Source of the DNA: Deltaproteobacteria bacterium | Lineage (GTDB): Bacteria; Desulfobacterota; Desulfobaccia; Desulfobaccales; 0-14-0-80-60-11 | DNA length: 64,000 bases | Direction of reading: 5' to 3' | NCBI GenBank assembly: GCA_023381945.1 | Contig: JAMCQY010000225.1 | Span: 1-64,000, forward strand | Part shown: piece after piece, positions 1-64,000 of the stretch | Position numbering within the stretch: the stretch's first letter is position 1 | Layout: each line of letters starts with the position of its first letter | Translations under genes and position numbers: made by a program | Notes under the pieces: generated by a model | Databases searched by the model: none | What the model saw: the letters and a program-made list of their open reading frames with translations, nothing else | What the model was told of the DNA's origin: nothing

Positions 1-478
1 AAAACTCTGGAATGGCTTCGGCTTTCGCCTTTTTCCGAGCTTTGACAGGCTCGGCGGGCTTTTCAAGTTCAGGTTCCTCTGCGGGCGGCGTCGGTGGCGG
101 CGGAGTTTCCTCCGGGACCTTTTCTTTAGGGGGCAAGGCGACAATTCTAGCCTTCTCTTTCGGCTTAGGCGGCTTAACCGCCACTTCCTTGGGAGGCTCC
201 GGCGGTGCAGCTTCAACCGGCGGCGTCGGTTCCGGCGCGGGCGCCTGCACCGGGGCCACCCGGCGGCGGCGTTTGACATTTTCCCCTACCCGCAGTTCCT
301 CCATCTTTGGACTGGCCACGGTAATCACCTGGCGCACCCGGGCCACCAAGGCGTCATCCAGCGAACTGAGATAGGTGAAATGTTCCGTCAGCCCCAAGTC
401 ATCTTTGAGGCGCTGGATCAAATCCTTGACGTCTATCTTTAATTCCTTAGCCAAATTGACAATTCTGGTCTTCGCCAT
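1..478 (-). CDS. infB: Translation initiation factor IF-2, N-terminal part (partial)
   Basis: The gene runs off the left edge, so only the first 159 residues are visible. They start MAKTRIVNLAKELKID, the IF-2 N-terminal helix-turn-helix region, and continue into the low-complexity Pro/Ala/Lys/Glu linker typical of IF-2. The GTPase domain lies outside the window. IF-2 is a cytosolic GTPase that brings initiator tRNA to the 30S subunit. The gene sits 53 bp downstream of nusA on the same strand, the common rimP-nusA-infB order, which supports the call. Confidence 0.9.
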   Translation of the reverse strand, partial: MAKTRIVNLAKELKIDVKDLIQRLKDDLGLTEHFTYLSSLDDALVARVRQVITVASPKMEELRVGENVKRRRRVAPVQAPAPEPTPPVEAAPPEPPKEVAVKPPKPKEKARIVALPPKEKVPEETPPPPTPPAEEPELEKPAEPVKARKKAKAEAIPEF

Positions 479-531
479 ATACCTAACCTTACCCCCGAAA
501 CTATGTCGCTCGCAGCGCGTAATTCAAATTC

Positions 532-1821
532 TTAAGCTTCCTGGACCTCGCCCGTGACCGCCTCCTCAGCGGTTTCGCCTTCTGTGGCGCCCCGTACCAT
601 TTCCTGGGCCGATGAAATCAAGGCCGTCGCCTTCTTCTCTGTAAGGCCGGTTGCCTGAATCAACTCCTCCAAACTCGTCTCCGCCACGTCTCGTGCCGAA
701 GTGTAACCGCCCTCATGCAACAGATTGGCGGTAATTTCACCCACCCCGGGAATCCTCAAAAGGGAAAGATAACCTTCCTTCAAGGACTTGGAATACTTGG
801 ACTCACTCTTGACGTCGATCTTCCAGCCCACCAGACGGGAAGCCAGGCGGACATTTTGTCCCCGTTTTCCGATGGCCAGGGACAATTGGTCATCCGGGAC
901 GATGACCTCCATACTCTGGCTGCCCTGGTTCATGATTATACGGCTCACTTGGGCCGGCGCCAGGGCGTTGGTAGCGAATTTGGCTTCGTCCGGATGCCAG
1001 GGAATGATATCAATCTTTTCGCCCCTAAGTTCCTGCACGATATTTTGCACCCGTGAACCTCGCATGCCCACGCAAGCCCCCACCGGGTCCACGTCGGAAT
1101 CCCGGGAGGCCACCGCAATCTTGGAGCGGCTGCCCGGCTCCCGGGCGCAGCCCAATACCTGGACGATGCCTTCGGAGATTTCCGGGACTTCCGCTTCGAA
1201 TAGGGCCACCAAAAATTGCGAGTGGGTGCGGGACAGGATGATCTGTGGCCCCCGAGTCTGACGCTTGACATCCAGCAGAAAGGCCCGGATACGCTCGCCC
1301 TTATGGTAAATTTCCCGGGGTACCTGCTCCGACGGCGGCAGTAAGGCCTCGGTGCGCCCCAGATTGACGATGATGCCTTCAGGGTCCACCCGCTGCACGA
1401 TGCCGTTGATGATTTCGCCTTTACGGTCCTTGAAATCGTCAAAAACCAGGTCACGCTCGGCATCCTTCATGCGCTGCATGATCACCTGCTTGGCGGATTG
1501 GGCGGCGATGCGTCCGAAGGCAGAGGCGTCCATCCTGATCCCCAAGGCATCCCCGACTTCACATTCGGGATCCAGTTTACGGCCCTCCTCCAGACTAATC
1601 TGGGCACTGGCATCTTCTACCCGCTCCACCACCTCTTTGTATTGAAAGACCTCGATTGCGCCGGTGTCATCGTTGTATTCCACTTCGATTTCCAATTTGG
1701 GGCCATATTTCTTCTTGGCCGCGGAGCGGATGGCATCCTTGATGGCGCCGATCAGCAGCTCTTTGTCGATACCTTTATCGCGGCTGACCTGATCTATGAT
1801 CCGTCTCAATTCTAAGTTCAT
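532..1821 (-). CDS. nusA: Transcription termination/antitermination protein NusA
   Basis: A 429-aa cytosolic protein that binds RNA polymerase and nascent RNA to modulate pausing, termination and antitermination. Domains in order: N-terminal RNAP-binding domain (about 1-125), S1 domain (about 130-190, with GIVQRVDPEGIIVNLGR), two KH domains (about 200-345, with VGACVGMRGSRVQ and LAIGKRGQNVRLAS), and a C-terminal helix-hairpin-helix region (LLRIPGVGEITANLL). It starts 8 bp after the rimP stop and is followed by infB, the classical operon. Length fits a NusA with a single short C-terminal repeat. Confidence 0.96.
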   Translation of the reverse strand: MNLELRRIIDQVSRDKGIDKELLIGAIKDAIRSAAKKKYGPKLEIEVEYNDDTGAIEVFQYKEVVERVEDASAQISLEEGRKLDPECEVGDALGIRMDASAFGRIAAQSAKQVIMQRMKDAERDLVFDDFKDRKGEIINGIVQRVDPEGIIVNLGRTEALLPPSEQVPREIYHKGERIRAFLLDVKRQTRGPQIILSRTHSQFLVALFEAEVPEISEGIVQVLGCAREPGSRSKIAVASRDSDVDPVGACVGMRGSRVQNIVQELRGEKIDIIPWHPDEAKFATNALAPAQVSRIIMNQGSQSMEVIVPDDQLSLAIGKRGQNVRLASRLVGWKIDVKSESKYSKSLKEGYLSLLRIPGVGEITANLLHEGGYTSARDVAETSLEELIQATGLTEKKATALISSAQEMVRGATEGETAEEAVTGEVQEA

Positions 1822-1829
1822 GTGAGGTA

Positions 1830-2318
1830 CTAGCCCTCCTTACCAGAGTTTTTTATCTCTAAATCCAGCCGGGCCTTGGCGATCTCTTTGAGAGGAATAA
1901 GCTTCGCCTTGCCCTCTTCCTGTAGGCACACCGTCTCTTCCTCCAACCCCTGGAGAATGCCCCGGTGCACCTGGCGGCCTTCCCAGGGGGTGCGGGTGGT
2001 GATCCGCACCAGCCGGCCGGTGTAGCGCCGGTAATCTTCCGGTTTCTTCAGGGCCCGGGTCGCCCCCGGAGAAGAAAGCTCCAGGGTAAAAGGTCCCGGA
2101 ATCAAATCGTGGACATCCAGAAGCTCGCTCACCACCCGGCTGAGACGGCTCAAAACCTCCAAGGTAATCCCGCCGGGCTGGTCCAAAAACAGGCGCAGCG
2201 TGCCTTTACCCCGGCGCGGCTGGCTATATTGCAGCTCCACCAGTTCCACTCCTTGAGCAGTTAATAGCGGCTGCACCAGCTCAGTCACCCGGGTGATGGT
2301 TTCGTCTTTATCCGGCAT
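1830..2318 (-). CDS. rimP: Ribosome maturation factor RimP
   Basis: A 162-aa protein needed for 30S subunit maturation. The N-terminal part has the RimP pattern (ELVELQYSQPRRGKGTLRLF then DQPGGITLEVLSRLSR) and the middle carries SSPGATRALKKPEDYRRYTGR, a hallmark of the family. The C-terminal part is the SH3-like domain. It is the first gene of rimP-nusA-infB, separated from nusA by 8 bp. Length is normal (about 150-170 aa). Confidence 0.95.
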   Translation of the reverse strand: MPDKDETITRVTELVQPLLTAQGVELVELQYSQPRRGKGTLRLFLDQPGGITLEVLSRLSRVVSELLDVHDLIPGPFTLELSSPGATRALKKPEDYRRYTGRLVRITTRTPWEGRQVHRGILQGLEEETVCLQEEGKAKLIPLKEIAKARLDLEIKNSGKEG

Positions 2319-2345
2319 TCAGCTGAATCTTCGTTAAATTGGCGA

Positions 2346-2365
2346 CACAGGCTTTCCAGCCTGTG
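2346..2365. repeat. Perfect 8-bp inverted repeat, loop TTCC
   Basis: CACAGGCT-TTCC-AGCCTGTG lies about 28 bp upstream of the rimP start codon. No T-run follows, so it is not an obvious terminator. Its compact form resembles the dispersed intergenic palindromes seen in many genomes, but only one copy was noticed here. A role in the rimP leader is possible. Confidence 0.5.
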
Positions 2366-2628
2366 CCGAATTTCTTAATCACTTCACACCCAGCTTTAGC
2401 TCCACCTCAATAACCCAAAACCATCCAGAAAATTCGAATTCCCGCGTCTACTGTCGTCTGCAATTTCTGTTACTGCTAACCCCTTCTGTTTTTTCAAAAC
2501 TCTAAATTCGAAACCCAAACCGACAGCCTCAACCTTTCCGCTTCATGCCATGCGACTCCCGGTGTTAGCCCAACAAGTGCTGCCGGCACAGCCGCTCCGG
2601 TTCGAGATCCCAAAGGCGCATAAGCCAA

Positions 2629-2653
2629 ATAAAAAAAGCGGGCCTGAGCCCAC
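2629..2653 (-). terminator. Possible terminator of the tRNA-Gly transcript
   Basis: On the minus strand a short GC hairpin (GGGC/GCCC, 4-nt loop) is followed by a run of seven T's, about 170 bp downstream of tRNA-Gly. The stem is short, so the call is tentative. Confidence 0.3.
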
Positions 2654-2821
2654 TTCCGGGAAAATCCAAGATAATGTTTAATCTCGGGGCGCCCCAGAGC
2701 TACTACTCATCTCCGCCCTCAAAGTCAGCCGGCCATCCTGCCCCTTTTACCGGCCACCTCGATGGGGGAAGCGGGTCCCCGGCCGAACGAAAGAATCGCA
2801 ACGCCTCTCGTCCCCCGGGAC

Positions 2822-2897
2822 TGGAGCGGGCAACGGGATTCGAACCCGCGACACCAAGCTTGGGAAGCTTGTACTCTACCAGCTGAGCTATGCCCGC
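2822..2897 (-). tRNA. tRNA-Gly (anticodon CCC)
   Basis: The minus strand folds as a full cloverleaf: acceptor GCGGGCA/TGCCCGC, D-arm TAGCTCAGCTGGTAGAG, anticodon stem CAAGC/GCTTG around loop TTCCCAA (anticodon CCC), and T-arm GCGGGTTCGAATCCCGT. The discriminator is T and the CCA end is encoded. It reads GGG glycine codons. Confidence 0.96.
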
Positions 2898-3056
2898 TCA
2901 ACTTTATAATTTATGAAAATTACGGCCTAAAGTCAAGGCCTATTTGCCCATAACATCGGTAGAACGGAGGTCTCGCCAGAACGCTTGTGGCTGTATTATC
3001 CATTTGCTAATTGTATTTTGGAATGCTCAACCAGACCTTTAGCTGAAAGCTATAAT

Positions 3057-3326
3057 TCAGATGCATCCCCCGCACAATCCATCGATATCACCGGCATGTA
3101 AGGCGCAAAAATCATGACGGCACTTGGTGCAGTCATCCAGATAAGGCTCCAGGCAAGAGTCGCACTGCCGCTCCGCCAATATCTGATAATCCTTTGGTTC
3201 ACCTCCGGCGGTAACGCCGTGTGACTCCTGTAAATGCCTTAAAATCCCTTCCCGGCTCTCTTCCTTGTCCCCACACCATCCCGAAGCCTTGCTGCAATAA
3301 CCGCATTTAGCGCTATATCTGATCAT
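3057..3326 (-). CDS. Small cysteine-rich, probable zinc-binding protein
   Basis: An 89-aa protein with three Cys/His clusters: CGYCSKASGWC near the start, CDSCLEPYLDDCTKCRHDFC in the second half, and a final CGGC. The first cluster plus H...H (HLQESH) resembles a zinc finger. It is the same strand as ribF, 51 bp downstream of it, so it may be co-transcribed. I do not recognise a named family; a regulatory or metal-binding role is only a guess. Confidence 0.6.
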   Translation of the reverse strand: MIRYSAKCGYCSKASGWCGDKEESREGILRHLQESHGVTAGGEPKDYQILAERQCDSCLEPYLDDCTKCRHDFCALHAGDIDGLCGGCI

Positions 3327-3377
3327 AATAAAAAGGGCTTTGTTTTCCCCGTTTCCCCTTTTCCCCTTTTCGCCTTT

Positions 3378-4316
3378 TTATTGTTCGGCCAACACCTTCC
3401 GGGCCACCGCAATATCCGCATGTATCTGGGCCGCCAAGGCCTCAATGGAAGGGAAGCGCCGCTCTTCCCGCAGGCGGGCGCTGAAGTCCACCCCCAAATC
3501 TTCGCCGTAAAGATCGCCGTTGAAGTCAAAAAGGTGCACCTCAAGGGAGTATTCGCAGTTGTCGAAAGTGGGGCAGGTGCCGATATTGGCCACGCCGGGC
3601 AAAACCTCCGTCCCCCGATGCACCCGGACGGCGTAGATGCCGGAAGCGGGCAGCAGTTCATTCACCGGCCGGATATTGGCGGTGGGCGCCCCCAAAAGTT
3701 TGGCCCCCCGGCCCTTGCCCCGGACCACCTGGCCCGAAACCGCATAATTGTGGCCCAAAAGGCGCCCGGCCTCCTCCACCTTTCCCAGGCGCAGCAAGGC
3801 CCGGATCAGGGAACTGCTCACCACGGCGCCCTCGGACTCCACGGCCCAGACCACCTGGACGGTAAAGCCGTTAGCCGCCCCCATCTCTTTGAGCAGGTCG
3901 ATATTGCCTTCCCGGCCCCGACCGAAACAGTAATCATGACCGATGACCACCTCCCGCACCTTGAGGCGGTCGCAGAAATATTGGTTGACAAAATCCCGCG
4001 CCCTAAGGGCGGCAAATTCCCGGGTAAAGGGCAACACCACGACGGCATCCAGACCGCAGGCCGCCAGTAGTTGCAATTTCTGCTCCGGCGTGGTGAGCAA
4101 GGGCAGAGCCATTTCCGGCCGCAGCAGCTTCAATGGATGGGGGTCAAAGGTGATGGCCACCGACTGGCCGCCCAACTCCCGGGCCCTTTGAACGACCCGG
4201 GCCAAGATCACTCGATGGCCGAGATGGACCCCGTCAAAATTTCCAATGGTGATTACCGTCCGGGCCATGGGTGACTTGCCCGCCGGTAGATCATAGAAAA
4301 CCAACACCAGTGTCAC
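3378..4316 (-). CDS. ribF: Bifunctional riboflavin kinase / FAD synthetase
   Basis: A 312-aa cytosolic enzyme that phosphorylates riboflavin to FMN and adenylates FMN to FAD. The N-terminal nucleotidyltransferase half carries TIGNFDGVHLGHR (near residue 22) and FDPHPLKLLRP; the C-terminal riboflavin-kinase half carries GRGAKLLGAPTANIRP, SGIYAVRV and EVHLFDFNGDLYG. Length matches the family. An alternative start at Met18 (MARTVITIGNFDG) is also plausible. Confidence 0.95.
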   Translation of the reverse strand: MTLVLVFYDLPAGKSPMARTVITIGNFDGVHLGHRVILARVVQRARELGGQSVAITFDPHPLKLLRPEMALPLLTTPEQKLQLLAACGLDAVVVLPFTREFAALRARDFVNQYFCDRLKVREVVIGHDYCFGRGREGNIDLLKEMGAANGFTVQVVWAVESEGAVVSSSLIRALLRLGKVEEAGRLLGHNYAVSGQVVRGKGRGAKLLGAPTANIRPVNELLPASGIYAVRVHRGTEVLPGVANIGTCPTFDNCEYSLEVHLFDFNGDLYGEDLGVDFSARLREERRFPSIEALAAQIHADIAVARKVLAEQ

Positions 4317-4427
4317 CTTTTCCGCAGTTATTTTTCATTCGGCCGCCGCACGATAAAATTGAGCTAAAAAATTATTCAGAAAATTCGAATCTTATCTCAT
4401 CGGGACGGCTCGCCCCGGCCTTGAGCC

Positions 4428-4456
4428 TTGACATGGATAATGGCTTATTATAAATT
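4428..4456 (+). promoter_or_regulatory. Probable sigma-70-type promoter of tRNA-Leu
   Basis: A perfect TTGACA at 4428-4433 is followed 15-17 bp later by an AT-rich -10 (TATAAA at 4449 or TAAATT at 4451). Transcription would start about 30 bp before the tRNA 5' end at 4495. Confidence 0.65.
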
Positions 4457-4494
4457 AGCAAGACGAAAAATGCCAGGCAGGTTGCTGGCTATCA

Positions 4495-4581
4495 GCCGAA
4501 GTGGCGGAACTGGTAGACGCGCTGGGTTCAGGGTCCAGTGGGGGTGTCCCCGTCGGGGTTCAAATCCCCGCTTCGGCACCA
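4495..4581 (+). tRNA. tRNA-Leu (anticodon CAG)
   Basis: A type II tRNA with long variable arm: acceptor GCCGAAG/CTTCGGC, anticodon stem CTGGG/TCCAG with loop TTCAGGG (anticodon CAG), variable arm, T-arm GGGGTTCAAATCCCC, discriminator A and encoded CCA. It reads CUG. An integrase gene begins about 150 bp downstream pointing back toward it, so the tRNA 3' end is the probable attachment site of the mobile region. Confidence 0.96.
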
Positions 4582-4593
4582 GTTGATTAAATG

Positions 4594-4623
4594 AGGCGTA
4601 ATCCCAAGGGGTTACGCCTTTTT
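4594..4623 (+). terminator. Rho-independent terminator after tRNA-Leu
   Basis: AGGCGTAA (4594-4601) pairs with TTACGCCT (4612-4619), with extra C/G pairs inside, followed by a T-run (4619-4623). It ends the tRNA transcript just inside the presumed integration site. Confidence 0.85.
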
Positions 4624-4733
4624 CTTTGGCTCTCTGCACCAATTTTGCACCAAGTTCTGCACCAACCATATTTCGGTTGAACGGATTTTCCTAATGATTT
4701 CAACTGGTGCCATTGGTGCAAATCCGCCCCAAC

Positions 4734-5732
4734 TTATTCCTGTCCCTGCGTCATCAGTTTAAAGGTATTCCCCGGTTTAGATTTCGGCCGAAGGGCATTA
4801 TCTAGGCGTTCCCGCCCTTCACCAGGTATCCAGTGACCGTAAATATCTACGGTCATGCTGATGGAGTGATGCCCCAACTGCTTCTGGACATAGGCCGGGG
4901 AGATATGGGCCACAAGTAAGATAGTTGCGTAGGTGTGTCTCAAGTCGTGCGGGCTGCGAGTTCTTAACCGGGCTGCCATGCACGCCCGGCGCATAGCCGT
5001 CTGTACCATGCGCTGGGTAACACCTGGAAAGAGATAGTGTGCCTGAATTCCAGCTGCCAGGCTCTTCTTCCGCAATTTCTTGATGTGTCCTTCCAGTTTA
5101 GCAACCAAAGGGGCGTCGAGGTCAATGACCCTTTGACCACTTTTGGGTGGTCCAAAACGCCCATGTCTGGTAGTCTCCGAAACGTTGTATTGGCAATTCC
5201 GAACGTCCAAGTTCTCCCAGCACATCGCCAGGGCCTCTCCCAGCCGCATACCTGCCATAGCCATGGTTTCTATGATTAGTGGGAAAGGTTGGGGTAGCTT
5301 TGCCCAAGCAGCTTCCAAAAACCGATCCCGGTCTTGGAGATTGAATGGATCCGGTTCGGAGAGGTTGCGCTTGTTTTTGGGGGGCAGAATCTTTTTGAGC
5401 AGACCATAGGCCGGGTTCTTGTCCGTGTAACCCAGATCAATAGCCTCCGAGAAGATGCCAGAGATCACCGCATGGACAACTTCCACGGTATTGGCTGAAC
5501 GAATTATTAGCAGGTCAACCAACAACCGTTTGATTCGGAGCCGATCCACCTGTTCCATCGGCAGGTTATGCAGCGGCCGGAGAAAATCCCGAATGATACA
5601 CTGATACCTTTCCTTTGTCCCAGGCTGCCAGCGCTGCTCATTAAGGCTATACCACTCCCCGATGAGCATCTCGAAAGTTCTGATTTCGGTATCTGCCTGC
5701 TTCTCTAAGGCCAATCCCATTTTTACCGCCAA
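4734..5732 (-). CDS. Tyrosine recombinase (integrase), probably N-terminally truncated
   Basis: A 332-aa phage/ICE-type integrase that would catalyse site-specific recombination at the adjacent tRNA-Leu. It has a core-binding SAM-like domain (about 25-125) and a catalytic domain with Arg in GMRLGEALA (near 163), HDLRHTYA, LGHHS and the nucleophile Tyr in VDIYGHW. The apparent start is TTG, but the frame stays open upstream to about 5807 and encodes IETSKTEEDRQRALKTAELL, typical of the region after the arm-binding domain, with no start codon. I infer the true N-terminus was lost; activity is uncertain. Confidence 0.85.
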   Translation of the reverse strand: MAVKMGLALEKQADTEIRTFEMLIGEWYSLNEQRWQPGTKERYQCIIRDFLRPLHNLPMEQVDRLRIKRLLVDLLIIRSANTVEVVHAVISGIFSEAIDLGYTDKNPAYGLLKKILPPKNKRNLSEPDPFNLQDRDRFLEAAWAKLPQPFPLIIETMAMAGMRLGEALAMCWENLDVRNCQYNVSETTRHGRFGPPKSGQRVIDLDAPLVAKLEGHIKKLRKKSLAAGIQAHYLFPGVTQRMVQTAMRRACMAARLRTRSPHDLRHTYATILLVAHISPAYVQKQLGHHSISMTVDIYGHWIPGEGRERLDNALRPKSKPGNTFKLMTQGQE

Positions 5733-5820
5733 CAGTTCCGCAGTCTTAAGTGCTCGCTGACGGTCTTCCTCGGTTTTGCTCGTTTCAATACCGTAGTAAT
5801 CCGGCCCTTACTTCCCACCA

Positions 5821-6690
5821 GTGCAGGGAGAGTTATTGGGCTTATCTTTCTCTTTGGTTGGCCGGGCTATTAATTATTTCCCATTTATGGCCTGCGCGCT
5901 GGCCGGGATTTGCAACTTCCCTGTGGGGCACGGGGGGCGCCTGCGCCTTGTGGCCATTGTGGCAGAGAACTTGGAAGAAGATGGGCAGCCTTTAGAGGAA
6001 GTGATTGATCCATATCAGCCTTTCACACAAAACCACTCTCCAACTCCACCCCCACCTGTCTCTCCTCCTGGTATATCTGAAGAACCGGAGAAGCTTGCGC
6101 GGCATGAAACGGTTCAGGATCTCCAGGACCATTTTGCTAAGGGCGGCATCGGTGGCCAGGCGTTGCTGCAGTTGGCCATAGAGGTCGCGGTGGGAACCCG
6201 GCAAGAAGAAGTGGACTACCGGATAGGGCCGCAAATGCTGCTGGCCTGGGGGGAGCGGAAATTTACTGATGAGCCGCAATTGGCCGAGGTGATTCAGAGT
6301 CTGGCAGAGGCCGGTTGGCTGGTGTTAGACGGGAGCCGCCGGGTGCATGAGGAGCCAGGTTTTGGCAGGTGCCTGAAACTGCGGCCGGAAGAGACCGCCC
6401 GGTTTTCCCGGCTGTTGGAGCTGTGGAGCACTCTGCCTTCTGGAAAGACCGAAACCTTGGAAGAGGGGAAGGATAGTAAGCCCGCACCTAAGGTAACCAA
6501 TGCACTCGGCTGGGTGTCGGAGCTATCGGGCTTGGTGGATCGTCATGGTTATGTTGATTATGACCAGGCCGAAGCGCTAGTGCGGTCCCTTACCAGGTAC
6601 AAACAGAAACAGAAGATCCAGAATCTACTTAGTGAGCATTTTGAATTGGGTTTTGAGGCGGGACAATTGGTGGTGCGCCGACGGTCATAG
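5821..6690 (+). pseudogene. Probable C-terminal remnant of a TraI_2/MobH-type relaxase
   Basis: An 289-aa frame opening abruptly at 5800 with only a GTG as a possible start. It has a hydrophobic start, a proline-rich linker (TPPPPVSPPG), a middle winged-helix-like region and a C-terminal helical region ending in LVVRRRS. Together with the DUF4400 gene downstream and an integrase next to it, this fits the C-terminal part of an SXT-type TraI relaxase, which nicks oriT in conjugation. The relaxase HD-like N-terminal domain is absent. The assignment rests mainly on context and domain style; it could instead be an unrelated ICE protein. Confidence 0.35.
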
Positions 6691-6763
6691 GTCCAGGTGA
6701 GAGCAATGCGCTTCCAGAGAGGCTTCGGTTACGAGTATTTTCTGCGCCCCAAGCCTTGAAGAG

Positions 6764-7276
6764 TTGAGCCAACAGGCGTTGCGGTCGGCTCTTATATCGG
6801 TGCGCCGGAGGTCGTTTCTCTGGAACTATCTGCTGATGCTGTGGCCCAGTTCGGAGCGGCTGTTATTGGAGTTGGCGCGGCGTTTGGGGGGCGAGGTCTG
6901 TGTACCGGGGACCCCGATGACGCTGTTGTCGGCCAGCATACAGGCGGGGGTCAAGAATTTTGATCGGCGTCGGGACCGCGATGGTTACGATCCCCGCACC
7001 TGGGCCGACAATATTTATGTGCATTTTTGGCAAGGAGTGATGGAGACGGCAGCTGCGATCATGGGTTGCCAGGGGCACTCAGTCTGTGGCGTTTGGGAGC
7101 CGGCCCGGTGGCCTTTTATCGACTGGCGGTTGGAACATCCAGGGGAAATCGCCTGGAAGTGGATACCGGTAACGCGGCCGGCGACGGAGGCGGAGCGCTT
7201 ATACCGGCTGATCCTGCGGGATGGCCCGCAAACTCGGGTGGTGCGGGCTCTATTACAGGCATTGCGGGATGGCTGA
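6764..7276 (+). CDS. Conserved hypothetical protein of the conjugation remnant
   Basis: A 170-aa protein starting at TTG with a weak GAAGAG ribosome site. It is rich in Arg and Trp and has no clear signal peptide or membrane segment. Its last codons overlap the start of the downstream DUF4400-type gene (ATGGCTGA), so the two are translationally coupled. I do not recognise the family; position between a relaxase-like gene and a DUF4400 gene suggests a conjugation-associated role, which is inference. Confidence 0.55.
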   Translation: MSQQALRSALISVRRRSFLWNYLLMLWPSSERLLLELARRLGGEVCVPGTPMTLLSASIQAGVKNFDRRRDRDGYDPRTWADNIYVHFWQGVMETAAAIMGCQGHSVCGVWEPARWPFIDWRLEHPGEIAWKWIPVTRPATEAERLYRLILRDGPQTRVVRALLQALRDG

Positions 7277-7970
7277 GGGGCGCAGACCTTTATGGCAATG
7301 GCTGGCGATCCTGCTGTTAAATGAGCTCGCCCTGGTAAGTCTTTTTCTTCCGGGCCCCATCTTAGAGAGGCTCCATGCCCAAGAGATGCAGTTGCTGTCA
7401 GCCCAGATGGGAGAAGAGGCGCCAGAGCTTTTGGGAAAGTGGGCGGATCGTTGGTTTAAATGGGCCTTCATAGACACCGGGGTAGTGGAGGCCAGCGAGG
7501 GTTTCTTCCAGAGGAAAGAAAATCCTCGAGACCCCTTTGACGACCGAGGCTTTGGCAACTGGATGCATAAACGGGTCGAGGTAATGTGGCTGGCGGTGCG
7601 GTATGGGTTATATCGGCGGGGGTTGTTGTTGATTTGGCTGCCGTTGCTGCTGGCGGCCATGGCTCCGGTCACGTTGGATGCGCTATGCCGGCGTGACATA
7701 GCAGAAGGCATGTATCCGGGCATGGCGTTGATAGTGGACACCAAGACCATGGGACAGGTTCATGTGCACTTGGGTCCCACCTGGTACCTGGAGCGTCAGG
7801 AATTCGAAGTCAAGACCGGAGACGAGGTGGGGATCAAGGGGATGACGTGCACCAAGAAGGAGAAGAAGGAACTGGAGATTATCGCCTATGAACTCACCTT
7901 GGGAGACCACGTGCTCCACCTGCGGGATACCCAGGGGCGTCCCAACTGGGAAGCCTGGCGTAAACGATAA
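7269..7970 (+). CDS. DUF4400-type conjugation membrane protein fused to an OB-fold (MamS-like) domain
   Basis: A 233-aa protein taking the ATG at 7269, which overlaps the upstream stop. The N-terminal part has a membrane segment (WLAILLLNELALVSLFLPG), a soluble stretch and a second one (LLLIWLPLLLAAMAPVTL) followed by RR, as in DUF4400 ICE proteins. From about residue 150 it changes to a different module (VDTKTMGQVHVHLGPTWYL, then GDEVGIKGMT and LHLRDTQGRPNWEAWRK) that resembles the small periplasmic OB-like domain of MamS-type proteins. The usual DUF4400 C-terminus is missing. The fusion looks like a deletion product, but it is an intact frame. Confidence 0.6.
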   Translation: MAEGRRPLWQWLAILLLNELALVSLFLPGPILERLHAQEMQLLSAQMGEEAPELLGKWADRWFKWAFIDTGVVEASEGFFQRKENPRDPFDDRGFGNWMHKRVEVMWLAVRYGLYRRGLLLIWLPLLLAAMAPVTLDALCRRDIAEGMYPGMALIVDTKTMGQVHVHLGPTWYLERQEFEVKTGDEVGIKGMTCTKKEKKELEIIAYELTLGDHVLHLRDTQGRPNWEAWRKR

Positions 7971-8031
7971 ACTCCTGGACCTGCAGGGGGGGACTTTTTG
8001 AAGTCCAGATCATTAGGGGATTTTGGATTCA

Positions 8032-8052
8032 GGGGCGCAATTTTTGCGCCCC
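8032..8052. repeat. Perfect 9-bp palindrome upstream of the P-type ATPase
   Basis: GGGGCGCAA-TTT-TTGCGCCCC lies about 120 bp before the ATPase start. No T-run follows in either direction. It could be an operator for a metal-responsive regulator or a transcript-stabilising hairpin. Confidence 0.5.
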
Positions 8053-8170
8053 CTGGTGCATGAAGAACCTCCTGACTTCCATTTCCCCGTAATGAGGATG
8101 GATGTTATAGTATTTGCAGAGCTCATCCCCTAGAGGTATTTGAGAGTTTGTTCAAAGGAACGCGTAAATT

Positions 8171-10063
8171 ATGATTGGACGTTTTTCTCAACTGGGCGTT
8201 TATCGCGAACTGGTTAATTCCGAAGAATTCTTCCGGGTTGCCATGGCCGGGGGGCTGGCCCTGTCCAGCTATCTGTGGGACACCTGGAAAGGGTCTGGAA
8301 CTCTTCCCGGCACGGTCATTGTGCTTGCCTCGGTGAGTCTCAGCGGCTTGCCCATCCTCTGGGGGGCCATTGACGGACTGCTTCGCCGCCGAGTGAACGT
8401 AGACGAACTGGTAAGCCTGGCCATCATTGCCAGCCTCATTCAGGGGGAATTTCTCACCGCCGCGGTGGTGAGCCTCATCATGGTGATAGGCTCGCTCATC
8501 GAAAAGGCCACCTGCGAGGCAGCCCGCAAAGCGGTGCACTGTCTCATGACCCTCTCCCCGGACACCGCCACCGTCATTGTTCAGGGCCAGGCGATGACCA
8601 GGCCCGTTTCCCAGATCCGGACGGGCGATCTCATCCTGGTGAAACCGGGGGAACGGCTTCCCGTGGATGCCACCATCCGGAAGGGGACTACAGCGGTGGA
8701 TGAATCCTCTGTGACCGGGGAGCCCTTTCCCCGGGACAAGGCCCCCGGGGATACAGTCTATGCCGGAACCTTAAATCAGAACGGGGTCATTGAAATCGAG
8801 GCTACCGCGGTGGGGGAGGATACCACCCTGGGCAAGGTGATCCGGCTGGTAGAGGCAGCCGAGTCATTTAAACCCGAGACGATAAGGCTGATTGACCGGC
8901 AAGCCCGGTGGTTCACCCCCCTGATCCTGGCCTGCGCCGTACTCGTTTGGGGATTGACGGGCGAAGTCAGCCGGGCCGTAACCGTGCTTATCGTCGGCTG
9001 CCCCTGCGCCTTGCTCTTGGCGGCTCCCACTGCCATCGTGGCCACCATCGGCAGAGCCGCCCGGTCCGGCATCCTTATCAAAGGGGGACAATATTTGGAA
9101 ACCGCGGCCGCGGCGCAGGTTATTCTTTTCGATAAAACCGGAACCCTGACGGAAGGCCAGCCTCGGGTGGAGAACGTCTTTTGCGTTCCCGGAGTCGAAG
9201 GCAGGGAAGTTTTGGCCCTGGCGGCCTGCGTTGAACAGCATAGTTCTCATCCCCTGGCCCGGGCGGTGATGAAGGCGGCCCACTACGCTAAAATAGCCCT
9301 CAGCCAGGTGGAAGAAATGTGCGCCCAAATCGGGCTAGGGGTAAGTGCCTGCGTCCAGGGCCGGTTGGTGGAGGTAGGCAGTGCCTATGTGGGCGGCGGG
9401 ACCATGAATATTCCCTTGGAGTTGCGCCAGCCCTTGGAACATATCAAGGAAAGAGGCGCCACCCCCCTAGTGGTGTACCGGGATCAGCGCCCCCTGGGCA
9501 TTATCAGCGTGGCGGATCGCATCCGGACTACAGCCGGCGAAACGGTTCGCCAGTTGCATTCCCTGGGACTGGAGCACATCGGCATCTTATCGGGAGACCA
9601 CCAGAAATCGGCCTCCCTGGTAGCCGAGGCCGTGGGAGTAACAGATGCCTGGGCTGGAATGCTCCCCGAGGATAAGCTACAGGTCCTCAGGGATTTTCAA
9701 AAGCGGGGTAAAGTGGTGCTTTTCGTAGGCGACGGGATTAACGATGCGCCATCCCTGGCCGCGGCCAATGTGGGGATCGCCATGGGAGCCGCGGGCACCG
9801 ACGTGGCCCTGGAGACGGCGGATATCGCCCTGATGCACGACGACATCTCAAAGATTCCGTTTCTAGTCCGATTGAGCCGTCGGATGCTGCGAGTTATCAA
9901 GTGGAATCTGGTCTTCGCCTTGTTTTTCAATGCGATGGCCATTGCCGCCAGCGGTGGTGGTTGGCTGAACCCCATCACCGGGGCCCTGGTCCACAATATC
10001 GGCTCGGTTCTGGTGGTTTTGTCTTCAGCCAGCATCGCCTTCACCCGAGAAGAAGGGCTTTAA
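8171..10063 (+). CDS. Heavy-metal-translocating P-type ATPase (P1B type)
   Basis: A 630-aa integral membrane pump that exports metal ions using ATP. It has the CPC transmembrane motif (VGCPCALLLAAPT, Cys277/Cys279), the phosphorylation motif DKTGTLTEG (Asp321), the actuator-domain TGE motif (SSVTGEPFPRDK), an HP motif (SSHPLA) and the hinge GDGINDAPSLA. There is no N-terminal HMA metal-binding domain, and membrane helices lie near residues 20-125, 245-290 and 570-625. CPC fits Zn/Cd/Pb or Cu pumps; the exact metal cannot be read from the sequence. The chimeric OB-domain gene lies upstream on the same strand. Confidence 0.9.
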   Translation: MIGRFSQLGVYRELVNSEEFFRVAMAGGLALSSYLWDTWKGSGTLPGTVIVLASVSLSGLPILWGAIDGLLRRRVNVDELVSLAIIASLIQGEFLTAAVVSLIMVIGSLIEKATCEAARKAVHCLMTLSPDTATVIVQGQAMTRPVSQIRTGDLILVKPGERLPVDATIRKGTTAVDESSVTGEPFPRDKAPGDTVYAGTLNQNGVIEIEATAVGEDTTLGKVIRLVEAAESFKPETIRLIDRQARWFTPLILACAVLVWGLTGEVSRAVTVLIVGCPCALLLAAPTAIVATIGRAARSGILIKGGQYLETAAAAQVILFDKTGTLTEGQPRVENVFCVPGVEGREVLALAACVEQHSSHPLARAVMKAAHYAKIALSQVEEMCAQIGLGVSACVQGRLVEVGSAYVGGGTMNIPLELRQPLEHIKERGATPLVVYRDQRPLGIISVADRIRTTAGETVRQLHSLGLEHIGILSGDHQKSASLVAEAVGVTDAWAGMLPEDKLQVLRDFQKRGKVVLFVGDGINDAPSLAAANVGIAMGAAGTDVALETADIALMHDDISKIPFLVRLSRRMLRVIKWNLVFALFFNAMAIAASGGGWLNPITGALVHNIGSVLVVLSSASIAFTREEGL

Positions 10064-10112
10064 TTATTTGGTTTTTTCGCACCCTTTTAGGCGTCATTAG
10101 TGTCAGGGGCGT

Positions 10113-11273
10113 TCAGGAAATCCTTTCACCTTCCTTGCTTAATAGAATCTGCATTAGGTCTTGCAACCCCACGATTTTAACCTTCAAACCCTTATATTCT
10201 CGCGTAAACGGACGATCCACATCAAAAGCAACAACGAGGTTTTGCCCCTGGGGATAGTTTTTTCTGAAGAATCGAAGATTGTCTGGATCAAACTCCGCCG
10301 CAGACCATTTGCATTCGATGGCCATTGGCTCGGCCAGCCTTTTTCTGAGCACGAAATCGATTTCATGACCCCGTTTGTCTCTCCAATAAAATATCCGTCT
10401 GGTTTGCAGCTGCGCCTGGATTTCATTCAAAACCAAATGCTCCCAGAGAATCCCATAATCCTCCCGTCTCAATTCATGCCAACCGCGAAAGTAGCAGATA
10501 AAGCCGGTGTCAAAGGCATAGACTTTCGGCGCCGAGACGATCTCGGTGGGACGGTGGGAACTGAAGGGTCTCACCACATGCACCAAAAAGGTAGCCTCCA
10601 GGACATTCAGGTAATTGGAAATGGTCGTGCGGCTCACTTCGCAAGGACGGGCAAAGCTACTGGCCTCAAATATGCCTCCGCTCTGACACAGCAATAATTC
10701 AACAAATTTGAGAAAGGCATGCCGCCGTTCCAACTGGAACAATTCCTGGATATCCTTGGCCCAATAGGAATCCAGCCATTCCTGAAAATCCCGCTCCGGT
10801 ATCTCGCCGGCCAAAAAGAATGGAGGCAATCCGCCGAAGAGAAATCGATGGCTCAAGTCGTTATTCTGAAAGTCCTCCAGATCGGCAAATATTATGGGAG
10901 TTAGCCATAACTCCGCTTTGCGGCCAGCTAAGGTATCCCGAAACTTTGCCGACGCCCCTAGCGTGGAAGAACCAGTGGCTATCACCTTCAGGCCAGAAAA
11001 TTGATCCGCCGCGATTTTCAGAAGTTCCGAAGGGTTGGGTAAGCGATGGATTTCATCCAGGACTACGGTGCGATTATGCAGACCGCTAAGGAAAGACTGC
11101 GGATCTTCCATCATCTGCCTTACCCGAGGCAGTTCGCAATCGAAATACTCGATGTCGGGCAGGCTTTGGCAGAGATAAGTCTTGCCCACTCGCCGAACCC
11201 CGGCAAGCCATATCAGGGAGCGCCGTTCCCAAGCATTGTTTATCTGCTCCAACCAAAATCGACGATATACCAT
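10113..11273 (-). CDS. AAA ATPase with DUF4143 domain
   Basis: A 386-aa protein of the AAA_14/DUF4143 family. The P-loop is AGVRRVGKTYL, the Walker B is TVVLDEIHRLP, and ATGSST is the sensor region. The C-terminal half is the DUF4143 domain with a nuclease-like end (FYWRDKRGHEIDFVL, IECKW), the restriction-endonuclease-like core often seen in this family. An upstream TTG would add six residues; the ATG at 11273 is preferred. Function of the family is unclear. It converges with the P-type ATPase gene. Confidence 0.85.
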   Translation of the reverse strand: MVYRRFWLEQINNAWERRSLIWLAGVRRVGKTYLCQSLPDIEYFDCELPRVRQMMEDPQSFLSGLHNRTVVLDEIHRLPNPSELLKIAADQFSGLKVIATGSSTLGASAKFRDTLAGRKAELWLTPIIFADLEDFQNNDLSHRFLFGGLPPFFLAGEIPERDFQEWLDSYWAKDIQELFQLERRHAFLKFVELLLCQSGGIFEASSFARPCEVSRTTISNYLNVLEATFLVHVVRPFSSHRPTEIVSAPKVYAFDTGFICYFRGWHELRREDYGILWEHLVLNEIQAQLQTRRIFYWRDKRGHEIDFVLRKRLAEPMAIECKWSAAEFDPDNLRFFRKNYPQGQNLVVAFDVDRPFTREYKGLKVKIVGLQDLMQILLSKEGERIS

Positions 11274-11352
11274 TTGCAAATAGATTATCAAATAGGTTTA
11301 CTAAATGCAATTGTATTTGCATTTGTGACAGTCAGCTCACTGACGCTCCCCT

Positions 11353-12006
11353 TTATGGCCGCGGCGTCCGATCAATTTTATTCCTCGCAATCCACCTGCT
11401 AACTGTGGTCAAAGCAACATTATACCGTGCAGCAATGAAGCTGAGAGTGGAGCCGTTCTTTAGCAATGCCTCGATCTCCGGACGGTATTGATCCAGTTTA
11501 CCTTTGCCGGGGCCCCGGGGCCGACCCAGCTTCACGCCGGCGGCCTTCCGGGCTTTCAAGGCCTCTTTAGTGCGGGCCGAGATAAAGTCTCGTTCGATCT
11601 CGCTGAACAGCGCCATCATGGTTAAAAATACCTTGCTTTCGATGGTGCCGTTCAGGGTCCAGGCCCCCTTAATGGCGTGAACATTCACCCCCTTCTTTCG
11701 CAGTTCCGCCAGGACGTCCAGGGTATCAAGAGTGGACCGGCCCAGACGGGAAATCTCCGGCACAATGAGCCAGTCCCCAGCTTTCGAAGACTCGACGGCC
11801 TTGGCAAGCTCCCGGGTCCGCCAGCCCTTCGTCCCGGAAACCCTTTCTTCAACCCAATCGACGTTGCCAAGCCGGCGCTCATTGGCAAACAGCAGGATAT
11901 CAGCCTTGTTTTTTTCCAGGTCCTGATCCTGGGTGCTCACCCGCAGGTAGCCGATGACTCTAAGAGGATCGCTTGGCATTTGATCACTTTTTCTGATCTT
12001 AACCAT
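11353..12006 (-). CDS. Serine recombinase (resolvase/invertase family)
   Basis: A 217-aa site-specific recombinase. The catalytic domain has IGYLRVSTQDQD (Ser24 nucleophile), the WLIVPEISRLGRS region and the FSEIERDFISARTKEAL long helix; the C-terminal 45 residues form a helix-turn-helix (STLSFIAARYNVALTTVSRW). I choose the ATG at 12006 because AGGAAG lies just upstream; the longer frame from 12036 would begin almost at the predicted promoter. It could be a resolvase, an invertase or a transposition-linked enzyme. Confidence 0.88.
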   Translation of the reverse strand: MVKIRKSDQMPSDPLRVIGYLRVSTQDQDLEKNKADILLFANERRLGNVDWVEERVSGTKGWRTRELAKAVESSKAGDWLIVPEISRLGRSTLDTLDVLAELRKKGVNVHAIKGAWTLNGTIESKVFLTMMALFSEIERDFISARTKEALKARKAAGVKLGRPRGPGKGKLDQYRPEIEALLKNGSTLSFIAARYNVALTTVSRWIARNKIDRTPRP

Positions 12007-12048
12007 CTCACTTCCTGCTTTTGCGCGAAAACACATTAAATTAATTTA

Positions 12049-12078
12049 ATTGCTATCATTATGAGGCTTATAAGTCAA
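12049..12078 (-). promoter_or_regulatory. Possible promoter of the serine recombinase
   Basis: On the minus strand TTGACT (12073-12078) and TAGCAA (12049-12054) are separated by 18 bp in an AT-rich stretch ahead of the recombinase start. Confidence 0.4.
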
Positions 12079-12214
12079 ATGGTTATGAGCAATAATTTAT
12101 CAGCATTTTAATGTCCGTTTTCGAGCAAAAGCCAGTGGGATATCGGCTTACGATGAACCGGGATTCAGTAACCTTCGAGAGTATCCTGATAATACAGCAG
12201 TGTGTGGCTTTCGA

Positions 12215-12505
12215 CTAACCGCGAGGAGAAGGGCTGGACGAGCGAGGCCGGAGAGGCTCCAGGAGAAAACTGCCGTTGGGTAATGGCGTGATTCGTATGA
12301 GAGGAGGGAAACCGGGTTTCTCAGCTTCTTGTGTAGGGCTGATGGGGCGTCGCTTGGCAGACTCCGGGGCCGGTCGATCAACCACAGGTCCGGGTGCGGT
12401 TTGCTTTTTCTCCACGGCCAGGCCCGGACCTGCCGCCATCAGAAATATTCCGATGCCGCACCACAGCGATAGCAGTTTTTTAAAAGCTCTCTTCCTCAAA
12501 ATCAA
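12215..12505 (-). CDS. Small secreted or periplasmic protein of unknown function
   Basis: A 96-aa protein with a clear signal peptide: basic MILRKRAFKK, hydrophobic LLSLWCGIGIFLMAAGPGL and an AVE cleavage-like site. The mature part is short and rich in Pro, Lys and Arg. Its ATG overlaps the stop of the upstream AcaB-like gene by 4 bp, so they form an operon. No family recognised. Confidence 0.65.
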   Translation of the reverse strand: MILRKRAFKKLLSLWCGIGIFLMAAGPGLAVEKKQTAPGPVVDRPAPESAKRRPISPTQEAEKPGFPPLIRITPLPNGSFLLEPLRPRSSSPSPRG

Positions 12506-13296
12506 TGAAGGATCCCAGCCTCTGCGGATTCTTCCGTCTCAACCGGGGACGGTTCCGGCGCCTTGGCGGGGGCTTCTTCTGCAGCCTGGCGGTGTTTCCG
12601 ACTAGCCGCTTTAGGCGGGCTTTCAATATCCCCAGCCGCTTTGAGTGTTCCGCCGGTTTCCGTGATCCCCTCCGCCGGCTCCTTCATCTCCGTTTCGGCT
12701 AGGGCTGGGGTTTTCTCTTCCTCCGGTGCCGTTGCAGGCTGCTGCTTCCGGTGTTCAGCCAGGGTGTCCTTGGCCAAGCGGCAGATCCTGACGCCTGCCT
12801 GCCGGATGGCGGTCCACCACTTGCGTTGCATCTGGTTGTATTCAACGTCGTTGAGGATGCGAGAGAACCACAGGTTGCCCATCACCGTAAACAGGTCGTC
12901 CATGGTCTCTACCAGCTTGAGGTATTCCAGGCCGTAGGGATGGGAGATTTCCAGGGTAGCACTGACCGGTTTGGTGTAGGCGGCCTGCATGTCGAGGCCG
13001 TGCTCCGCGGCCAGGAGCTTCAGGCGCTCATATTCTTCCTGGAGGTCTTTGCTCAGGGGCTTAAAGATTTCTTCGTCCAGTGACTCCAAAAGAGACAGGA
13101 CCCTGATATCTTCGGCGAAGCGCTGCAGAATGATGCCGATGCGGAAGAAGGCGATGCAGACCGGGACCGTGATGTTGACCAGGTCTTGGGCGTCCCGGCT
13201 AAAGAGAGTGATGGTCTTGTGGACTGCCAGGCGGTTGTCCCGATCCGGGTCCATTACCTGCGGCCGGCGAGGCTGTTGTTTCTTTTTCTTGGCCAT
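12502..13296 (-). CDS. AcaB/PFL_4669-like integrative conjugative element protein (DUF1845 type)
   Basis: A 264-aa cytosolic protein. Residues about 20-175 (from RLAVHKTITLFSRDAQD to QMQRKWWTAIRQAG) match my recollection of the PFL_4669/DUF1845 proteins of integrative conjugative elements, a family that includes the AcaB regulator of IncC plasmids. The last 90 residues are a low-complexity Pro/Glu/Ala tail. It heads a two-gene operon with the secreted protein downstream. A regulatory role is inferred from AcaB only; I am fairly sure of the ICE association, less of the function. Confidence 0.55.
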   Translation of the reverse strand: MAKKKKQQPRRPQVMDPDRDNRLAVHKTITLFSRDAQDLVNITVPVCIAFFRIGIILQRFAEDIRVLSLLESLDEEIFKPLSKDLQEEYERLKLLAAEHGLDMQAAYTKPVSATLEISHPYGLEYLKLVETMDDLFTVMGNLWFSRILNDVEYNQMQRKWWTAIRQAGVRICRLAKDTLAEHRKQQPATAPEEEKTPALAETEMKEPAEGITETGGTLKAAGDIESPPKAASRKHRQAAEEAPAKAPEPSPVETEESAEAGILH

Positions 13297-13542
13297 AACC
13301 CACTCCTTCCCGGCTTTTTAGGGCCACGGTAACATAGGATCGAGGCGGGTTATAGGCGGAAAGCTGACGATTTTTGTGAACTTTTAGGGTCTTTTATTCT
13401 TTCGCTTGGCCGAGCTAACTAAACTGGAATATGATAACATTCTGCAAAGTCATACAAGGGGTAAGGAAGTGGAATTCAGCAGAAACTTTCAAGAAAGTAA
13501 GCCACCATGGGGAAAACCTGACCAGAATTTCAACTCGAAGCC

Positions 13543-14232
13543 TTATCCCTTTTTTAGAATATCTCTAATGCGTGGAACAAGTGTTCCAGCGGCCCAAAAA
13601 CCTAAGCGGTTTGCTTGGTGATAGAAAAATTCTCTTAAAATCTCTCCTTTAGCCTCTAATTCATTAGTAAGCAGGAAATATTTCCTCTGATAAGATAATT
13701 CAAGCAAATCGTTAATTGAATGTTCTTTAACAAGAGCCATAAGTTCTTTTTTCTTTTGTGATTTTTTAAAACTAATTCCTTTATTCAGTAGTATTTCCGT
13801 AAGGTCATTTTTAGTAAATTTTCTTTCAATCAAATGAAGCGGCACATCGAAGGAGACAAGTCCGCTATCTACAATTTCTTTACTTGTTTCATCTGTGTTA
13901 CACCCAAAACGGCGAGTCTCATAAAATGTACATTTATCAAGTGATCTCATTGAACGATATGGCTTATCAATTGTTCTTATTTTACCAAATTGATCGTAAC
14001 GGATTGCATCAAGCAAATGCCATCGGGCAGATGTGGATAGCGGTATCATCCGTTGAAGCATAGGAAAAATGCTATCAAATTTTATCCTATCAAAACTGGC
14101 AAGGTTTTCCGGTTCGCATAATGGAACATCGTTCCAAAAAGGGGTATCTTTCCTCATGTGGCTAATGAAATGGTTTACATTATTAATACAATCCTTTATA
14201 ATGTGCTGGTCAAAATTAAATTCCCAAGGCAA
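13543..14232 (-). CDS. Hypothetical protein with SAP-like motif, AT-rich
   Basis: A 229-aa protein encoded in DNA far more AT-rich than its neighbours, a sign of separate acquisition. Around residues 145-180 it has a helix pair (FTKNDLTEILLNKG then KKSQKKKELMALVKEH) like a SAP DNA-binding motif. No catalytic motif is visible. It begins 6 bp after the gene at 14239 and is probably its operon partner. Confidence 0.65.
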   Translation of the reverse strand: MPWEFNFDQHIIKDCINNVNHFISHMRKDTPFWNDVPLCEPENLASFDRIKFDSIFPMLQRMIPLSTSARWHLLDAIRYDQFGKIRTIDKPYRSMRSLDKCTFYETRRFGCNTDETSKEIVDSGLVSFDVPLHLIERKFTKNDLTEILLNKGISFKKSQKKKELMALVKEHSINDLLELSYQRKYFLLTNELEAKGEILREFFYHQANRLGFWAAGTLVPRIRDILKKG

Positions 14233-14238
14233 TATGCT

Positions 14239-14709
14239 TCATGCCATTAAGAATCTTCCAAGATTTACAATTATACTTTCGTCACTACACCCCAAATTCG
14301 ATTGAAGCATATAAGCTGAAATTAATGTAGCTATCTGTTTGCCATTCAATCCATTTATTATATTACCAATATTTATCTTTTTAATAATTTCTGGTAACTT
14401 TGCGCATCTTTCTTTGTTATTATCATTTGAACCATAATGTTTTTCTTGTAATTGAATTCTTAGCGTAATACTAAGGATGGGATCTGGTTTCATTAATTCG
14501 CAAAATAAACGTGAAATTGATTCTATGTCAGAATCAAGCCAAGATTCTGCAATCCATTCAACAAAACCTTTACAAGGAACGTGGGAATTTGGAGAATAAA
14601 CTGGGTCAAGGAAAGGGAAGTTAATATGACCAATTTTATTAACGTTTTCCTGCCAAATATCGAAATGCCTCTTGCCAGTGCTATCGGGCACTAACTCTTC
14701 TGTCGGCAT
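14239..14709 (-). CDS. Hypothetical protein, AT-rich partner of the SAP-like gene
   Basis: A 156-aa, mostly helical protein with no recognised domain. It has the same low GC as the following gene and ends 6 bp before it, so the two form a unit. Such AT-rich gene pairs in mobile elements are often defense or addiction cargo, but nothing in the sequence shows that here. Confidence 0.6.
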   Translation of the reverse strand: MPTEELVPDSTGKRHFDIWQENVNKIGHINFPFLDPVYSPNSHVPCKGFVEWIAESWLDSDIESISRLFCELMKPDPILSITLRIQLQEKHYGSNDNNKERCAKLPEIIKKINIGNIINGLNGKQIATLISAYMLQSNLGCSDESIIVNLGRFLMA

Positions 14710-15075
14710 AAAAATCTTCTCCTAAATTTTCATTTCGATGGCATGGCAAATTTATGACCTATTTTTGAAAATTGATCTTCTTTAGTCAATGAGATTTTTG
14801 AAGGTTTATGCGAAAGATCGAACTCTTGCCTTGCTGGGCCATGAACCAGCGTGAATTTAGCTGAGCTATAGTTTTGTGGCACAAAAAACCCGTTGCAGGC
14901 GGCTAGCCTATCTCGGAAGTTTGCGGTAGAGAAAGAAGCCCCTACCTTTCGGCATCAAAAACGGAGAGACCTTGCCCGAGTCACCCCCTCCTCACGGCAG
15001 GCGCTCCTGAATTTACAGTCTACTGGGAAGACGAATGGAGGCTAAGCCTCCCGGCTCACCCCAGTGAAAAAGAAT
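14710..15075. other. Intergenic region upstream of the toxin-antitoxin pair
   Basis: No gene seen. It holds the presumed minus-strand promoter of the AT-rich pair and a degenerate tRNA-like sequence near 14808-14880. Confidence 0.5.
14808..14880 (-). pseudogene. Degenerate tRNA-like sequence
   Basis: On the minus strand a D-arm-like TATAGCTCAGCTA is followed by GCTGG-TTCATGGC-CCAGC, which looks like an anticodon arm reading CAT with an over-long loop, and then AAGAGTTCGATCTTT, which looks like a T-arm. The two acceptor strands do not pair. It may be a decayed tRNA or an old attachment-site scar. Confidence 0.3.
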
Positions 15076-15104
15076 TTGCAAAATATATCACTAAGTGTTA
15101 TATT
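15076..15104 (+). promoter_or_regulatory. Promoter with near-perfect palindromic operator for higBA
   Basis: TTGCAA (15076-15081) and TATATT (15099-15104) are 17 bp apart. The interval is a palindrome: AATATATCACT (15082-15092) and AGTGTTATATT (15094-15104) are inverted copies with 10 of 11 matches. The operator covers the spacer and -10, as expected for autoregulation by the HTH antitoxin. Confidence 0.75.
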
Positions 15105-15113
15105 AATTTCTGC

Positions 15114-15494
15114 ATGCGAGTATTCAAAAACAAATGGTTCGCCCGCTGGACGCGTACAGAGGACGTTTCGGATTCTGCCTTGTTTCAGGCGGCGGCCGAG
15201 GTTATCGCTGGGCAGGTGGAAGCCGATCTTGGCGGCTGTTTGTTTAAAAAGCGACTGGCCAGAGAAGGCGGCGGGAAACGAAGCGGCTACCGGGTCCTTA
15301 TAGGTTATAAAAAGCCGAATTCGGACCGGATCGTTTTTCTTTATGCCTTCGCCAAAAATGTCAGGGCGAATATTTCGGACAAGGAAAAAGAAGCCCTGAG
15401 CCTAGTTGCTGAGGCTTTTGTTTCGGCAACGGATGCCCAGGTGGACTTGCTTTTACAGGAAGGCTCCATTTTGGAGGTAAAACACCATGAGTGA
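15114..15494 (+). CDS. RelE/HigB-type toxin
   Basis: A 126-aa protein of the RelE/HigB-like family, which in characterised members cleaves mRNA on the ribosome. Recognisable parts are FKNKWFARWTR at the start, LFKKRLAREGGGKRSGYRVLI in the middle and RIVFLYAFAKNVRANIS, the strand carrying the usual basic and aromatic active-site residues. Toxin-first order and overlap by 8 bp with the HTH antitoxin gene match HigBA systems. It sits in an ICE-like region and likely helps maintain it. Confidence 0.85.
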   Translation: MRVFKNKWFARWTRTEDVSDSALFQAAAEVIAGQVEADLGGCLFKKRLAREGGGKRSGYRVLIGYKKPNSDRIVFLYAFAKNVRANISDKEKEALSLVAEAFVSATDAQVDLLLQEGSILEVKHHE

Positions 15495-15789
15495 AATTTT
15501 AGATATTGCCAATGAGATGGCCCAAGACCTGTTCAAGGCCGGGGCCATGGACGAAATAACCATGCGCAAGATTAAGGCGCTCTCCCTGCCTTCCAAACGG
15601 GCCTTTCGACCGGAGGATATTCGGCGTATCCGCCAGGCGAACCATGTCAGCCAAGCCGTGTTTGCGGCGATCCTGGGTATCGGCAAGACCACGGTGCAGC
15701 AGTGGGAGCGGGGGGAGAAAAGACCGAGCGGCCCGGCGCAGCGGCTTCTAGATCTCATTGATCGGAAAGGATTGGCAGCGCTGGGCTGA
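15487..15789 (+). CDS. HigA/NadS-type helix-turn-helix antitoxin
   Basis: A 100-aa protein. Residues about 38-90 form an Xre-type HTH (FRPEDIRRIRQANHVSQAVF then LGIGKTTVQQWERGEKRPS). It should neutralise the upstream toxin and repress the promoter palindrome at 15082-15104. Its start overlaps the toxin gene, giving translational coupling. Confidence 0.88.
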   Translation: MSEILDIANEMAQDLFKAGAMDEITMRKIKALSLPSKRAFRPEDIRRIRQANHVSQAVFAAILGIGKTTVQQWERGEKRPSGPAQRLLDLIDRKGLAALG

Positions 15790-15995
15790 CCAAATTATAC
15801 TTTTTGGCCAAAAAGTTTAATTCTCCAGCGCAGAATTATATTCCAGTATAACTTAGACCAAAGCTACTACTCAGGTCTCGCCTCACCGTTTTTGCTGCTC
15901 TTGTCTGATGGTGCCCAGGAAGGGCCAGATAGCCTACCATGGTGTGCCACGGGCTATTGGCCTTGTAGTCAGAGTGAACTATCCGATATGTTATT

Positions 15996-16066
15996 AAGGC
16001 TGGTTTACTGTTTTGCTGGTATACCAGCATTCTGTATTAACTTAACGCTGGTTTCTTCTCCCTTTT
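15996..16066 (-). pseudogene. Relic of a second ribbon-helix-helix gene fragment
   Basis: This short stretch closely resembles part of the RHH gene at 17517-17575: both contain GCTGGYATACCAGCATTCTGT followed by a similar TTAACGCYRGYTTCTTC segment. Translated on the minus strand it gives GEETSVKLIQNAGIPAKQ then stop, against GEEAGVKAGQNAGMPAGQQ in the gene. It is a decayed duplicate or a relic of a related gene. Confidence 0.5.
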
Positions 16067-16079
16067 GTTATGTATTTCA

Positions 16080-17153
16080 TTATTTCCCCAACCGCCTCTC
16101 AAGCCGAGACAGCCTCCGGATGACCCCCACCTTGGGATTATAGGACAGGGCGGTGCGGTAATGATCGGCGGCTGCCTGGAAGTCATTCCGGGCTTCCGCC
16201 AACTCCCCCCGGATACGAAAGGCCCAGGCGCGGTAATGGTCGTCGATGCCCGCCATGCCGATCACTTTGTCGAGGATATGGTTGATCTCCTGGGCCTCCG
16301 CCGCCGTGATCTTATCCTTATCCTGTCCATAAAAGCGGCTTTTGGCCAGTTCGACCAGCTCCCACGGAGATCCGTGCTCCAGGGTATATTCCTGATAGGC
16401 CTTTTCGACTTCCTCGGGATTCAGCAGATTCCCCGAAAGATCATAGCGTTCTGTTGACCCATGCCTTTTCAACTGAATCTCATTGTTGACCAAGGCCAGA
16501 TCATCCGGGGGCATATGGCCCTCCAATTTTAGAATGAAGGCGGACGGCGAAGTGGAAAAGATAAAGGTCTTGCAGTCATCCGGCTCATAGTCAGGATTGC
16601 TTAAGGTCGTGCACCAGGCGAGGGCGCCGTCTTTGGAGAAGCCGCATTTATTCAAATTGGCCTTGGTGCGGTAACCGAATTTGCGGCCCTGGAGATCAAT
16701 GAGATAAAAGATGCCGTGCAGACCGTCGCCAAACAGCCAATCGTTGACGGCCACGGTGCCATGATCGGAGACCACTGCGTCATTGGGTCGTTCCAAATCC
16801 ACCTGCCATACCAGTTGCTGCCCCTCGGCCAGGATTACCCGGCCTTTCCCTTTGCTGCGGTGCCCGCCATAGGTGCCGCCCCGGTAATCATAGTCCTGGC
16901 TGCCCACTATATAGCGGCCGTTGGGGGAGGCCGAGCCGGAACCAAAGAAACCGATAGAATCAAACCGCAGCCAGTTTTGGGAAAACTCGAAATTGGGATC
17001 TGGGGTGGACACTCCCTGCAATTTGATTCCCACCATGGGCTGCTTCTTGTTTTTCTTCTTCGAGCTTCGCAACCCCTTATGCAGCCCCTTAAAGAATGGC
17101 GCGAACAGGGCTAAGACGATCCCCATCACAATAACTACCGCTAAGAAGCTCAT
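16080..17153 (-). CDS. Membrane-anchored protein with C-terminal TPR-like helices
   Basis: A 357-aa protein with one N-terminal membrane segment (MSFLAVVIVMGIVLALFAPF) followed by a basic KKKNKK stretch, so the bulk is probably cytoplasmic. Residues 45-235 form a beta-rich region with repeats of the kind seen in beta-propellers (SPNGRYIVGS, SKDGALAWC). The last 60 residues look like a TPR (DDHYRAWAFRIRGELAEARNDF). No named family recognised. Confidence 0.65.
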   Translation of the reverse strand: MSFLAVVIVMGIVLALFAPFFKGLHKGLRSSKKKNKKQPMVGIKLQGVSTPDPNFEFSQNWLRFDSIGFFGSGSASPNGRYIVGSQDYDYRGGTYGGHRSKGKGRVILAEGQQLVWQVDLERPNDAVVSDHGTVAVNDWLFGDGLHGIFYLIDLQGRKFGYRTKANLNKCGFSKDGALAWCTTLSNPDYEPDDCKTFIFSTSPSAFILKLEGHMPPDDLALVNNEIQLKRHGSTERYDLSGNLLNPEEVEKAYQEYTLEHGSPWELVELAKSRFYGQDKDKITAAEAQEINHILDKVIGMAGIDDHYRAWAFRIRGELAEARNDFQAAADHYRTALSYNPKVGVIRRLSRLERRLGK

Positions 17154-17357
17154 GGTGTATTCCTTTTTGTTAGAGAGTCAGGACAAGAGGAAAAGACGAA
17201 ATTACGTCACACCACTGGTCCAAACAGCGTCAGCACCTGATCTTCTTAAGGCCCGAAGAATCCTATATCAGTATTATTCTCCACTGGAAGGCATGCAGTG
17301 TCATCTATCCGAGCATATCCAGTACGAAGGTTTGTAGGGAGAAACACTCAATGTAAG

Positions 17358-17621
17358 TCACTGAGTTTCACTTTCCATTTCTCTGATCCCCTTATCCAGG
17401 AGCTCGCTCACCAGATGGGATTTCTTCAGCTTGCGGTCGGATTTTCTGAGGCTCATCCAGAGGTTGTCTAAGCGTACTAAAAGTTCCGCCGGCAGGTAGA
17501 AAGTCGCCTTTTCGGCTTGCTGGCCTGCTGGCATACCAGCATTCTGTCCTGCCTTAACGCCAGCTTCTTCCCCCAGGAAGATGTCGGCTCCACGGCCTTT
17601 AAGTGATGGTCTCTTAGCCAT
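17358..17621 (-). CDS. Ribbon-helix-helix partner of ParA (ParB/CopG-like)
   Basis: An 87-aa basic protein. The C-terminal half (KATFYLPAELLVRLDNLWMSL then KKSHLVSELLDKGIREME) is a ribbon-helix-helix fold. Its start overlaps the parA stop by 8 bp. Small RHH proteins next to ParA usually bind the centromere site and the promoter; the inverted repeats at 18385-18436 are candidate sites. The N-terminal 40 residues are likely flexible. Confidence 0.75.
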   Translation of the reverse strand: MAKRPSLKGRGADIFLGEEAGVKAGQNAGMPAGQQAEKATFYLPAELLVRLDNLWMSLRKSDRKLKKSHLVSELLDKGIREMESETQ

Positions 17622-18375
17622 CTTTCAAAACCTCCTTGGCCAAACTGCGGTACGCCTTAGCCCCAGGCGAGTGCTTGGCGTAGATGAGTATTGGTTGACC
17701 GGCAACCGTTGAGTCGGCGAACTTTATCGACCTCTTGATGATCACCTCATAGACTCGATCTCCGAAAACCCGCTTGAGTTCTTCCGCCACTTCGTTGGAG
17801 TGCAGGGTGCGGGAGTCAAGCATCGTTCTCAAAATCTTCACCTGGAGAGCCGGGTTGCCCTTCCTCTGGACCTTCTGAATGATCTTCTGAAGCTGCTTTA
17901 AACCACGCATGGCCAGGTATTCGGCCTGCACCGGCACGATCACCCTGTCTGCGGCAATCAGGGCGTTGGTGGTCAAGACCCCCAAGCTGGGCGGGCAATC
18001 CACCAAAACATAGTGGTAGGCGCCCTTGATGGGTTCCAGAATTTCTTTGAGGGTCCGGTCCCAGCCGATTTCGCCGATAAGCTCCGCCTCGGCGCCGGCT
18101 AGGTCCAGGTTGGCCGGGATCAGGTCGACTCGGGGAACGGAGGTTTTCGTGATCACGGGTTTGGCCTCAACGTTTTCACCCACCAGAAGGTCATAGATGG
18201 TCAAAGGAAAAGAATCCGGGTCGAACTTTAAACTCGTCGTCAGTCCGGCTTGCGGGTCCAGGTCCACAAGCAGGACTCGCTTGCGGGCTTCGGCCAAGGC
18301 GGCGGCCAGGCAGGCACAGGTAGTGCTTTTGCCCACGCCGCCTTTTTGATTGGCGATGGCGTAGATTGTTGGCAT
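17614..18375 (-). CDS. parA: ParA-family partition ATPase
   Basis: A 253-aa cytosolic ATPase that segregates plasmid or ICE DNA over the nucleoid. The deviant Walker A is QKGGVGKSTT (Lys11/Lys16), Walker A' is VLLVDLDPQAGLT, and the B motif is HYVLVDCPPSLG. It is followed by the RHH gene in an overlapping pair, the usual partition cassette. A consensus-like promoter with flanking inverted repeats lies directly upstream. No chromosomal landmarks such as gidB are nearby, so it belongs to the element. Confidence 0.92.
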   Translation of the reverse strand: MPTIYAIANQKGGVGKSTTCACLAAALAEARKRVLLVDLDPQAGLTTSLKFDPDSFPLTIYDLLVGENVEAKPVITKTSVPRVDLIPANLDLAGAEAELIGEIGWDRTLKEILEPIKGAYHYVLVDCPPSLGVLTTNALIAADRVIVPVQAEYLAMRGLKQLQKIIQKVQRKGNPALQVKILRTMLDSRTLHSNEVAEELKRVFGDRVYEVIIKRSIKFADSTVAGQPILIYAKHSPGAKAYRSLAKEVLKDG

Positions 18376-18384
18376 GGAAGTTTA

Positions 18385-18436
18385 CCTGAACACCAGCATA
18401 GAGTAACAATTTAATACTGTCAAGATGGTATTCAGG
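18385..18436 (-). promoter_or_regulatory. parA promoter framed by 10-bp inverted repeats
   Basis: On the minus strand TTGACA (18418-18423) and TATGCT (18395-18400) are 17 bp apart. Two arms, CCTGAACACC (18385-18394) and GGTATTCAGG (18427-18436), are inverted copies with 9 of 10 matches and bracket the promoter. They are likely binding sites for the RHH partner, for autoregulation or as a centromere. Confidence 0.75.
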
Positions 18437-18602
18437 TTTTGCCCGGAATAGTTGAAAAGCTATAGTCTGATTTGCAGGATTCCGCCCACAAATTGTTTTG
18501 GGGTTGGGTTAAAAAATGAACCGGTCGAGTAATCGACGCCATTTATGTAATTTAATCGAGGTATTAATCCGCCAATAATCAGGGCGATGCGGGCCGTCTT
18601 GA

Positions 18603-18741
18603 GCGCCCTTTGCGGCGCCTAACCGCCTTTAGGCGGTATGTCCGTAAAAACAGTTGAGGCTGCCCTTCGGGGCGGCCGCCAAAGAAATGAGGCCGCCCTT
18701 TGAGGGTGGCCGCCCCAAGCAGGGCCCCGCCATGACGGGGC
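18603..18741. repeat. Cluster of five tandem hairpins between parA and the replication module
   Basis: Five separate inverted repeats follow each other: GCGCC/GGCGC (18603-18618), ACCGCC-TTTA-GGCGGT (18622-18637), a 7-bp stem with a TTCG tetraloop (18659-18676), GGCCGCCC/GGGTGGCC (18691-18711) and GCCCCG/CGGGGC (18724-18741). It could be the structured start of the long plus-strand transcript, or a replication or transfer origin. No gene overlaps it. Confidence 0.6.
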
Positions 18742-18789
18742 AAAAATAATTTGGAAGTCCCGGCGGGTGTGACATCCCCCGGCCCAAAA

Positions 18790-18866
18790 CCCCAATCGGG
18801 GGGCGAGATGTTATCCCCCTGAGAGGGGATAAGTGTCTCTGCCCCTAATTAAAAGGAGGTGGAGAC
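18790..18866 (+). promoter_or_regulatory. Three-hairpin leader masking the TSCPD gene ribosome site
   Basis: Hairpin 1 is CCCC-AATC-GGGG (18790-18801). Hairpin 2 is TATCCCC/GGGGATA (18812-18831). Hairpin 3 runs 18835-18866: GTCTC pairs with GAGAC directly before the ATG, and CCCCT pairs with the AGGAGG ribosome site, with loop AATTAAA. Confidence 0.7.
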
Positions 18867-19358
18867 ATGAATCTCAAGTTAGTGGAGCCGCCGTTAAGCT
18901 CCGACAAGCTGGAGTACATCAGCCCCCGGCCCCGGCCGGAGCGCACCACCGGGGTTACGGATTGCATTAAAACCGGCTGCGGCAAACTCTACGTCACGGT
19001 CAACCGAGACGATCATGGTTTCTGCGAGGTCTTTGCCCAGATGGGCAAGACCGGGGGCTGCGCTTCTTCTCAGATCGAGTCAGCCGGCCGGCTCATATCG
19101 CTGGCCCTGCGCTCTGGTGTCAAGATCGACGCCATCATCAAACAGATCAGTGGCCTGCGCTGCCCCAGTCCTTGCTGGCAGAATGGCAGCCAAGTGCTCT
19201 CCTGTCCTGATGCCATCGCTAAGGTGCTGGCCCGGGCGGCTGAAGTAGAGCCTCCGATACCGGCCATCATAGGCTCTTGTCCCGATTGCGGCAGCGTTAT
19301 GCAGCGTGAAGGTAGCTGTTCGGTCTGTAATTCCTGCGGGTTTTCCAAATGTAGCTAA
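18867..19358 (+). CDS. Stand-alone TSCPD protein (C-terminal domain of class II ribonucleotide reductase NrdJ)
   Basis: A 163-aa protein. Residues 30-128 match the TSCPD domain (TGCGKLYVTVNRD, EVFAQMGKTGGC, LISLALRSGV, GLRCPSPC, SCPDAIAKVLAR). The tail CPDCGSVMQREGSCSVCNSCG is the Cys-rich C-terminus of B12-dependent NrdJ. In NrdJ this end is thought to help relay reducing power to the active site. Here it is alone, with no catalytic RNR gene in the window, so it may serve or modify the host enzyme to support element replication. It is the first gene of the plus-strand module. Confidence 0.85.
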   Translation: MNLKLVEPPLSSDKLEYISPRPRPERTTGVTDCIKTGCGKLYVTVNRDDHGFCEVFAQMGKTGGCASSQIESAGRLISLALRSGVKIDAIIKQISGLRCPSPCWQNGSQVLSCPDAIAKVLARAAEVEPPIPAIIGSCPDCGSVMQREGSCSVCNSCGFSKCS

Positions 19359-19362
19359 TTAA

Positions 19363-19450
19363 CCGGCCTTTGGCCGGATAAAAAACCCCGCTGGGGGAGC
19401 TAACCGCCCCGGCAGGGGACAGGTCTGACTCCTCCGGCCCACAAGGAGGA
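19363..19450 (+). promoter_or_regulatory. Multi-hairpin leader of the 59-aa gene
   Basis: CCGGCC-TTT-GGCCGG (19363-19377) is followed by CCCCGCTGGGG (19385-19395), CCCC/GGGG (19406-19417), and TCCTCC (19429-19434) pairing with the ribosome site GGAGGA (19445-19450), 6 nt before the ATG. Confidence 0.7.
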
Positions 19451-19456
19451 ACAATT

Positions 19457-19636
19457 ATGAGAATGTCAACGGCGTTGGCGCTGCGTTTCGAGCTGGTCTA
19501 CTACCTGGGCGAGCTTGAGAAGAAAAACAACCAGGAAAAGGCGGCGGTTATCCGCCGCAAGATTGCCCACATCGATAGTTACATCAAATCGACGCCTCCC
19601 CTCATGCCGCCTATGGCCATGAGTAAGGGCGTCTAA
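19457..19636 (+). CDS. Small protein, 59 aa, unknown function
   Basis: ATG at 19457 preceded by AAGGAGGA and ending TAA at 19636. The product starts MRMSTALALRFELVYYLGE and is basic and helical (EKKNNQEKAAVIRRKIAHI). It lies between two genes with the same type of structured leader and has its own, which argues that it is expressed. No family recognised. Confidence 0.65.
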   Translation: MRMSTALALRFELVYYLGELEKKNNQEKAAVIRRKIAHIDSYIKSTPPLMPPMAMSKGV

Positions 19637-19660
19637 AGACAACCCGGGAATAAGCACTAA

Positions 19661-19746
19661 CCGGCCCCTGGCCGGACAAAACCCCGCTGGGGGAGAACTA
19701 ATCCCCCCTTGGGGGAGCGTTCTCCTCCAGCGAAAAGGAGGAGAAC
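19661..19746 (+). promoter_or_regulatory. Multi-hairpin leader of the RDF gene with perfect 10-bp masking stem
   Basis: CCGGCC-CCT-GGCCGG (19661-19675), CCCCGCTGGGG (19682-19692), a CCCCC/GGGGG hairpin (about 19702-19716), then GTTCTCCTCC (19719-19728) pairing perfectly with GGAGGAGAAC (19737-19746). The whole ribosome site is in the stem; the ATG follows 2 nt later. Confidence 0.8.
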
Positions 19747-19748
19747 GT

Positions 19749-20756
19749 ATGGGCATCAAAAACCTGACCCCCCGCCTGGCCGAATGGGGAAAAATCAAGA
19801 TCGGGGCCAAAGGGGAAATGAAAACCTCCAATCAGGGAAGACAGTTCGCCCAGCCGCAGAAGTTGGATCATTTCATCATTACTACCATGGAACGGGACGC
19901 CGCCGGGCGGCTGTTGCCGGACACGGACCTCATGGCCCGGCTGAAGCCCGAGGGCGGCAAGATCACCTCCATTCCCATTCTGCTGCTCTACGACGACCCG
20001 GAAGTCAACTTCCTGACCCGCTACGCGGCTTACGCCGGCAACACCCTGTTATGTCAGGGAGATGGGGAGTCGGCGCAACGGTTGCAGGACAGCAAATATC
20101 AGACCGTCCCTTGCCCGTGCCCTCGGCTGGAAGAGGCCTACGCCGGAAAGGACATATGCAAACCGAACGGGGTGCTCCAATGCCTCATCCAGGGGGTCAA
20201 TCGCATCGGGGGGGTCTGGAAGTTCCGGACCACTTCCTGGAACTCGGTCCAGAGCATCATGTCGTCCATGAAGCTCTTTCAGACCGTCACCGGCGGTATC
20301 CTGGCCGGCATTCCCCTGCAGATGAGGGTGTCGCCCAAGACCGTGACCGTGCGGGGCGGCAACCAGATCGTTTATATCGTGTCCCTGGAGTTTTCCGGGA
20401 CGACGCAGCAGCTGACCCAGGTCGCCCTGGACATTACCCGGAGACAGGCAGAGTATCGGGTCAGGTTGGAACATCTGGAGGCCGAGGCCCGCAAGGCATT
20501 GGAGCACCAGGCGGAGTCACCCGAAGAGGTGAAAGATATCCAGCAGGAGTTCTACCCTGAAGGGGCGGTGCTGGACGTGTCCCAGGAAGAGATCATTCCG
20601 ACCGGAACACAGCCGGACGCAGAAAAAGCGGGCGGACCTGGGGATGTTGCCGGTCTTCCCACGACCGAAACCGATCCGTTCCTGGCCGAAGCGCCGGAAA
20701 CGGCGGCAGGCAAGGGCAACGGCAATGGCCAGCCTCAATCGGCGGAATTGTTTTAG
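19749..20756 (+). CDS. Gp3-like recombination directionality factor
   Basis: A 335-aa protein. It shows the pattern of phage-type Gp3-like recombination directionality factors: a beta-rich N-terminal domain, then VPCPCPRLEEAYAGKDICKP with four Cys that may bind metal, NGVLQCLIQGVNRIGGVWKF and RTTSWNSVQSI. The C-terminal 90 residues are acidic and disordered. Such factors switch integrases toward excision, though those characterised act with serine integrases; many ICE homologues have no known partner. The serine recombinase at 11353 and the tyrosine integrase at 4734 are candidates. Function is therefore inferred. Confidence 0.7.
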   Translation: MGIKNLTPRLAEWGKIKIGAKGEMKTSNQGRQFAQPQKLDHFIITTMERDAAGRLLPDTDLMARLKPEGGKITSIPILLLYDDPEVNFLTRYAAYAGNTLLCQGDGESAQRLQDSKYQTVPCPCPRLEEAYAGKDICKPNGVLQCLIQGVNRIGGVWKFRTTSWNSVQSIMSSMKLFQTVTGGILAGIPLQMRVSPKTVTVRGGNQIVYIVSLEFSGTTQQLTQVALDITRRQAEYRVRLEHLEAEARKALEHQAESPEEVKDIQQEFYPEGAVLDVSQEEIIPTGTQPDAEKAGGPGDVAGLPTTETDPFLAEAPETAAGKGNGNGQPQSAELF

Positions 20757-20913
20757 GGAGCCGGAGATGAAATGCTGGGCGTATGACGAAAACGGAACTT
20801 TTGCGGCCAGCCTACGGTCACTATAGATCCTCAGCGGGGTTGCACGGTCTGCCGGCGACATGCCCCTGAAGGCGAGGCGAACCAACAGGAGCAGCCTCGC
20901 CAGGAGTCTCACA

Positions 20914-21129
20914 ATGGAAAAGAAAACGGTGTTCTTTAATTCCGATCAAGGAGCGAATGGTCGGCGCACCACCACCAACGGCGGCATTGAGATCGTGCAA
21001 TACGGGACCGGCCTGACCGACCTGTTCATCCGTGGTCCCAAAGGCGGTCTGCGGCACGTGGTAATGCTGCCCGACCTGGAAGCCTTGCTCCTGGGCCAGG
21101 AATTGGTCGCCCTTTGTTCTCAGGGCTGA
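20914..21129 (+). CDS. Small conserved-looking protein, 71 aa, unknown
   Basis: I choose the ATG at 20914, which follows CAGGAG at a good distance; an upstream in-frame ATG at 20860 would add 18 basic residues. The protein is mostly beta-rich (KTVFFNSDQG, IEIVQYGTGLTDLFIRGP). The leader holds a 7-bp inverted repeat GGCGAGG/CCTCGCC that ends just before the ribosome site. No family recognised. Confidence 0.55.
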   Translation: MEKKTVFFNSDQGANGRRTTTNGGIEIVQYGTGLTDLFIRGPKGGLRHVVMLPDLEALLLGQELVALCSQG

Positions 21130-21146
21130 TCGCTACAAAGTTGATA

Positions 21147-21218
21147 CCCCGCCGGGGGGAGACCTGATCCTCCCGGGTGGGGGCATGGTTTCCCCCTGGC
21201 TTTTTGGCGGAGGAAGCC
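21147..21218 (+). promoter_or_regulatory. Multi-hairpin leader of the RecB-type nuclease gene
   Basis: CCCCGCCGGGG (21147-21157), a GGGGG/CCCCC hairpin (about 21178-21195), then GGCTT (21198-21202) pairing with AAGCC (21214-21218), which touches the ATG and encloses the GGAGG ribosome site. Confidence 0.6.
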
Positions 21219-22328
21219 ATGCAACAATACTCGTATTCTCGCCTGGACTTGTATGACCGGTGTCCTTGGGCCTACAAGCTAACCCACCTGGATCAGATCC
21301 CACGAGAAGAAAATCCTTCCCAAAAACTTGGGAAGGAGCTGCATCAAAAGATCGAAGTCTACCTCAACCGGCTGATCAGCCGGAAATATCCCACCGACTG
21401 GACCTGGGCCGAAAAACAGCCTGCGTCTGAAGAAGCGAAGGAAGTCTGGGAGAAGTTTTACGGCAGGTTCACATTGCCTGCCGCCATGGAGGCCCCTGGG
21501 GTGGAGCGGAAGCTGGCCTTCACCCGCACCTGGGAGCCCTGCGACTTTATGGCGCCGGAGGCATTTTTCCGCCTGGTGGTGGATTTCCACTACCGGCAGA
21601 ACGGCCTGGCAGTGGTCACCGATTGGAAAAGCGGTTGGGTGCTCCCCGATTCGGTTGCAGAGTCCTTGCAGCTGCGCATCTACGGCTGGTCAATCTGCAA
21701 GGCAGTGTACCAGGACGTCCAGGAGGTATTATTGCGCCTCCATTTTCTGCGGTTTGGCCGGGATCTGGAAGTTCTGGTCACGCCGGCCGATTTGCAAAGC
21801 GTTCCGCAGGAGCTGGAAGCCCGGATCGCCACCATCGAGGCGGACCAGACGTTTACGCCGCGGCCAGGCTCGTTTTGCGACTGGTGCGGCTTGACGGCTT
21901 ACTGCCCGGTGATGGCCCAGACCCTGGTGCCTCGGGAGATCGTGGCGCCAGCCACTCGGGAGCAGGCCCAACAGGCTGCGGAGCTACTTCTGTCACTACG
22001 GGAAATGGATAAATTCCTGACCACCCGCCTCAAGGACTGGGTGCAGACGCACGGCCCCATCCCGGTGGGAGACCTGGTTTACGGTCCATCTGAATCCGTG
22101 ACCTACAGCTTGGAGGCCCAGGAGGTGGTTCAAAAACTCCTGGCCGCGGGTCTGGAACGGCAGTCGATCTGGCCCCTGCTTTCGGTGTCCAAGACAACGC
22201 TGGAGAGGGCCCTGAAGAAACTCAAGCGGCGTGACCTGCTGAAACAGATTCTGGGCCAAGTCCCGCAGAAGGTAGCCGATCGGTTCGACTTCCGCAAGGC
22301 GGCTTCTGCCAATAAGAAGGCGGCTTGA
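21219..22328 (+). CDS. PD-(D/E)XK (RecB/Cas4-like) exonuclease with Fe-S cysteines
   Basis: A 369-aa nuclease. The start YSYSRLDLYDRCPWAYKL is the typical PDDEXK_1 opening with the first cluster Cys. GKELHQKIEVY supplies the conserved His region, and VTDWKSG (Asp135, Lys137) is the catalytic D-x-K. CDWCGLTAYC holds the last three Cys, giving the four ligands of an AddB/Cas4-type Fe-S cluster. A C-terminal helical extension of about 110 residues is unassigned. Expected to act in recombination of the element with SSB and helicases nearby. No cas1/cas2 or repeats are present, so it is not a CRISPR Cas4. Confidence 0.85.
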   Translation: MQQYSYSRLDLYDRCPWAYKLTHLDQIPREENPSQKLGKELHQKIEVYLNRLISRKYPTDWTWAEKQPASEEAKEVWEKFYGRFTLPAAMEAPGVERKLAFTRTWEPCDFMAPEAFFRLVVDFHYRQNGLAVVTDWKSGWVLPDSVAESLQLRIYGWSICKAVYQDVQEVLLRLHFLRFGRDLEVLVTPADLQSVPQELEARIATIEADQTFTPRPGSFCDWCGLTAYCPVMAQTLVPREIVAPATREQAQQAAELLLSLREMDKFLTTRLKDWVQTHGPIPVGDLVYGPSESVTYSLEAQEVVQKLLAAGLERQSIWPLLSVSKTTLERALKKLKRRDLLKQILGQVPQKVADRFDFRKAASANKKAA

Positions 22329-22351
22329 GCTAAAAGAGAAGGAGATAAATC

Positions 22352-22567
22352 ATGAGAAAAAACAGAATGTTCCTGGCGTTTTGCCTGGACGACTTGCAAA
22401 GCGAATGTGCGGGGGCGCAGGTAAAGACTCTGGGCATAGACAACATGGCTGAGGCCAAGGCCTTTCTGCGTCGCTATTACCCGGAGTTCTCCTGGGTCGT
22501 GGTGGATAAACGGATTTTCGACCGCGGCCTGGTGTTCAGGAGCGCAAAGGAGAAGCAGGCTGCCTAA
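22352..22567 (+). CDS. Small protein, 71 aa, unknown function
   Basis: ATG at 22352 with AAGGAG upstream and no structured leader; it lies 23 bp after the nuclease gene, so it is likely co-translated. The sequence (MFLAFCLDDLQSE then EAKAFLRRYYPEFSWVVVDK) looks like a compact alpha/beta fold. No family recognised. Confidence 0.6.
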   Translation: MRKNRMFLAFCLDDLQSECAGAQVKTLGIDNMAEAKAFLRRYYPEFSWVVVDKRIFDRGLVFRSAKEKQAA

Positions 22568-22583
22568 TCGGACAAAAAGCCAA

Positions 22584-22654
22584 CCCCGCCGGGGGGAGTC
22601 GCCCCCTGGGGTGCCGATCTCTCACAGGTGGAAAAAGCCAAAGAAGGGAGGTCT
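22584..22654 (+). promoter_or_regulatory. Leader with CCCCGCCGGGG element, ribosome site not clearly masked
   Basis: CCCCGCCGGGG (22584-22594) ends 60 nt before the ATG and is followed by a CCCC/GGGG hairpin near 22604-22613. The ribosome site GGGAGGT appears free, unlike the other leaders. Confidence 0.55.
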
Positions 22655-23026
22655 ATGGAAATCATCTTGTTTGCTCTGCTGATTGGGGCTTGCTTCATGT
22701 GGCCCCAAAGGGAGCCCGATAGGCCGAGGTTCTGGCGGCGGTTTTGGGGCATTCGAGAACATGAACCCGAAGCCCCCCAAGAGCTAGAAAGTCGTCTCCA
22801 AGTCCGCCAGGAATTAGACAAAGAATCCGACCGGATGTGGACGCACATTTCCTACCGGGAAAACGGACGGTCTATCAGCGTCAAATGCCAGGAAAACCTG
22901 ACCCTGGCATTTGCCGGCCTGGTCCTGAAACTGGAATCCTCCGGAGTCCAAATTCAAGAAGCCCAGGGGAAGACAGTCCAGGTTCAGCCCTCGATATATA
23001 CCTGGACACCGAAAGCAGGGGCCTGA
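22655..23026 (+). CDS. Small membrane-anchored protein, unknown function
   Basis: A 123-aa protein starting at ATG 22655 after GGGAGGT. The first 15 residues (MEIILFALLIGACFM) form a short hydrophobic anchor; an acidic helical stretch follows (about 35-65), then a beta-rich C-terminal region. No family recognised. Membrane location is inferred. Confidence 0.6.
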   Translation: MEIILFALLIGACFMWPQREPDRPRFWRRFWGIREHEPEAPQELESRLQVRQELDKESDRMWTHISYRENGRSISVKCQENLTLAFAGLVLKLESSGVQIQEAQGKTVQVQPSIYTWTPKAGA

Positions 23027-23138
23027 GATCAATGTTCATGGAAAGAAGATCAAACCTTGGCCTCTGAAGGTTAAGCCGAAGCAGGCGGAAGCAGAAGGAG
23101 AAGATGTCGATGCCGCCGGAGCCGGGCAATTGTTTTGA
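23025..23138 (+). pseudogene. Possible gene remnant encoding a 37-residue tail
   Basis: Directly after the previous stop another frame reads EINVHGKKIKPWPLKVKPKQ then an acidic tail ending AGAGQLF and a stop. It looks coding, with a terminus like those of DNA-binding proteins such as SSB, but has no start codon. It may be the end of a truncated gene or a frame-shifted extension of the gene before it. Confidence 0.3.
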
Positions 23139-23198
23139 GGCGCCTGAGTTATGTGAGGGCGGGGCCGCGGTCCCTGCCTCTCGTTGAGGGCCAAGACG

Positions 23199-23993
23199 AT
23201 GTGGTCGAAACCAATGGTTGAAAACCTGCTAAGAGATTGGCTTGCGAAGCCCCACACCTGCGCCAGGGGCGGCATCGGTTATTCCTGGCGGAAATGGAAG
23301 CGTACTCACCAGTGCGTCGTTTCCATTCATCCCAATGCTATGGGATGGAGTGACCCTGCAACTTTCAAACTCTTCGCGGACCTTCGCGATCTGGGTTGGG
23401 GGCTGGCAGTCAAGCAGGCTGAATTGGCCAGGCCGGGGGTAAAGGAGGTGGTCCTCATTCCTCCGTCTGAACGGAGACAACGAGACATGGACAGGCCGAA
23501 ACCTATCTTAACCCATGCCGACCTGGGAACTAAGGAGCCGGGCGATCCCGAGCTTCGGGGCTATGACCCTGGCCACCCCTGGTATTACGTTCTGGGCGGC
23601 AGACCCCTGCGGCCGAAGGAAATCGAGCCGGACCGGGAATGGGATCTGCCCTCTGACACCAGGTTAGACCGGGTCAAGGACCCTATTAAAAGGAAAAAGC
23701 GTCTGGAGGAGTTGCGTGGCGATTACAAAAGGAGCCTCCAGCAGGATATCGAGCGTTACTCCGAGGTAACCAGACCGGGATATGAGTTAAGCGCCTTTGA
23801 CCGCAACCTGGGCTATGGCCTGGAAACCTCGATCTTCCTCTGCCACAACCACGTTTGGGCCAGCAAGGCATGGCTGGCGGCAATCGAACGGGAACTGGCA
23901 AAGTATCAGGCGCCGCCATCCCAGATGGCCCTGGCGCCGGAGTGGAGTGCAACGCCGATTAAGCAGCCGACAGAGCAGCTAAGGCTCTTTTAG
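23199..23993 (+). CDS. Hypothetical protein, 264 aa
   Basis: The ATG at 23199 is preferred over the TTG at 23184; GAGGGCC lies just upstream. The product is basic and Trp-rich, with WSDPATFKLFADLRDLGWGL in the middle, a charged helical stretch (DPIKRKKRLEELRGDYKRSL) and a C-terminal QLRLF resembling the beta-clamp or SSB-binding peptides at the ends of replication proteins. That last point is a guess. Its place directly before ssb suggests a DNA-metabolism role. Confidence 0.55.
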   Translation: MWSKPMVENLLRDWLAKPHTCARGGIGYSWRKWKRTHQCVVSIHPNAMGWSDPATFKLFADLRDLGWGLAVKQAELARPGVKEVVLIPPSERRQRDMDRPKPILTHADLGTKEPGDPELRGYDPGHPWYYVLGGRPLRPKEIEPDREWDLPSDTRLDRVKDPIKRKKRLEELRGDYKRSLQQDIERYSEVTRPGYELSAFDRNLGYGLETSIFLCHNHVWASKAWLAAIERELAKYQAPPSQMALAPEWSATPIKQPTEQLRLF

Positions 23994-24056
23994 GCTTAAA
24001 AAAGGTCAATGTTTAGGGGTCGTAAAACCTTGCGGCCCAAAGGGAGGAACTAATTC

Positions 24057-24440
24057 ATGAAAAGCCTTAACAAGGTCATGTTGATCGGGAACTTAGGCGG
24101 TGATCCCGAAATAAGATACACCGCCGCCGGGGTGCCGGTAGCCCGGTTTTCCCTGGCTACCAACGAAGTCTCTAACGGCAAAAACGGTGACCGCCAGGAA
24201 CAGACCGAATGGCATCGCATCGTGGCCTGGGGAAAGCTGGCGGAAATCTGTGGCAAACATTTGACCAAAGGTAAGCAGGTCTATATCGAGGGCCAACTCC
24301 GCAGCAGAGCCTGGGAGCAGGACGGCAGCAATCGGTCTGCCACCGAGGTCGTCGCCCGCTCGCTCATAATGCTGGGAACAAAAGCCACGAACGGCCTGGA
24401 TTGCAGCTTGCCGCTTGGCGAGGATGATATCCCCATGTGA
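24057..24440 (+). CDS. ssb: Single-stranded DNA-binding protein
   Basis: A 127-aa SSB of the OB-fold family that coats single-stranded DNA in replication and recombination. Opening MKSLNKVMLIGNLGGDPEIRYTAAG, then FSLATNEVSNGKNGDRQEQTEWHRIVAWGKLAEIC and GKQVYIEGQLRSRAW are canonical. The acidic tip is EDDIPM, a somewhat divergent form of the usual DDDIPF partner-binding end. It is short (E. coli 178 aa), with little linker, like many plasmid and phage SSBs. Confidence 0.95.
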   Translation: MKSLNKVMLIGNLGGDPEIRYTAAGVPVARFSLATNEVSNGKNGDRQEQTEWHRIVAWGKLAEICGKHLTKGKQVYIEGQLRSRAWEQDGSNRSATEVVARSLIMLGTKATNGLDCSLPLGEDDIPM

Positions 24441-24457
24441 GCGGCATTAACTGAGGA

Positions 24458-24521
24458 CTCCCACGGGGGGAGGTTACCCCCTGGGGGGTGGCCTCCTCCC
24501 GGCAAGCATAAATGGAGGCCA
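24458..24521 (+). promoter_or_regulatory. Three-hairpin leader of the AAA ATPase gene
   Basis: CTCCC/GGGAG (24458-24472), ACCCCC/GGGGGT (24476-24489), then TGGCCTCC (24489-24496) pairing perfectly with GGAGGCCA (24514-24521), which contains the ribosome site and ends 1 nt before the ATG. Confidence 0.75.
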
Positions 24522-24522
24522 T

Positions 24523-25956
24523 ATGATTCAAGAATATCTGAAAGCCGGGTATCCGGTCTTGCTGGTGCGGACGCACGAGCCGGAGCGGTTCATCGGTGCA
24601 GCCCTCAAACAGGCTAATGGCAGGACTTCCTACCAATGGGATTTGGTCCGGGGCTACCGGGAACTGGGCAATGGGGCCGAGTGGCAAGAGTGCGACCCCT
24701 TTGAGGTTCCCAATACCGCAGCCAGAGGCAAAGACCAGACGGTTTGGTTTTTGAAGAATTATCACTTCTGGCTGAATGAACCGCCGGTTATCCAGGCCCT
24801 GCAAAACAACCTGGCAGTCTACAAGACCAAGGGAACGACGTTAATCATCGTCTCCCCGGAGGCCAGGCTTCCCCTGGAACTGGAACGGGAAGTGGTGGTG
24901 TTGGACTTCCCTTTGCCCACCCGGGATGAACTGAAGATTATCCTGGACGGGCTGACGGAGAGCACCGGGATCGAGGTGGCGGATGAAGTCGCGGTCCTGG
25001 ACTCAGCCCAGGGGCTCACCTGGGGGGAGGCGGAAAACGCCCTGGCTTTGGCCTTGGTACGCCAGAAGCGGTTCGATCCTCACACCGTTTGTCTCCTAAA
25101 GGCCCAGATGGTGGAGAAATCGGCGGCCTTGCAGTTCTCGCAGTTCTCCGAAACCTTCGCCACCCTGGGTGGCCTGGAGAATCTGAAAGAGTGGACCCTG
25201 AACCGATTCAAGAACCGTCGGTCGGGACTGCCCTTCCGGGGCATCCTGCTTCTGGGTGTGCCGGGAACCGGCAAATCCCACTTCTCTAAGGCCTTGGGAA
25301 ACGAGGTGATCTGGCCGGTCCTCTCCCTGGATTTGGGTCGAGTCTTCGGTTCCTTGGTGGGCGAAAGCGAGGGCAAAATGCGGGAAGCCTTGAAGGTAGT
25401 GGACGCCATGGCGCCCTGCATCCTCTTCATCGATGAAATCGAGAAAGGCCTGGCCGGGGTGGGCGGCTCATCCACTGACGGCGGCACGACCCAGCGAGTG
25501 GGCGGCACCTTCCTCAGCTGGCTCAACGATCATCAGAGCCAGGTGTTCGTCATAGCCACTTCCAACGATTATAGCAAGCTGCCTCCGGAGTACACCAGGA
25601 TGGGGAGGTGGGATTCGATCTGGTTTGTGGACAACCCGGGAGTCAAGGAGCAACTGGACATCCTGGACATCTACCTCAAGCAGTTTATGAGCAAGACCAT
25701 CGGAGCCCTGATGGCCGAGAGCGACGGGCGGGTTAAAATCCCCGACCTGGCGGGTTACAGCGGTGCAGAAATCCGGCAAGTAGCCATTGAAGCGGCATAC
25801 AACGGCGGTGACCTGGAAGCCGCAACCCGATTCGTCATCCCCATTTCCCGGTCCCAGAAGTCCCAAATGGACGCCCTGCGGGAATGGGCCAGGGCCCGCA
25901 CTGTTCCGGCCAGCCGGCCGGTGGAAGAAAGGAAAGGAAGGAGGGTTCAGCTTTGA
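24523..25956 (+). CDS. AAA+ ATPase of the Ycf46 type
   Basis: A 477-aa ATPase. The N-terminal 200 residues are the Ycf46-type domain (YPVLLVRTHEPERF, VVLDFPLPTRDELKIIL). The AAA module has Walker A GVPGTGKS (245-252), Walker B ILFIDEIEKG (Asp304), sensor FVIATSND and an arginine-finger region (YTRMGRWD). The two following genes overlap it or lie within a few bases, and DUF1257 and DUF2997 proteins follow, a grouping that recurs with Ycf46 in cyanobacteria and phages. Role unknown; probably a remodelling ATPase. Confidence 0.85.
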   Translation: MIQEYLKAGYPVLLVRTHEPERFIGAALKQANGRTSYQWDLVRGYRELGNGAEWQECDPFEVPNTAARGKDQTVWFLKNYHFWLNEPPVIQALQNNLAVYKTKGTTLIIVSPEARLPLELEREVVVLDFPLPTRDELKIILDGLTESTGIEVADEVAVLDSAQGLTWGEAENALALALVRQKRFDPHTVCLLKAQMVEKSAALQFSQFSETFATLGGLENLKEWTLNRFKNRRSGLPFRGILLLGVPGTGKSHFSKALGNEVIWPVLSLDLGRVFGSLVGESEGKMREALKVVDAMAPCILFIDEIEKGLAGVGGSSTDGGTTQRVGGTFLSWLNDHQSQVFVIATSNDYSKLPPEYTRMGRWDSIWFVDNPGVKEQLDILDIYLKQFMSKTIGALMAESDGRVKIPDLAGYSGAEIRQVAIEAAYNGGDLEAATRFVIPISRSQKSQMDALREWARARTVPASRPVEERKGRRVQL

Positions 25957-26165
25957 TGGCCGTGGAGATTAGCCCGGAAACCTCCGTATCCATGGAAGTC
26001 CCGATTCCCATCAGACTCCCCAAGTGGCTCTGGACCATTCTTTATGCCCGGGCCAAGGCGTTGCACGGGGGAGACCTGGAGTGTTGCATTAACCAACTCC
26101 TCCAAGTGGGGATTATGAAGGAAATCAAAATAATGGGCGCTATTGGGCCAGAGGGGAGAAACTGA
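25956..26165 (+). CDS. Small protein between the AAA ATPase and DUF1257 genes
   Basis: A 69-aa protein whose ATG overlaps the upstream stop (TGATG) and whose stop overlaps the next start, so all three genes are translationally coupled. Residues 18-60 (IPIRLPKWLWTILYARAKAL then CCINQLLQVGI) look like a short ribbon-helix-helix or helical unit. No family recognised. Confidence 0.6.
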   Translation: MAVEISPETSVSMEVPIPIRLPKWLWTILYARAKALHGGDLECCINQLLQVGIMKEIKIMGAIGPEGRN

Positions 26166-26572
26166 TGAGCCATTACAGCCAAGTGGCCATTGAGATAACC
26201 GACGAAAGCTGCCTGGTCGCGGCCTTGGAGCGGCTAGGGTTTAAGGGAAAAGTGGAACTCTACTCGGAAGCTCAAGCCCTTTATGGCTACCAAGGCGACT
26301 TGCGAGTGCAAAAGGCCCACGTCATCATCCCCCGGCAGCATGTGGGCCAGGCGGCCAATGACATCGGCTTCCAGCGGCAATCGGACGGCAGCTACCTGGC
26401 TTTCATCTCAGACTATGACCGGGATTACAACCGGTACAACGGCGAATGGCTGGGCAGGCTCAAGCAGGCCTATGGGGTCGAGAAGACCAGAGCCGAGGCC
26501 AAGAAAAAGGGCTACCGGGTCAGCGAACAGAAACTGGGCGACGGCCGCATCCGGCTGGTCTTGAGGAAGTAG
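26165..26572 (+). CDS. DUF1257 (Ycf35-like) protein
   Basis: A 135-aa protein that opens MSHYSQVAIEITDESCLVAA and contains LERLGF, the pattern of DUF1257/Ycf35 proteins. The middle (AHVIIPRQHVGQAANDIGFQ then YDRDYNRYNGEWLGRLKQAY) also fits. The family has no established biochemical function; linkage to a Ycf46 ATPase and a DUF2997 protein is conserved and seen here too. Confidence 0.8.
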   Translation: MSHYSQVAIEITDESCLVAALERLGFKGKVELYSEAQALYGYQGDLRVQKAHVIIPRQHVGQAANDIGFQRQSDGSYLAFISDYDRDYNRYNGEWLGRLKQAYGVEKTRAEAKKKGYRVSEQKLGDGRIRLVLRK

Positions 26573-26714
26573 CCGATGTGCCGTTATTGGCAGACGGCGC
26601 CAAAAGACGCCGAAAGACATGAAACGCCAAGACCCATTGGGGTATTTCCCCACTTGGGGAGGCGGCCAGGAAACCCCTGGAACAGCATCATCGTTTCAGG
26701 TTCGGAGAATAACT

Positions 26715-26906
26715 ATGTCGGAAATCGTCATCGACTTCGACCCTAATGGCGAAGTCCATATGGAAGGCAAGGGATACCAGGGCAAGGCCTGCGATACCGC
26801 AATGGGCCATTTTGAGCAATCCCTGGGCGTGGTGAGGGATCGGAAAAACAAGCCCGACTATTTTCGGGCCTGGGCAAAAGACCATGGCACGGTCAAAGCC
26901 CGGTGA
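26715..26906 (+). CDS. DUF2997 protein
   Basis: A 63-aa protein. MSEIVIDFDPNGEVHMEGKG and GKACDTAMGHFEQSLG match the DUF2997 pattern (an X-I-x-x-x-I-x-P-x-G opening, then a Cys-containing helix). It is the usual third member of the Ycf46-DUF1257-DUF2997 group. The 140 bp before it hold a possible 56-codon frame from 26576 that I consider doubtful. Confidence 0.75.
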   Translation: MSEIVIDFDPNGEVHMEGKGYQGKACDTAMGHFEQSLGVVRDRKNKPDYFRAWAKDHGTVKAR

Positions 26907-27042
26907 AATCGAGGTGGACATCAGCCCGGACGGCACCGCGGCGACGTGGTGGTGGACGGAAGAGGCGGAGGAAATTCTTTCGACATTAGGCCCTCCGGCT
27001 CCGGGGTACGAGGAAATCAATGGTAACAAGTGGTGCGGATAA
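26884..27042 (+). CDS. Small protein, 52 aa, overlapping the DUF2997 gene
   Basis: ATG at 26884 inside the end of the previous gene, stop at 27042. The product starts MARSKPGEIEVDISPDGTAA and is acidic later. The EIEVDISPDGT strand echoes the DUF2997 opening, so this may be a partial paralogue. Too short to be sure. Confidence 0.45.
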   Translation: MARSKPGEIEVDISPDGTAATWWWTEEAEEILSTLGPPAPGYEEINGNKWCG

Positions 27043-27063
27043 AATTCTGCCCAGTTAAAAACA

Positions 27064-27129
27064 TTCCCTTCCGGGGGAGAGCATTCCCCGGTCGGGGAAC
27101 AGTTCTCCTCCGGAGCAAGACAAGGAGGA
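27064..27129 (+). promoter_or_regulatory. Three-hairpin leader of the DUF3150 gene
   Basis: TCCC/GGGA hairpin (about 27065-27078), TTCCCC-GGTC-GGGGAA (27084-27099), then TCCTCC (27106-27111) pairing with the ribosome site GGAGGA (27124-27129). Confidence 0.7.
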
Positions 27130-27134
27130 AAACC

Positions 27135-28037
27135 ATGAGTATGAACGGTTTTGACGAGATGGTGGCCATTCAGTTGGCGGTGCGCTCCTGGCCGGGACAG
27201 GTCAAGCTCAGTGCCGAGGACCTGGGTCTGGATGAGGCCGAGGTGCCTGAGATTTTTCGCCTGGGCAACAAGCGGCTTTACCCGGACGAGTGGCGGCAGC
27301 TGTTCAGCCACATCTCTAACCAGGCCAGGTATTACCTGCATGGCATCTCTTATCCTTTCGTGGTGGACTCCGTGCGGGCCATTCCCAAGCGGAACCTGGC
27401 CCGGGTAGTGGAACGGCTGGAAAGCTTGAAGGCCGAGTACCTGGCCAAGGCTGAGGAATTCGCAGCTCACTACGAGGCCATCCAAGAACAGTGGCGGGAG
27501 AAATACCCGGATATCTGGCCGCGGCTTGCTCCCCACTACCCTACCGTAACCCGGCTCCGTCGGAGGTTTGACATTTATTGGTCCGTCTTCGAGATCAAGG
27601 GGGCCAACGTGCAGGAAGGCAGTGCTCCGGAGGTCATCGAGGCCTACCAGCGGGCCCGGGAAGAGCTCCAGGCCCGCTATGACGAGATGGTAGAGGAGGC
27701 GGTAATCTATCTCCGCAAAAAGGTCTTGGAGGTGGTTACCAATCTTTCACACCGCCTGAAGGATGGTCGCATTATCCGTAACGACACGCTGGAAAGCGTA
27801 CGTAATGTGGAGAATTGGTTCAAGGACCTCAACATCTTCGGCGACGTGGAGGTAGAGGCGGCCTTGGATCAGTTACAGTCTGCCCTGGAAGGTACCGACT
27901 CCGAGGCCTTGAAGGACAACGAATCCCTCAAGAAGGAGTTAGCTGAACTGGCTGACCAGGTGGCGGCGGTTGCCGGCAAGCTGGATGACGTGAGTGCCAT
28001 ATCCGGCAACTACAAGAGGATGATTGACCTCTCCTAA
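27135..28037 (+). CDS. DUF3150-type protein, helical
   Basis: A 300-aa protein from the ATG at 27135 after AAGGAGGA. It is nearly all helical, with coiled-coil stretches around 90-125, 180-215 and 255-290 (ALKDNESLKKELAELADQVA). Overall character and neighbours fit DUF3150 proteins found on ICEs and phages near SSB, ArdC and DNA methylase genes. I am not certain of the family. A structural or DNA-associated role is possible. Confidence 0.55.
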   Translation: MSMNGFDEMVAIQLAVRSWPGQVKLSAEDLGLDEAEVPEIFRLGNKRLYPDEWRQLFSHISNQARYYLHGISYPFVVDSVRAIPKRNLARVVERLESLKAEYLAKAEEFAAHYEAIQEQWREKYPDIWPRLAPHYPTVTRLRRRFDIYWSVFEIKGANVQEGSAPEVIEAYQRAREELQARYDEMVEEAVIYLRKKVLEVVTNLSHRLKDGRIIRNDTLESVRNVENWFKDLNIFGDVEVEAALDQLQSALEGTDSEALKDNESLKKELAELADQVAAVAGKLDDVSAISGNYKRMIDLS

Positions 28038-28044
28038 GATAACC

Positions 28045-28072
28045 GGGGTCCCCCTAAGAATAGGGGAACCCC
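28045..28072 (+). promoter_or_regulatory. Hairpin abutting the ribosome site of the gene at 28088
   Basis: GGGGT-CCCC (28045-28053) pairs with GGGG-A-ACCCC (28063-28072), one bulged A. The stem ends right before AAGGAGGA, so the ribosome site is free here, unlike most leaders in the module. Confidence 0.6.
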
Positions 28073-28087
28073 AAGGAGGACAAACTC

Positions 28088-28546
28088 ATGTCAGACAGGT
28101 TTTCGGGATCGATTGAGTTCCCCGCCGCCGCGATGGACGGGGAGATCAAAAGCTTGTTGGAAGAGGAAGGGGTTGAGTTCGAACCCTTGAGGGCGAATTA
28201 CGACATCTCCGTCCAGATTGAGCAGGGGTTGTTCTATATGCACAATCCCGAGGCCAACTGGGGCCAGTTTGAGGAGCTGGAGGCCATGCTAAGACGCAAA
28301 GGCATCCCCTTTGACCGGGATACCAGCTCCTATTTCGACTACACCCCGGAGCGGGTGATTTTCCGGCCGGCCACCAACGGCAACCCGGCTCAAGATCTGA
28401 CCTTCGCTCTGTCGGAAGGGGAGCCGGTGATTGAGGTGCAGACAATCAGAGACCTGGTTCCCATAGGGATTGAAGCGATACAGGCTTACCTGGATGAACA
28501 TTTTCCCTTCTATCCGCCTCTGAGCGATTTCGTCAAGGAGGGCTGA
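28088..28546 (+). CDS. Hypothetical protein, paralogue of the gene at 30327
   Basis: A 152-aa acidic protein. Shared blocks with the protein at 30327 include IEFP near the start, EIKSLLEEEGV / EIRNLLIEEGV, QGLFYMHNPEANWGQF / EGLFSMENSEARYGEF, KGIPFDR, PER.IFRP and IQAYLDEHFP / IQAYLEKHFP. No motif reveals a function. Duplication within one element suggests the pair act together or on related targets. Confidence 0.65.
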   Translation: MSDRFSGSIEFPAAAMDGEIKSLLEEEGVEFEPLRANYDISVQIEQGLFYMHNPEANWGQFEELEAMLRRKGIPFDRDTSSYFDYTPERVIFRPATNGNPAQDLTFALSEGEPVIEVQTIRDLVPIGIEAIQAYLDEHFPFYPPLSDFVKEG

Positions 28547-28550
28547 GCCC

Positions 28551-28922
28551 GTGAAAGAAACCAAATATACCCCCGGCCCGTGGAGCGTGGATCGCACCGA
28601 TGACTACGGTTCCTATCGGATTCACGAGGCGGCCAGGGAGCAAAATCAATGGGTTGATGAGGGTTACGCCGTGAGTGAGGACGAAGGAGAACGGCGCAAT
28701 GCCATCGCCGAAAGGCACGACGAAGGCAACCGCCGATTGATCCAGGTGACCCCACTCGTGCTGGATGTCCTTCAAGGTGCCTTAGGCTGTTTCAACGGTC
28801 AGCACAACCTGCTGAGCTCGGCGACCGATGAAGAACGCCAGGCGGTGGTCAAGAACTTCCTGGATTGGTGGAATCACAAGGTCTTGCCGGTGTTCGACAA
28901 GATCGGATTCCAGGAAGGCTAA
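28551..28922 (+). CDS. Phage-type hypothetical protein with TPGPW motif
   Basis: A 123-aa protein starting at GTG 28551, 4 bp after the previous stop. The opening KYTPGPWSVDRTDDYGSYRI is a recurrent start of small phage and ICE proteins of unknown function. The C-terminal part is helical (ERQAVVKNFLDWWNHKVL). No catalytic motif. Confidence 0.6.
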   Translation: MKETKYTPGPWSVDRTDDYGSYRIHEAAREQNQWVDEGYAVSEDEGERRNAIAERHDEGNRRLIQVTPLVLDVLQGALGCFNGQHNLLSSATDEERQAVVKNFLDWWNHKVLPVFDKIGFQEG

Positions 28923-28926
28923 AACC

Positions 28927-29187
28927 ATGGCGTTAACCAAAGAACAAATCAAGACGTATCTGGCTGATCCCTGGACCTGTCCTTTCTGCGGAACCGGGAA
29001 GAATGGCGAAGTGGAACCCGTGGCCGGTGAAGAAGGGGACTACGAAGAAATGTTCACAGATGGCCAGGAGGTCTATGGACGCAAACACTGCACCGCCTGT
29101 GGCAAGACCTGGCGGGATTACTACAGGTTGCACGACGTGGAAGAGGAAGACGCTGATGGCCACGCCATAGCCAATGAGGAGGACTAA
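28927..29187 (+). CDS. Small zinc-ribbon protein
   Basis: An 86-aa acidic protein with CPFCG (residues 19-22) and CTACG (about 57-60), a two-knuckle zinc ribbon. ATG at 28927, 4 bp after the previous stop. Could bind nucleic acid or simply be a structural zinc protein; nothing more specific can be read. Confidence 0.65.
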   Translation: MALTKEQIKTYLADPWTCPFCGTGKNGEVEPVAGEEGDYEEMFTDGQEVYGRKHCTACGKTWRDYYRLHDVEEEDADGHAIANEED

Positions 29188-29192
29188 AGATC

Positions 29193-29354
29193 ATGACCAG
29201 GGCAGAATTGATGAGCATGTCCGAAGAAGACCTGGATGAGCTGGTCCACGACCTCAAGGGAGAAGAGGCTGCGGCCATCAACAACCAGGGCCGGGATGCC
29301 CAAATTGCCTATATCTTGGGCCTGGAAACTGACAACAACGTTAAGCAGCCGTAA
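29193..29354 (+). CDS. Small acidic protein, 53 aa
   Basis: ATG at 29193, 5 bp after the previous stop, with GAGGAG upstream; TAA at 29354. The product opens MTRAELMSMSEEDLDELVHD and is helical and acidic. Tight spacing in the operon supports it as a gene. No family recognised. Confidence 0.6.
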   Translation: MTRAELMSMSEEDLDELVHDLKGEEAAAINNQGRDAQIAYILGLETDNNVKQP

Positions 29355-29372
29355 ATAGCCTGTTTGCTGCGG

Positions 29373-29442
29373 CCCCGCCGGGGGGGTGACTGCCCCCTTC
29401 GTGGCGGTAGTCATTCTCCCGGCGGCATTTGAGGGAGGATGA
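29373..29442 (+). promoter_or_regulatory. Three-hairpin leader of the ArdC-like gene
   Basis: CCCCGCCGGGG (29373-29383), a GACTGCC/GGTAGTC hairpin (about 29388-29412), then TCATTCTCCC (29411-29420) pairing with GGGAGGATGA (29433-29442) over 10 positions with one G-T wobble. The ribosome site is fully inside the stem; the ATG follows at 29444. Confidence 0.75.
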
Positions 29443-29443
29443 T

Positions 29444-30283
29444 ATGAACGAAAGGCAAGAGCAGCAATGGCAACAGGCCCTGTCCGGCATCCTGCAGGAA
29501 TTCCAACAGGGCACGATCCCCGAAGCCATTGCCCTGGCTTTGTTCCCGGAAGCTGACGTTCCGTCCGCCAGGTGGAGCCTGACCAACCGGCTTCTCATGG
29601 TGATGGCTGGAACCCAGGACGCCCGGGGCATCAAACAGTGGAACGCCGTGGGCCGGCGGGTGAAGAAAGGCGCCAAGGCCTTGCGAATCTTCGCCCCCCG
29701 GATCATTCGGGTGAAAGCCAAACACCCCCCCGAGCTTCTTGAAGACCAAAACGAGGAAATCCAAGAGCGGCAGAAGCTGGTGGGCTTCCTGCTCATCCCA
29801 GTGTTTCGGGTTGAAGACACGGAAGGGGAGCCCCTGACCTATGAGCTCCTGGAAGTCCCCGATCTGCCCCTCCTGGAAGTGGCCCAGGCCTGGGATCTGG
29901 AAGTGAAAGCCATCCCGGGCAATGTTTCCTTCTACGGCAGCTTCCGGGCCTCCACCTGCGAAATCAGCCTGGCCTCTCCGGAAGAAAAGGTGTTTTTTCA
30001 CGAGCTGGCCCATGCGGGGCACAGTCGTTTGGGCCGTCTCAAGGGAAGCGCCCGGTGGCAGGCCGAGGCGGTGGCGGAGCTATCCGCCGCCGTGCTGTGT
30101 CGCGTCTGCGGCCGGCAGCCGGATGAAAACCTGGGCGAAAGCTATCGTTACCTGGAGCGGCAGGCCCGGAAAGCCGGGCTGACCGTGGCCCAGGCTTGCC
30201 TGGCGGTCCTATCGGACGTGGAGGCCGTGCTGAACCTGATCAGGAGCACGGCGCAGGCCCAGGCGATACCTGCTGCCGCATAG
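29444..30283 (+). CDS. ArdC-like antirestriction protein with zincin domain
   Basis: A 279-aa protein. The N-terminal half resembles the ArdC ssDNA-binding domain (SARWSLTNRLLMVMA, GIKQWNAVGRRVKKGAKALRIFAP). The C-terminal half is a zinc metallopeptidase-like domain with HELAHAGH (His186, Glu187, His190) and a downstream Glu in EAVAELSAAV. ArdC proteins protect incoming plasmid DNA from host restriction. Its leader and place in the replication module suggest expression on transfer. Confidence 0.8.
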   Translation: MNERQEQQWQQALSGILQEFQQGTIPEAIALALFPEADVPSARWSLTNRLLMVMAGTQDARGIKQWNAVGRRVKKGAKALRIFAPRIIRVKAKHPPELLEDQNEEIQERQKLVGFLLIPVFRVEDTEGEPLTYELLEVPDLPLLEVAQAWDLEVKAIPGNVSFYGSFRASTCEISLASPEEKVFFHELAHAGHSRLGRLKGSARWQAEAVAELSAAVLCRVCGRQPDENLGESYRYLERQARKAGLTVAQACLAVLSDVEAVLNLIRSTAQAQAIPAAA

Positions 30284-30326
30284 AGAGAATACGTGTGTAA
30301 CCCAAATCTTCACAGGAGGAAGAGAT

Positions 30327-30815
30327 ATGTCGGTGCCTAGGTCATACGGAAGAATCGAGTTCCCGTTATCTGCGATTGGTGACGAAATCAGGAACCTGCT
30401 GATTGAAGAAGGTGTTCGGTTCAAAGAGGACAGCCTGGAGATAGACGGTTCTCTTGGCGATCTGGAGGTAGAGGTCAAGGAAGGCCTTTTCTCCATGGAA
30501 AACAGTGAGGCCCGCTATGGGGAGTTTGATGATTTGGAAACCCTTCTGATAGAGAAGGGTATCCCCTTTGACCGGGTAAGCGGCATGGATTGGAACCGCC
30601 CTCCGGAGCGGCGGATTTTCCGCCCGGGCCCACCAGACTTTGATCATTATTATCCACTTGATTCGGAGGCGTATGCGCCGGTGGTCAGCATCTCGACCAT
30701 CCAGGAATTGCTGGGCCTGCCCATGCCGACGTATGAAATTCAGGCCTACCTGGAAAAACACTTTCCAAGCTATTCGCCCCTGGCGGACTGGGTCAAGCAG
30801 GAGGTGCAGCGGTGA
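30327..30815 (+). CDS. Hypothetical protein, paralogue of the gene at 28088
   Basis: A 162-aa acidic protein sharing many short blocks with the protein at 28088 (see that entry), with a slightly longer N-terminal half. ATG at 30327 after GGAGGAAGAG. The ribosome site lies within a small TCTTC/GAAGA stem-loop. Its stop overlaps the next start. Confidence 0.65.
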   Translation: MSVPRSYGRIEFPLSAIGDEIRNLLIEEGVRFKEDSLEIDGSLGDLEVEVKEGLFSMENSEARYGEFDDLETLLIEKGIPFDRVSGMDWNRPPERRIFRPGPPDFDHYYPLDSEAYAPVVSISTIQELLGLPMPTYEIQAYLEKHFPSYSPLADWVKQEVQR

Positions 30816-31042
30816 GCAAGGTTAACCATCTAGCCCTTAATGGCCGGCGGCTCCAAAGGATGAAAGTGGCCCTTAATAAGCTGATCCGGTCGGCCCGGGA
30901 TACTCATTGGCGGGCAGAAATCCACTTCTACTCCGGCAATCTGGATGGCGGCAAGATGCGGAATCTGGATGACCTGGTTATGCATCTGGAAGACGCCAGA
31001 ACGGAAATCCGGGAGTATCTGAGAACCATTAAAACGGCCTGA
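30812..31042 (+). CDS. Small basic helical protein, 76 aa
   Basis: GTG start at 30812 overlapping the previous gene by 4 bp (GTGA). The product is basic at first (RRLQRMKVALNKLIRSARD) and ends in an acidic helix (LEDARTEIREYLRTI). No family recognised. Confidence 0.55.
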   Translation: MSKVNHLALNGRRLQRMKVALNKLIRSARDTHWRAEIHFYSGNLDGGKMRNLDDLVMHLEDARTEIREYLRTIKTA

Positions 31043-31059
31043 AGGCCTGAATAAACTAA

Positions 31060-31123
31060 CCCCGCCGGGGGAGAACCCCTGGCTGGGGGCCTCCTTCGGC
31101 GGGCTAAACCAAGGGAGGAGGTC
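31060..31123 (+). promoter_or_regulatory. Three-hairpin leader of the DNA methyltransferase gene
   Basis: CCCCGCCGGGG (31060-31070), CCCC/GGGG (about 31076-31088), then GGCCTCCTTC (31088-31097) pairing with GGGAGGAGGTCC (31113-31124) with one bulged T. The ribosome site is inside the stem, 2 nt before the ATG. Confidence 0.7.
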
Positions 31124-31125
31124 CA

Positions 31126-32142
31126 ATGGCAAGATTGGCATCTCAAGCAAAATCGGGGTACTACCCGACGCCCCCCGAAGTGGTGGCCCACATAAAACGG
31201 GGTCTGGCCCTGGCCGAGGAAGGACCTTTCCGGTTCCTGGACCCTTGCTGCGGCTGCGGCCGCGCCCTGGCGCAACTGGCGGAAGGCTTGCCAGTGGAAA
31301 CTTTCGGAGTGGAGTTGGCCCAGGAGCGCTATGAGGAGGCCAAGCCCCGGCTCCGGAATACCATCCTGGCCGACGCGGTCACGGAAACGAACCTCACCAG
31401 AAACGCCTTCAGCCTCCTGTGGCTCAATCCGCCCTACGATTTCGAGGCGGATGGCGGCCCCAGGCTGGAGAAAATCTTCCTGGAACGTTACCTGCCCTAC
31501 CTGGTGCCGGGCGGGGTGCTGGTGTATCTCATCCCAGCCCGGGCCCTGCAGTACGTGGTCTGGCACCTTGGCGAACTGGGTGACTTGCGGTTCTATGCCT
31601 TTCCGCAACCGCTTTACGACCAGTTCAAGCAGGTGGTCATCATTGGGGTGAAGAAGCCGGAGCTGCATGATACAGGCCGGCTGAACGAGTTGGCCTGGAA
31701 GCCTCCTGAGGCCCTGTGGCAGATACTGCCCAAGACCGATGAGATCATGCCGGGAAGCATCCCGGTGAAGCGGTCGCCGGCCTTCCGGCGGATCACCTTT
31801 TCCTCAGAGCGCCTGCTTCTGGAAGAGATGGTTCGGCTGGTGGGCCAATCGGCCCTGCACCAGGAGTTTGAAGGCCGGATCAGCCCGCCGGCGCTGCACC
31901 AGATCCGCTCCCTGGCCCCCTTGCGCCAAGGGCATCTGGGTATGCTGCTGGCCGCGGGGTTCCTCGACGGGGAAGTGGCGGCCAACAGCCGGCGCCTGGC
32001 CATCAAAGGCACGGTCCGGAAGGTTGTGGATGTGCATCGTGAGGTCAACGACTCCGATGAGGTGGTGACCAAAACCGACCGCTACGAAATCCGTATCCGG
32101 GCCATCGACCTGGATCGCATTGAGCTGTTCGATATCCGGTAG
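31126..32142 (+). CDS. N6-adenine DNA methyltransferase-like protein of the ICE (DUF6094 type)
   Basis: A 338-aa Rossmann-fold methyltransferase. The SAM-binding motif is FLDPCCGCGRAL (residues 37-48), the acidic motif GVELAQERYEEA, and the catalytic motif NPPYDF (101-106), as in adenine-N6 enzymes. GYYPTPPEVVAHI near the start fits the N6 MTase opening. The C-terminal 150 residues are unassigned and may recognise DNA. No cognate nuclease is adjacent, so it may be a solitary enzyme that protects the element. The DUF6094 label is from memory of ICE gene sets. Confidence 0.75.
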   Translation: MARLASQAKSGYYPTPPEVVAHIKRGLALAEEGPFRFLDPCCGCGRALAQLAEGLPVETFGVELAQERYEEAKPRLRNTILADAVTETNLTRNAFSLLWLNPPYDFEADGGPRLEKIFLERYLPYLVPGGVLVYLIPARALQYVVWHLGELGDLRFYAFPQPLYDQFKQVVIIGVKKPELHDTGRLNELAWKPPEALWQILPKTDEIMPGSIPVKRSPAFRRITFSSERLLLEEMVRLVGQSALHQEFEGRISPPALHQIRSLAPLRQGHLGMLLAAGFLDGEVAANSRRLAIKGTVRKVVDVHREVNDSDEVVTKTDRYEIRIRAIDLDRIELFDIR

Positions 32143-32152
32143 GAGGCCCGAA

Positions 32153-32713
32153 ATGGAAATTGTCAAGATTGTTGGTTTTGACCACGTGTCCTGTTTCGCC
32201 GACCGGCTGATCATCGAACCGGAGAAGGAACGCCTGCACCTGGCGTCGCTGTTCGGCACCCTGGCCCGGGTCACCGCAATCAAGGCCCAGTTGCTCACCG
32301 GCAAACAGGTCTTGATTCAGCGATTGGATCAAAAACGTGGCCATCAGGTTGAAAGAAGCCAAGGGCCTTACCAGGTCCTTATCAAGCGGCTGTCGCCGGA
32401 AGTGCTCCATTGTCTGCTCTTCAGGGCCGACCTGTTCCTGCCCAAGAGCAATGGGAGTGATCGGATCATTGTCGGCAACTCCAGGGATGAGGTGCTCTCC
32501 CGGTTCTTCCGCCTGGCGCAGCAGCATTATACCTTGCCGCTGCTCCCCGCCTGGACGGAGTGGCTTTGGGAGCAATGTGAGCCGGAGCAGTTGGAGGCCA
32601 TCGGCTGGCAGGAGGCCTGGACCCTTTGTTGGCCTCAAGATGAAGAACTGGAAGCAGCCCTGATGAACGACGAAGACTCGCCGTTGCATCAGGAAGAACC
32701 TACCAAACACTAA
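32153..32713 (+). CDS. Hypothetical protein, 186 aa
   Basis: ATG at 32153, 10 bp after the methyltransferase stop, with TAGGAGG upstream. The sequence is mixed alpha/beta (KIVGFDHVSCFADRLII, LHCLLFRADLFLPKSNG) and ends in an acidic tail. No recognised domain. Linked to the methyltransferase by position only. Confidence 0.6.
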   Translation: MEIVKIVGFDHVSCFADRLIIEPEKERLHLASLFGTLARVTAIKAQLLTGKQVLIQRLDQKRGHQVERSQGPYQVLIKRLSPEVLHCLLFRADLFLPKSNGSDRIIVGNSRDEVLSRFFRLAQQHYTLPLLPAWTEWLWEQCEPEQLEAIGWQEAWTLCWPQDEELEAALMNDEDSPLHQEEPTKH

Positions 32714-32731
32714 AATCAGAAATAAACACCA

Positions 32732-32797
32732 CCCGGACGGGGTAAGACCTATGCCCCGCCGGGGCCAGGTTCTTGCCTCCGTCCCAGGAGGCAGAAC
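32732..32797 (+). promoter_or_regulatory. Three-hairpin leader of the SNF2 helicase gene
   Basis: CCCGGACGGGG (32732-32742) at the usual distance, then CCCCGCCGGGG (32754-32764), then GTTC-T-TGCCTCC (32769-32780) pairing with GGAGGCA-GAAC (32787-32797) with a single bulged T. The stem includes the ribosome site and ends at the base before the ATG. Confidence 0.8.
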
Positions 32798-35062
32798 ATG
32801 GCAGAAAACGATCTCACCTTAAAGGACTTCCTGCAAGAATTCCGGGAAGTCCTGTTGGCCAAGGTGCAAAGCGACCCGGTGTACCGCTCTGACCGGCGGG
32901 ACGCCTGGGACCGCCAAGCCCTGGGCCGGCTGGACGGCCTGCTCCGGCAACCTTTCGAGTCCCAGATCGACGGCATTCTGGCGCTGGCTAAGGGGTTTTA
33001 CCACGAAGGCCAACGGGCCGGGCTGCTGGTGGGCGAGATGGGGGTCGGCAAGACCCTGTGCGCCATTGCGGTGGCGCATCTCTCTCCCCGAAAGCGGCAC
33101 CGGACCCTCGTCATGTGCCCCGGTCATCTGGTGGAGAAGTGGAAACGGGAAATTCTGCAAACCGTTCCCGACGCCCAGGTGGTGGACCTGAACGGCCCGG
33201 GCCTGAAAGAACTCCTGGCATTGCCGGGGCAAAAACCCCAGGGCCGGGAGTTCTGGGTGATCGGCAAGGAGCGGGCCAAGAACCACTATGCCTTTCGCTC
33301 CGCGGTCATTAACCGGCCTTTGCGGAAAACCTTGTGTTGTCCCTCTTGCGGGGGAAGCCTTGATCCTACCCACGTGATGGGCAAGCGCAAGCTCAAGTGC
33401 GAGAGGTGCCGGGCTCCCCTGTGGCAGGCGGATTCACAATTGCGTCGCTTTGCCAAGGCGGAGTTCATCAAGCGGTATCTCCCCAAGGGGACCTTCGATC
33501 TGCTGATCGCCGACGAGGTCCACGAGTATAAGGGCGCCGATACCGCCCAGGGCCAGGCCCTGGCATGTCTGGCGGCCTCCGCCAGACGCTCCCTGGGATT
33601 GACAGGAACGCTCATGGGCGGCTATAGCACGAATCTCTTTTACCTGCTGTGGCGCCTGTTTCCGAACCTGACCAGGGATAAGGCGGAATATTGAGCGGAA
33701 AAGACGTTTGCCGCCCAATACGGCGTCCTGGAAGTGGTTCAAAAGACCTCGCTCCGGGACAACTACGCCTCCATCGGCGGCCGGAAAAACCGGGAAATCA
33801 CCAAGGAGAAGCCCGGGGTTTCTCCCATGGTCTTGACCGACTTCCTGCTGGGCCACTCGGTATTCCTGCGGCTCCAGGATTTAAGCCGGCACCTGCCGCC
33901 GTATCTGGAAGAGGTGGTGGGCGTGGAGATGCTTCCGGAGCAGGCCGAGGAGTACCGGCTTCTGGAGAACAACCTGCGCCGTGCCTGTCGCCAGGCCCTG
34001 GCCATGGGGGACCACAGTCTCCTGGGGGCCCTGGTGCAGTCACTCCTGGCCTACCCGGATGGCTGCCGGCGGGGGGAAGTAGTGCTCCACCCACACACCG
34101 GAGAGCTGGTGGCGGAAGCCGCCGAAATCGAAGCGGATCTGCTGCCCAAGGAGCAAAAGCTCCTGGACCTGGTGCGGGCGGAAACGGCCCAGGGCCGGAA
34201 ATGCCTGGTCTGTCTGGAGCACACCGGCAAACGGGACCTGATTCCCACCCTGACGGAAAAGCTACGCACCCTCGGGATCATGCCCCTGGTGCTCCGGGCT
34301 GACAATCCTCCGGTGGCCAAACGGGAGGCTTTCATCCGCAAGATGGCCTCTCGCTTCCAGGTGATGATCACCAACACCAATCTGATCAAGACCGGGTTGG
34401 ATCTGGTGGAGTTCCCTACCCTGATCTTTTTTCAGACGGGGTACTCGGTCTTCACCCTGCGGCAGGCGTCTCGCCGGTCCTGGCGCATCGGCCAGGAGCA
34501 GCCGGTTAAGGTCTATTACCTGAACTACGGCAATACCATGCAGGAACTGGCCTTGTCCCTGCTGGCCGCCAAGATGGAAACGGCGCTGGCGGTGGAGGGC
34601 GACCTCACCGACAAGGGTCTGCTGGCGCTGGCGGAGTCGGGCAACTCCATGCTGCTGGAATTGGCCCGCACCCTGGTGGGAGACCTGGAACGGCCGGCAG
34701 CCTTGGAGGGCGCCTGGCAGTCCTTCCAGGGTGCGGCACTGCAAGCCGACGCCCTGGTGGGGCTGGACCAGCCGGTAGAGACGGTCACCACCGTAGAAAC
34801 CACTGTGGCCTTGGGCGACAGCCAATCCACGGTGCGGATCACCAGGGTGGTGCGTGGTCGGGTCATTCCCCAGGGGAAACTCGCCATCGGCTATGTGGGT
34901 CCCCATCGGTTCCTTTTCCAGGAGGGGAAAGTGTTCTTCCAGAACCGCCTGGTGGGGGTCTATGACCGGTCGGGCCAGGGAGAGATCAACGGCAAACCCA
35001 TCCAGTTGGTGAAAAAAGACAGCGCCTATTTGCTGGTGGAACTCCGGCAAGAAGCAGCGTAA
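32798..35062 (+). pseudogene. SNF2-family helicase interrupted by one in-frame TGA
   Basis: The 32798-33694 part (298 aa) has Walker A LLVGEMGVGKTLC and ADEVHEY (DEVH box) plus a zinc ribbon (CCPSCGGSL, CERCRAPL). It stops at TGA (33692-33694) after KAEY. The same frame then continues without another stop to 35062: AEKTFAAQYGVLEVVQK and the helicase C-terminal domain (QASRRSWRIGQEQPVKVYYL). So a single codon separates the two halves of one SNF2 protein of about 754 aa. It may be a nonsense mutation (for example from TGG), a sequence error, or a read-through site. The function would be DNA translocation in replication or recombination. Confidence 0.8.
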
Positions 35063-35075
35063 ACAATTGGCTCCT

Positions 35076-35120
35076 ATGGGGGTAGCAGTCCTCCCCGTGG
35101 GGGACTGTCTCTACCCCCAT
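35076..35120 (+). promoter_or_regulatory. Long nested hairpin upstream of the primase-like gene
   Basis: ATGGGGGTAG (35076-35085) pairs perfectly with CTACCCCCAT (35111-35120), and inside it CAGTCC (35086-35091) pairs with GGACTG (35102-35107), with extra C/G pairs. The ribosome site GGAGGG (35129-35134) is outside the stem. Confidence 0.7.
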
Positions 35121-35141
35121 GGTTTTTTGGAGGGAAAGAAG

Positions 35142-36179
35142 GTGGCGTACAGATACGACTACCAAGAATTGAGAGATCAAGCCCAGGGCCGGTGGAGCCA
35201 TATTCTGGCGAGCCTGGCCCCGGAGCTGGAGTGCGCCCTGGAGAAGGCGCCCCGGCATGTCCCGTGTCCCGTGCACGGCGGTAAAGACGGGTTCCGGCTC
35301 TATCGGGACTATGAAGACAACGGCGGGGCGGTCTGCAACACCTGCGGCCCTCAGCCCAACGGCTTCCGGTTGCTGCAATGGCTGCGTGGCTGGTCCTTTC
35401 CCCAGGCCTTGGAAGCAGTATCAGAGGCCTTGGGTGGCGGCGTCCCGTTGGTTCATCTACAGGAAAGTGGCAACGGCAAAAGCCCGGCCGCCAAGGTGGA
35501 CGATGACTGCCTGCGGGCCATTCTGAACCGGATGTGGGCGGAAACCCTGCCCCTTATCGCTCCCCAGGCTGAGCCTGCTCGGGCTTATTTGCAAGGCCGG
35601 GGGATAACCATCCTGCCGCCCAGCGGGCTGAGGTATCACCCTTCCCTGGCCTATTACGAAGAAGGCCGGGAGCAGGGGAAATATCCCGGCCTGCTGGCCA
35701 AGCTGACGGATGGCCAGGATCGGGCAATAACCCTGCATCGCATCTATCTGACTCCGGATGGCCGCAAGGCGCAGGTTAAGGCCCCCAAGAAGACCATGCC
35801 CTACCCATCGGACCGGAAGCTGACAGGCTCGGCGGTGCGATTGGGGCCGGCGGCCCCGATATTGGGGGTGGCTGAAGGCATTGAAACAGCACTGGCCGTC
35901 ACCCGGTCCACCGACATGGTCTGCTGGGCCACCACCAGTGCGGCACTGTTGGAGATGGTGGTCCTGCCGGCCTTGGTGAAGCGAGTGGTGGTCTGGGGAG
36001 ACCATGACAGAAAAAAGGCCGGCCAGAAAGCCGCATTGCGGCTGGCGGCCCGGCTGGTGAAGGAAGGCAAACGGGTACGGGTACGCCTTGCCCCGGCTCC
36101 GCCCTCAGACCGGAAATCCTGGGACTGGGCGGACGTGTTGGCCGGCGAAGGTCCGGGTGGATTCCCCCAACCCTGGTAA
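35142..36179 (+). CDS. Toprim-domain primase-like protein
   Basis: A 345-aa protein. I choose GTG 35142, which follows GGAGGG; the longer frame from 35067 would translate the hairpin leader. The N-terminal zinc-binding part has HVPCPVHGGKDGFRLY and AVCNTCG, and the C-terminal toprim-like domain has LGVAEGIETALAV (catalytic Glu) and VVVWGDHDRKKAGQKAA (Asp-x-Asp). This matches P4/phage-type primases with a toprim domain. It would make primers for element replication beside the DnaN clamp. Confidence 0.82.
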   Translation: MAYRYDYQELRDQAQGRWSHILASLAPELECALEKAPRHVPCPVHGGKDGFRLYRDYEDNGGAVCNTCGPQPNGFRLLQWLRGWSFPQALEAVSEALGGGVPLVHLQESGNGKSPAAKVDDDCLRAILNRMWAETLPLIAPQAEPARAYLQGRGITILPPSGLRYHPSLAYYEEGREQGKYPGLLAKLTDGQDRAITLHRIYLTPDGRKAQVKAPKKTMPYPSDRKLTGSAVRLGPAAPILGVAEGIETALAVTRSTDMVCWATTSAALLEMVVLPALVKRVVVWGDHDRKKAGQKAALRLAARLVKEGKRVRVRLAPAPPSDRKSWDWADVLAGEGPGGFPQPW

Positions 36180-36226
36180 CCGTGAGCTGGGCCTGCCATG
36201 AGGCCCTCAAAAAGGAGGAGAGAAAC

Positions 36227-37426
36227 ATGCAATTCGAAATCGACCAAGAAGTATTGGCAAAGGCGGTGGGCAGCACCATGGGCGCGGTAGACAAAAGGTC
36301 GCAAGCCCTCCCCATCCTGGCCCACTGCTTGGTAAAGGTCGGGGATGACGGTCTCGTCATCTCGGCCACAGACCTGGAAATCCAGGGTAAGGGGATCTTC
36401 CCTGCGGAGGTTAACGAGGAGGGGGTTTTTACTGTTCATGCCCCCATCCTGCATGCCCTGGTGAAGGATTTGCCTCCGGGCGTCCTCACCGTTTATCAGG
36501 AAGAAGGGCCCAATCATAACGGCGGCTGGGTAAGGCTGGAAGCTGGAACTTCGCGGTACAGATTCCCCACCCTGAACCCGGAACATTTTCCGCCGCTGAG
36601 GGAGATCGAGGAAACCAGCCTGGTGGAGGTAGACGCCAAGGCCCTGGTGGAGATGATTGATAAGACCGTCTTCTCCGCCTCGCCAACCTCCATATCTCAT
36701 ATTAACAGTGTCTTATGGGAAACAGAGGACCGGGAGGGAGGTCCTTATCTGCGGCTGGTGTCCACTGACGGCCATCGGCTGAGTGTGGCAGAGCGGCCCC
36801 TGGCGGGGCTGGAGGGCTTGAACTTGGGCGAAGGCCTCCTGGTTCCCCTCAAAGCTATTAAAGTCATCCGCAAATTTCTGGCCGACCGGTCTGGAAACGG
36901 GAAGGTGAAGCTGGGCGTTATCGCTCAGGAAGGAGACAATGCCATTAACACCCTCTGTTTCAAGGATGGCTCCCAGGAGATGGCGGTGAGGCTCCTATCT
37001 GGGAACTTCCCGGATTACCGGAAAATCCCACAGGAGTTTAAGGTGTCTTTCGGCTTCCAGCGCCAGGAGTTGATGGCGGTGCTGAAACGCCTCTCGCTGC
37101 TGTCCACGGACAAGTTTCGGGGGATCATCTTGCAGCTTCCCCTTTCCGGGGAGGAGGCGGAAGTTACCCACGAAAACCCTGATGTGGGCAACGGCCGGGA
37201 AGTGCTGAAAATGCTGAAAGTTGAATTACTGGGCAATGACCAGGAGGATAATCAACGGACAGAAACGCTGAATATCGGCTTCAATGCCCGGTATCTTCTG
37301 GATCCTCTGGCGGCGATGACCGGGGAGACCGTGGTCATGGCGGTGAACGAGCCGGATCGTCCGATTCGGCTCACCGACCCCAGCGACCCGGATACGTTTT
37401 TCCTGATCATGCCCCTGAGTCTTTAA
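36227..37426 (+). CDS. dnaN: DNA polymerase III beta sliding clamp (second copy on the element)
   Basis: A 399-aa clamp with the three-fold DnaN layout: MQFEIDQEVLAKAVGSTMGAV, PILAHCLVKVGDDGLVISATDLEI, YRFPTLNPEHFPPL, RLVSTDGHRLSVAERPL, VRLLSGNFPDYRKIP and FNARYLLDPLAAM. It encircles DNA and tethers polymerase. No dnaA, recF or gyrB is near, so it is not the chromosomal dnaN. The C-terminal third carries an insertion relative to E. coli DnaN (366 aa). ATG at 36227 follows GGAGGAG; a strong terminator lies 13 bp downstream. Confidence 0.92.
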   Translation: MQFEIDQEVLAKAVGSTMGAVDKRSQALPILAHCLVKVGDDGLVISATDLEIQGKGIFPAEVNEEGVFTVHAPILHALVKDLPPGVLTVYQEEGPNHNGGWVRLEAGTSRYRFPTLNPEHFPPLREIEETSLVEVDAKALVEMIDKTVFSASPTSISHINSVLWETEDREGGPYLRLVSTDGHRLSVAERPLAGLEGLNLGEGLLVPLKAIKVIRKFLADRSGNGKVKLGVIAQEGDNAINTLCFKDGSQEMAVRLLSGNFPDYRKIPQEFKVSFGFQRQELMAVLKRLSLLSTDKFRGIILQLPLSGEEAEVTHENPDVGNGREVLKMLKVELLGNDQEDNQRTETLNIGFNARYLLDPLAAMTGETVVMAVNEPDRPIRLTDPSDPDTFFLIMPLSL

Positions 37427-37438
37427 ACTGCATCAATT

Positions 37439-37476
37439 AGGGGAGGTGGCCAGCCCAAGGCCACCTCCCCTGTTTT
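37439..37476 (+). terminator. Strong rho-independent terminator closing the replication module
   Basis: AGGGGAGGTGGCC (37439-37451) pairs perfectly over 13 bp with GGCCACCTCCCCT (37459-37471) around a 7-nt loop, then GTTTT. Confidence 0.92.
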
Positions 37477-37837
37477 GTGATGAACGCGCAGGTCAAGCCT
37501 TAGAGGGATTTGCGATAGACATAAAGTTGATCTGGATAAGCTGGGTGCGGAAATATAATTAAGACCATTTCTGTACCTGCGGTACCGCCCTTCTTGCCAG
37601 CCCTGTTCGCTGTATGAAGGCGTAAATCTTCATTTCTCCGAAAATATTTTTTAGGTGCCGCTAACCGGAACTAGTTCTTGACACTAGCCCAATCAGTTCC
37701 ATATATTGTAAACTAAAAAACTTAGTCCGGGTGCGCTCGATAGTTCAAGTAAGCAGCGTAATAACTTACAGACTTGGGGGTAGATAGAAATTAAATGATT
37801 ATGAGTTAGAAACATCGTAACTCGAAAGGATTTCGTT
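37477..37837. other. Intergenic region with probable promoter for the next gene
   Basis: No gene seen. TTGACA (37678-37683) and TATATT (37702-37707) are 18 bp apart, 130 bp before the ATG of the 167-aa gene. Base composition shifts from GC-rich to AT-rich here, which may mark the start of a separate cargo block. Confidence 0.55.
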
Positions 37838-38341
37838 ATGTATAAATCTGCCTCAAGATTTATGCAAAGAACTGCGATTCGTTCTAATTCTTCAAAAAAG
37901 AAAAAAGTTCAGGGTCATTTCCAGCCTCAACACCTGGCCAACGAGATAGTTCAAGTTTGTCTTGACTGTGGTAATCCTCAGCTAAAGAAAGATGTCAAAA
38001 AGTGTCATAATTGTGGTGGCAGGGTTATAGATCAATTCGTTAAAGAATTTGGCTATACCGAATATAAGATTGTTAAATTATTGAGAAAAGAAATATATTT
38101 ATTTAAGAATGAATATAGCAATCAGGTTATAAAATTCACTGATTTTTTTCTCTCCATCCATTCAAAAAAACATAATCGACTAAAAAGAAATAATTTTAAA
38201 ATCATCTTTGGTTATGTTCCAACACACAATACTGTTGAAAGAGTTCTAAAAAGTAATGAAGTCTTTTCTCAACTGATTATAATGAAAAATATTAAAAATA
38301 TCAGCCTCAATTTATTTAAAGAAATTATTAAAAAATGGTAA
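37838..38341 (+). CDS. AT-rich hypothetical protein with zinc ribbon
   Basis: A 167-aa basic protein. CLDCGNPQLKKDVKKCHNCGG (residues 41-61) is a four-Cys zinc ribbon. The rest is Lys/Ile/Phe/Asn-rich, reflecting AT-rich DNA unlike the module to the left. No family recognised; possible nucleic-acid binding by the ribbon. Confidence 0.6.
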   Translation: MYKSASRFMQRTAIRSNSSKKKKVQGHFQPQHLANEIVQVCLDCGNPQLKKDVKKCHNCGGRVIDQFVKEFGYTEYKIVKLLRKEIYLFKNEYSNQVIKFTDFFLSIHSKKHNRLKRNNFKIIFGYVPTHNTVERVLKSNEVFSQLIIMKNIKNISLNLFKEIIKKW

Positions 38342-38483
38342 ATGTTAATCGAACCAAATGAACACAGCGATCAATTACGGAGGCAAATTTACAGCATTAT
38401 CTGAAAGCTTGTAGTTTTGGAAATATTGTCATTTAATTCTCGTATGAATTATTCAGTTTAATATGCAAGAAGGGAGGGGACCA

Positions 38484-40154
38484 ATGTCTTCCACTACTAT
38501 AGGTGATGCACTTAAAAGCAAATCTCGTGAAGTTAGTCCCGCATTCAGTGAAGTTGCCATTTTCAAACATCTCATTAAGGAGAGGGTTCATGCCCTTGAT
38601 TTGATTCGTGAATTACTCTCTAATTCAGGGGCTGAACAGGTTGGTTCAAGAAAAATCGAGATCAGTTACAACCAGGATAAGGAAGGGCATATATTTGAGA
38701 TCACCGACGACGGCTGTGGTATGAAATATTCTGGTAATACTACCTTTCCTGAGCGGTTAGATAGATTCCTTGGCCTGGGTCTTTCGGGCATTATTGGGCT
38801 TCAATCTGACGAATTCTCATGGAAGGGGCTTGGATCAAAGCTTGCCTATCAGTCCCGTCGGGTCGAGATTGAAACGTGTGCGGGAGAGCCTAACCCGACG
38901 TATGTTGTTCGGGTAAATGAACCTTGGGAGTCATTGAATAACAACAACGTTCCTCGACCGCGTATAAGTGAGCATCCCTCTCAGGGAAAGGGGACAACAA
39001 TCAAAGTTATTGGTCATCCTCCGCACAGGAAGGAAGACCCCTTTACCTTTGAACAGATACGAACCTATCTTCTTCATAGAACATTTCTTGGATTTACTCA
39101 AAAACGGAAAGTTGAACCAGAAATATGGCTTTCAGTATTTGGTCGAACCGAGCTTATTCCATTTGGTTTTCCTGAAATCAAAGATATAGATTTTGATAAT
39201 TTTGAACATGAAGGGCTTAAACTTGATGAATTGAGAAAGACTTTGTTCATAAACGTTGCTCCGAAAAGTTCAAAAAACATGCGCGTCAGGTTAAAGGGAT
39301 TTGTTACGTGGGACAATAACTTATATAACCTCTATGCCAAGAACCTGAACACAGGCTTAATCCTTTCTGTAAAAGGCATACCTTATTTCTCAGTAAATAT
39401 GGAAGAATATGGTGCTACATCAATTCGTACAGCCCGTCCAGGTGAGAGCAAAACTTGCCTTATCATTGAATGCGATGCAATTCAAGATGAAATGAATATT
39501 GCAAGAAGTGCCCTTGTTGATTCTGCAAAGACCCTCGAACTCAAGAAGGTTGTAAGGGAACTTTTCCAACAGATCGAATCCTCTGAGGTATACTTAGCGT
39601 TTCGGCTTCTTCCAGAACGCGAAAAGGTAGAGAAACATGGTGGAGTTCTTGCAGAAGAGAAACGGAAAATAGAACAGCCTAATCAGAATTGGGTTGTTTA
39701 TGAGAAAGCGGCAAATGATTATATAATTCTCATTAGGGAACCTCAAAATGAGGCTGAGGTCAATGCCTTGATTTGGAAGTTGGAAGCGCTCAATGCTCTT
39801 CCTTTCGAGACTTTTACGACTTTAGCATACATTGGGGCGGTTAAGGGGCCTGACCTTCTTGTAAATTTTCAAGAAGACAAATCAAGTGAGCCTTTTCGAT
39901 CAACGGTTGTTGAGGTAGAAAACAATTTTTACAATTACAAGACACATGGTCATACTCCTTCTCAGTACCCAAAGGTTATTTGCTGGGATGTACCCGCAGC
40001 CGGTCGAAAAGCAAAGATTAACAAGACTCAAAAACCTTACAAGTTTACTTTGACTACAGATGAATACCAAGTCCACATCTATGCATTAAAATACATGGAT
40101 GGGATAAAGGTATTTTCCAGAGACGATCTCGATAAAAGAGGGATAAAGATCTAG
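38484..40154 (+). CDS. GHKL (Hsp90/MORC-like) ATPase in the defense region
   Basis: A 556-aa protein. ATG 38484 is chosen because GGGAGGG lies upstream; 38463 would be 7 codons longer. The Bergerat ATPase signatures are present: ELLSNSG (Glu43, Asn47), EITDDGCGM (Asp75-Gly79), GLGLSGIIG and KGLGSKLAY, and GKGTTIKV. The C-terminal 300 residues have no clear domain. Similar stand-alone GHKL ATPases occur in phage defense loci; here it lies 700 bp before the helicase operon, so a functional link is only inferred. Confidence 0.8.
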   Translation: MSSTTIGDALKSKSREVSPAFSEVAIFKHLIKERVHALDLIRELLSNSGAEQVGSRKIEISYNQDKEGHIFEITDDGCGMKYSGNTTFPERLDRFLGLGLSGIIGLQSDEFSWKGLGSKLAYQSRRVEIETCAGEPNPTYVVRVNEPWESLNNNNVPRPRISEHPSQGKGTTIKVIGHPPHRKEDPFTFEQIRTYLLHRTFLGFTQKRKVEPEIWLSVFGRTELIPFGFPEIKDIDFDNFEHEGLKLDELRKTLFINVAPKSSKNMRVRLKGFVTWDNNLYNLYAKNLNTGLILSVKGIPYFSVNMEEYGATSIRTARPGESKTCLIIECDAIQDEMNIARSALVDSAKTLELKKVVRELFQQIESSEVYLAFRLLPEREKVEKHGGVLAEEKRKIEQPNQNWVVYEKAANDYIILIREPQNEAEVNALIWKLEALNALPFETFTTLAYIGAVKGPDLLVNFQEDKSSEPFRSTVVEVENNFYNYKTHGHTPSQYPKVICWDVPAAGRKAKINKTQKPYKFTLTTDEYQVHIYALKYMDGIKVFSRDDLDKRGIKI

Positions 40155-40848
40155 TATTGTACAGCCCAAGTAATTCCAGATCTCTTAAAACGTCGGTTAA
40201 CTTTGGTCATTTGGATGGCTTTTATTAATTTCCAACTGGCTAATCCGTTAGGATCTCTAACCTGGAAGGTTGCACCAGGCAAAGGTCCTGGTGGGGACTG
40301 CAGGACGGACCGGCTAACTTCTCAATGCGAGGTTATAAAAGACCTGATGAGATGTTCAAGGTTTTGCCTGTCGCCTATCCATCTCCTAGCTGATGAGGCC
40401 CACTCCTTTGTCTTCGCTCAGATTGCCCAATAGAAAGTAATAAAACTGGTAAGTGGCCTCAGAGCACCTTTCATTTTGTTCGCTTCCCTCCCCAAGATAT
40501 TAACCTTGGCCGCTAGCAGGAAAATGAGATTAGACAATCTCCCGCTAATCATGGCATAATGTGACCTGAGGAGGATTAGGGAATGAAAAATGGCCAGTTC
40601 TACATCCCTCAGGTTATTTCCGGGTGATCTACCTACTGTGTCCGAGGTTCGTAATGCGTGGGATTTAATTTCGATCGATGATTTCTTGGCAGCCCACAGA
40701 GGAAACCCCAATATACTCTCTCAAACTTAAAAAATGAACATACCTTTCCAGTGCATAAAGCGCATATTGCCCAACGTTTCATCTTAAAAAATGGCCAGCA
40801 CTCTGTTTTCAAGGGGATCAGCCTGGCATTGGTCTTTGGAGCGAAGTC
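40155..40848. other. Non-coding gap (about 690 bp) before the helicase operon
   Basis: No convincing gene on either strand. It must hold the promoter of the large helicase operon. A 97-codon minus-strand frame (40418-40711) and a 76-codon plus frame (40203-40433) lack ribosome sites and any recognisable protein pattern. It may be a decayed gene or insertion. Confidence 0.5.
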
Positions 40849-43800
40849 ATGAACGTTTTTGATCTCCGGGATCGGCTTGTTGGCGACTACTCAAACTATA
40901 CACGCAGTTTCATCAAGATTGCAGACCCTCGCATTTCCGAGATGGTGGATCGGAATCTGAATGCAGGGGCATTTTGGCCTGACCCTCTGCTTCAGATCAA
41001 TCCAACTTTTTTACCGGGCGGCACGATCGACGATCTCGTGGCCGATGGTACGCTTCATCCCGAGTGTGCAAAGATTTTTCGAATTGATAAGTCGGACACC
41101 GACCAAACCGGAAGGCAGTTCCTGTTACACACCCATCAGCGAGAGGCAATCCTTAAGGCTAAAGAGGGCAAGTCCTATGTGCTTACCAGCGGTACTGGGT
41201 CAGGAAAGAGCCTTACATATATAGTTCCTATTGTTGACCATGTGTTGCGTAATGGATCGGGACGGGGCATTCAAGCCATTATTGTGTATCCAATGAATGC
41301 CCTGGCTAACAGCCAAGACGAAGAACTGAAGAAGTTCCTTCAGAAAGGTTACCCGGAAGGAAAGTCTCCCGTTTCCTATGCCCGTTACACAGGACAAGAG
41401 AAAGGCGCTGAGCGTGAGGCGATTCGGAGTAATCCGCCGGACATCTTGCTAACCAACTATATGATGCTGGAATTACTGCTCACCCGCAGTGAGGACCGCG
41501 AGTTGGTCAGGGCTGCGCAGGGGTTGCGATTCCTTGTTTTTGATGAACTCCACACTTATCGTGGGCGCCAGGGTGCGGACGTGGCCCTGTTGATCCGGCG
41601 TTGTCGCCTTGCCTTCGGGGGCCACGATATTACCTGCATCGGCACGTCAGCCACGATGGTCAGCGGAGGCACCTTCGAAGAGCAGAAAAGGGAAGTGGCT
41701 CAGGTTGCCCGGACGCTTTTTGGGATACCCTTCGATGCCTCGCAGATCATAGGCGAAACACTGGAGCGCGCCACGATAGAAGTGGATTTCAAGGCTCAGC
41801 CAATAATCAAACAACTTCAAGAGACGATCGAAGCGGAAGAGGCCCCGCCGCATAACTATGATGATTTCAGCAACCATCTTTTGGCTTCTTGGATAGAATC
41901 CACCTTCGGCGTGCGAGCTGAAGAGGATACCGGTAGGCTCGTTCGACAACCCCCACGGCGCTTACAGGGTGAGGACAGTGCGGCGGAGGAACTGGCACGC
42001 TTGACTTCAACTGACTCTGTGCGTTGTGAGGGGGTGTTGCGCCAGTTTTTACTCAAGGGATGTGAGCTGCGAAGAAGTGAATCCAGCCGGTTCCCTATCT
42101 TTGCCTTCCGCCTTCATCAATTCTTTACCCGCGGTGACACCGTTTGGGCCACCATCGAGCCAGAGGCTGACCGTCATCTGGAAATGTCGAAGAAGGGAGC
42201 CAAGCCGGGGGAGCCCGACAAGATTCTCTTCCCTCTGGTCTTCTGCCGGCAATGCGGCAGCGCTTATTATCGCGTGAAAGTGGGCTCTGATGAGCATGGC
42301 AAAGCCTTGCTGCCCAGAGAAGACCGTCGGGAAGAAGGCGATGACGGCAGCGGAGATGCATACCTGTATATTTCGGAGTCTGCCCCATGGCCGCGACAAG
42401 ATGGCCCGGATCTATTGGAGAGACTGCCGGCATTCATGAAAGACAACACCCCGCAGGGTGAGGAACGCATCCGCCCGGATGCCCGACGCGATCTTCCTGA
42501 GCCGGTTTTCATCAACTCACAGGGGCGTTTAGTGTCCGAAGGACAAGGTATCCCTGCGGCCTTGATCCGTCAGAACTTCCTATTCTGTCTGGAGCCATCG
42601 TGCGGGGTTGCCTATACCAAAACCCAACGGTCCGAGCGAGCCAAGCTGGGAACCCTTGGCGTCGATAACAGAAGTACAGCCACAACTATCATGGCAGTGC
42701 GGTCCCTAATTGAGCTGCAAGGTGATCGTGACCTCAGTCCTGAGGCGCGAAAACTCTTGAGTTTCACCGATAACCGGCAGGACGCCTCTTTACAGGCCGG
42801 GCACTTTAATGACTTCGCCCAAGTAGCCCTGCTACGCTCGGCTCTATATAAAGCAACACAGAATAAGGGCTCAAGAGGACTGACCCACAGTGAGCTTTCG
42901 CGCAGAGTCTTCGATGCTATGCAGCTTCGATTCGAGGAATACGCCGCGGACCCAGAGGTACGCGGCCCTGCGAAGAATGCCACCAACGACGCCCTGCGCC
43001 GCGTTATTGATTATTATCTCTACCGCGACTTGCAGCGTGGTTGGCGCGTGACTGCACCGAATCTCGAAGATTGCGGCTTGCTTACCTTTGACTACGATGG
43101 ATTGAGAGGCGAGGAAGGGCTCCTTGCTGAAGCGGAGCTTTGGGAGGCTGGCTTCTCAGTCCGCATTGACAGAGATACCGAAGAGTTCATCGAGGTATTC
43201 GCCGCGCTGCGTTCTTGTCCTCCAGAATTGCGTGAAGAGCTGCTTGTTACCTTCCTCGACGTGCTGCGCCGGTCACTAGCGATCAAGGTCGATGTATTGG
43301 ATCCGAAAAAGCAACTCGATCTGATCGAGCAAACAAAACCGCGGTTGCTTGAAGATACCGTGTGGTATCTTGGGGATACGCGTGAACTTGAGAAATCTGT
43401 TATTGCCTATCCCCGTCCCCAACGGAGGGATAAGAAGGGCAGGAAGGAATTAGGGCTCTTTATATCATCCTATGGTGGTTATGGGCGTTATCTGAAGCGT
43501 TCGCTGTCGCCCTATGTTCCCCAGGGATCGAGCTTTGGTCGTACTGAGGTTGATCAGGTCATCAGTTTTTTGTTTCTATCATTAAAACGGTACGGCATTA
43601 TCGAACAGGTGCGCAACAGTCAGGACCCTGGCTACCAGATCAATCCCGACGCGCTGCGCTGGCTGCCCGGGGAGGGGGCCATTCGGCCTTTGGACCGCAC
43701 CAGGCTGCTGGAGGCAGGAGAGATTCCCCCTGAGGTCAATCGCTATTTCGTGGAGTGCTACCGCAATTTCGTTGACCTGAAATGTGTGCTGGAAGCGCGT

Positions 43801-46113
43801 GAACATACCGCCCAGGTAACTTCCGAGGACCGGGAAGAGCGGGAAGATCGCTTTCGCCGCGGGGATCTGCCTCTGCTTTTCTGCTCACCGACGATGGAAC
43901 TGGGGGTGGACATCGCTCAACTGAACTTAGTAAATCTGCGTAATGTTCCACCTACTCCAGCCAATTATGCCCAACGTAGTGGCCGTGCCGGCCGCGGCGG
44001 CCAACCGGCCTTAGTCTATACCTATTGCGCAGGCCGTAGCCCCCATGATCAATATTATTTCCACGAGCCGAACCAAATGGTGGCCGGCTCGGTGGCTCCG
44101 CCACGCATAGACATTCGCAACCGTGACTTAGTGCGCTCCCATATAAATGCCATTTGGATGGAAGTAGCCAAGCCTGATCTGGGTAAGACGCTTACTGCGG
44201 TAATTGACCTCACACCCCTTGATGGCAAGCTCCCACTGCCAGTCAAAGACAATATCCTTGGGCAGCTGAAAAACCTTGGATACCGCTCCTCCGCACTCGT
44301 TAAGGCCAACCAGTTTATTGACACTATCCGTGACGATCTCTCCTCAGCGTTGTGGTTCCATGAAAACTGGACCAAGGAGGTACTGGACCAAATTGAACGC
44401 TCCTTTGATGATTCTTGTGAGCGTTGGCGCAGCCTCTACCGCGCCGCCTGCCGCCAACGAGAATTGCATCACCGGATCATCGTCGATCAATCGCGCCCAG
44501 AGGCTGAGCGTAATCATTCACGGCGGTTGCGTGCACAAGCGGAGAGCCAGATTCGCCTCCTTACGGAAGCAGAGGGTATCTATGAGGGCGATTTCTATTC
44601 TTACCGCTATTTCGCATCGGAGGGTTTCCTGCCGGGTTACAATTTCCCTCGTCTGCCCCTTTCGGCCTATGTTCCAGGCCGCCGTCGAACTAACAGCCGT
44701 GATGAATTCGTCTCCCGTCCGCGGTTTCTGGCCATATCTGAGTTTGGTCCTCGGGCCTTGATCTATCATGAGGGGGCACGTTACCGCGTTTACAAGGTCA
44801 ATCTTGACTTCGGCACCGACGACATCGAAGCAACTCATGATCTGGTAACAGCCACGATGAAGCGCTGTCCTAAATGCGGTTATGCCCATTTGGAACAAGG
44901 AAACAACCTGGCCGAGATCTGCGATCGCTGCGGAATTGCTTTGGATGGAGCCCGCATCGATAACCTCGTCCAATTGCAAAATGTCAGCCTCAAGCTTGCC
45001 CAGCGTATTACTTGTGATGAGGAGGAACGTCAGCGTTTCGGATACAGACTCATAACTTCCTACCGATTCCCGGAAATCGGCGGAAAGCTCGACCGCAAAG
45101 ATGCCGAGGTTTATTGCGGTGATACCCTTACCATGACTCTTAGCTATGCTGACGCCACCGACCTTTATCGTATCAACCTGGGATGGGCCAATCAGCGAAG
45201 TAACCAGCCGTCGGGTTTCAACCTCGATTTGGAACGTGGCTACTGGTCACGCAACCAAGCTGATGAAGAGGATACAGACGATGCTACTACCCAAGGGCGA
45301 GTCCAGCGTGTTGTTCCCTATGTCAAAGATACTAAGAACGCTTTGGTGATACGCTTCAATCCACCTCGTTCCGGGCCCGAGATGGCGAGCCTGCAGGCGG
45401 TATTCAAGGAGGCTATCCAAAAGCACTTTCAATTGGAGCCTCGCGAACTATCTTGTGAGCCGATGCCATCGCCTCAAGACCGCCGGGAAATCCTTTTCTA
45501 TGAGGCATCCGAAGGCGGCGCCGGAGTGCTGCGCCAAATCGTCGAAGACCCTGCGGTATTCCCACAGTTGGCTCGGGCTGCATTGGAGATCTGCCACTTC
45601 GATCCGGGCACGCTGGAAGACAAGGGCATAAAAACCTGCGGTAAGGCATGTTACGGCTGCCTCCTGGATTACGGCAATCAACCGGATCACAAAGATCTCG
45701 ACCGTTATCTCACACGTCAACTGATCGCCGAACTGTCGAGTTCTAAGTGCCGTCCCGCTGGTGGTGCAGGGTCACGTGCCGAACGGATGGCGGCGCTGCG
45801 CAAACGTTGTGACAGCCAGTTAGAAAAGCGATGGCTGGATCTCGTGGATGATCTCATGCTCCGTCCTCCGAGTGATGCCCAGTACCTGATTGAATCGTGC
45901 TCCACCCGCCCAGACTTTTTTTACCAGGAATATGCTGCTGCCATCTATATAGACGGCCCGCCGCATGATGAACCATCCCAACTCCGTGAGGACGAAGCCA
46001 TTACCCAGCGCCTGATGGAACAGGGGTATGCTGTTATCCGCTTCCACCACTTGGCAGACTGGAACGAGATCTTCAGCAGCCATCCAGACATTTTTGGGAG
46101 ACCAAGCAAATGA
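40849..46113 (+). CDS. Large DUF1998-type helicase with C-terminal nuclease-like domain
   Basis: A 1754-aa SF2 helicase. Domain order: N-terminal DEAD/DEAH core with TSGTGSGKSLTY (Walker A, 115-121), VYPMNALANSQ, DELH (232-235) and GTSATM; a long middle region; helicase C-domain with CSPTMELGVDI and AQRSGRAGR; a zinc ribbon (CPKCGY, CDRCGI, about 1340-1365); DUF1998-like end with CGKACYGCLLDY (Cys1597-1604); and a final 90-residue Vsr/DUF559-like nuclease domain (Asp1689, YAAAIYIDGPPHD, GYAVIRFH). It is larger than DrmA and resembles a DrmA-DrmB type fusion or a DruE-type protein. Its stop overlaps the next start by 4 bp. Defense role is inferred from family and context. Confidence 0.85.
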   Translation: MNVFDLRDRLVGDYSNYTRSFIKIADPRISEMVDRNLNAGAFWPDPLLQINPTFLPGGTIDDLVADGTLHPECAKIFRIDKSDTDQTGRQFLLHTHQREAILKAKEGKSYVLTSGTGSGKSLTYIVPIVDHVLRNGSGRGIQAIIVYPMNALANSQDEELKKFLQKGYPEGKSPVSYARYTGQEKGAEREAIRSNPPDILLTNYMMLELLLTRSEDRELVRAAQGLRFLVFDELHTYRGRQGADVALLIRRCRLAFGGHDITCIGTSATMVSGGTFEEQKREVAQVARTLFGIPFDASQIIGETLERATIEVDFKAQPIIKQLQETIEAEEAPPHNYDDFSNHLLASWIESTFGVRAEEDTGRLVRQPPRRLQGEDSAAEELARLTSTDSVRCEGVLRQFLLKGCELRRSESSRFPIFAFRLHQFFTRGDTVWATIEPEADRHLEMSKKGAKPGEPDKILFPLVFCRQCGSAYYRVKVGSDEHGKALLPREDRREEGDDGSGDAYLYISESAPWPRQDGPDLLERLPAFMKDNTPQGEERIRPDARRDLPEPVFINSQGRLVSEGQGIPAALIRQNFLFCLEPSCGVAYTKTQRSERAKLGTLGVDNRSTATTIMAVRSLIELQGDRDLSPEARKLLSFTDNRQDASLQAGHFNDFAQVALLRSALYKATQNKGSRGLTHSELSRRVFDAMQLRFEEYAADPEVRGPAKNATNDALRRVIDYYLYRDLQRGWRVTAPNLEDCGLLTFDYDGLRGEEGLLAEAELWEAGFSVRIDRDTEEFIEVFAALRSCPPELREELLVTFLDVLRRSLAIKVDVLDPKKQLDLIEQTKPRLLEDTVWYLGDTRELEKSVIAYPRPQRRDKKGRKELGLFISSYGGYGRYLKRSLSPYVPQGSSFGRTEVDQVISFLFLSLKRYGIIEQVRNSQDPGYQINPDALRWLPGEGAIRPLDRTRLLEAGEIPPEVNRYFVECYRNFVDLKCVLEAREHTAQVTSEDREEREDRFRRGDLPLLFCSPTMELGVDIAQLNLVNLRNVPPTPANYAQRSGRAGRGGQPALVYTYCAGRSPHDQYYFHEPNQMVAGSVAPPRIDIRNRDLVRSHINAIWMEVAKPDLGKTLTAVIDLTPLDGKLPLPVKDNILGQLKNLGYRSSALVKANQFIDTIRDDLSSALWFHENWTKEVLDQIERSFDDSCERWRSLYRAACRQRELHHRIIVDQSRPEAERNHSRRLRAQAESQIRLLTEAEGIYEGDFYSYRYFASEGFLPGYNFPRLPLSAYVPGRRRTNSRDEFVSRPRFLAISEFGPRALIYHEGARYRVYKVNLDFGTDDIEATHDLVTATMKRCPKCGYAHLEQGNNLAEICDRCGIALDGARIDNLVQLQNVSLKLAQRITCDEEERQRFGYRLITSYRFPEIGGKLDRKDAEVYCGDTLTMTLSYADATDLYRINLGWANQRSNQPSGFNLDLERGYWSRNQADEEDTDDATTQGRVQRVVPYVKDTKNALVIRFNPPRSGPEMASLQAVFKEAIQKHFQLEPRELSCEPMPSPQDRREILFYEASEGGAGVLRQIVEDPAVFPQLARAALEICHFDPGTLEDKGIKTCGKACYGCLLDYGNQPDHKDLDRYLTRQLIAELSSSKCRPAGGAGSRAERMAALRKRCDSQLEKRWLDLVDDLMLRPPSDAQYLIESCSTRPDFFYQEYAAAIYIDGPPHDEPSQLREDEAITQRLMEQGYAVIRFHHLADWNEIFSSHPDIFGRPSK

Positions 46114-48944
46114 GCACTGTCGCCCTTTCTAAACCCGGCACTCTTATTCAGGCGCGGGGCCGCGAATGGGTGGTGCTACCCGATTCTACAGATACCCTCC
46201 TTATTGTGCGCCCCTTGGGGGGGCTTGATGAAGAGACTACTGGGATCTTACCTGCTGTTGAGCTTGTCGAGTCCGCGGCATTTAAAATGCCCACTCAGGC
46301 TGACCTTGGTGACTTTGACTCGGGCCAGCTCTTGCGCGATGCAGCACGTCTGTCTACTCGCGCCGCCGCCGGCCCTTTTCGTAGCTTCGGCCGCATCGCT
46401 GCAGAGCCGAGACCTTATCAGCTCGTGCCCCTCATGATGGCACTCAAACTTGACCCCGTTCGACTCTTGATTGCCGATGATGTTGGTATCGGTAAGACCA
46501 TTGAGGCAGCCATGATTGCTCGCGAGCTCCTTGACCGCGGCGAGATCAGACGGCTGTCTGTGCTTTGCCCGCCTCATCTAGCCGAACAATGGCAACGTGA
46601 ATTGGCTGAAAAGTTTCATATCGAGGCCGAGCTGGTCTTGAGCAGCACCATCCAGCGCCTGGAGCGCGACTTGCCGATCGGCGTTTCGGTCTTTGATCGC
46701 CATAGCTTCACCATCGTTTCCACAGACTTCATCAAGACCCCACGCCGGGCAGAAGACTTTATCCTCAAGTGTCCAGAGTTTGTCATCGTGGATGAGGCCC
46801 ATGGCTGCACCCTGTCCGGTGGGGTAGGACGAGGACGCCAGCAACGTTTTGATCTGCTGAGGAGAATCGCTAAGACCAAATCACGTCATTTAGTCCTAGT
46901 TACTGCCACGCCTCACAGCGGCAAAGAAAACGCTTTCCGCTCCCTTTTGAGCCTGCTTGAAGAAGAGTTTGCCAGCCTGCCTGCCGATCTCGACCGGGCA
47001 GGGCGTGAAGAAATCCGCCGTAAATTGGCAAAACATCTCGTGCAACGTCGCCGTAGCGATATTAGGCATTACCTTCAGACGGATACATTCTTCCCCACGC
47101 GTTATGACAAAACCCCCGAGCCAACCTACTCCTTTAGCAACGAGTATCGCTCTCTCTTCGATGATATCCTCGCCTTCGCACGGGAGCTGGTTTCGGAAAG
47201 CGATGGTGGCGAACGTCGTCGCCGGGTGCGTTACTGGTCAGCATTGGCCCTGATGCGCTGTGTCTCTTCCAGCCCGGAAGCGGCTGCCGCCACGCTTCGG
47301 AGCAGGGCTGCGGTGGATGAAGCACCTGATGACGAAGTGGACGAGGTGGGTCGGCGCACCGTGCTCGACCAGGACGACACCGACGACGTAATTGCCCTGG
47401 ATTTTAGCCCTGGCTCGGATTCAGAAGCTGGCGCCCAGAGCACCCGGCGCAAAATGTTGGAGTTTGCCCGGAGGGCCGAGGCTATGTCTCCCATTACAGA
47501 TCACAAGCTCCAGGGGGCCATCCATGAAATCAAAGGGTTGCTCAAGGACGGCTTTTCTCCCATCGTCTTTTGCCGGTTTGTGAACACCGCCGATTACGTG
47601 GCTCGTCACTTCCGCGAGGCGCTGCCTGCCAAAGTGCGGGTCGAATCGGTGACGGGTCTGCTGCCTCCTGCCGAGCGCGAAGCGCGGATCGAGGCCCTGG
47701 TTGCCGAATTGGGTCAGTACGTCCTTGTCTGCACCGACTGCCTGGCTGAGGGCGTGAACCTCCAGCAGCACTTCAACGCCGTGTTGCATTACGACCTAGC
47801 CTGGAATCCTACCCGCCATGAGCAGCGCGAAGGCAGGGTTGATCGTTTTGGGCAGGACAAGCCTGAGGTTCGCGTCAGCACCTACTATGGCATCGACAAT
47901 CCCATCGACGGCGTGATCCTCGATGTCCTTATTCGCAAGCACAAGCGTATTAAGAGCGACCTCGGCGTCACCGTGGCGGTGCCAGGGTCCAGCGAGCAGA
48001 TAGCTGAAGCACTATTCGAGGGGGCACTCTTCCGGGAAAGATCAGGTAAGCGTTTTCAGCAGCTCTCTTTCCTTGATGAACTCGACTCCAAGAAGGAGGC
48101 TCTTCATGCCGAGTGGGATAATGCCCGTGACCGTGAAAAGGCCAGCCGTTCCCGCTTCGCCCAGCACACTTTAAGCCCTGATGCCGTAAAGGCGGAACTT
48201 GATAACGTTCGGCAGGCCATCGGCCGCAATGAGGATGTGGCCCGCTTCTTCCATGCCGTCCTGCAGGCGGCCAAGGTCCCGGTGCAGGCCAAGGGAAAGG
48301 CCCTTACGGTGCACCTCAGCATGGAAGTGCCACGCTCCCTGCGCCAGGCCATTGGCCGGGATGAGCCTTTTGCCGGCCGCTTTGATTTGCCGCTGGAAGA
48401 AGGTGAAGTCTATCTCGGTCGCACCAGTCCGGTGGTCGAAGGCCTTGCCGGATGGACCCTTGACCAGGCTCTTGATCCGGTAGCCCGAGACACCCTCGCC
48501 GTGGCCGCTCGTTGTGGGGTCATTTCCACCGCGGCCGTCAGCGCTCGAACCACGCTTCTGGTGGCGCGCTTGCGCTATCATCTCCAGACCGCCGGCGCGG
48601 ACGGGGAAACCATCCTCTGCGAAGAGATCGTCCCCCTCGCCTGCATGGGTCCGCCTGACACACCTCAGTGGCTCACGCCGGAAGAGGGTGAACGCCTTCT
48701 TGAAGCCCGGCCCGAGCGCAACCTCATCCCCACCGCCATCGACCAGCAAATGGGTCTGCTGCTACCGGCCCTGCCCAAACTGCAACAGGCTCTCGAACTC
48801 ATCGCCAGGGATCGTGCCGCCGCCCAGCTTGCGGCCCACGAGCGTGTTCGCGAGGCGGCCCGCCTGAAAGGTCGCGTTGCCATTCAGCCAGTGCTCCCCG
48901 TAGACATCCTGGGGGCTTACGTTCTGTTGCCGAGGTTGACCTAA
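46110..48944 (+). CDS. SNF2-type helicase, DrmD-like
   Basis: A 944-aa SF2/SNF2 ATPase: ADDVGIGKTIEA (Lys129), FVIVDEAHGC (DEAH 228-231), VTATPHSG, and the C-terminal helicase half VCTDCLAEGVNLQQ, AWNPTRHEQREGRVDRFGQ. The C-terminal 300 residues are unassigned. It overlaps the large helicase gene by 4 bp and is followed by the methyltransferase 2 bp later, a tight operon. The combination with a DUF1998 helicase and an adenine methylase matches class 1 DISARM (DrmD, DrmMI) and the helicase-methylase-ATPase (Hma) layout. Confidence 0.85.
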   Translation: MSTVALSKPGTLIQARGREWVVLPDSTDTLLIVRPLGGLDEETTGILPAVELVESAAFKMPTQADLGDFDSGQLLRDAARLSTRAAAGPFRSFGRIAAEPRPYQLVPLMMALKLDPVRLLIADDVGIGKTIEAAMIARELLDRGEIRRLSVLCPPHLAEQWQRELAEKFHIEAELVLSSTIQRLERDLPIGVSVFDRHSFTIVSTDFIKTPRRAEDFILKCPEFVIVDEAHGCTLSGGVGRGRQQRFDLLRRIAKTKSRHLVLVTATPHSGKENAFRSLLSLLEEEFASLPADLDRAGREEIRRKLAKHLVQRRRSDIRHYLQTDTFFPTRYDKTPEPTYSFSNEYRSLFDDILAFARELVSESDGGERRRRVRYWSALALMRCVSSSPEAAAATLRSRAAVDEAPDDEVDEVGRRTVLDQDDTDDVIALDFSPGSDSEAGAQSTRRKMLEFARRAEAMSPITDHKLQGAIHEIKGLLKDGFSPIVFCRFVNTADYVARHFREALPAKVRVESVTGLLPPAEREARIEALVAELGQYVLVCTDCLAEGVNLQQHFNAVLHYDLAWNPTRHEQREGRVDRFGQDKPEVRVSTYYGIDNPIDGVILDVLIRKHKRIKSDLGVTVAVPGSSEQIAEALFEGALFRERSGKRFQQLSFLDELDSKKEALHAEWDNARDREKASRSRFAQHTLSPDAVKAELDNVRQAIGRNEDVARFFHAVLQAAKVPVQAKGKALTVHLSMEVPRSLRQAIGRDEPFAGRFDLPLEEGEVYLGRTSPVVEGLAGWTLDQALDPVARDTLAVAARCGVISTAAVSARTTLLVARLRYHLQTAGADGETILCEEIVPLACMGPPDTPQWLTPEEGERLLEARPERNLIPTAIDQQMGLLLPALPKLQQALELIARDRAAAQLAAHERVREAARLKGRVAIQPVLPVDILGAYVLLPRLT

Positions 48945-48946
48945 CC

Positions 48947-51900
48947 ATGGCCCGCCGAAGGAATGAGTTCCAGACCATCCGATCCGAAGGCGGCTTGCTG
49001 CCGCCCGATCTGCTGCGCCGAGTGCTTGACCCCAAAGAAAAGCTACCCGGCACAGAGCCTGAAGAATATGGTCTTCCTCCTGGCGAACGCCTCAACGAAG
49101 TCATTACCCAGTCATGGAATCGCCTGCGCAAGTATTGGGCGGAGTTCCAGGCCGCCGCTGCCAACCTCCCCGAAGGCGAGGCAGGCACCGGCCTCACCAA
49201 CGATAAGTGGAATTTACCACTGCTGCGCGAATTGGCCTTCGGAATGCTGCCCACCACTCCCGGCCCCGAAATCGGCGGACGCACCTATGCCATCAGCCGC
49301 TTCTTCGGCCCGGTGCCGGTGCACCTCCTGGGCTGTGGCTTGAGCCTCGACCGTCGCGCCGCGGGAGTGCGCGGGGCTGCGGCCGTCAACCCCCCACGGT
49401 CTGGTACAGGAGTTCTTGAACCGTAGTCCCGGCCATCTCTGGGCTATCGTTGGCAATGGCCTCACCTTTCGCATCCTGCGGGACAACCAGGCCCTTTCCC
49501 GTCAGTCTTTCCTGGAGTTCGACCTGGCCGCCATGTTCGACGGTGAGGTCTATTCCGACTTCGTTCTGTTCTGGCTCATGGCCCACGCCACGCGCTTTGC
49601 TCCCCGGGAAGGTGACCGCCCGGAGACCTGCTGGCTGGAGCAGTGGACCAAACTCGCCAACGAACAGGGCACTCGCGCCCTGGGCAATCTGCGCCAGGGC
49701 GTGGAGCAGGCCTTGCGCATTCTGGGGGAAGGCTTCACCAGCCATCCCAAAAACCTGGCCTTGCGCGAAACATTGCGCAGCGGGGAAACCTCGCTTACGG
49801 ATTTTCATGGCCAACTCCTGCGGGTTGTCTACCGCCTGATTTTTCTTTTCGTGGCCGAAGACCGCACCATTGAGGGGCAGCCCCTGCTCCATCCCCGCGA
49901 CGACTCGGAAGCTGCTCGACTCGCCCGGGAGCGTTATGTCGCCCACTACAGCACCGGCCGCCTGCGGGAATTGGCTTCCCGCATCAAGGGGAGCCGCCAC
50001 GGCGACTTGTGGCGGCAGTTCCAGCTCTTGGTAGGGGCGCTGTCCGGCGATGCCGGCTTCGCAGCCGCCCGGGAGCATTTGGCCTTGCCTATTCTGGGCA
50101 GCTTTCTTTGGGGCCTGGCCTCTACCTCAGCGCTCACTGACGCCGACCTTACCAACTATGATTTCCTGGAAGCCCTGCGCCATCTGGCCTTCACCCGTCA
50201 GGGCAAGGTACTACGGCCGGTGGACTACAAGAATCTTGGCGCCGAAGAATTGGGTGGGGTTTATGAAAGTCTGTTGGCTCTCACCCCGCAGATCAGTGCC
50301 GATGGGGCCCGCTTCACCTTCGCCGAGTTCGCCGGCAGCGAGCGCAAGACCTCCGGCTCCTACTACACCCCCGACTCCCTGGTGCAGTGCCTGCTGGATT
50401 CAGCCCTTGATCCGGTGGTGGAGGAAGCCATCAAGGGCAAAACCGGCACCGAGGCCGAGAAGGCTATCCTCGCCCTTAAGGTTTGCGATCCCGCGGTGGG
50501 CTCCGGCCACTTCCTGGTGGGCGCGGCGCACCGGCTGGCCCGGCACCTGGCCCGGGTGCGGGCCCTGGCCCAAGGGGAGAGTGAGCCATCGCCGCTCTTG
50601 TATCAGCAGGCTCTGCGGGACGTCATCGGCCGCTGCCTTTACGGCGTGGATATCAATCCCATGGCTGCGGAGTTGTGCCGCGTCTCCTTGTGGCTCGAGG
50701 CCCTGGAACCGGGTAAGCCGCTTTCCTTCCTGGATCACCATATCCGCGTCGGCAACAGTCTGCTGGGCGCCACCCCTCTCTTGCTCAAAAAGGGGATCCC
50801 GGACGATGCCTTCAAACCCATGGAAGGGGACGATAATGAATTCTGCAAAGAATACAAACAGAGAAACCGCAAGGAACGGCAAGGCCACCGTTTACTGTCC
50901 ACAACAGACGGGATGCCCTGGGAGCAATTGGGCGATCTGGGCCCGGCCATGCTGGAAATCGAGGGCTTCGACGACTCCACCCTGGATGGTCTGCACCGCA
51001 AGGAGGAGGCCTATTCCCGGTTCGTGCGATCCAATGGCTATCTGTTCGGCAAACTCCTTTACGACGCTTGGTGCGCCGCCTTCGTCTGGAAGAAGCGCCG
51101 TACCGATGAACTACCTTACCCCATCACCCAGGAAATCGTCGCCAGGGTTAGGCGTAATCCCCACGGCTGCCCGCCCTGGATGCGCCGGGAAATCATCCGC
51201 CTGGCCCGGGAATACCGGTTCTTCCATTGGCACCTGGAATTTCCGGATGTGTTCCAGCCCAAACCGGGCACTGAGGTAAACGAGGATGAAGTGACCGGTT
51301 GGACCGGCGGTTTTGATTGCGTGCTGGGGAATCCGCCCTGGGAAACGCTAGAATTTAAAGAGAAAGAGTGGTTTTCAGATATTAGACCCGACATAGCAGA
51401 TGCGAGCACTGAAACGAGGAAAAAACTGATTAAAAAGTTAGCCCAAGACAATCCTGTGCTTTTTGCCAACTACAAGAGAGCATTGCGCATTTCTGATGGA
51501 GAACGTTCTTTGATCAGGGACACAGACAGATATCCTTTGTGTGCCCGAGGAAAGATTAATACGTTTTCTATTTTCGCTGAGTTAAAACGCAGCCTGCTAA
51601 ATCCCACAGGGCGTGTTGGTTGCATCGTTCCTTCCGGGATCGCTACGGATGACACGACTAAATTCTTCTTCCAAGACCTGATGGATACCCAGTCGCTGCA
51701 TTACCTCTATATGTTTGAAAATGAAGGGAGACTATTTCCCGGCATCGACCATCGAAATAAGTTCGCCCTTATCACGTTGTCCGGAAATGTTTCAAAAGCG
51801 CAAGAAGTAGACATAGTATTTGGGGTTAATGCTGTTGAAGAGCTCCTTGAAAAGAAGCGTCACTTCACCCTGACGGCGGAGGACATTGCCCTACTCAATC

Positions 51901-54017
51901 CCAATACTCGCACCTGTCCAATTTTTCGGTTAAAACAGGACGCCGAGTTGACAAAGCATATTTATCGCCGCGTTCCAGTGCTCATCAAAGAAGCCCATAA
52001 TGGGGAGAGTGGGGTAAATTCATGGAATATTGAGTTCCGACAAGGGCTATTCAATATGTCCAGCGACGACCACCTGTTCCATTCGAGGGAGCGCCTTGAG
52101 GCGAAAGGCTTTGTTCTCCATGGGAACATCTTTAGGCAAGGCGAAGACGTATATTTGCCGCTCTACGAGGGTAAGATGTTCTGGCACTTCGACCATCGCT
52201 TCGGCACCTACGAGGGCCAGACCCAGGCCCAGGCCAACCAGGGCAAGCTGCCGGAACTTACCCCGGAGCAGCACCGCAATCCTGACTTTTTCTCATTGCC
52301 CCGCCACTGGGTGGCCGAAGCGGAGGTGAAGGCGAGGGTCCCCAAACGGCCGGAGATTCTGGCGTCGGCCCTGGCGCTGCCGGAATCGGTCCGCAAAGAT
52401 GGTGTCTTTAGAGCCTTGTGCTATTGGATTGCCGGCTATTGGCGGCAGCAAGGCGACGAAACCCGGGCTGAAAAGCTGCTGGAAATTTCTTTGCGCCCGG
52501 AAAGGTCCGCTACCGAGGCCATTTTATTCAACAAATGGATGCTGGCCAGCCAATGCGAAAAAATGCAGGAGCGGTTCCCCCTCACTGCCGCGGATGTGCA
52601 GCGCTTGGCCGCAGCCTTTTCCTCTGTGGACCCTGTGCCCCTGGCCCAGGAACTGGTAGAGCGTTATTCCCCCCATTGGTTTGTGGCCTTCCGGGATGTG
52701 ACCAGTGCGGTGGTGCTGCGGACCGCGGTGTTCTCCATCATACCGAGGGTGGCAGTGGGACATAATGCACCGTTGGCTTTCGCTGAGCAAAGAGCGCCGG
52801 AGATTTGCGGTCTTGTGGCCGCGTTGAATAGTTTTGCCCTTGACTATGTCGCCAGACAGAGCGTTGGCGGCAGCCACTTGACTTATTTCATATTGAAGCA
52901 GCTTCCGGTGATTCCTCCCTCATACCTGACCAATCCCACTCCTTGGAATAATAGATATACTCTGTGCGATTGGATCACTCCCCGGGTACTTGAGCTTAGT
53001 CAAACAGCCTGGGACCTGGAATTGTTAGCAGAAGATTGCGGGGCCGCCTCTCCCCCATTCATATGGGAGGAGGATAGGAGATTTCTTATCCGCGTTGAAC
53101 TGGATGCCGCTTTCTTTCACCTCTACCTCGGCAATGAACAGGAATGGAAGAATACGGGGTCGAAAGAACTGCTCACCTATTTCCCTACGCCTCGCCACGC
53201 TGTGGAATACATCATGGACACCTTCCGTATCCTGCGCGAGCGGGACGAAGCCGCATACGGACATTTCAAGACCAAGACGGCTATTCTCGAAATCTACGAC
53301 GAAATGTCCCGCGTTATCGCGAAAAATATCGCCGCCCAAGCTGCCGGACAGCAACCCCCCTCCCAGTACCAAACTCTACTCAACCCGCCGCCCGGCCCCC
53401 CCATGGATTCGGCAGGAAACTTTGTACCCATGGAGCAATGGGACCGCACCAACTGGCCATCCCATATTCATCCACCAAGGGCGGTCGAAAGGCCCGAAGA
53501 GGTGCCATTCGAGGAATTCGTAGCCATAGCCTATCCGGCAACCGTCATGGACCAAACCATTTGCGCCATGGCCTTAGCCATTGTGGAGCAGTCACAAGGT
53601 CTTTCCAGTGCGGATCACCTCGACACTCTGTTGTTGGCCATTCAACCTGATTGGTTAAAGGTGTTTCTTGATCAGCACGACCTACGCGCTCTCGAGACTG
53701 CCCGAAAATCGGCTTTCAAGAACTTTGTTGCAGATGTGAATCAGTCAATCCAGTGGAAAGTGTGCAGAGAATACCTTGAAAAGCAGCATGCCGTTGTCGT
53801 CAATCATAAGGATCAGGGGCAAGAAATCAGTCCGGGGACCAATTTGACTCCAATCCGTAAGGGTTTGCCCGGAGGAGTAGATGAGATTGTCCGGTTCGCT
53901 CTCCAGGCTATCAGACGAATCGCCGAAATGCGTAAGAACCTATCTTTGGCCTCACAGGAGCAAAGGAATATCTTGGAGAAATTAGAGCAACATAGAGTTA
54001 ATCAGCTTGCCGCATAG
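48947..54017 (+). pseudogene. PglX/DrmMI/Eco57I-type adenine methyltransferase, frameshifted in a C-run
   Basis: Two frames make one protein of about 1690 aa. The first (48947-49426) encodes the N-terminus to AAAVNP; a run of six C's at 49390-49395 breaks the frame. Dropping one C gives VNPHGLVQEFLNRSPGHLW and joins the second frame (49416-54017). That part has SGSYYTPDSLVQCLL, SAM motif CDPAVGSGHFLVGA, GVDINPMAAELCRVSLW and NPPWETL (about residue 639 of the second frame), an adenine-N6 methylase with target-recognition regions behind. It could be an inactivating mutation, sequencing error or a phase-variable switch. Confidence 0.85.
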
Positions 54018-54029
54018 GAGGCGGGCGAA

Positions 54030-56078
54030 ATGGACTTCTACAAAGAGCTGAAATTGGAGCCGGTTCGATCTGAACCAGACGTCTGGGTGAGCCGAATCAT
54101 GATCCTGGAACGGATCACCCCCGATCCCGTTGTCATTAGAGATATCTCCCTGTCTCGCGGGCTGAACATTATCTGGGCGGAAGAATCTGAGAGCGATCAC
54201 CCGGTGGCCGCAATCACAGGCCACAGCGCTGGCAAGACTATTTTTTGTCGTTTAATACGTTATGTCCTGGGAGAACAGACTTTTGGCACCAGGATCGTAA
54301 TGGAGCTTATCCGTAAAAACTTTCCACATGGTTTCATTGCCGCAGAGCTCCATGTTCGCGGCCGAAAATGGGCCGTTCGTCGACCTTTCGGAAGTGGAAG
54401 AACATACATCAAGGAGAATGCATCTATTGATGAACTGCTTGGACAGAGCGGACAGATCGTAACCCAGGATTTATACACCCAAGAGATAGGCCTGGAGAGT
54501 TTGTTAGATGATCTTGAAACCGGTGGAATCGTTCAGACAGGGGAGCCGATTCAGTGGGACCATATCCTTGCCTGGTGCACGCGGGATCAGGAAGCGCGTT
54601 TTCAAAACCTACATGAATGGCGCTCTCCCCGAAGTGAAGCAGAGACGCCGTCCTTTAGGTTTCCCAAAGCCGGTCCCCTATTCGTAATGCGGACGGTGTT
54701 AGGCCTCTTCTTGCCAGATGAGCTTAAAGGCGAGGAACGTCTTGCGAAACTCCAGAGGGAAAAAGACAGACTCACCAAGGAAATCGAGGAAAAGCGCCGG
54801 GAACCTCAATTCCGTGTAAATCTTTACGAACAACAACTTCGCCAATCTCTTAAATTAATTTGGCCAAATGAATCCGATATTGATTCACGGCCTTTCCATT
54901 CGGATGAATTATTTCTTGAAAACTTGCAGCAAATGTCCGTAAGGGCACGAAAAACAATTGGGGATTCTATCGAATTAGGCGAACAGGAGCGCTTAGTTCT
55001 TCAGACTCAGATCGATGAGCTTGGCGCAGAAATCAAGCGGCAGGAAAAGACGCTTGTTGAATGGGAAACCATCTTCTCCGTGAATGAAGCAGCTAGTCGG
55101 GAGCTCGGTTCTAACTTAACGGAGCATGAAGAAAAGCTCAAAAGAATCGAGGAGCACAAAGATAAACTATGTCCTTATGGTGGTGTTATTGTGCGGGAAT
55201 GCCACTACTTTAAAGACCGCCAAAAGATATTTAAAATTTCCGAGCTGCAAGATTCCCGTGCACTAAAGCAAGCTGAAGCCGATCGAGCCGAGGAACGCAG
55301 AAAGATTGATGTGGAAAAGGATAATATTCGAAAGGAAATCCTCAGAATTAATGGAATTCGTCAAAAAGCAGTCGAAATGCGTAACACTGTGATAGCTCGC
55401 CTCCGCGAACAACAGCAATTGATGCGCGATATCAAATATTCGCATGATGAACTTGTGATTTGGATGCAGCGGCGAGATGGACTTGGCGAGTACGAAGAAC
55501 TTAACCTGCTACGTGGGAAACTTGACGCTACAGAAAAGGAAATCACTAGGTTTGAGAAAGAATTATCAGCACTGCTTCGTCAACATGATGAAAATCGTAA
55601 ACGGCTGGCTGCCATTTTTTCCGGGGCTGTCCGGTCAGTGCTGTCGTCAAAGAGGTACAACGGGTTAGTAAGATTGGACAACCGTGAACTGGCCTTTCGT
55701 ATTACTCAAGGGCCAACCATGAGCGGAGAGGCCGTGGAAACCCTTTCGGTTCTTCTCGCTGATGTTGCTGCCCTTATCTATAACACCGTATCTGATAAAG
55801 TCCATCTGCCCGGCTTTCTCTTGCATGACAGCCCTCGTGAAGCCGACCTTGGCATTGGCATCTATAGAAGGTTTGTCCGATTCGCCGCCTCTCTTCAGGA
55901 CCACTTTGAGAGGACAGAAAAATGCCCCTTCCAATATTTCATCACGACCACCACCGCGCCCCCGGAAGAACTGCAATCTGAAAAATACGTGAAGCTGAAA
56001 TTAAACGCCTCCGATCCTGAGGGCCTTCTGCTTCGCCGCAATATAGCCGAGGTATCAATGGAGAAGATGCTCTTTTGA
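54030..56078 (+). CDS. SMC/ABC-like ATPase of the DUF2326 type
   Basis: A 682-aa protein with Walker A GHSAGKT (64-70) near the N-terminus, long coiled coils (about 235-300, 325-385 and 415-510) and a C-terminal ATPase half with FSGAVRSVLSS, MSGEAVETLSVLLADV and the Walker B-like GFLLHDSPREADLG. That is the split head-coil-head plan of SMC/RecN-type ATPases. It starts 12 bp after the methyltransferase, so it is the fourth gene of the operon. The helicase-methylase-ATPase set suggests an Hma-type defense system. Confidence 0.75.
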   Translation: MDFYKELKLEPVRSEPDVWVSRIMILERITPDPVVIRDISLSRGLNIIWAEESESDHPVAAITGHSAGKTIFCRLIRYVLGEQTFGTRIVMELIRKNFPHGFIAAELHVRGRKWAVRRPFGSGRTYIKENASIDELLGQSGQIVTQDLYTQEIGLESLLDDLETGGIVQTGEPIQWDHILAWCTRDQEARFQNLHEWRSPRSEAETPSFRFPKAGPLFVMRTVLGLFLPDELKGEERLAKLQREKDRLTKEIEEKRREPQFRVNLYEQQLRQSLKLIWPNESDIDSRPFHSDELFLENLQQMSVRARKTIGDSIELGEQERLVLQTQIDELGAEIKRQEKTLVEWETIFSVNEAASRELGSNLTEHEEKLKRIEEHKDKLCPYGGVIVRECHYFKDRQKIFKISELQDSRALKQAEADRAEERRKIDVEKDNIRKEILRINGIRQKAVEMRNTVIARLREQQQLMRDIKYSHDELVIWMQRRDGLGEYEELNLLRGKLDATEKEITRFEKELSALLRQHDENRKRLAAIFSGAVRSVLSSKRYNGLVRLDNRELAFRITQGPTMSGEAVETLSVLLADVAALIYNTVSDKVHLPGFLLHDSPREADLGIGIYRRFVRFAASLQDHFERTEKCPFQYFITTTTAPPEELQSEKYVKLKLNASDPEGLLLRRNIAEVSMEKMLF

Positions 56079-56089
56079 CAAACAGGGTA

Positions 56090-59000
56090 CTAATTTAGCT
56101 GATGCATTATAATATTGCCATCATTGTTAAGTTGCTGGGCCAGTTCAAGCAGGTGCTGATGGTGAGTAAAAAAGATGACCTGGGTTCTCTGAGACAGCTC
56201 GTGCAGGACTTTCAAGGTGGCTTTGGCCCTGTAGTCATCAAGCTTTATCAGGATGTCATCCACCACAAAGGGCATTGGTTCGTGGGTTTCCATGTACTGC
56301 TCCAAGGTGGCCAGGCGTAGAGATAAATAAAGCGGATCCACGGTGCCATCGCTCATCCCTTCCACCCCGACACGCTCTCCTGTAGGCCTGACGCCTTGCA
56401 GAATCGGGATATCTTTTTCGTTGTAATCTACCATCAAGGAGGAGAATGAACCCAACGTCAGAATTTTAAACAAATCCGCCGCCTTCTTGATCAGGGCTCC
56501 CTGGTTTTCTTCCCGGTAGCGCTCGATTTCCTTATGCAAGATGAGCCAGCTTAGCCGCAATCGAAGGTAATGCTCCACCTCCACCCTCATCTTTGCCAGA
56601 ATCTCCTGGGCACTTTCCGCCTCTTCCGCTGCTTGGGCATTCCCGTCCATCTTAGCCAATTCGATTCTTTCCTGGACAATCTGCTCGTCTAATTCGGAAC
56701 GCTCGCTTTCGAGCTGCTCTATGAGTTGGTTGATTACTTCTACTTGGCCGGAAATGGCATCAAAATCGGCTGTGCCGGCTTCCTGAATGAAATCCTCCAG
56801 GGAACTTCCGGCGCTCTGTTCCAAAATCTGTTCTTCCAGGGCCGCCACTTCCTGCTGCAAGCTTTGAAATTCTTGGGACTTCTTCTCTATGGCTTCCAGT
56901 TCCTGGTAATCGCGGCATCCTGCCTGCTGGCAAAGAGTCGTCAGTCTTTTCTGTTCAATTTCTATGGTTTCCTTTGTTTTTTCCAGAAACTCTTTTTTCT
57001 CTTCAATTTGTCCTACCAAACTTTCCAGCTTTGCCGCATCTTTCTGTGCCTTAGCTAGTTGAGCTTGCAGTTCCGCGGCCGCTTGTTCCGGAGACAACCT
57101 TGCCAATTCCTGGGCAACGCGGCCAACCAGATCCAGCACATCAGCCTGGAATTGCTCGGCATCTCGCTTGATCCCGGCGATTCTATCTCTGAAGCCGGCT
57201 ATTTTGTCGACACTGTGTAATAGCTCCTCCATCTCATTGAGGAGAACGTTAACCACCGCGGGGGAGGCCTGGTCCGGCAATCCCAATGGCCTGATGGCTT
57301 CTGACCACGAGTGCTGCCATTTTTCCAATTGGCCTGTTGCCGCCTCTTTCTCTTGTCTGGCTTGGGCTAACTTATTACTCAGTTCAGCGATACGCTCCTG
57401 TAACCCCTCCCTTTGCCTGGCATTGTCCTGGATGGTGGTCACCACAAGCTGACAGATATCCAACAAGGCTTCAAGAGTCTTGGCTTCCTTTGGCTCAGGT
57501 TCCTGCAGGTTCTTCAGAGCCTTGGTCAGCTGAGCCTGGTGAGTGGCAATTTCATTGGTAACCCCATCCAGCTGCCGCTGCAATTCCCTCAAGATTTCCA
57601 CCCCCTGGGCCAGGTGTTGGTGCCGGTTCAGCCAGGCCCGCATCTCCCGGGGCGGCAATGGGATGATGCCGCAAGTCTTCCATAAGCTGTCCCATTCGCC
57701 CTGAATTTCTGCAAGGCGTTGCTGGGATACTGTTCTCTGCTCCGACAGTTCCTTTAGGAATTGTTTACGCGTTTCCAAAGCGGCTACCAGGTTGGCTTGG
57801 GCGGCCACTCGCTCTGCTTCCCGGCGTAACCGGTCAGAGATATCATCGGCAGAGGCCACCCTTATTTCGTAGGCCGACGCCAGTTCGTGGTCTTTGTCGT
57901 AAGCTGCGGCTTCCTGGCTCACGTCTTCTTGTAATAGCCAACCCCGGCGGATGAGCTGCCAGCCCTGGTCCCGGTCCTTCCTTGCCTCAATAAGCTCTTG
58001 CTCACTGGGAACCTCTCCGGTCAGACGCAGGGCAACTAACTGTTGCTCGAAATTAACCTCCTCCCCCCGGACCTCGGCGATTTTCTCATCCAGCCGGCCG
58101 GCTTCGGTCTCTTGGTTCCCCAGGAGGGATTCGAACCGGTTCACAGTTTCGGGCACGGGTATCGGCAATTTCTCCAGTTCCTCCAAGGGGCCTGACCAAA
58201 GACCAAGTCTCTGAAGGTTTACAAGGAGCTGCGATTCCTGTTTATCCAAATCTTCCTGAAGCCTTTGCTGCACCCCTTCCAGGTTGCCCTTTTTCCGGGC
58301 TTTGACCACGGCCGAATTGAGTTCGCTGGGGTTCCTGACGGCCGCCATTTCTTGCAGGGCTGTTTTGGCAGCATTGAGCTGTCGCTGGGCGTTCTCTTCA
58401 TCCTGCCGGGCCCGGTCCAACTTGGTTTCCAAAGCCTGGCACCGACCCGCCAGTTCCTGGATAGTCAACCGGGCCGCGCTGGTCAAGCGGATCTCTTCGA
58501 CTCGCTCCAGATTCAAGTCTGGTCTAAGTTTGGACAAATGGGACATTGCCTTGGCTTCCAGCCCCAGCAGATTTTCCTCCAGTCCCGGCAAGTCTTGCTT
58601 CGCTTTCAGGTGTGCACCCAGCCTTCGATGAAGTGCGGTAATGATTTCCGCTTGTCGAAGCAAAGCTTCAGGAATCTTCAATTCCTCCGATAGCTGTTCC
58701 AGTCTTTCCAACTCGCCCAGAACTCTGGCATAACCAATTTCGGCGGGCCGCAGAGCCTCCATGGCCTCTCGTCTCTCCTCGGAAAATTCCGCTGACAGGA
58801 GCACCACCTGATCCATTTTTCCCAGGCGGTCAAGGAGCATGATTCTTCGGCTAATCTTGGGCAGGGTCTTCTCAAGCCGCTCCAGCCGAGACTTTTCTTT
58901 GGATAGCTCCGATAGACGGGCTGTCACCTCTGCCCTCCGGTTTTGTGCTTCTTCCAGGGCTTGGCGATGCTTTGCCCACTCTCGGCCAGGTAATGACAAC

Positions 59001-59596
59001 TCATTTACTTTTAGTTTAGCCCTCTTGTAGGCCGTCAAGGATTGATTGATAACCGGATTTGCTCCGGAGGGAAGAAATAGGGCCCGCATTTCGCCTTCCA
59101 TCTCTTTGAGGAAAGCCGGAAGACCAGTGGCTCCTAAGCCCGCCGCAAACAAGCTCTGCCCCACTTCTCCGCCGCCCTGCAGTAGATCCTGGCCTCCACT
59201 CACCAGGATGTCATGGCTGATACCGAACATCGTGGCAAAAACCTGCTCCCCGACGCCGCCGAGAAAATTCTCCAAGGCACGATCGTTCAGAGGATTGTTA
59301 CCATCCGGGGACAGCAGGGTTCTCTTGGTTCCTTTGCGCCTGAGGAAGCTGATCTCGCTGCCGTTGGAGAGACGCAATCGCCCTCCCAGGCGCAAGGCCT
59401 GGTTGTCATGCAGGAAGTTGTCGGCAGTGTTTGGAGGAATGCCATACAAGAGGGCCTTGATGGCTCGCAGTGATGAGGTTTTTCCGTCCTCGTTGCGCCC
59501 ATAAACGACATGGAGCCCTTCGTGACCACCTGATAAATCCAGCAAAACATTGGTGAAGGGGCCAAAGGCCAACAGGTTCAACTCCAGGATTTTCAT
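56090..59596 (-). CDS. yhaN: YhaN-like AAA ATPase with long coiled coil
   Basis: A 1168-aa SbcC/Rad50-like ATPase. The head has the YhaN opening (MKILELNLLAFGPFTNVLLD) and P-loop YGRNEDGKTSS (Lys39), then YGIPPNTADNF. A very long coiled coil covers about 190-1000; the C-terminal head has EGMSDGTVDPLYLSLRLATLE (signature) and MPFVVDDILIKLDDYRA (Walker B). It pairs with the nuclease gene upstream (4-bp overlap). Homologues are DNA repair/exonuclease complexes; a defense role here is possible. It converges on the ATPase gene at 54030 with 11 bp between stops. Confidence 0.88.
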   Translation of the reverse strand: MKILELNLLAFGPFTNVLLDLSGGHEGLHVVYGRNEDGKTSSLRAIKALLYGIPPNTADNFLHDNQALRLGGRLRLSNGSEISFLRRKGTKRTLLSPDGNNPLNDRALENFLGGVGEQVFATMFGISHDILVSGGQDLLQGGGEVGQSLFAAGLGATGLPAFLKEMEGEMRALFLPSGANPVINQSLTAYKRAKLKVNELSLPGREWAKHRQALEEAQNRRAEVTARLSELSKEKSRLERLEKTLPKISRRIMLLDRLGKMDQVVLLSAEFSEERREAMEALRPAEIGYARVLGELERLEQLSEELKIPEALLRQAEIITALHRRLGAHLKAKQDLPGLEENLLGLEAKAMSHLSKLRPDLNLERVEEIRLTSAARLTIQELAGRCQALETKLDRARQDEENAQRQLNAAKTALQEMAAVRNPSELNSAVVKARKKGNLEGVQQRLQEDLDKQESQLLVNLQRLGLWSGPLEELEKLPIPVPETVNRFESLLGNQETEAGRLDEKIAEVRGEEVNFEQQLVALRLTGEVPSEQELIEARKDRDQGWQLIRRGWLLQEDVSQEAAAYDKDHELASAYEIRVASADDISDRLRREAERVAAQANLVAALETRKQFLKELSEQRTVSQQRLAEIQGEWDSLWKTCGIIPLPPREMRAWLNRHQHLAQGVEILRELQRQLDGVTNEIATHQAQLTKALKNLQEPEPKEAKTLEALLDICQLVVTTIQDNARQREGLQERIAELSNKLAQARQEKEAATGQLEKWQHSWSEAIRPLGLPDQASPAVVNVLLNEMEELLHSVDKIAGFRDRIAGIKRDAEQFQADVLDLVGRVAQELARLSPEQAAAELQAQLAKAQKDAAKLESLVGQIEEKKEFLEKTKETIEIEQKRLTTLCQQAGCRDYQELEAIEKKSQEFQSLQQEVAALEEQILEQSAGSSLEDFIQEAGTADFDAISGQVEVINQLIEQLESERSELDEQIVQERIELAKMDGNAQAAEEAESAQEILAKMRVEVEHYLRLRLSWLILHKEIERYREENQGALIKKAADLFKILTLGSFSSLMVDYNEKDIPILQGVRPTGERVGVEGMSDGTVDPLYLSLRLATLEQYMETHEPMPFVVDDILIKLDDYRAKATLKVLHELSQRTQVIFFTHHQHLLELAQQLNNDGNIIMHQLN

Positions 59597-60858
59597 ATAC
59601 TGCCGCTCCGAGCCAGGAGGCGGGCCAGGAGATACTTTTTCGCTTCTTCCAGGGCATCACGCAAGTATTCCGGACGGTCCAGGGCTAGATTGTCAGTTCC
59701 CGAACGTAATTCATGGGGCAACTTCAGGCGTAATTGCTCGAATTCCTGGACAAGATCTGCCAATTGGGCCTCATCCAGGCTCAAGTCCCGCAGCCCTCGG
59801 AGTAGACTCCCCAAAGCTCCGCTCCCGGCCAGGAGATCTTCCGAATTTATGGCGGCGCTGGTATCTAGGACGATCTTTTCCAACCAGATAGAACCATTGC
59901 CCACATCATTGGCCATTGCCCGGATTTCACTTATCCAGTAATCCGGATTCCGGGCCAGTTCTTCGTGGGCCTTGCAGGCGCCAGTGATGTGAAGCCTCAC
60001 CGCCAGGAAGCGGCCGCCACTGTGGTCCGACTCTTTTTTCAATGAGACGCCCGCCTGGTCAACTAGTTCAGCAGCAATCTCTGCCCCGGAAGCGTCAATT
60101 TGTTTTAGAGTCCAACGAAGGACATCCAGGTCCACGTGCTCCACCATTTCAACCTTGCCATCATCCACCGTTACAAGGGCACAGCCTTTGGGTCCTGTCT
60201 CTTTAATGTGTCGTCCTTGAAGGTTCCCGGGGAATACCACCCAAGGGTCTTGGTGGAGAACTTCCCGCTGGTGCACATGCCCCAAAGCCCAATATTGGTA
60301 ACCCCTTGACAATAGGCCTTCCAAGGTGCAGGGAGCGTAGGTCTCGTGCCCTGGACGACCGGTAACGCTGGTGTGGAGCATGCCGATGTTGAAAAGATGG
60401 GGCAAAGCAGGTGGATACCCTGTGGCCAGGTCAGCAGTCACTACTGCGGTGGGAAATCCTTGGCCATGTATGGCCACCCCAAAATCATTCAGCAACTCGG
60501 TGCCGGGTCGGCGGATAGGGAAGATAGTGACATTTTCCGGCAAACGCAGTGTCCGGGTCATTTGGCTGGCGGCGTCATGATTGCCAGCCACAATATATAC
60601 GCGGATTCCGGCTTTATTCAAGCGGCTCATCTGGTGGGCAAAGAAAAGTCCAGTATTATAGTCCTTCCAGTCTCCATCATATAGGTCGCCGGCGATAAGG
60701 ACAAAAGTGATTTCCTCCTTGACCGCTAAATCAACCAAGGCTATTAACGCTTGCCGGGTTGCGGCCCGGAGTTGCTCCGCCGGCGCCCCGGGGTAGCGGG
60801 CCAGGCCCACTAAAGGGCTATCCAGATGCAGATCGGCGGTATGAAGAAACTTGAACAT
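59593..60858 (-). CDS. yhaO: YhaO-like metallophosphoesterase (SbcD/Mre11 family)
   Basis: A 421-aa calcineurin-type nuclease. The motifs are FLHTADLHLDSPL (Asp9, His11), AGDLYDGDW, VAGNHDAASQ, and LGHVHQRE; these bind two metal ions as in SbcD/Mre11. The C-terminal third is helical and likely docks on the YhaN coil. GGAGG lies 15 nt before the start and an AT-rich stretch above it may be the promoter. YhaO-YhaN make up an Mre11-Rad50-like pair that processes DNA ends. Confidence 0.9.
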   Translation of the reverse strand: MFKFLHTADLHLDSPLVGLARYPGAPAEQLRAATRQALIALVDLAVKEEITFVLIAGDLYDGDWKDYNTGLFFAHQMSRLNKAGIRVYIVAGNHDAASQMTRTLRLPENVTIFPIRRPGTELLNDFGVAIHGQGFPTAVVTADLATGYPPALPHLFNIGMLHTSVTGRPGHETYAPCTLEGLLSRGYQYWALGHVHQREVLHQDPWVVFPGNLQGRHIKETGPKGCALVTVDDGKVEMVEHVDLDVLRWTLKQIDASGAEIAAELVDQAGVSLKKESDHSGGRFLAVRLHITGACKAHEELARNPDYWISEIRAMANDVGNGSIWLEKIVLDTSAAINSEDLLAGSGALGSLLRGLRDLSLDEAQLADLVQEFEQLRLKLPHELRSGTDNLALDRPEYLRDALEEAKKYLLARLLARSGSI

Positions 60859-61071
60859 TTAGATTTCCTAGTGTTCCTCCAAATATATTCTTTAGAGTTG
60901 CCGCACTATTTCAAAAATTTCAGATTTTGGAGATGCAAAATCACGGACCAGTGCAAATCTTGCTTTACTATCCAAAGACCAAGTGGGATTGCTGTGGCAT
61001 GCCTGCTTAAGTAATTATCTTATTATTAATGGCGCCCAGAGTCCATGAAGATTTCCTGTAGGACCAGCTCA

Positions 61072-62448
61072 TTAACTTGTAGCGATTACATAACCTGGGT
61101 TTAGACCGCTGAAATCGCGGGTTTGCAAGATAACTTTTCGATGCTCGATACTTTGTAAATCAAGATCAATTAGCTGATAAAGGGGACCCCCATGGAGCAG
61201 CCGCAGAATCTCTGAAATTACCAGACAGGCTGCGACCGCCCCAACGAACGGAGCGCCGACCGCTTTCCCAGCGAGAAGTGTGACGCCGCAGCGGTCGAGC
61301 TCTCTCTCATTCAGCATCTTTTGGTAAGCCGAGCGCCCGCTAACATCTTCGGTTAAAGGAATCGGCTTCCATATCTCCGCAGCGGACCTTGCTCCTGGCA
61401 ACGTATGCAAGCGTAGAGTCCGGAAATCGCGATAGCCATGGCCGAGCCCTGCCTCGACTACAAAGTCGAAACCCGCTTGCCCCAGCGCCTGACGGCCAAC
61501 GGCATTGTCTAGACCACAGAGCGCCACCGCGGGCTCCTCATGCTGTCGCTTGAACGAAGCGTCAAACAGACGTTCATGAATTGTCGTCGCAAAGCCGCGC
61601 CGTTCAGCCCAGGCAGCCAGAACGCGTGTTTTTTTTTGACCCACGAGGTTTGAATCAGAGAGGATAGAAGTGCTCTCGGTAGACGGCGTGATCACGTCGA
61701 CGTCCTGAAGCACTAGCTCCAGGCCGCTTGGATTCGGGTAAGGCAGCAGAGCCAGCCCCCAAAGGTAGGCCTGGCCGAGATGTCCGAGTCCAATCAGCCA
61801 GAGGCGGGATGGTAGAAAGCGTAGCTCAGGCTCATCCGCCCTGCTATCCATCCAATCCGACCCAGGGTCGGGTCGCCAAAGAGATAATCCTAACATGCGG
61901 TGGCCGGCAGCGGGAATTTCTTGACGCGCGAATAGGAAAGCCTCATTAACTGCGAGCGCCATGGCCAACATAGGCGCCAACGGCATTACTGGTTCTTCGG
62001 CCAGTGGTCGTGCGGCATAAGCAGGCACTATACCCCCGTACCAACCAGCGAAGGTGGCCCTAATTTGGAATCCGTTACGCCGTGGCTGTTGTTCGCCACC
62101 GATGAGCACAGTGGGAGAGTTGATCTCGGGCGGACTCAAGTGGCCGCCGAGTTTTGCAACGGCTTCGGCAAGCGTTGTTCCGAGTGGCAAGGGAACGGCG
62201 AGCGGCACATCAAATGCACCGGTTACAGAAACACCACCTAAGAAGACCCGCCGCGCCAGCGCCACACCGGTCAGAAGCGCTGCTTGATGAGAGGGACGTA
62301 GGGCATCTCGTTCGCTAATGACAAAAGATAGGCGATAGCCATGAAACATCGCCTCGGCTTCGGCAAGGCTTGAAGCCTCCCCACTGTCGAGCACCTGTTT
62401 GACGAGGCGATGAAGGCTTTCCGCAGTATTGAATGCGATCATAATCAA
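61072..62448 (-). CDS. bilC: E1-like ubiquitin-activating enzyme of a Bil-type operon
   Basis: A 458-aa protein. The N-terminal 210 residues are a Rossmann-like, inactive half. The ThiF/E1 adenylation half has LWLIGLGHLGQAYL (G220-x-G222..G225), DVDVITPSTESTS (Asp251) and a likely catalytic Cys387 in ELDRCGVTLL, followed by the GKAVGAPFVGAVAACLV helix. It would adenylate the ubiquitin-like protein and pass it to the E2. It is last in the four-gene operon, 6 bp after the JAMM gene. The symbol follows the Bil naming as I recall it and is tentative. Confidence 0.82.
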   Translation of the reverse strand: MIMIAFNTAESLHRLVKQVLDSGEASSLAEAEAMFHGYRLSFVISERDALRPSHQAALLTGVALARRVFLGGVSVTGAFDVPLAVPLPLGTTLAEAVAKLGGHLSPPEINSPTVLIGGEQQPRRNGFQIRATFAGWYGGIVPAYAARPLAEEPVMPLAPMLAMALAVNEAFLFARQEIPAAGHRMLGLSLWRPDPGSDWMDSRADEPELRFLPSRLWLIGLGHLGQAYLWGLALLPYPNPSGLELVLQDVDVITPSTESTSILSDSNLVGQKKTRVLAAWAERRGFATTIHERLFDASFKRQHEEPAVALCGLDNAVGRQALGQAGFDFVVEAGLGHGYRDFRTLRLHTLPGARSAAEIWKPIPLTEDVSGRSAYQKMLNERELDRCGVTLLAGKAVGAPFVGAVAACLVISEILRLLHGGPLYQLIDLDLQSIEHRKVILQTRDFSGLNPGYVIATS

Positions 62449-62454
62449 GAACTC

Positions 62455-62973
62455 CTAAAGCCCGATATGAAGGAAGTCACAACGCTGGCTAACGGGAATA
62501 CTCTCCCAATGTTTACCACCTTTGTAGCGATAGATACCGATATCTATACGCCGGACTGGAGATTGGGCGAAGTACGGCAATATTATTGCAAGGTGGCCAG
62601 CCCGGGAGATCATGGGATGAGCCCGGTCAGAAGAGCTCTGTTCTGCGCTGCCTGGATGTGTATGTACATCGGCGATAATGGTAAGGCCACATTGTCTGCA
62701 TTGCTCCCAAAGCGTACCGAAGTAACGACCATCAAAATGAACGATGCCACTGTTCAGACAGCGGGGATCGAGGTCATCATAAAGCACAAAGTCTACGATC
62801 CGGGCGCGTCCGTTTCCGCGCAAGCCCAAGAGGAACGCTCCGCTTTCGCGAATTTTCCCCCGGCCGCGGTTTCGAAGTTCTGCAAGGAGCCGACGCCAGA
62901 GAAACCAGGAGCAGGAGATCTCATGTCTCGGCGCCCAGAGGCGCCTTATAGTCTCGGCAATTGAGAAGTTCAT
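62455..62973 (-). CDS. bilD: JAMM/Mov34 deubiquitinase-like peptidase of a Bil-type operon
   Basis: A 172-aa JAB-domain metallopeptidase. The metal site has Glu43 in RESGAFLLG, His104/His106 in DVHTHPGS and Asp116 in SSSDRAHP. The spacing after HTH is one residue shorter than the usual JAMM pattern. It would process the C-terminus of the ubiquitin-like precursor and remove it from targets. The start overlaps the E2 gene by 53 bp; a later non-ATG start cannot be excluded. Symbol tentative. Confidence 0.82.
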
Positions 62974-63394
62974 GAACTATCTCCAAGTATTGAACGATCC
63001 CTTCGGCAGGACGCCAGATTTTAGATGGCATTTCAGTTCGCCAGTTATCGTGACCTATGATGCTAAGACGGTCACAGGGCAAATAAAGTGCAGTGCCACC
63101 TTTCCAATCGGTGCGGAAGACGGCACCCAATCGCCCACCCCGGCTACGCGGCCAGCGATCGAAAGCAAGCACCGTGTCGCGCTCAGGATCCCAAGGCCCC
63201 GCCGTTGGCGGCGTCTGCGGATAGCCTGAGCAATCGAACCGCAGCACATAATGCCGACCATCCTTGGCGGTGATACTGATCAGGACGAAAGGCCAGCTGA
63301 TGTCTATTAAGCACCACCGGCCTTCGACCTGACCCAGACAGAATACAGGCTTACTGACATCCGCCGAAAAAGCCCTTTCGTCAGGCGCAGTCAT
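62921..63394 (-). CDS. bilB: E2-like ubiquitin-conjugating protein of a Bil-type operon
   Basis: A 157-aa protein of the UBC/RWD-like fold. [15 protein letters not shown] (Tyr58-Pro63) is the YPxxPP strand-turn of E2 enzymes. Cys107 in [14 protein letters not shown] followed by Trp118 is the likely catalytic cysteine region. The start overlaps the upstream gene by 4 bp (ATGA). In Bil systems the E2 transfers the ubiquitin-like protein to phage tail proteins; here the target is unknown. The family is very divergent and the call depends strongly on the neighbours. Confidence 0.75.
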
Positions 63395-63915
63395 TTTTGC
63401 TTCTCGTTGTCTTCTTTAACGGAACCGTTCACCCGCTGGTCGGGGACAAGATCGAATGTGAGGCGGCATTCGGGGCAGGTGGTAAGGGCACCGATGTGAG
63501 TTCCCGGCGCCGGACGATCATACGTCCCGGTTATCTGAAGTACGTGCTCACTCGCCTCCTCTTCGGTCATCCCAAATTTTTTCTCGGCTGCCCAGCGCTT
63601 GACCCGGGCGACGGTCGCACCAGGACTGAACCGGTGGTGCACTGTCTCGCCTGCGAAGTTGACAGCGACTTCGATGTGACGGCAGCGGTGCAGATGCGCC
63701 TTGATCCCCGCATGACCAACATGTGAGTTAACGACCAGGAGTTCGTCGAGAGGCTCGTCGCTATCCTCGAGGAACAAGAGTACATCGGTTTCAAGGTTGT
63801 GCTTCTCAATGATTAAATCTTTGATCCCGGCGAAGGTCTGGTTGGGGTCGACCTCGAGATGCTCAATCCCGCGGATACCTTCCCCCTGGTAAAAGATGTT
63901 GATAGAAGCCATCAT
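63391..63915 (-). CDS. bilA: Tandem ubiquitin-like protein (ISG15-like, BilA-type)
   Basis: A 174-aa protein with two beta-grasp repeats: residues about 4-78 ([20 protein letters not shown]) and 80-162 ([20 protein letters not shown], then [20 protein letters not shown]). Two domains in one chain recall ISG15 and BilA. The chain does not end in Gly: after VNG at 162-164 a polar tail of 10 residues follows, which the JAMM peptidase may remove to expose Gly164. It is the first gene of the operon, with GGAGGAATA directly before its start. Confidence 0.8.
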
Positions 63916-64000
63916 TATTCCTCCTGGGAGCGAGAGTATTTGGAGTAATTGCCAGAGTTCGTCCCTTTACTGCTTTAATCGCTATGGAGGAGGAGAACCC

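What the first reader, a model, noticed from the sequence alone, without database searches (positions are those of the whole stretch)
18790..35120. A family of ribosome-site-masking, multi-hairpin leaders across one mobile-element operon
At least nine genes (18867, 19457, 19749, 21219, 24523, 27135, 29444, 31126, 32798) have a stem that contains the Shine-Dalgarno sequence and ends within a few nt of the start. Stems are long and near perfect: 10 bp before 19749 (GTTCTCCTCC/GGAGGAGAAC), 10 positions before 29444, 11 bp plus bulge before 32798, 8 bp before 24523. The loops and flanks differ, but pairing is kept, so structure rather than sequence seems conserved within the operon. One or two C-run/G-run hairpins precede each. 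No T-run follows them, so they are not terminators. This suggests one shared on/off control of translation, for example by an RNA-binding protein, an antisense RNA or ribosome coupling, that keeps replication and antirestriction genes silent until excision or transfer.
Basis: partly seen in the sequence, partly recalled or inferred. Interest (0 to 1): 0.85.

Follow-up and report, generated by a model that had tools for sequence, protein, structure and literature searches.

The report
Two-state RNA gates before mobile-element genes
Many genes of one mobile DNA element each start with the same kind of short RNA fold that can either hide or expose the ribosome's landing site, and the same fold turns up in other conjugative elements and plasmids of at least two bacterial phyla, which suggests a shared way to gate protein production after transcription.

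Summary
Eleven starts in 18867-35142 (the nine listed, plus 22655 and 35142) carry one compact leader of 66-79 nt with six alternating segments: 1 CCC(C), 2 GGGG plus extension, 3 CCCC, 4 GGGG, 5 anti-SD, 6 SD. Two exclusive folds are possible. OFF is 1:4 + 2:3 + 5:6 (SD masked); ON is 2:5 + 3:4 (SD free). So the 'C-run/G-run hairpins' are the other half of a switch, and five of the 11 leaders are near balance or favour ON.
A covariance model of the OFF fold alone finds further copies in other elements of the same phylum (inferred Desulfobacterota), in plasmid pSTJ2 of Sulfuricystis, and in IncA, IncC and Vibrio plasmids. In all ten elements tested, segment 2 pairs with its own segment 5 better than with its neighbours' (combined p<=5e-5), although that pairing was not in the model.
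Prior art: a review states that a translational attenuator hinders bet and exo in SXT and is present in IncA/C plasmids; our model matches the IncA and IncC bet leaders. New here, as far as searched, are the multi-gene deployment, the two-state design and the spread. The trigger is unknown, and nothing was tested by experiment.

The parts
18788..18869 (+). leader of g1 (TSCPD domain protein, ATG 18867)
   Evidence: R2 E 1.8e-6; A:B 25, B:C 25; z -4.8
19384..19459 (+). leader of g2 (59 aa, ATG 19457)
   Evidence: R2 E 9.4e-8; A:B 22, B:C 16; z -2.4
19680..19751 (+). leader of g3 (Gp3-like recombination directionality factor, ATG 19749); clearest copy
   Evidence: R2 E 1.2e-9; A:B 30, B:C 30; z -5.5
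19682..19685 (+). g3 leader, segment 1 (CCCC), preceded by unpaired AA
   Evidence: read from sequence; fold
19689..19698 (+). g3 leader, segment 2 (A, GGGGGAGAAC), mimic of segment 6
19703..19708 (+). g3 leader, segment 3 (CCCCCC)
19711..19715 (+). g3 leader, segment 4 (GGGGG)
19717..19728 (+). g3 leader, segment 5 (B, anti-SD, GCGTTCTCCTCC)
19737..19748 (+). g3 leader, segment 6 (C, SD plus extension, GGAGGAGAACGT)
21145..21221 (+). leader of g5 (PD-(D/E)XK nuclease, ATG 21219)
   Evidence: R2 E 9.3e-8; A:B 36, B:C 21
   Evidence: R2 E 1.3e-6; A:B 17, B:C 18; z only -1.6
24456..24525 (+). leader of g10 (AAA ATPase, ATG 24523)
   Evidence: R2 E 4.8e-5; A:B 31, B:C 23
27064..27137 (+). leader of g14 (DUF3150, ATG 27135)
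   Evidence: R2 E 2.9e-8; A:B 30, B:C 20
29371..29446 (+). leader of g19 (weak ArdC-N match, ATG 29444)
   Evidence: R2 E 2.4e-6; A:B 34, B:C 25
31058..31128 (+). leader of g22 (DUF6094 methyltransferase, ATG 31126)
   Evidence: R2 E 2.2e-7; A:B 28, B:C 27
32730..32800 (+). leader of g24 (SNF2-type helicase, ATG 32798)
   Evidence: R2 E 4e-7; A:B 27, B:C 25; helicase starts in L177 and L178 carry the same fold with other letters
   Evidence: R2 E 3.9e-4; favours the long hairpin with free SD

Best explanation
Each leader is a two-state translational attenuator built from alternating SD-like and anti-SD-like strands. In the OFF fold, 1:4 and 2:3 make a two-tier hairpin, which leaves the anti-SD (5) free to close the SD (6). 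In the ON fold, segment 2, a mimic of the SD region, takes the anti-SD (2:5) while 3:4 close inside it, so the SD is free. Shown here by computation: the anatomy, its conservation, its place before starts, and that both folds are available. Inferred: OFF is the resting state of finished mRNA (favoured in 57 of 62 leaders by computed energy), and anything that occupies segment 1, or that lets 2:5 form before the SD is made, opens the gene. The opener I think most likely is coupling to ongoing gene expression: nascent RNA folds 2:5 before the SD emerges, or a ribosome finishing the upstream cistron, whose stop usually lies 0-28 nt before segment 1, keeps segment 1 busy. Untranslated or older mRNA would then close. 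Every gated cistron in the operon would thus be translated mainly while the operon is actively transcribed and translated. I put about 0.4 on that trigger and about 0.8 on the attenuator itself.
For: Own-partner pairing 2:5 beats partners swapped within the same element in each of 10 elements, using every coding-strand model match at E<=0.05 on the loci listed (strict windows without segments 3 and 4: 104 leaders, own 22.0, swapped mean 17.5, highest of 20,000 permutations 18.8; per element p 0.0001 to 0.009; earlier hand-picked lists agree). The same holds in 37 model-found leaders of new genomes (34.8 against 24.9, highest permutation 28.1). The OFF fold covaries: score 0.318 against 0.228 shuffled and 158 two-sided changes against 97, 0 of 500 shuffles as high. 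OFF is favoured in 57 of 62, the SD is paired in OFF in 58 of 62, and at least 7 pairs of 2:5 form in ON in 58 of 62. In 2:5, A-C clashes are halved against swapped partners (28 against 60) while G-U is kept (131 against 123), as expected if the mRNA strand is under selection. 46 of 60 coding-strand matches at E<=0.05 on five annotated plasmids end exactly at an annotated start, counted by hand. Upstream stop to segment 1: within 28 nt in 45 of 59 copies that have an upstream frame of 50 codons or more, median 19. The review PMC4542580 (passages) reports a strong translational attenuator upstream of bet in SXT, also present in IncA/C plasmids; R2 matches the bet leaders of pRA1, pMS6198A and pC704.
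Against: No expression data. Five of 11 window leaders are within 2 kcal/mol of balance or favour ON, and SD opening cost separates leaders from other starts only weakly. The alignment used for covariation was fitted to the OFF model, which leans counts towards it; the number of pairs with two-sided change (15) is no higher than in shuffles (14.9), the SD helix is paired in only 67% of cells, and helix 1:4 hardly varies. The first leader of the window operon has no nearby upstream gene (nearest frame 31 codons, 40 nt away), so ribosome coupling cannot explain every copy. Distances to the upstream stop vary from 0 to 147 nt. The path barrier (median 18.7 kcal/mol) is only an upper bound and does not say which fold wins in the cell. 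B:C shows no G-U over A-C excess (67 against 64). The A before segment 1 (60 of 66; that position lay in the model) and the C three bases before it (38 of 66, outside the model) hint at a sequence-specific binder instead.
Confidence: 0.72

Rival explanations
1. A trans-acting factor (host or element protein, or an antisense RNA) binds the conserved single-stranded C-A/C-A-CCC at segment 1 or the two-tier hairpin and so sets all leaders at once.
For: Unpaired A just before segment 1 in 60 of 66 leaders, C three bases before in 38 of 66 with G in 1 of 66, and an A/C-rich, G-poor 15 nt upstream stretch (1 of 67 dropped at a contig end). Capturing segment 1 would favour ON. Sixteen to 18 matches per plasmid suit a common regulator.
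Against: No protein family shared by all 12 leader-bearing loci compared (mostly 20 kb stretches, so distant genes could be missed). The two positions before segment 1 lay inside the model, so their count is partly by construction. Loops differ in sequence between copies (read).
Confidence: 0.3
2. Static dampers: the leaders only lower translation of very active transcripts to set protein ratios; 2:5 pairing is a by-product of repeated SD-like sequences and has no role.
For: The SXT bet case is described as a hindrance to expression, without a known inducer in the passage read. OFF is favoured by 6.8 kcal/mol at the median.
Against: Specific 2:5 pairing is kept while letters change, in ten elements separately, and A-C clashes are avoided in it.
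Confidence: 0.2
3. DNA-level hairpins: single-strand promoters (Frpo/ssi), priming or recombination sites on transferred single-stranded DNA.
For: The genes resemble those of leading regions (ssb, ardC, radC, recT, methylase), where Frpo promoters are known (PMC11541004 passages).
Against: Segment 6 is the SD and the element ends at the start codon; asymmetry of G-U over A-C in 2:5. The sigma-70 scan of the window operon finds 3 sites, fewer than in shuffles (5.2), none inside a leader; it does not model Frpo hairpins.
Confidence: 0.04
4. RNA processing, stability or pausing sites between cistrons.
For: Strong intercistronic hairpins after stop codons.
Against: The conserved part runs to the start codon and its last helix holds the SD; a stability hairpin would not need segments 5 and 6.
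Confidence: 0.05
5. Chance or G/C-run composition.
For: A crude pairing score alone passes at 66 of 1348 control starts, at 6 of 15 in the window operon and 15 of 59 in four element loci, and does not separate the two halves of pSTJ2 (5 of 38 against 6 of 38).
Against: Shuffles, swapped-partner tests, covariation, and 0 of 198 and 0 of 195 genomes of two other phyla with a model hit.
Confidence: 0.01

Closest known systems
Translational attenuator upstream of bet in SXT/R391 ICEs (Garriss et al. 2013, as cited in PMC4542580; original not held)
   Same: Acts on translation of a recombination gene of a related gene module; the review says it is also in IncA/C plasmids, and R2 matches the bet leaders of pRA1 and pMS6198A.
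   Different: The passage describes one site upstream of bet. Here 11 copies in the window operon and 16-18 matches per plasmid in pSTJ2 and pRA1, before exo, AAA, DUF3150, VWA, primase, methyltransferase, RDF and helicase genes; with a defined six-segment two-state anatomy; also in elements of another phylum. SXT itself was not compared.
erm/cat-type translational attenuators (recalled)
   Same: Chain of exclusive helices in which an early strand competes for the anti-SD.
   Different: No dedicated leader peptide seen; the nearest upstream frame is a full gene in most copies.
Translational riboswitches (recalled)
   Same: Two exclusive folds, one hiding the SD.
   Different: No conserved aptamer-like unpaired core seen; no Rfam match to the leaders in the window and six loci.
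Frpo/ssi single-strand promoters of leading regions
   Same: Structured sites before ssb and other early genes of conjugative elements (PMC11541004 passages).
   Different: Ends at the start codon, includes the SD, and recurs before many cistrons.

Membership tests
SXT bet-type translational attenuator | located directly before bet in SXT/IncA/C-type elements | tested here: met
   R2 at pRA1 bet E 2.9e-5, pMS6198A bet E 4e-4 and pC704 bet E 3.5e-4. The window's copies stand before other genes and join by model homology only. SXT itself was not in hand.
SXT bet-type translational attenuator | hides the ribosome site by RNA pairing | tested here: met
   SD paired in the OFF fold in 58 of 62 leaders, computed only
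SXT bet-type translational attenuator | measured hindrance of translation | not testable with these tools
   needs reporters; reported for SXT in PMC4542580 (passage)
Riboswitch | conserved ligand-binding core | tested here: not met
   loops vary in the aligned copies; no Rfam family at gathering score in the leaders of the window, L229, L230, L231, L234, L266, L270
erm-type attenuator | short leader peptide read through segment 1 | tested here: not met
   nearest upstream frame is at least 50 codons in 59 of 67 copies and ends at or before segment 1 in all 59; the other 8 not examined further
Frpo ssDNA promoter | -35/-10 inside an imperfect DNA hairpin | tested here: inconclusive
   sigma-70 scan finds none inside a window leader, but does not model single-strand hairpins
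Intrinsic terminator | G+C-rich stem followed by a T-run on the coding strand | tested here: not met
   10 of 11 window leaders have no + strand match; the leader at 21145-21221 has a weak one at 21179

The most novel reading that the evidence does not exclude
A whole early-gene operon of conjugative elements is run as a many-copy RNA-switch regulon: 11 to about 17 sequence-diverged copies of one bistable SD/anti-SD 'domino', flipped together by one cue such as fresh transcription and translation after entry, so that establishment, recombination and anti-defence proteins are made in a burst. It would be one device shared by IncA/C-type plasmids and by a second kind of element (DUF6094/SNF2-helicase type) in another phylum.
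Probability: 0.4. Interest if true: 0.9.

Novelty: new variant of a known kind. Interest (0 to 1): 0.75.

Why it matters
If the fold works as drawn, a large gene block of IncA/C-type plasmids and of other mobile elements is gated after transcription, gene by gene, by a common RNA device with no Rfam entry matching in the loci scanned. It could explain how genes can be highly transcribed yet poorly expressed (reported for SXT bet and exo), may correct some annotated starts, and gives a search model for such gene blocks. It also offers a natural set for testing co-transcriptional folding, since the same two-state design is repeated many times with different letters.

Tried and rejected
Viral relatives of g10 (L001-L015, 74-85% identity) and two MAG contigs (L046, L047) do not carry the leaders at g10. 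Of 11 genomes with a DUF6094 relative only three showed leaders in the stretches read; the other eight gave no R1 match at E<=0.1 (stretches of 3.5 to 40 kb). So the leader does not simply travel with these genes. The motif AACCCCGCYGGGGGRG hits 37 IMG/VR contigs, none of which scores with R2 at E<=0.05 (with 3 more loci). A longer motif pattern finds nothing in 29 genomes of one class. RNAalifold on the MAFFT alignment gave only 5 pairs, as MAFFT loses the register of segments 5 and 6; a structure tallied from independent folds of the two halves was used instead. A crude pairing score separates poorly, as does SD opening energy. A protein shared by all elements was sought and not found. A search of E. 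coli genomes with an IncC bet-exo stretch listed 30 of 3208 records: one plasmid with the whole stretch and weak bet matches on chromosomes, no SXT region recognised.

Choices that bear on the counts: window leaders were picked by eye; the other seed leaders of R1 were picked because A:B and B:C scored >=19 or by eye, so one search is biased for them and G371 includes such seeds. The lists were hand-made (for pRA1 three weaker matches at annotated starts were in and four matches at E<=0.05 were out; a few E 0.01-0.05 matches of other elements were out). One search repeats the test with every coding-strand match at E<=0.05 on ten sets of loci; antisense matches, 6 near-duplicates (>=85% alike) and 5 leaders without a clear segment 4 were dropped from the strict version. 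G028 (6 matches), G299 (4), G341, G244, G210, G213, G634, G708 and G724 were not run in it; 52 matches at E<=0.01, 42 after leaving out G371, 37 after near-duplicates; 62 of 68 leaders in hand (3 near-duplicates and 3 not ending in ATG dropped).


Full report
WHAT IS THERE. The stretch 18.4-37.4 kb of the window is a one-strand run of about 26 genes by my calls, of a mobile element: TSCPD protein, a Gp3-like recombination directionality factor, a PD-(D/E)XK nuclease, SSB, an AAA ATPase, DUF1257, DUF3150, a weak ArdC-N match (below Pfam's cutoff), a DUF6094 methyltransferase, an SNF2-type helicase, a primase and a DnaN sliding clamp. A terminator-like hairpin with 14 pairs and a T-run follows the last gene at 37438-37472. 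Eleven of its starts are preceded by a leader of one kind, 66-79 nt from segment 1 to the start codon. With model R2 the 11 score E 1e-9 to 4e-4, and no other + strand site in the 64 kb scores below E 0.5 (the model was partly built from them).

ANATOMY. Reading 5' to 3': an unpaired A (often CAA or CCA), segment 1 CCC(C), segment 2 GGGG plus an extension, segment 3 CCCC, segment 4 GGGG, segment 5 anti-SD plus extension, segment 6 SD plus extension, start codon. Segment 2 repeats letters of segment 6: before 19749 segment 2 is GGGGGAGAAC and segment 6 GGAGGAGAAC; before 32798 they are CGGGGTAAGACCT and GGAGGCAGAAC. Two exclusive folds follow. OFF: 1:4 around 2:3, and 5:6 closes the SD. ON: 2:5 around 3:4, and the SD is free. 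My reading of the G and C runs: strand 6 must be an SD, so 5 is an anti-SD, 2 an SD mimic, 3 an anti-SD mimic, and so on.

CONTROLS IN THE WINDOW. Mean z against 300 dinucleotide shuffles is -3.6 for the 11 leaders and -0.8 for 14 other starts. The weakest leader is 22655 (z -1.6); the other start with the lowest z is 28088 (-2.8), whose hairpin ends before the SD. Opening the SD costs 4.5 against 3.3 kcal/mol, a weak contrast, because some leaders favour the SD-free fold. Pairing of each segment 2 with its own segment 5 (35.1) beats pairing with other leaders' segment 5 (25.3) in the window alone, p<=5e-5; with strict windows 23.5 against 19.4, p 0.0001, 10 of 11 leaders.

RELATIVES. The closest relatives of g10 in viral contigs and in two MAGs lack the leader at that gene. 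Relatives of the DUF6094 gene were found in 11 of 395 genomes of the phylum of G001 (inferred to be Desulfobacterota, since the locus behind G001 is titled Deltaproteobacteria). Three of these, G028, G299 and G371, carry the same leaders with other letters, including before the helicase gene related to g24; the other eight showed none in the stretches read. From 28 leaders a covariance model of the OFF fold only was built (R1). In 395 genomes of the phylum it has E<=0.01 matches in 14, nine of them with two or more matches; six of the nine (G246, G057, G376, G341, G286, G244) were not used for the model. A second model from 67 matches (R2) matches 8 of 349 genomes of the phylum of a Skermanella (Pseudomonadota), three with two or more. 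It matches 0 of 198 and 0 of 195 genomes of the phyla of genomes titled Bacteroidales and Bacillota; R1 matched 0 of 5 assorted genomes. At this cutoff about 1 chance match per 100 genomes is expected and E-values are rough, so single matches are uncertain; the clusters are not. The elements of G246, G057 and G286 carry an SSB and nuclease- or AAA-like genes by eye.

NAMED PLASMIDS. One cluster is plasmid pSTJ2 of Sulfuricystis multivorans J5B, annotated with MobI(A/C), an AcaB-family and an FlhC-family regulator and MobH, so it looks like the IncA/C type. R2 over the first 100 of 102.6 kb finds nothing at E<=0.5 in the first 50 kb, which holds most tra genes. In 66.5-87.5 kb it finds 16 coding-strand matches at E<=0.05, 12 of which end exactly at an annotated start. 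In IncA plasmid pRA1, scanned whole, the first 50 kb gave none at E<=1; 18 coding-strand matches at E<=0.05 (one overlap counted once) were found, 17 of them in 74-100 kb, 14 exactly at annotated starts, among them bet and exo. In E. coli IncC plasmid pMS6198A 9 of 11, in Vibrio alginolyticus plasmid pC704 8 of 11 and in a Simplicispira suum plasmid 3 of 4 are exact; part of each of these three was scanned. The sum, 46 of 60, was counted by hand from those tables. The model contains an SD and ATG, so landing on a start codon is partly built in; landing on annotated genes is not. Some misses lie in frame inside an annotated gene (pSTJ2 cysteine protease and radC) or at unannotated frames.

TESTS OF THE TWO-STATE IDEA. 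R1 and R2 do not contain 2:5. In 37 non-redundant R1 matches from new genomes, own 2:5 pairing is 34.8 against 24.9 for swapped partners (highest of 20,000 permutations 28.1). Taking every coding-strand match at E<=0.05 and swapping only within one element, the excess holds in each of ten elements (window, G246, G286, G057, G376, G371, pSTJ2, pRA1, pMS6198A, pC704), also with windows cut so that segments 3 and 4 cannot contribute (104 leaders; own 22.0, swapped 17.5, highest of 20,000 permutations 18.8; per element p 0.0001 to 0.009; without pMS6198A, a near relative of pRA1, 94 leaders, same result). pSTJ2 shows the smallest gap (19.3 against 17.1). The OFF fold covaries on an alignment fitted to it: 158 cells with changes on both sides against 97 in shuffles and score 0.318 against 0.228, none of 500 shuffles as high, and sliding the partners lowers it to 0.17 or less; but the number of pairs with such a change is as in shuffles, the SD helix is paired in 67% of cells, and helix 1:4 is nearly invariant and so says little. 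In 2:5, A-C clashes are halved against swapped partners while G-U is kept, which points to the mRNA strand; 5:6 shows no such asymmetry (89 of 96 leaders after near-duplicates). By energy, OFF wins in 57 of 62 leaders, median 6.8 kcal/mol; before the SD is made the long hairpin is better than the two-tier one in 44 of 62 (that comparison is rough because the split point can include segment 5, which makes the rest ties).

HOW IT MOST LIKELY WORKS. Shown: structure, position, conservation. Inferred: OFF on free mRNA; ON when 2:5 forms first or when segment 1 is occupied. The upstream stop lies within 28 nt of segment 1 in 45 of 59 copies with an upstream frame of 50 codons or more, and in some copies the stop codon runs into the AACCC (gap 0 in two copies; pRA1 exo, 85699 and 85985). 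This suits coupling to the ribosome that ends the upstream cistron, but the first copy of the window operon has no such gene. The conserved unpaired bases before segment 1 suit a binder. I rank coupling or nascent-RNA kinetics slightly ahead of a binder.

WHAT IS KNOWN. A 2015 review (PMC4542580; [quoted passage not shown] 2013, and that it is present in IncA/C plasmids with untested function. The original paper is not held. The bet leaders of pRA1, pMS6198A and pC704 match the present model. So the kind is known from one gene. The multi-gene deployment, the six-segment two-state anatomy and the reach into a second phylum were not met in ten searches of open papers, of which I saw listings and abstract openings, plus passages of PMC11541004, PMC4542580 and PMC5587640 and only reference-list passages of PMC4344509. 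Subscription papers were not searchable, so prior description cannot be excluded. Rfam 15 gives no match to the leaders at gathering score in the window, L229, L230, L231, L234, L266 and L270; the sub-threshold list for L229 is low-scoring and mixed in kind.

VERDICT.

Noticed in passing
33692-33694: In-frame TGA inside the helicase gene 32798-35062; the frame continues open to 35062, and relatives in L177 (620 aa) and L178 (766 aa) have one long open frame.
   Followed up: partly
40849-59596: Genes beside the element look like anti-phage defence: DruE-like, DpdE-like, DrmMI/type IIG-like and LmuB-like matches.
   Followed up: partly
28038-28087: A single strong hairpin ends just before the SD of the 28088 gene but does not cover it; perhaps a decayed or reduced leader.
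   Followed up: no
18600-18780: Several further G+C-rich hairpin-like stretches, seen by eye, in the long 5' region before the first gene of the operon.
   Followed up: no
L266 21463-21533 and 32628-32695: Leaders overlap the annotated first codons of a cysteine protease and radC of pSTJ2; starts 102 and 48 nt further in, in frame, fit the leaders better.
   Followed up: no
L186, L188, L189, L238, L239 (G371): One genome holds several similar element copies on different contigs, with near-identical or identical leaders.
   Followed up: no
L269 2650-2750 (pRA1, before the primase at 97747): A very long near-perfect hairpin (about -50 kcal/mol) unlike the other leaders; same in pMS6198A.
   Followed up: no
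L232 and L233 (G341): Leader matches occur in two blocks about 15 kb apart in opposite orientation.
   Followed up: no
L266 43601-43812 and 16298-16369: pSTJ2 has a cobalamin riboswitch near its ribonucleotide reductase genes and a tRNA gene just before the leader-bearing block.
   Followed up: no
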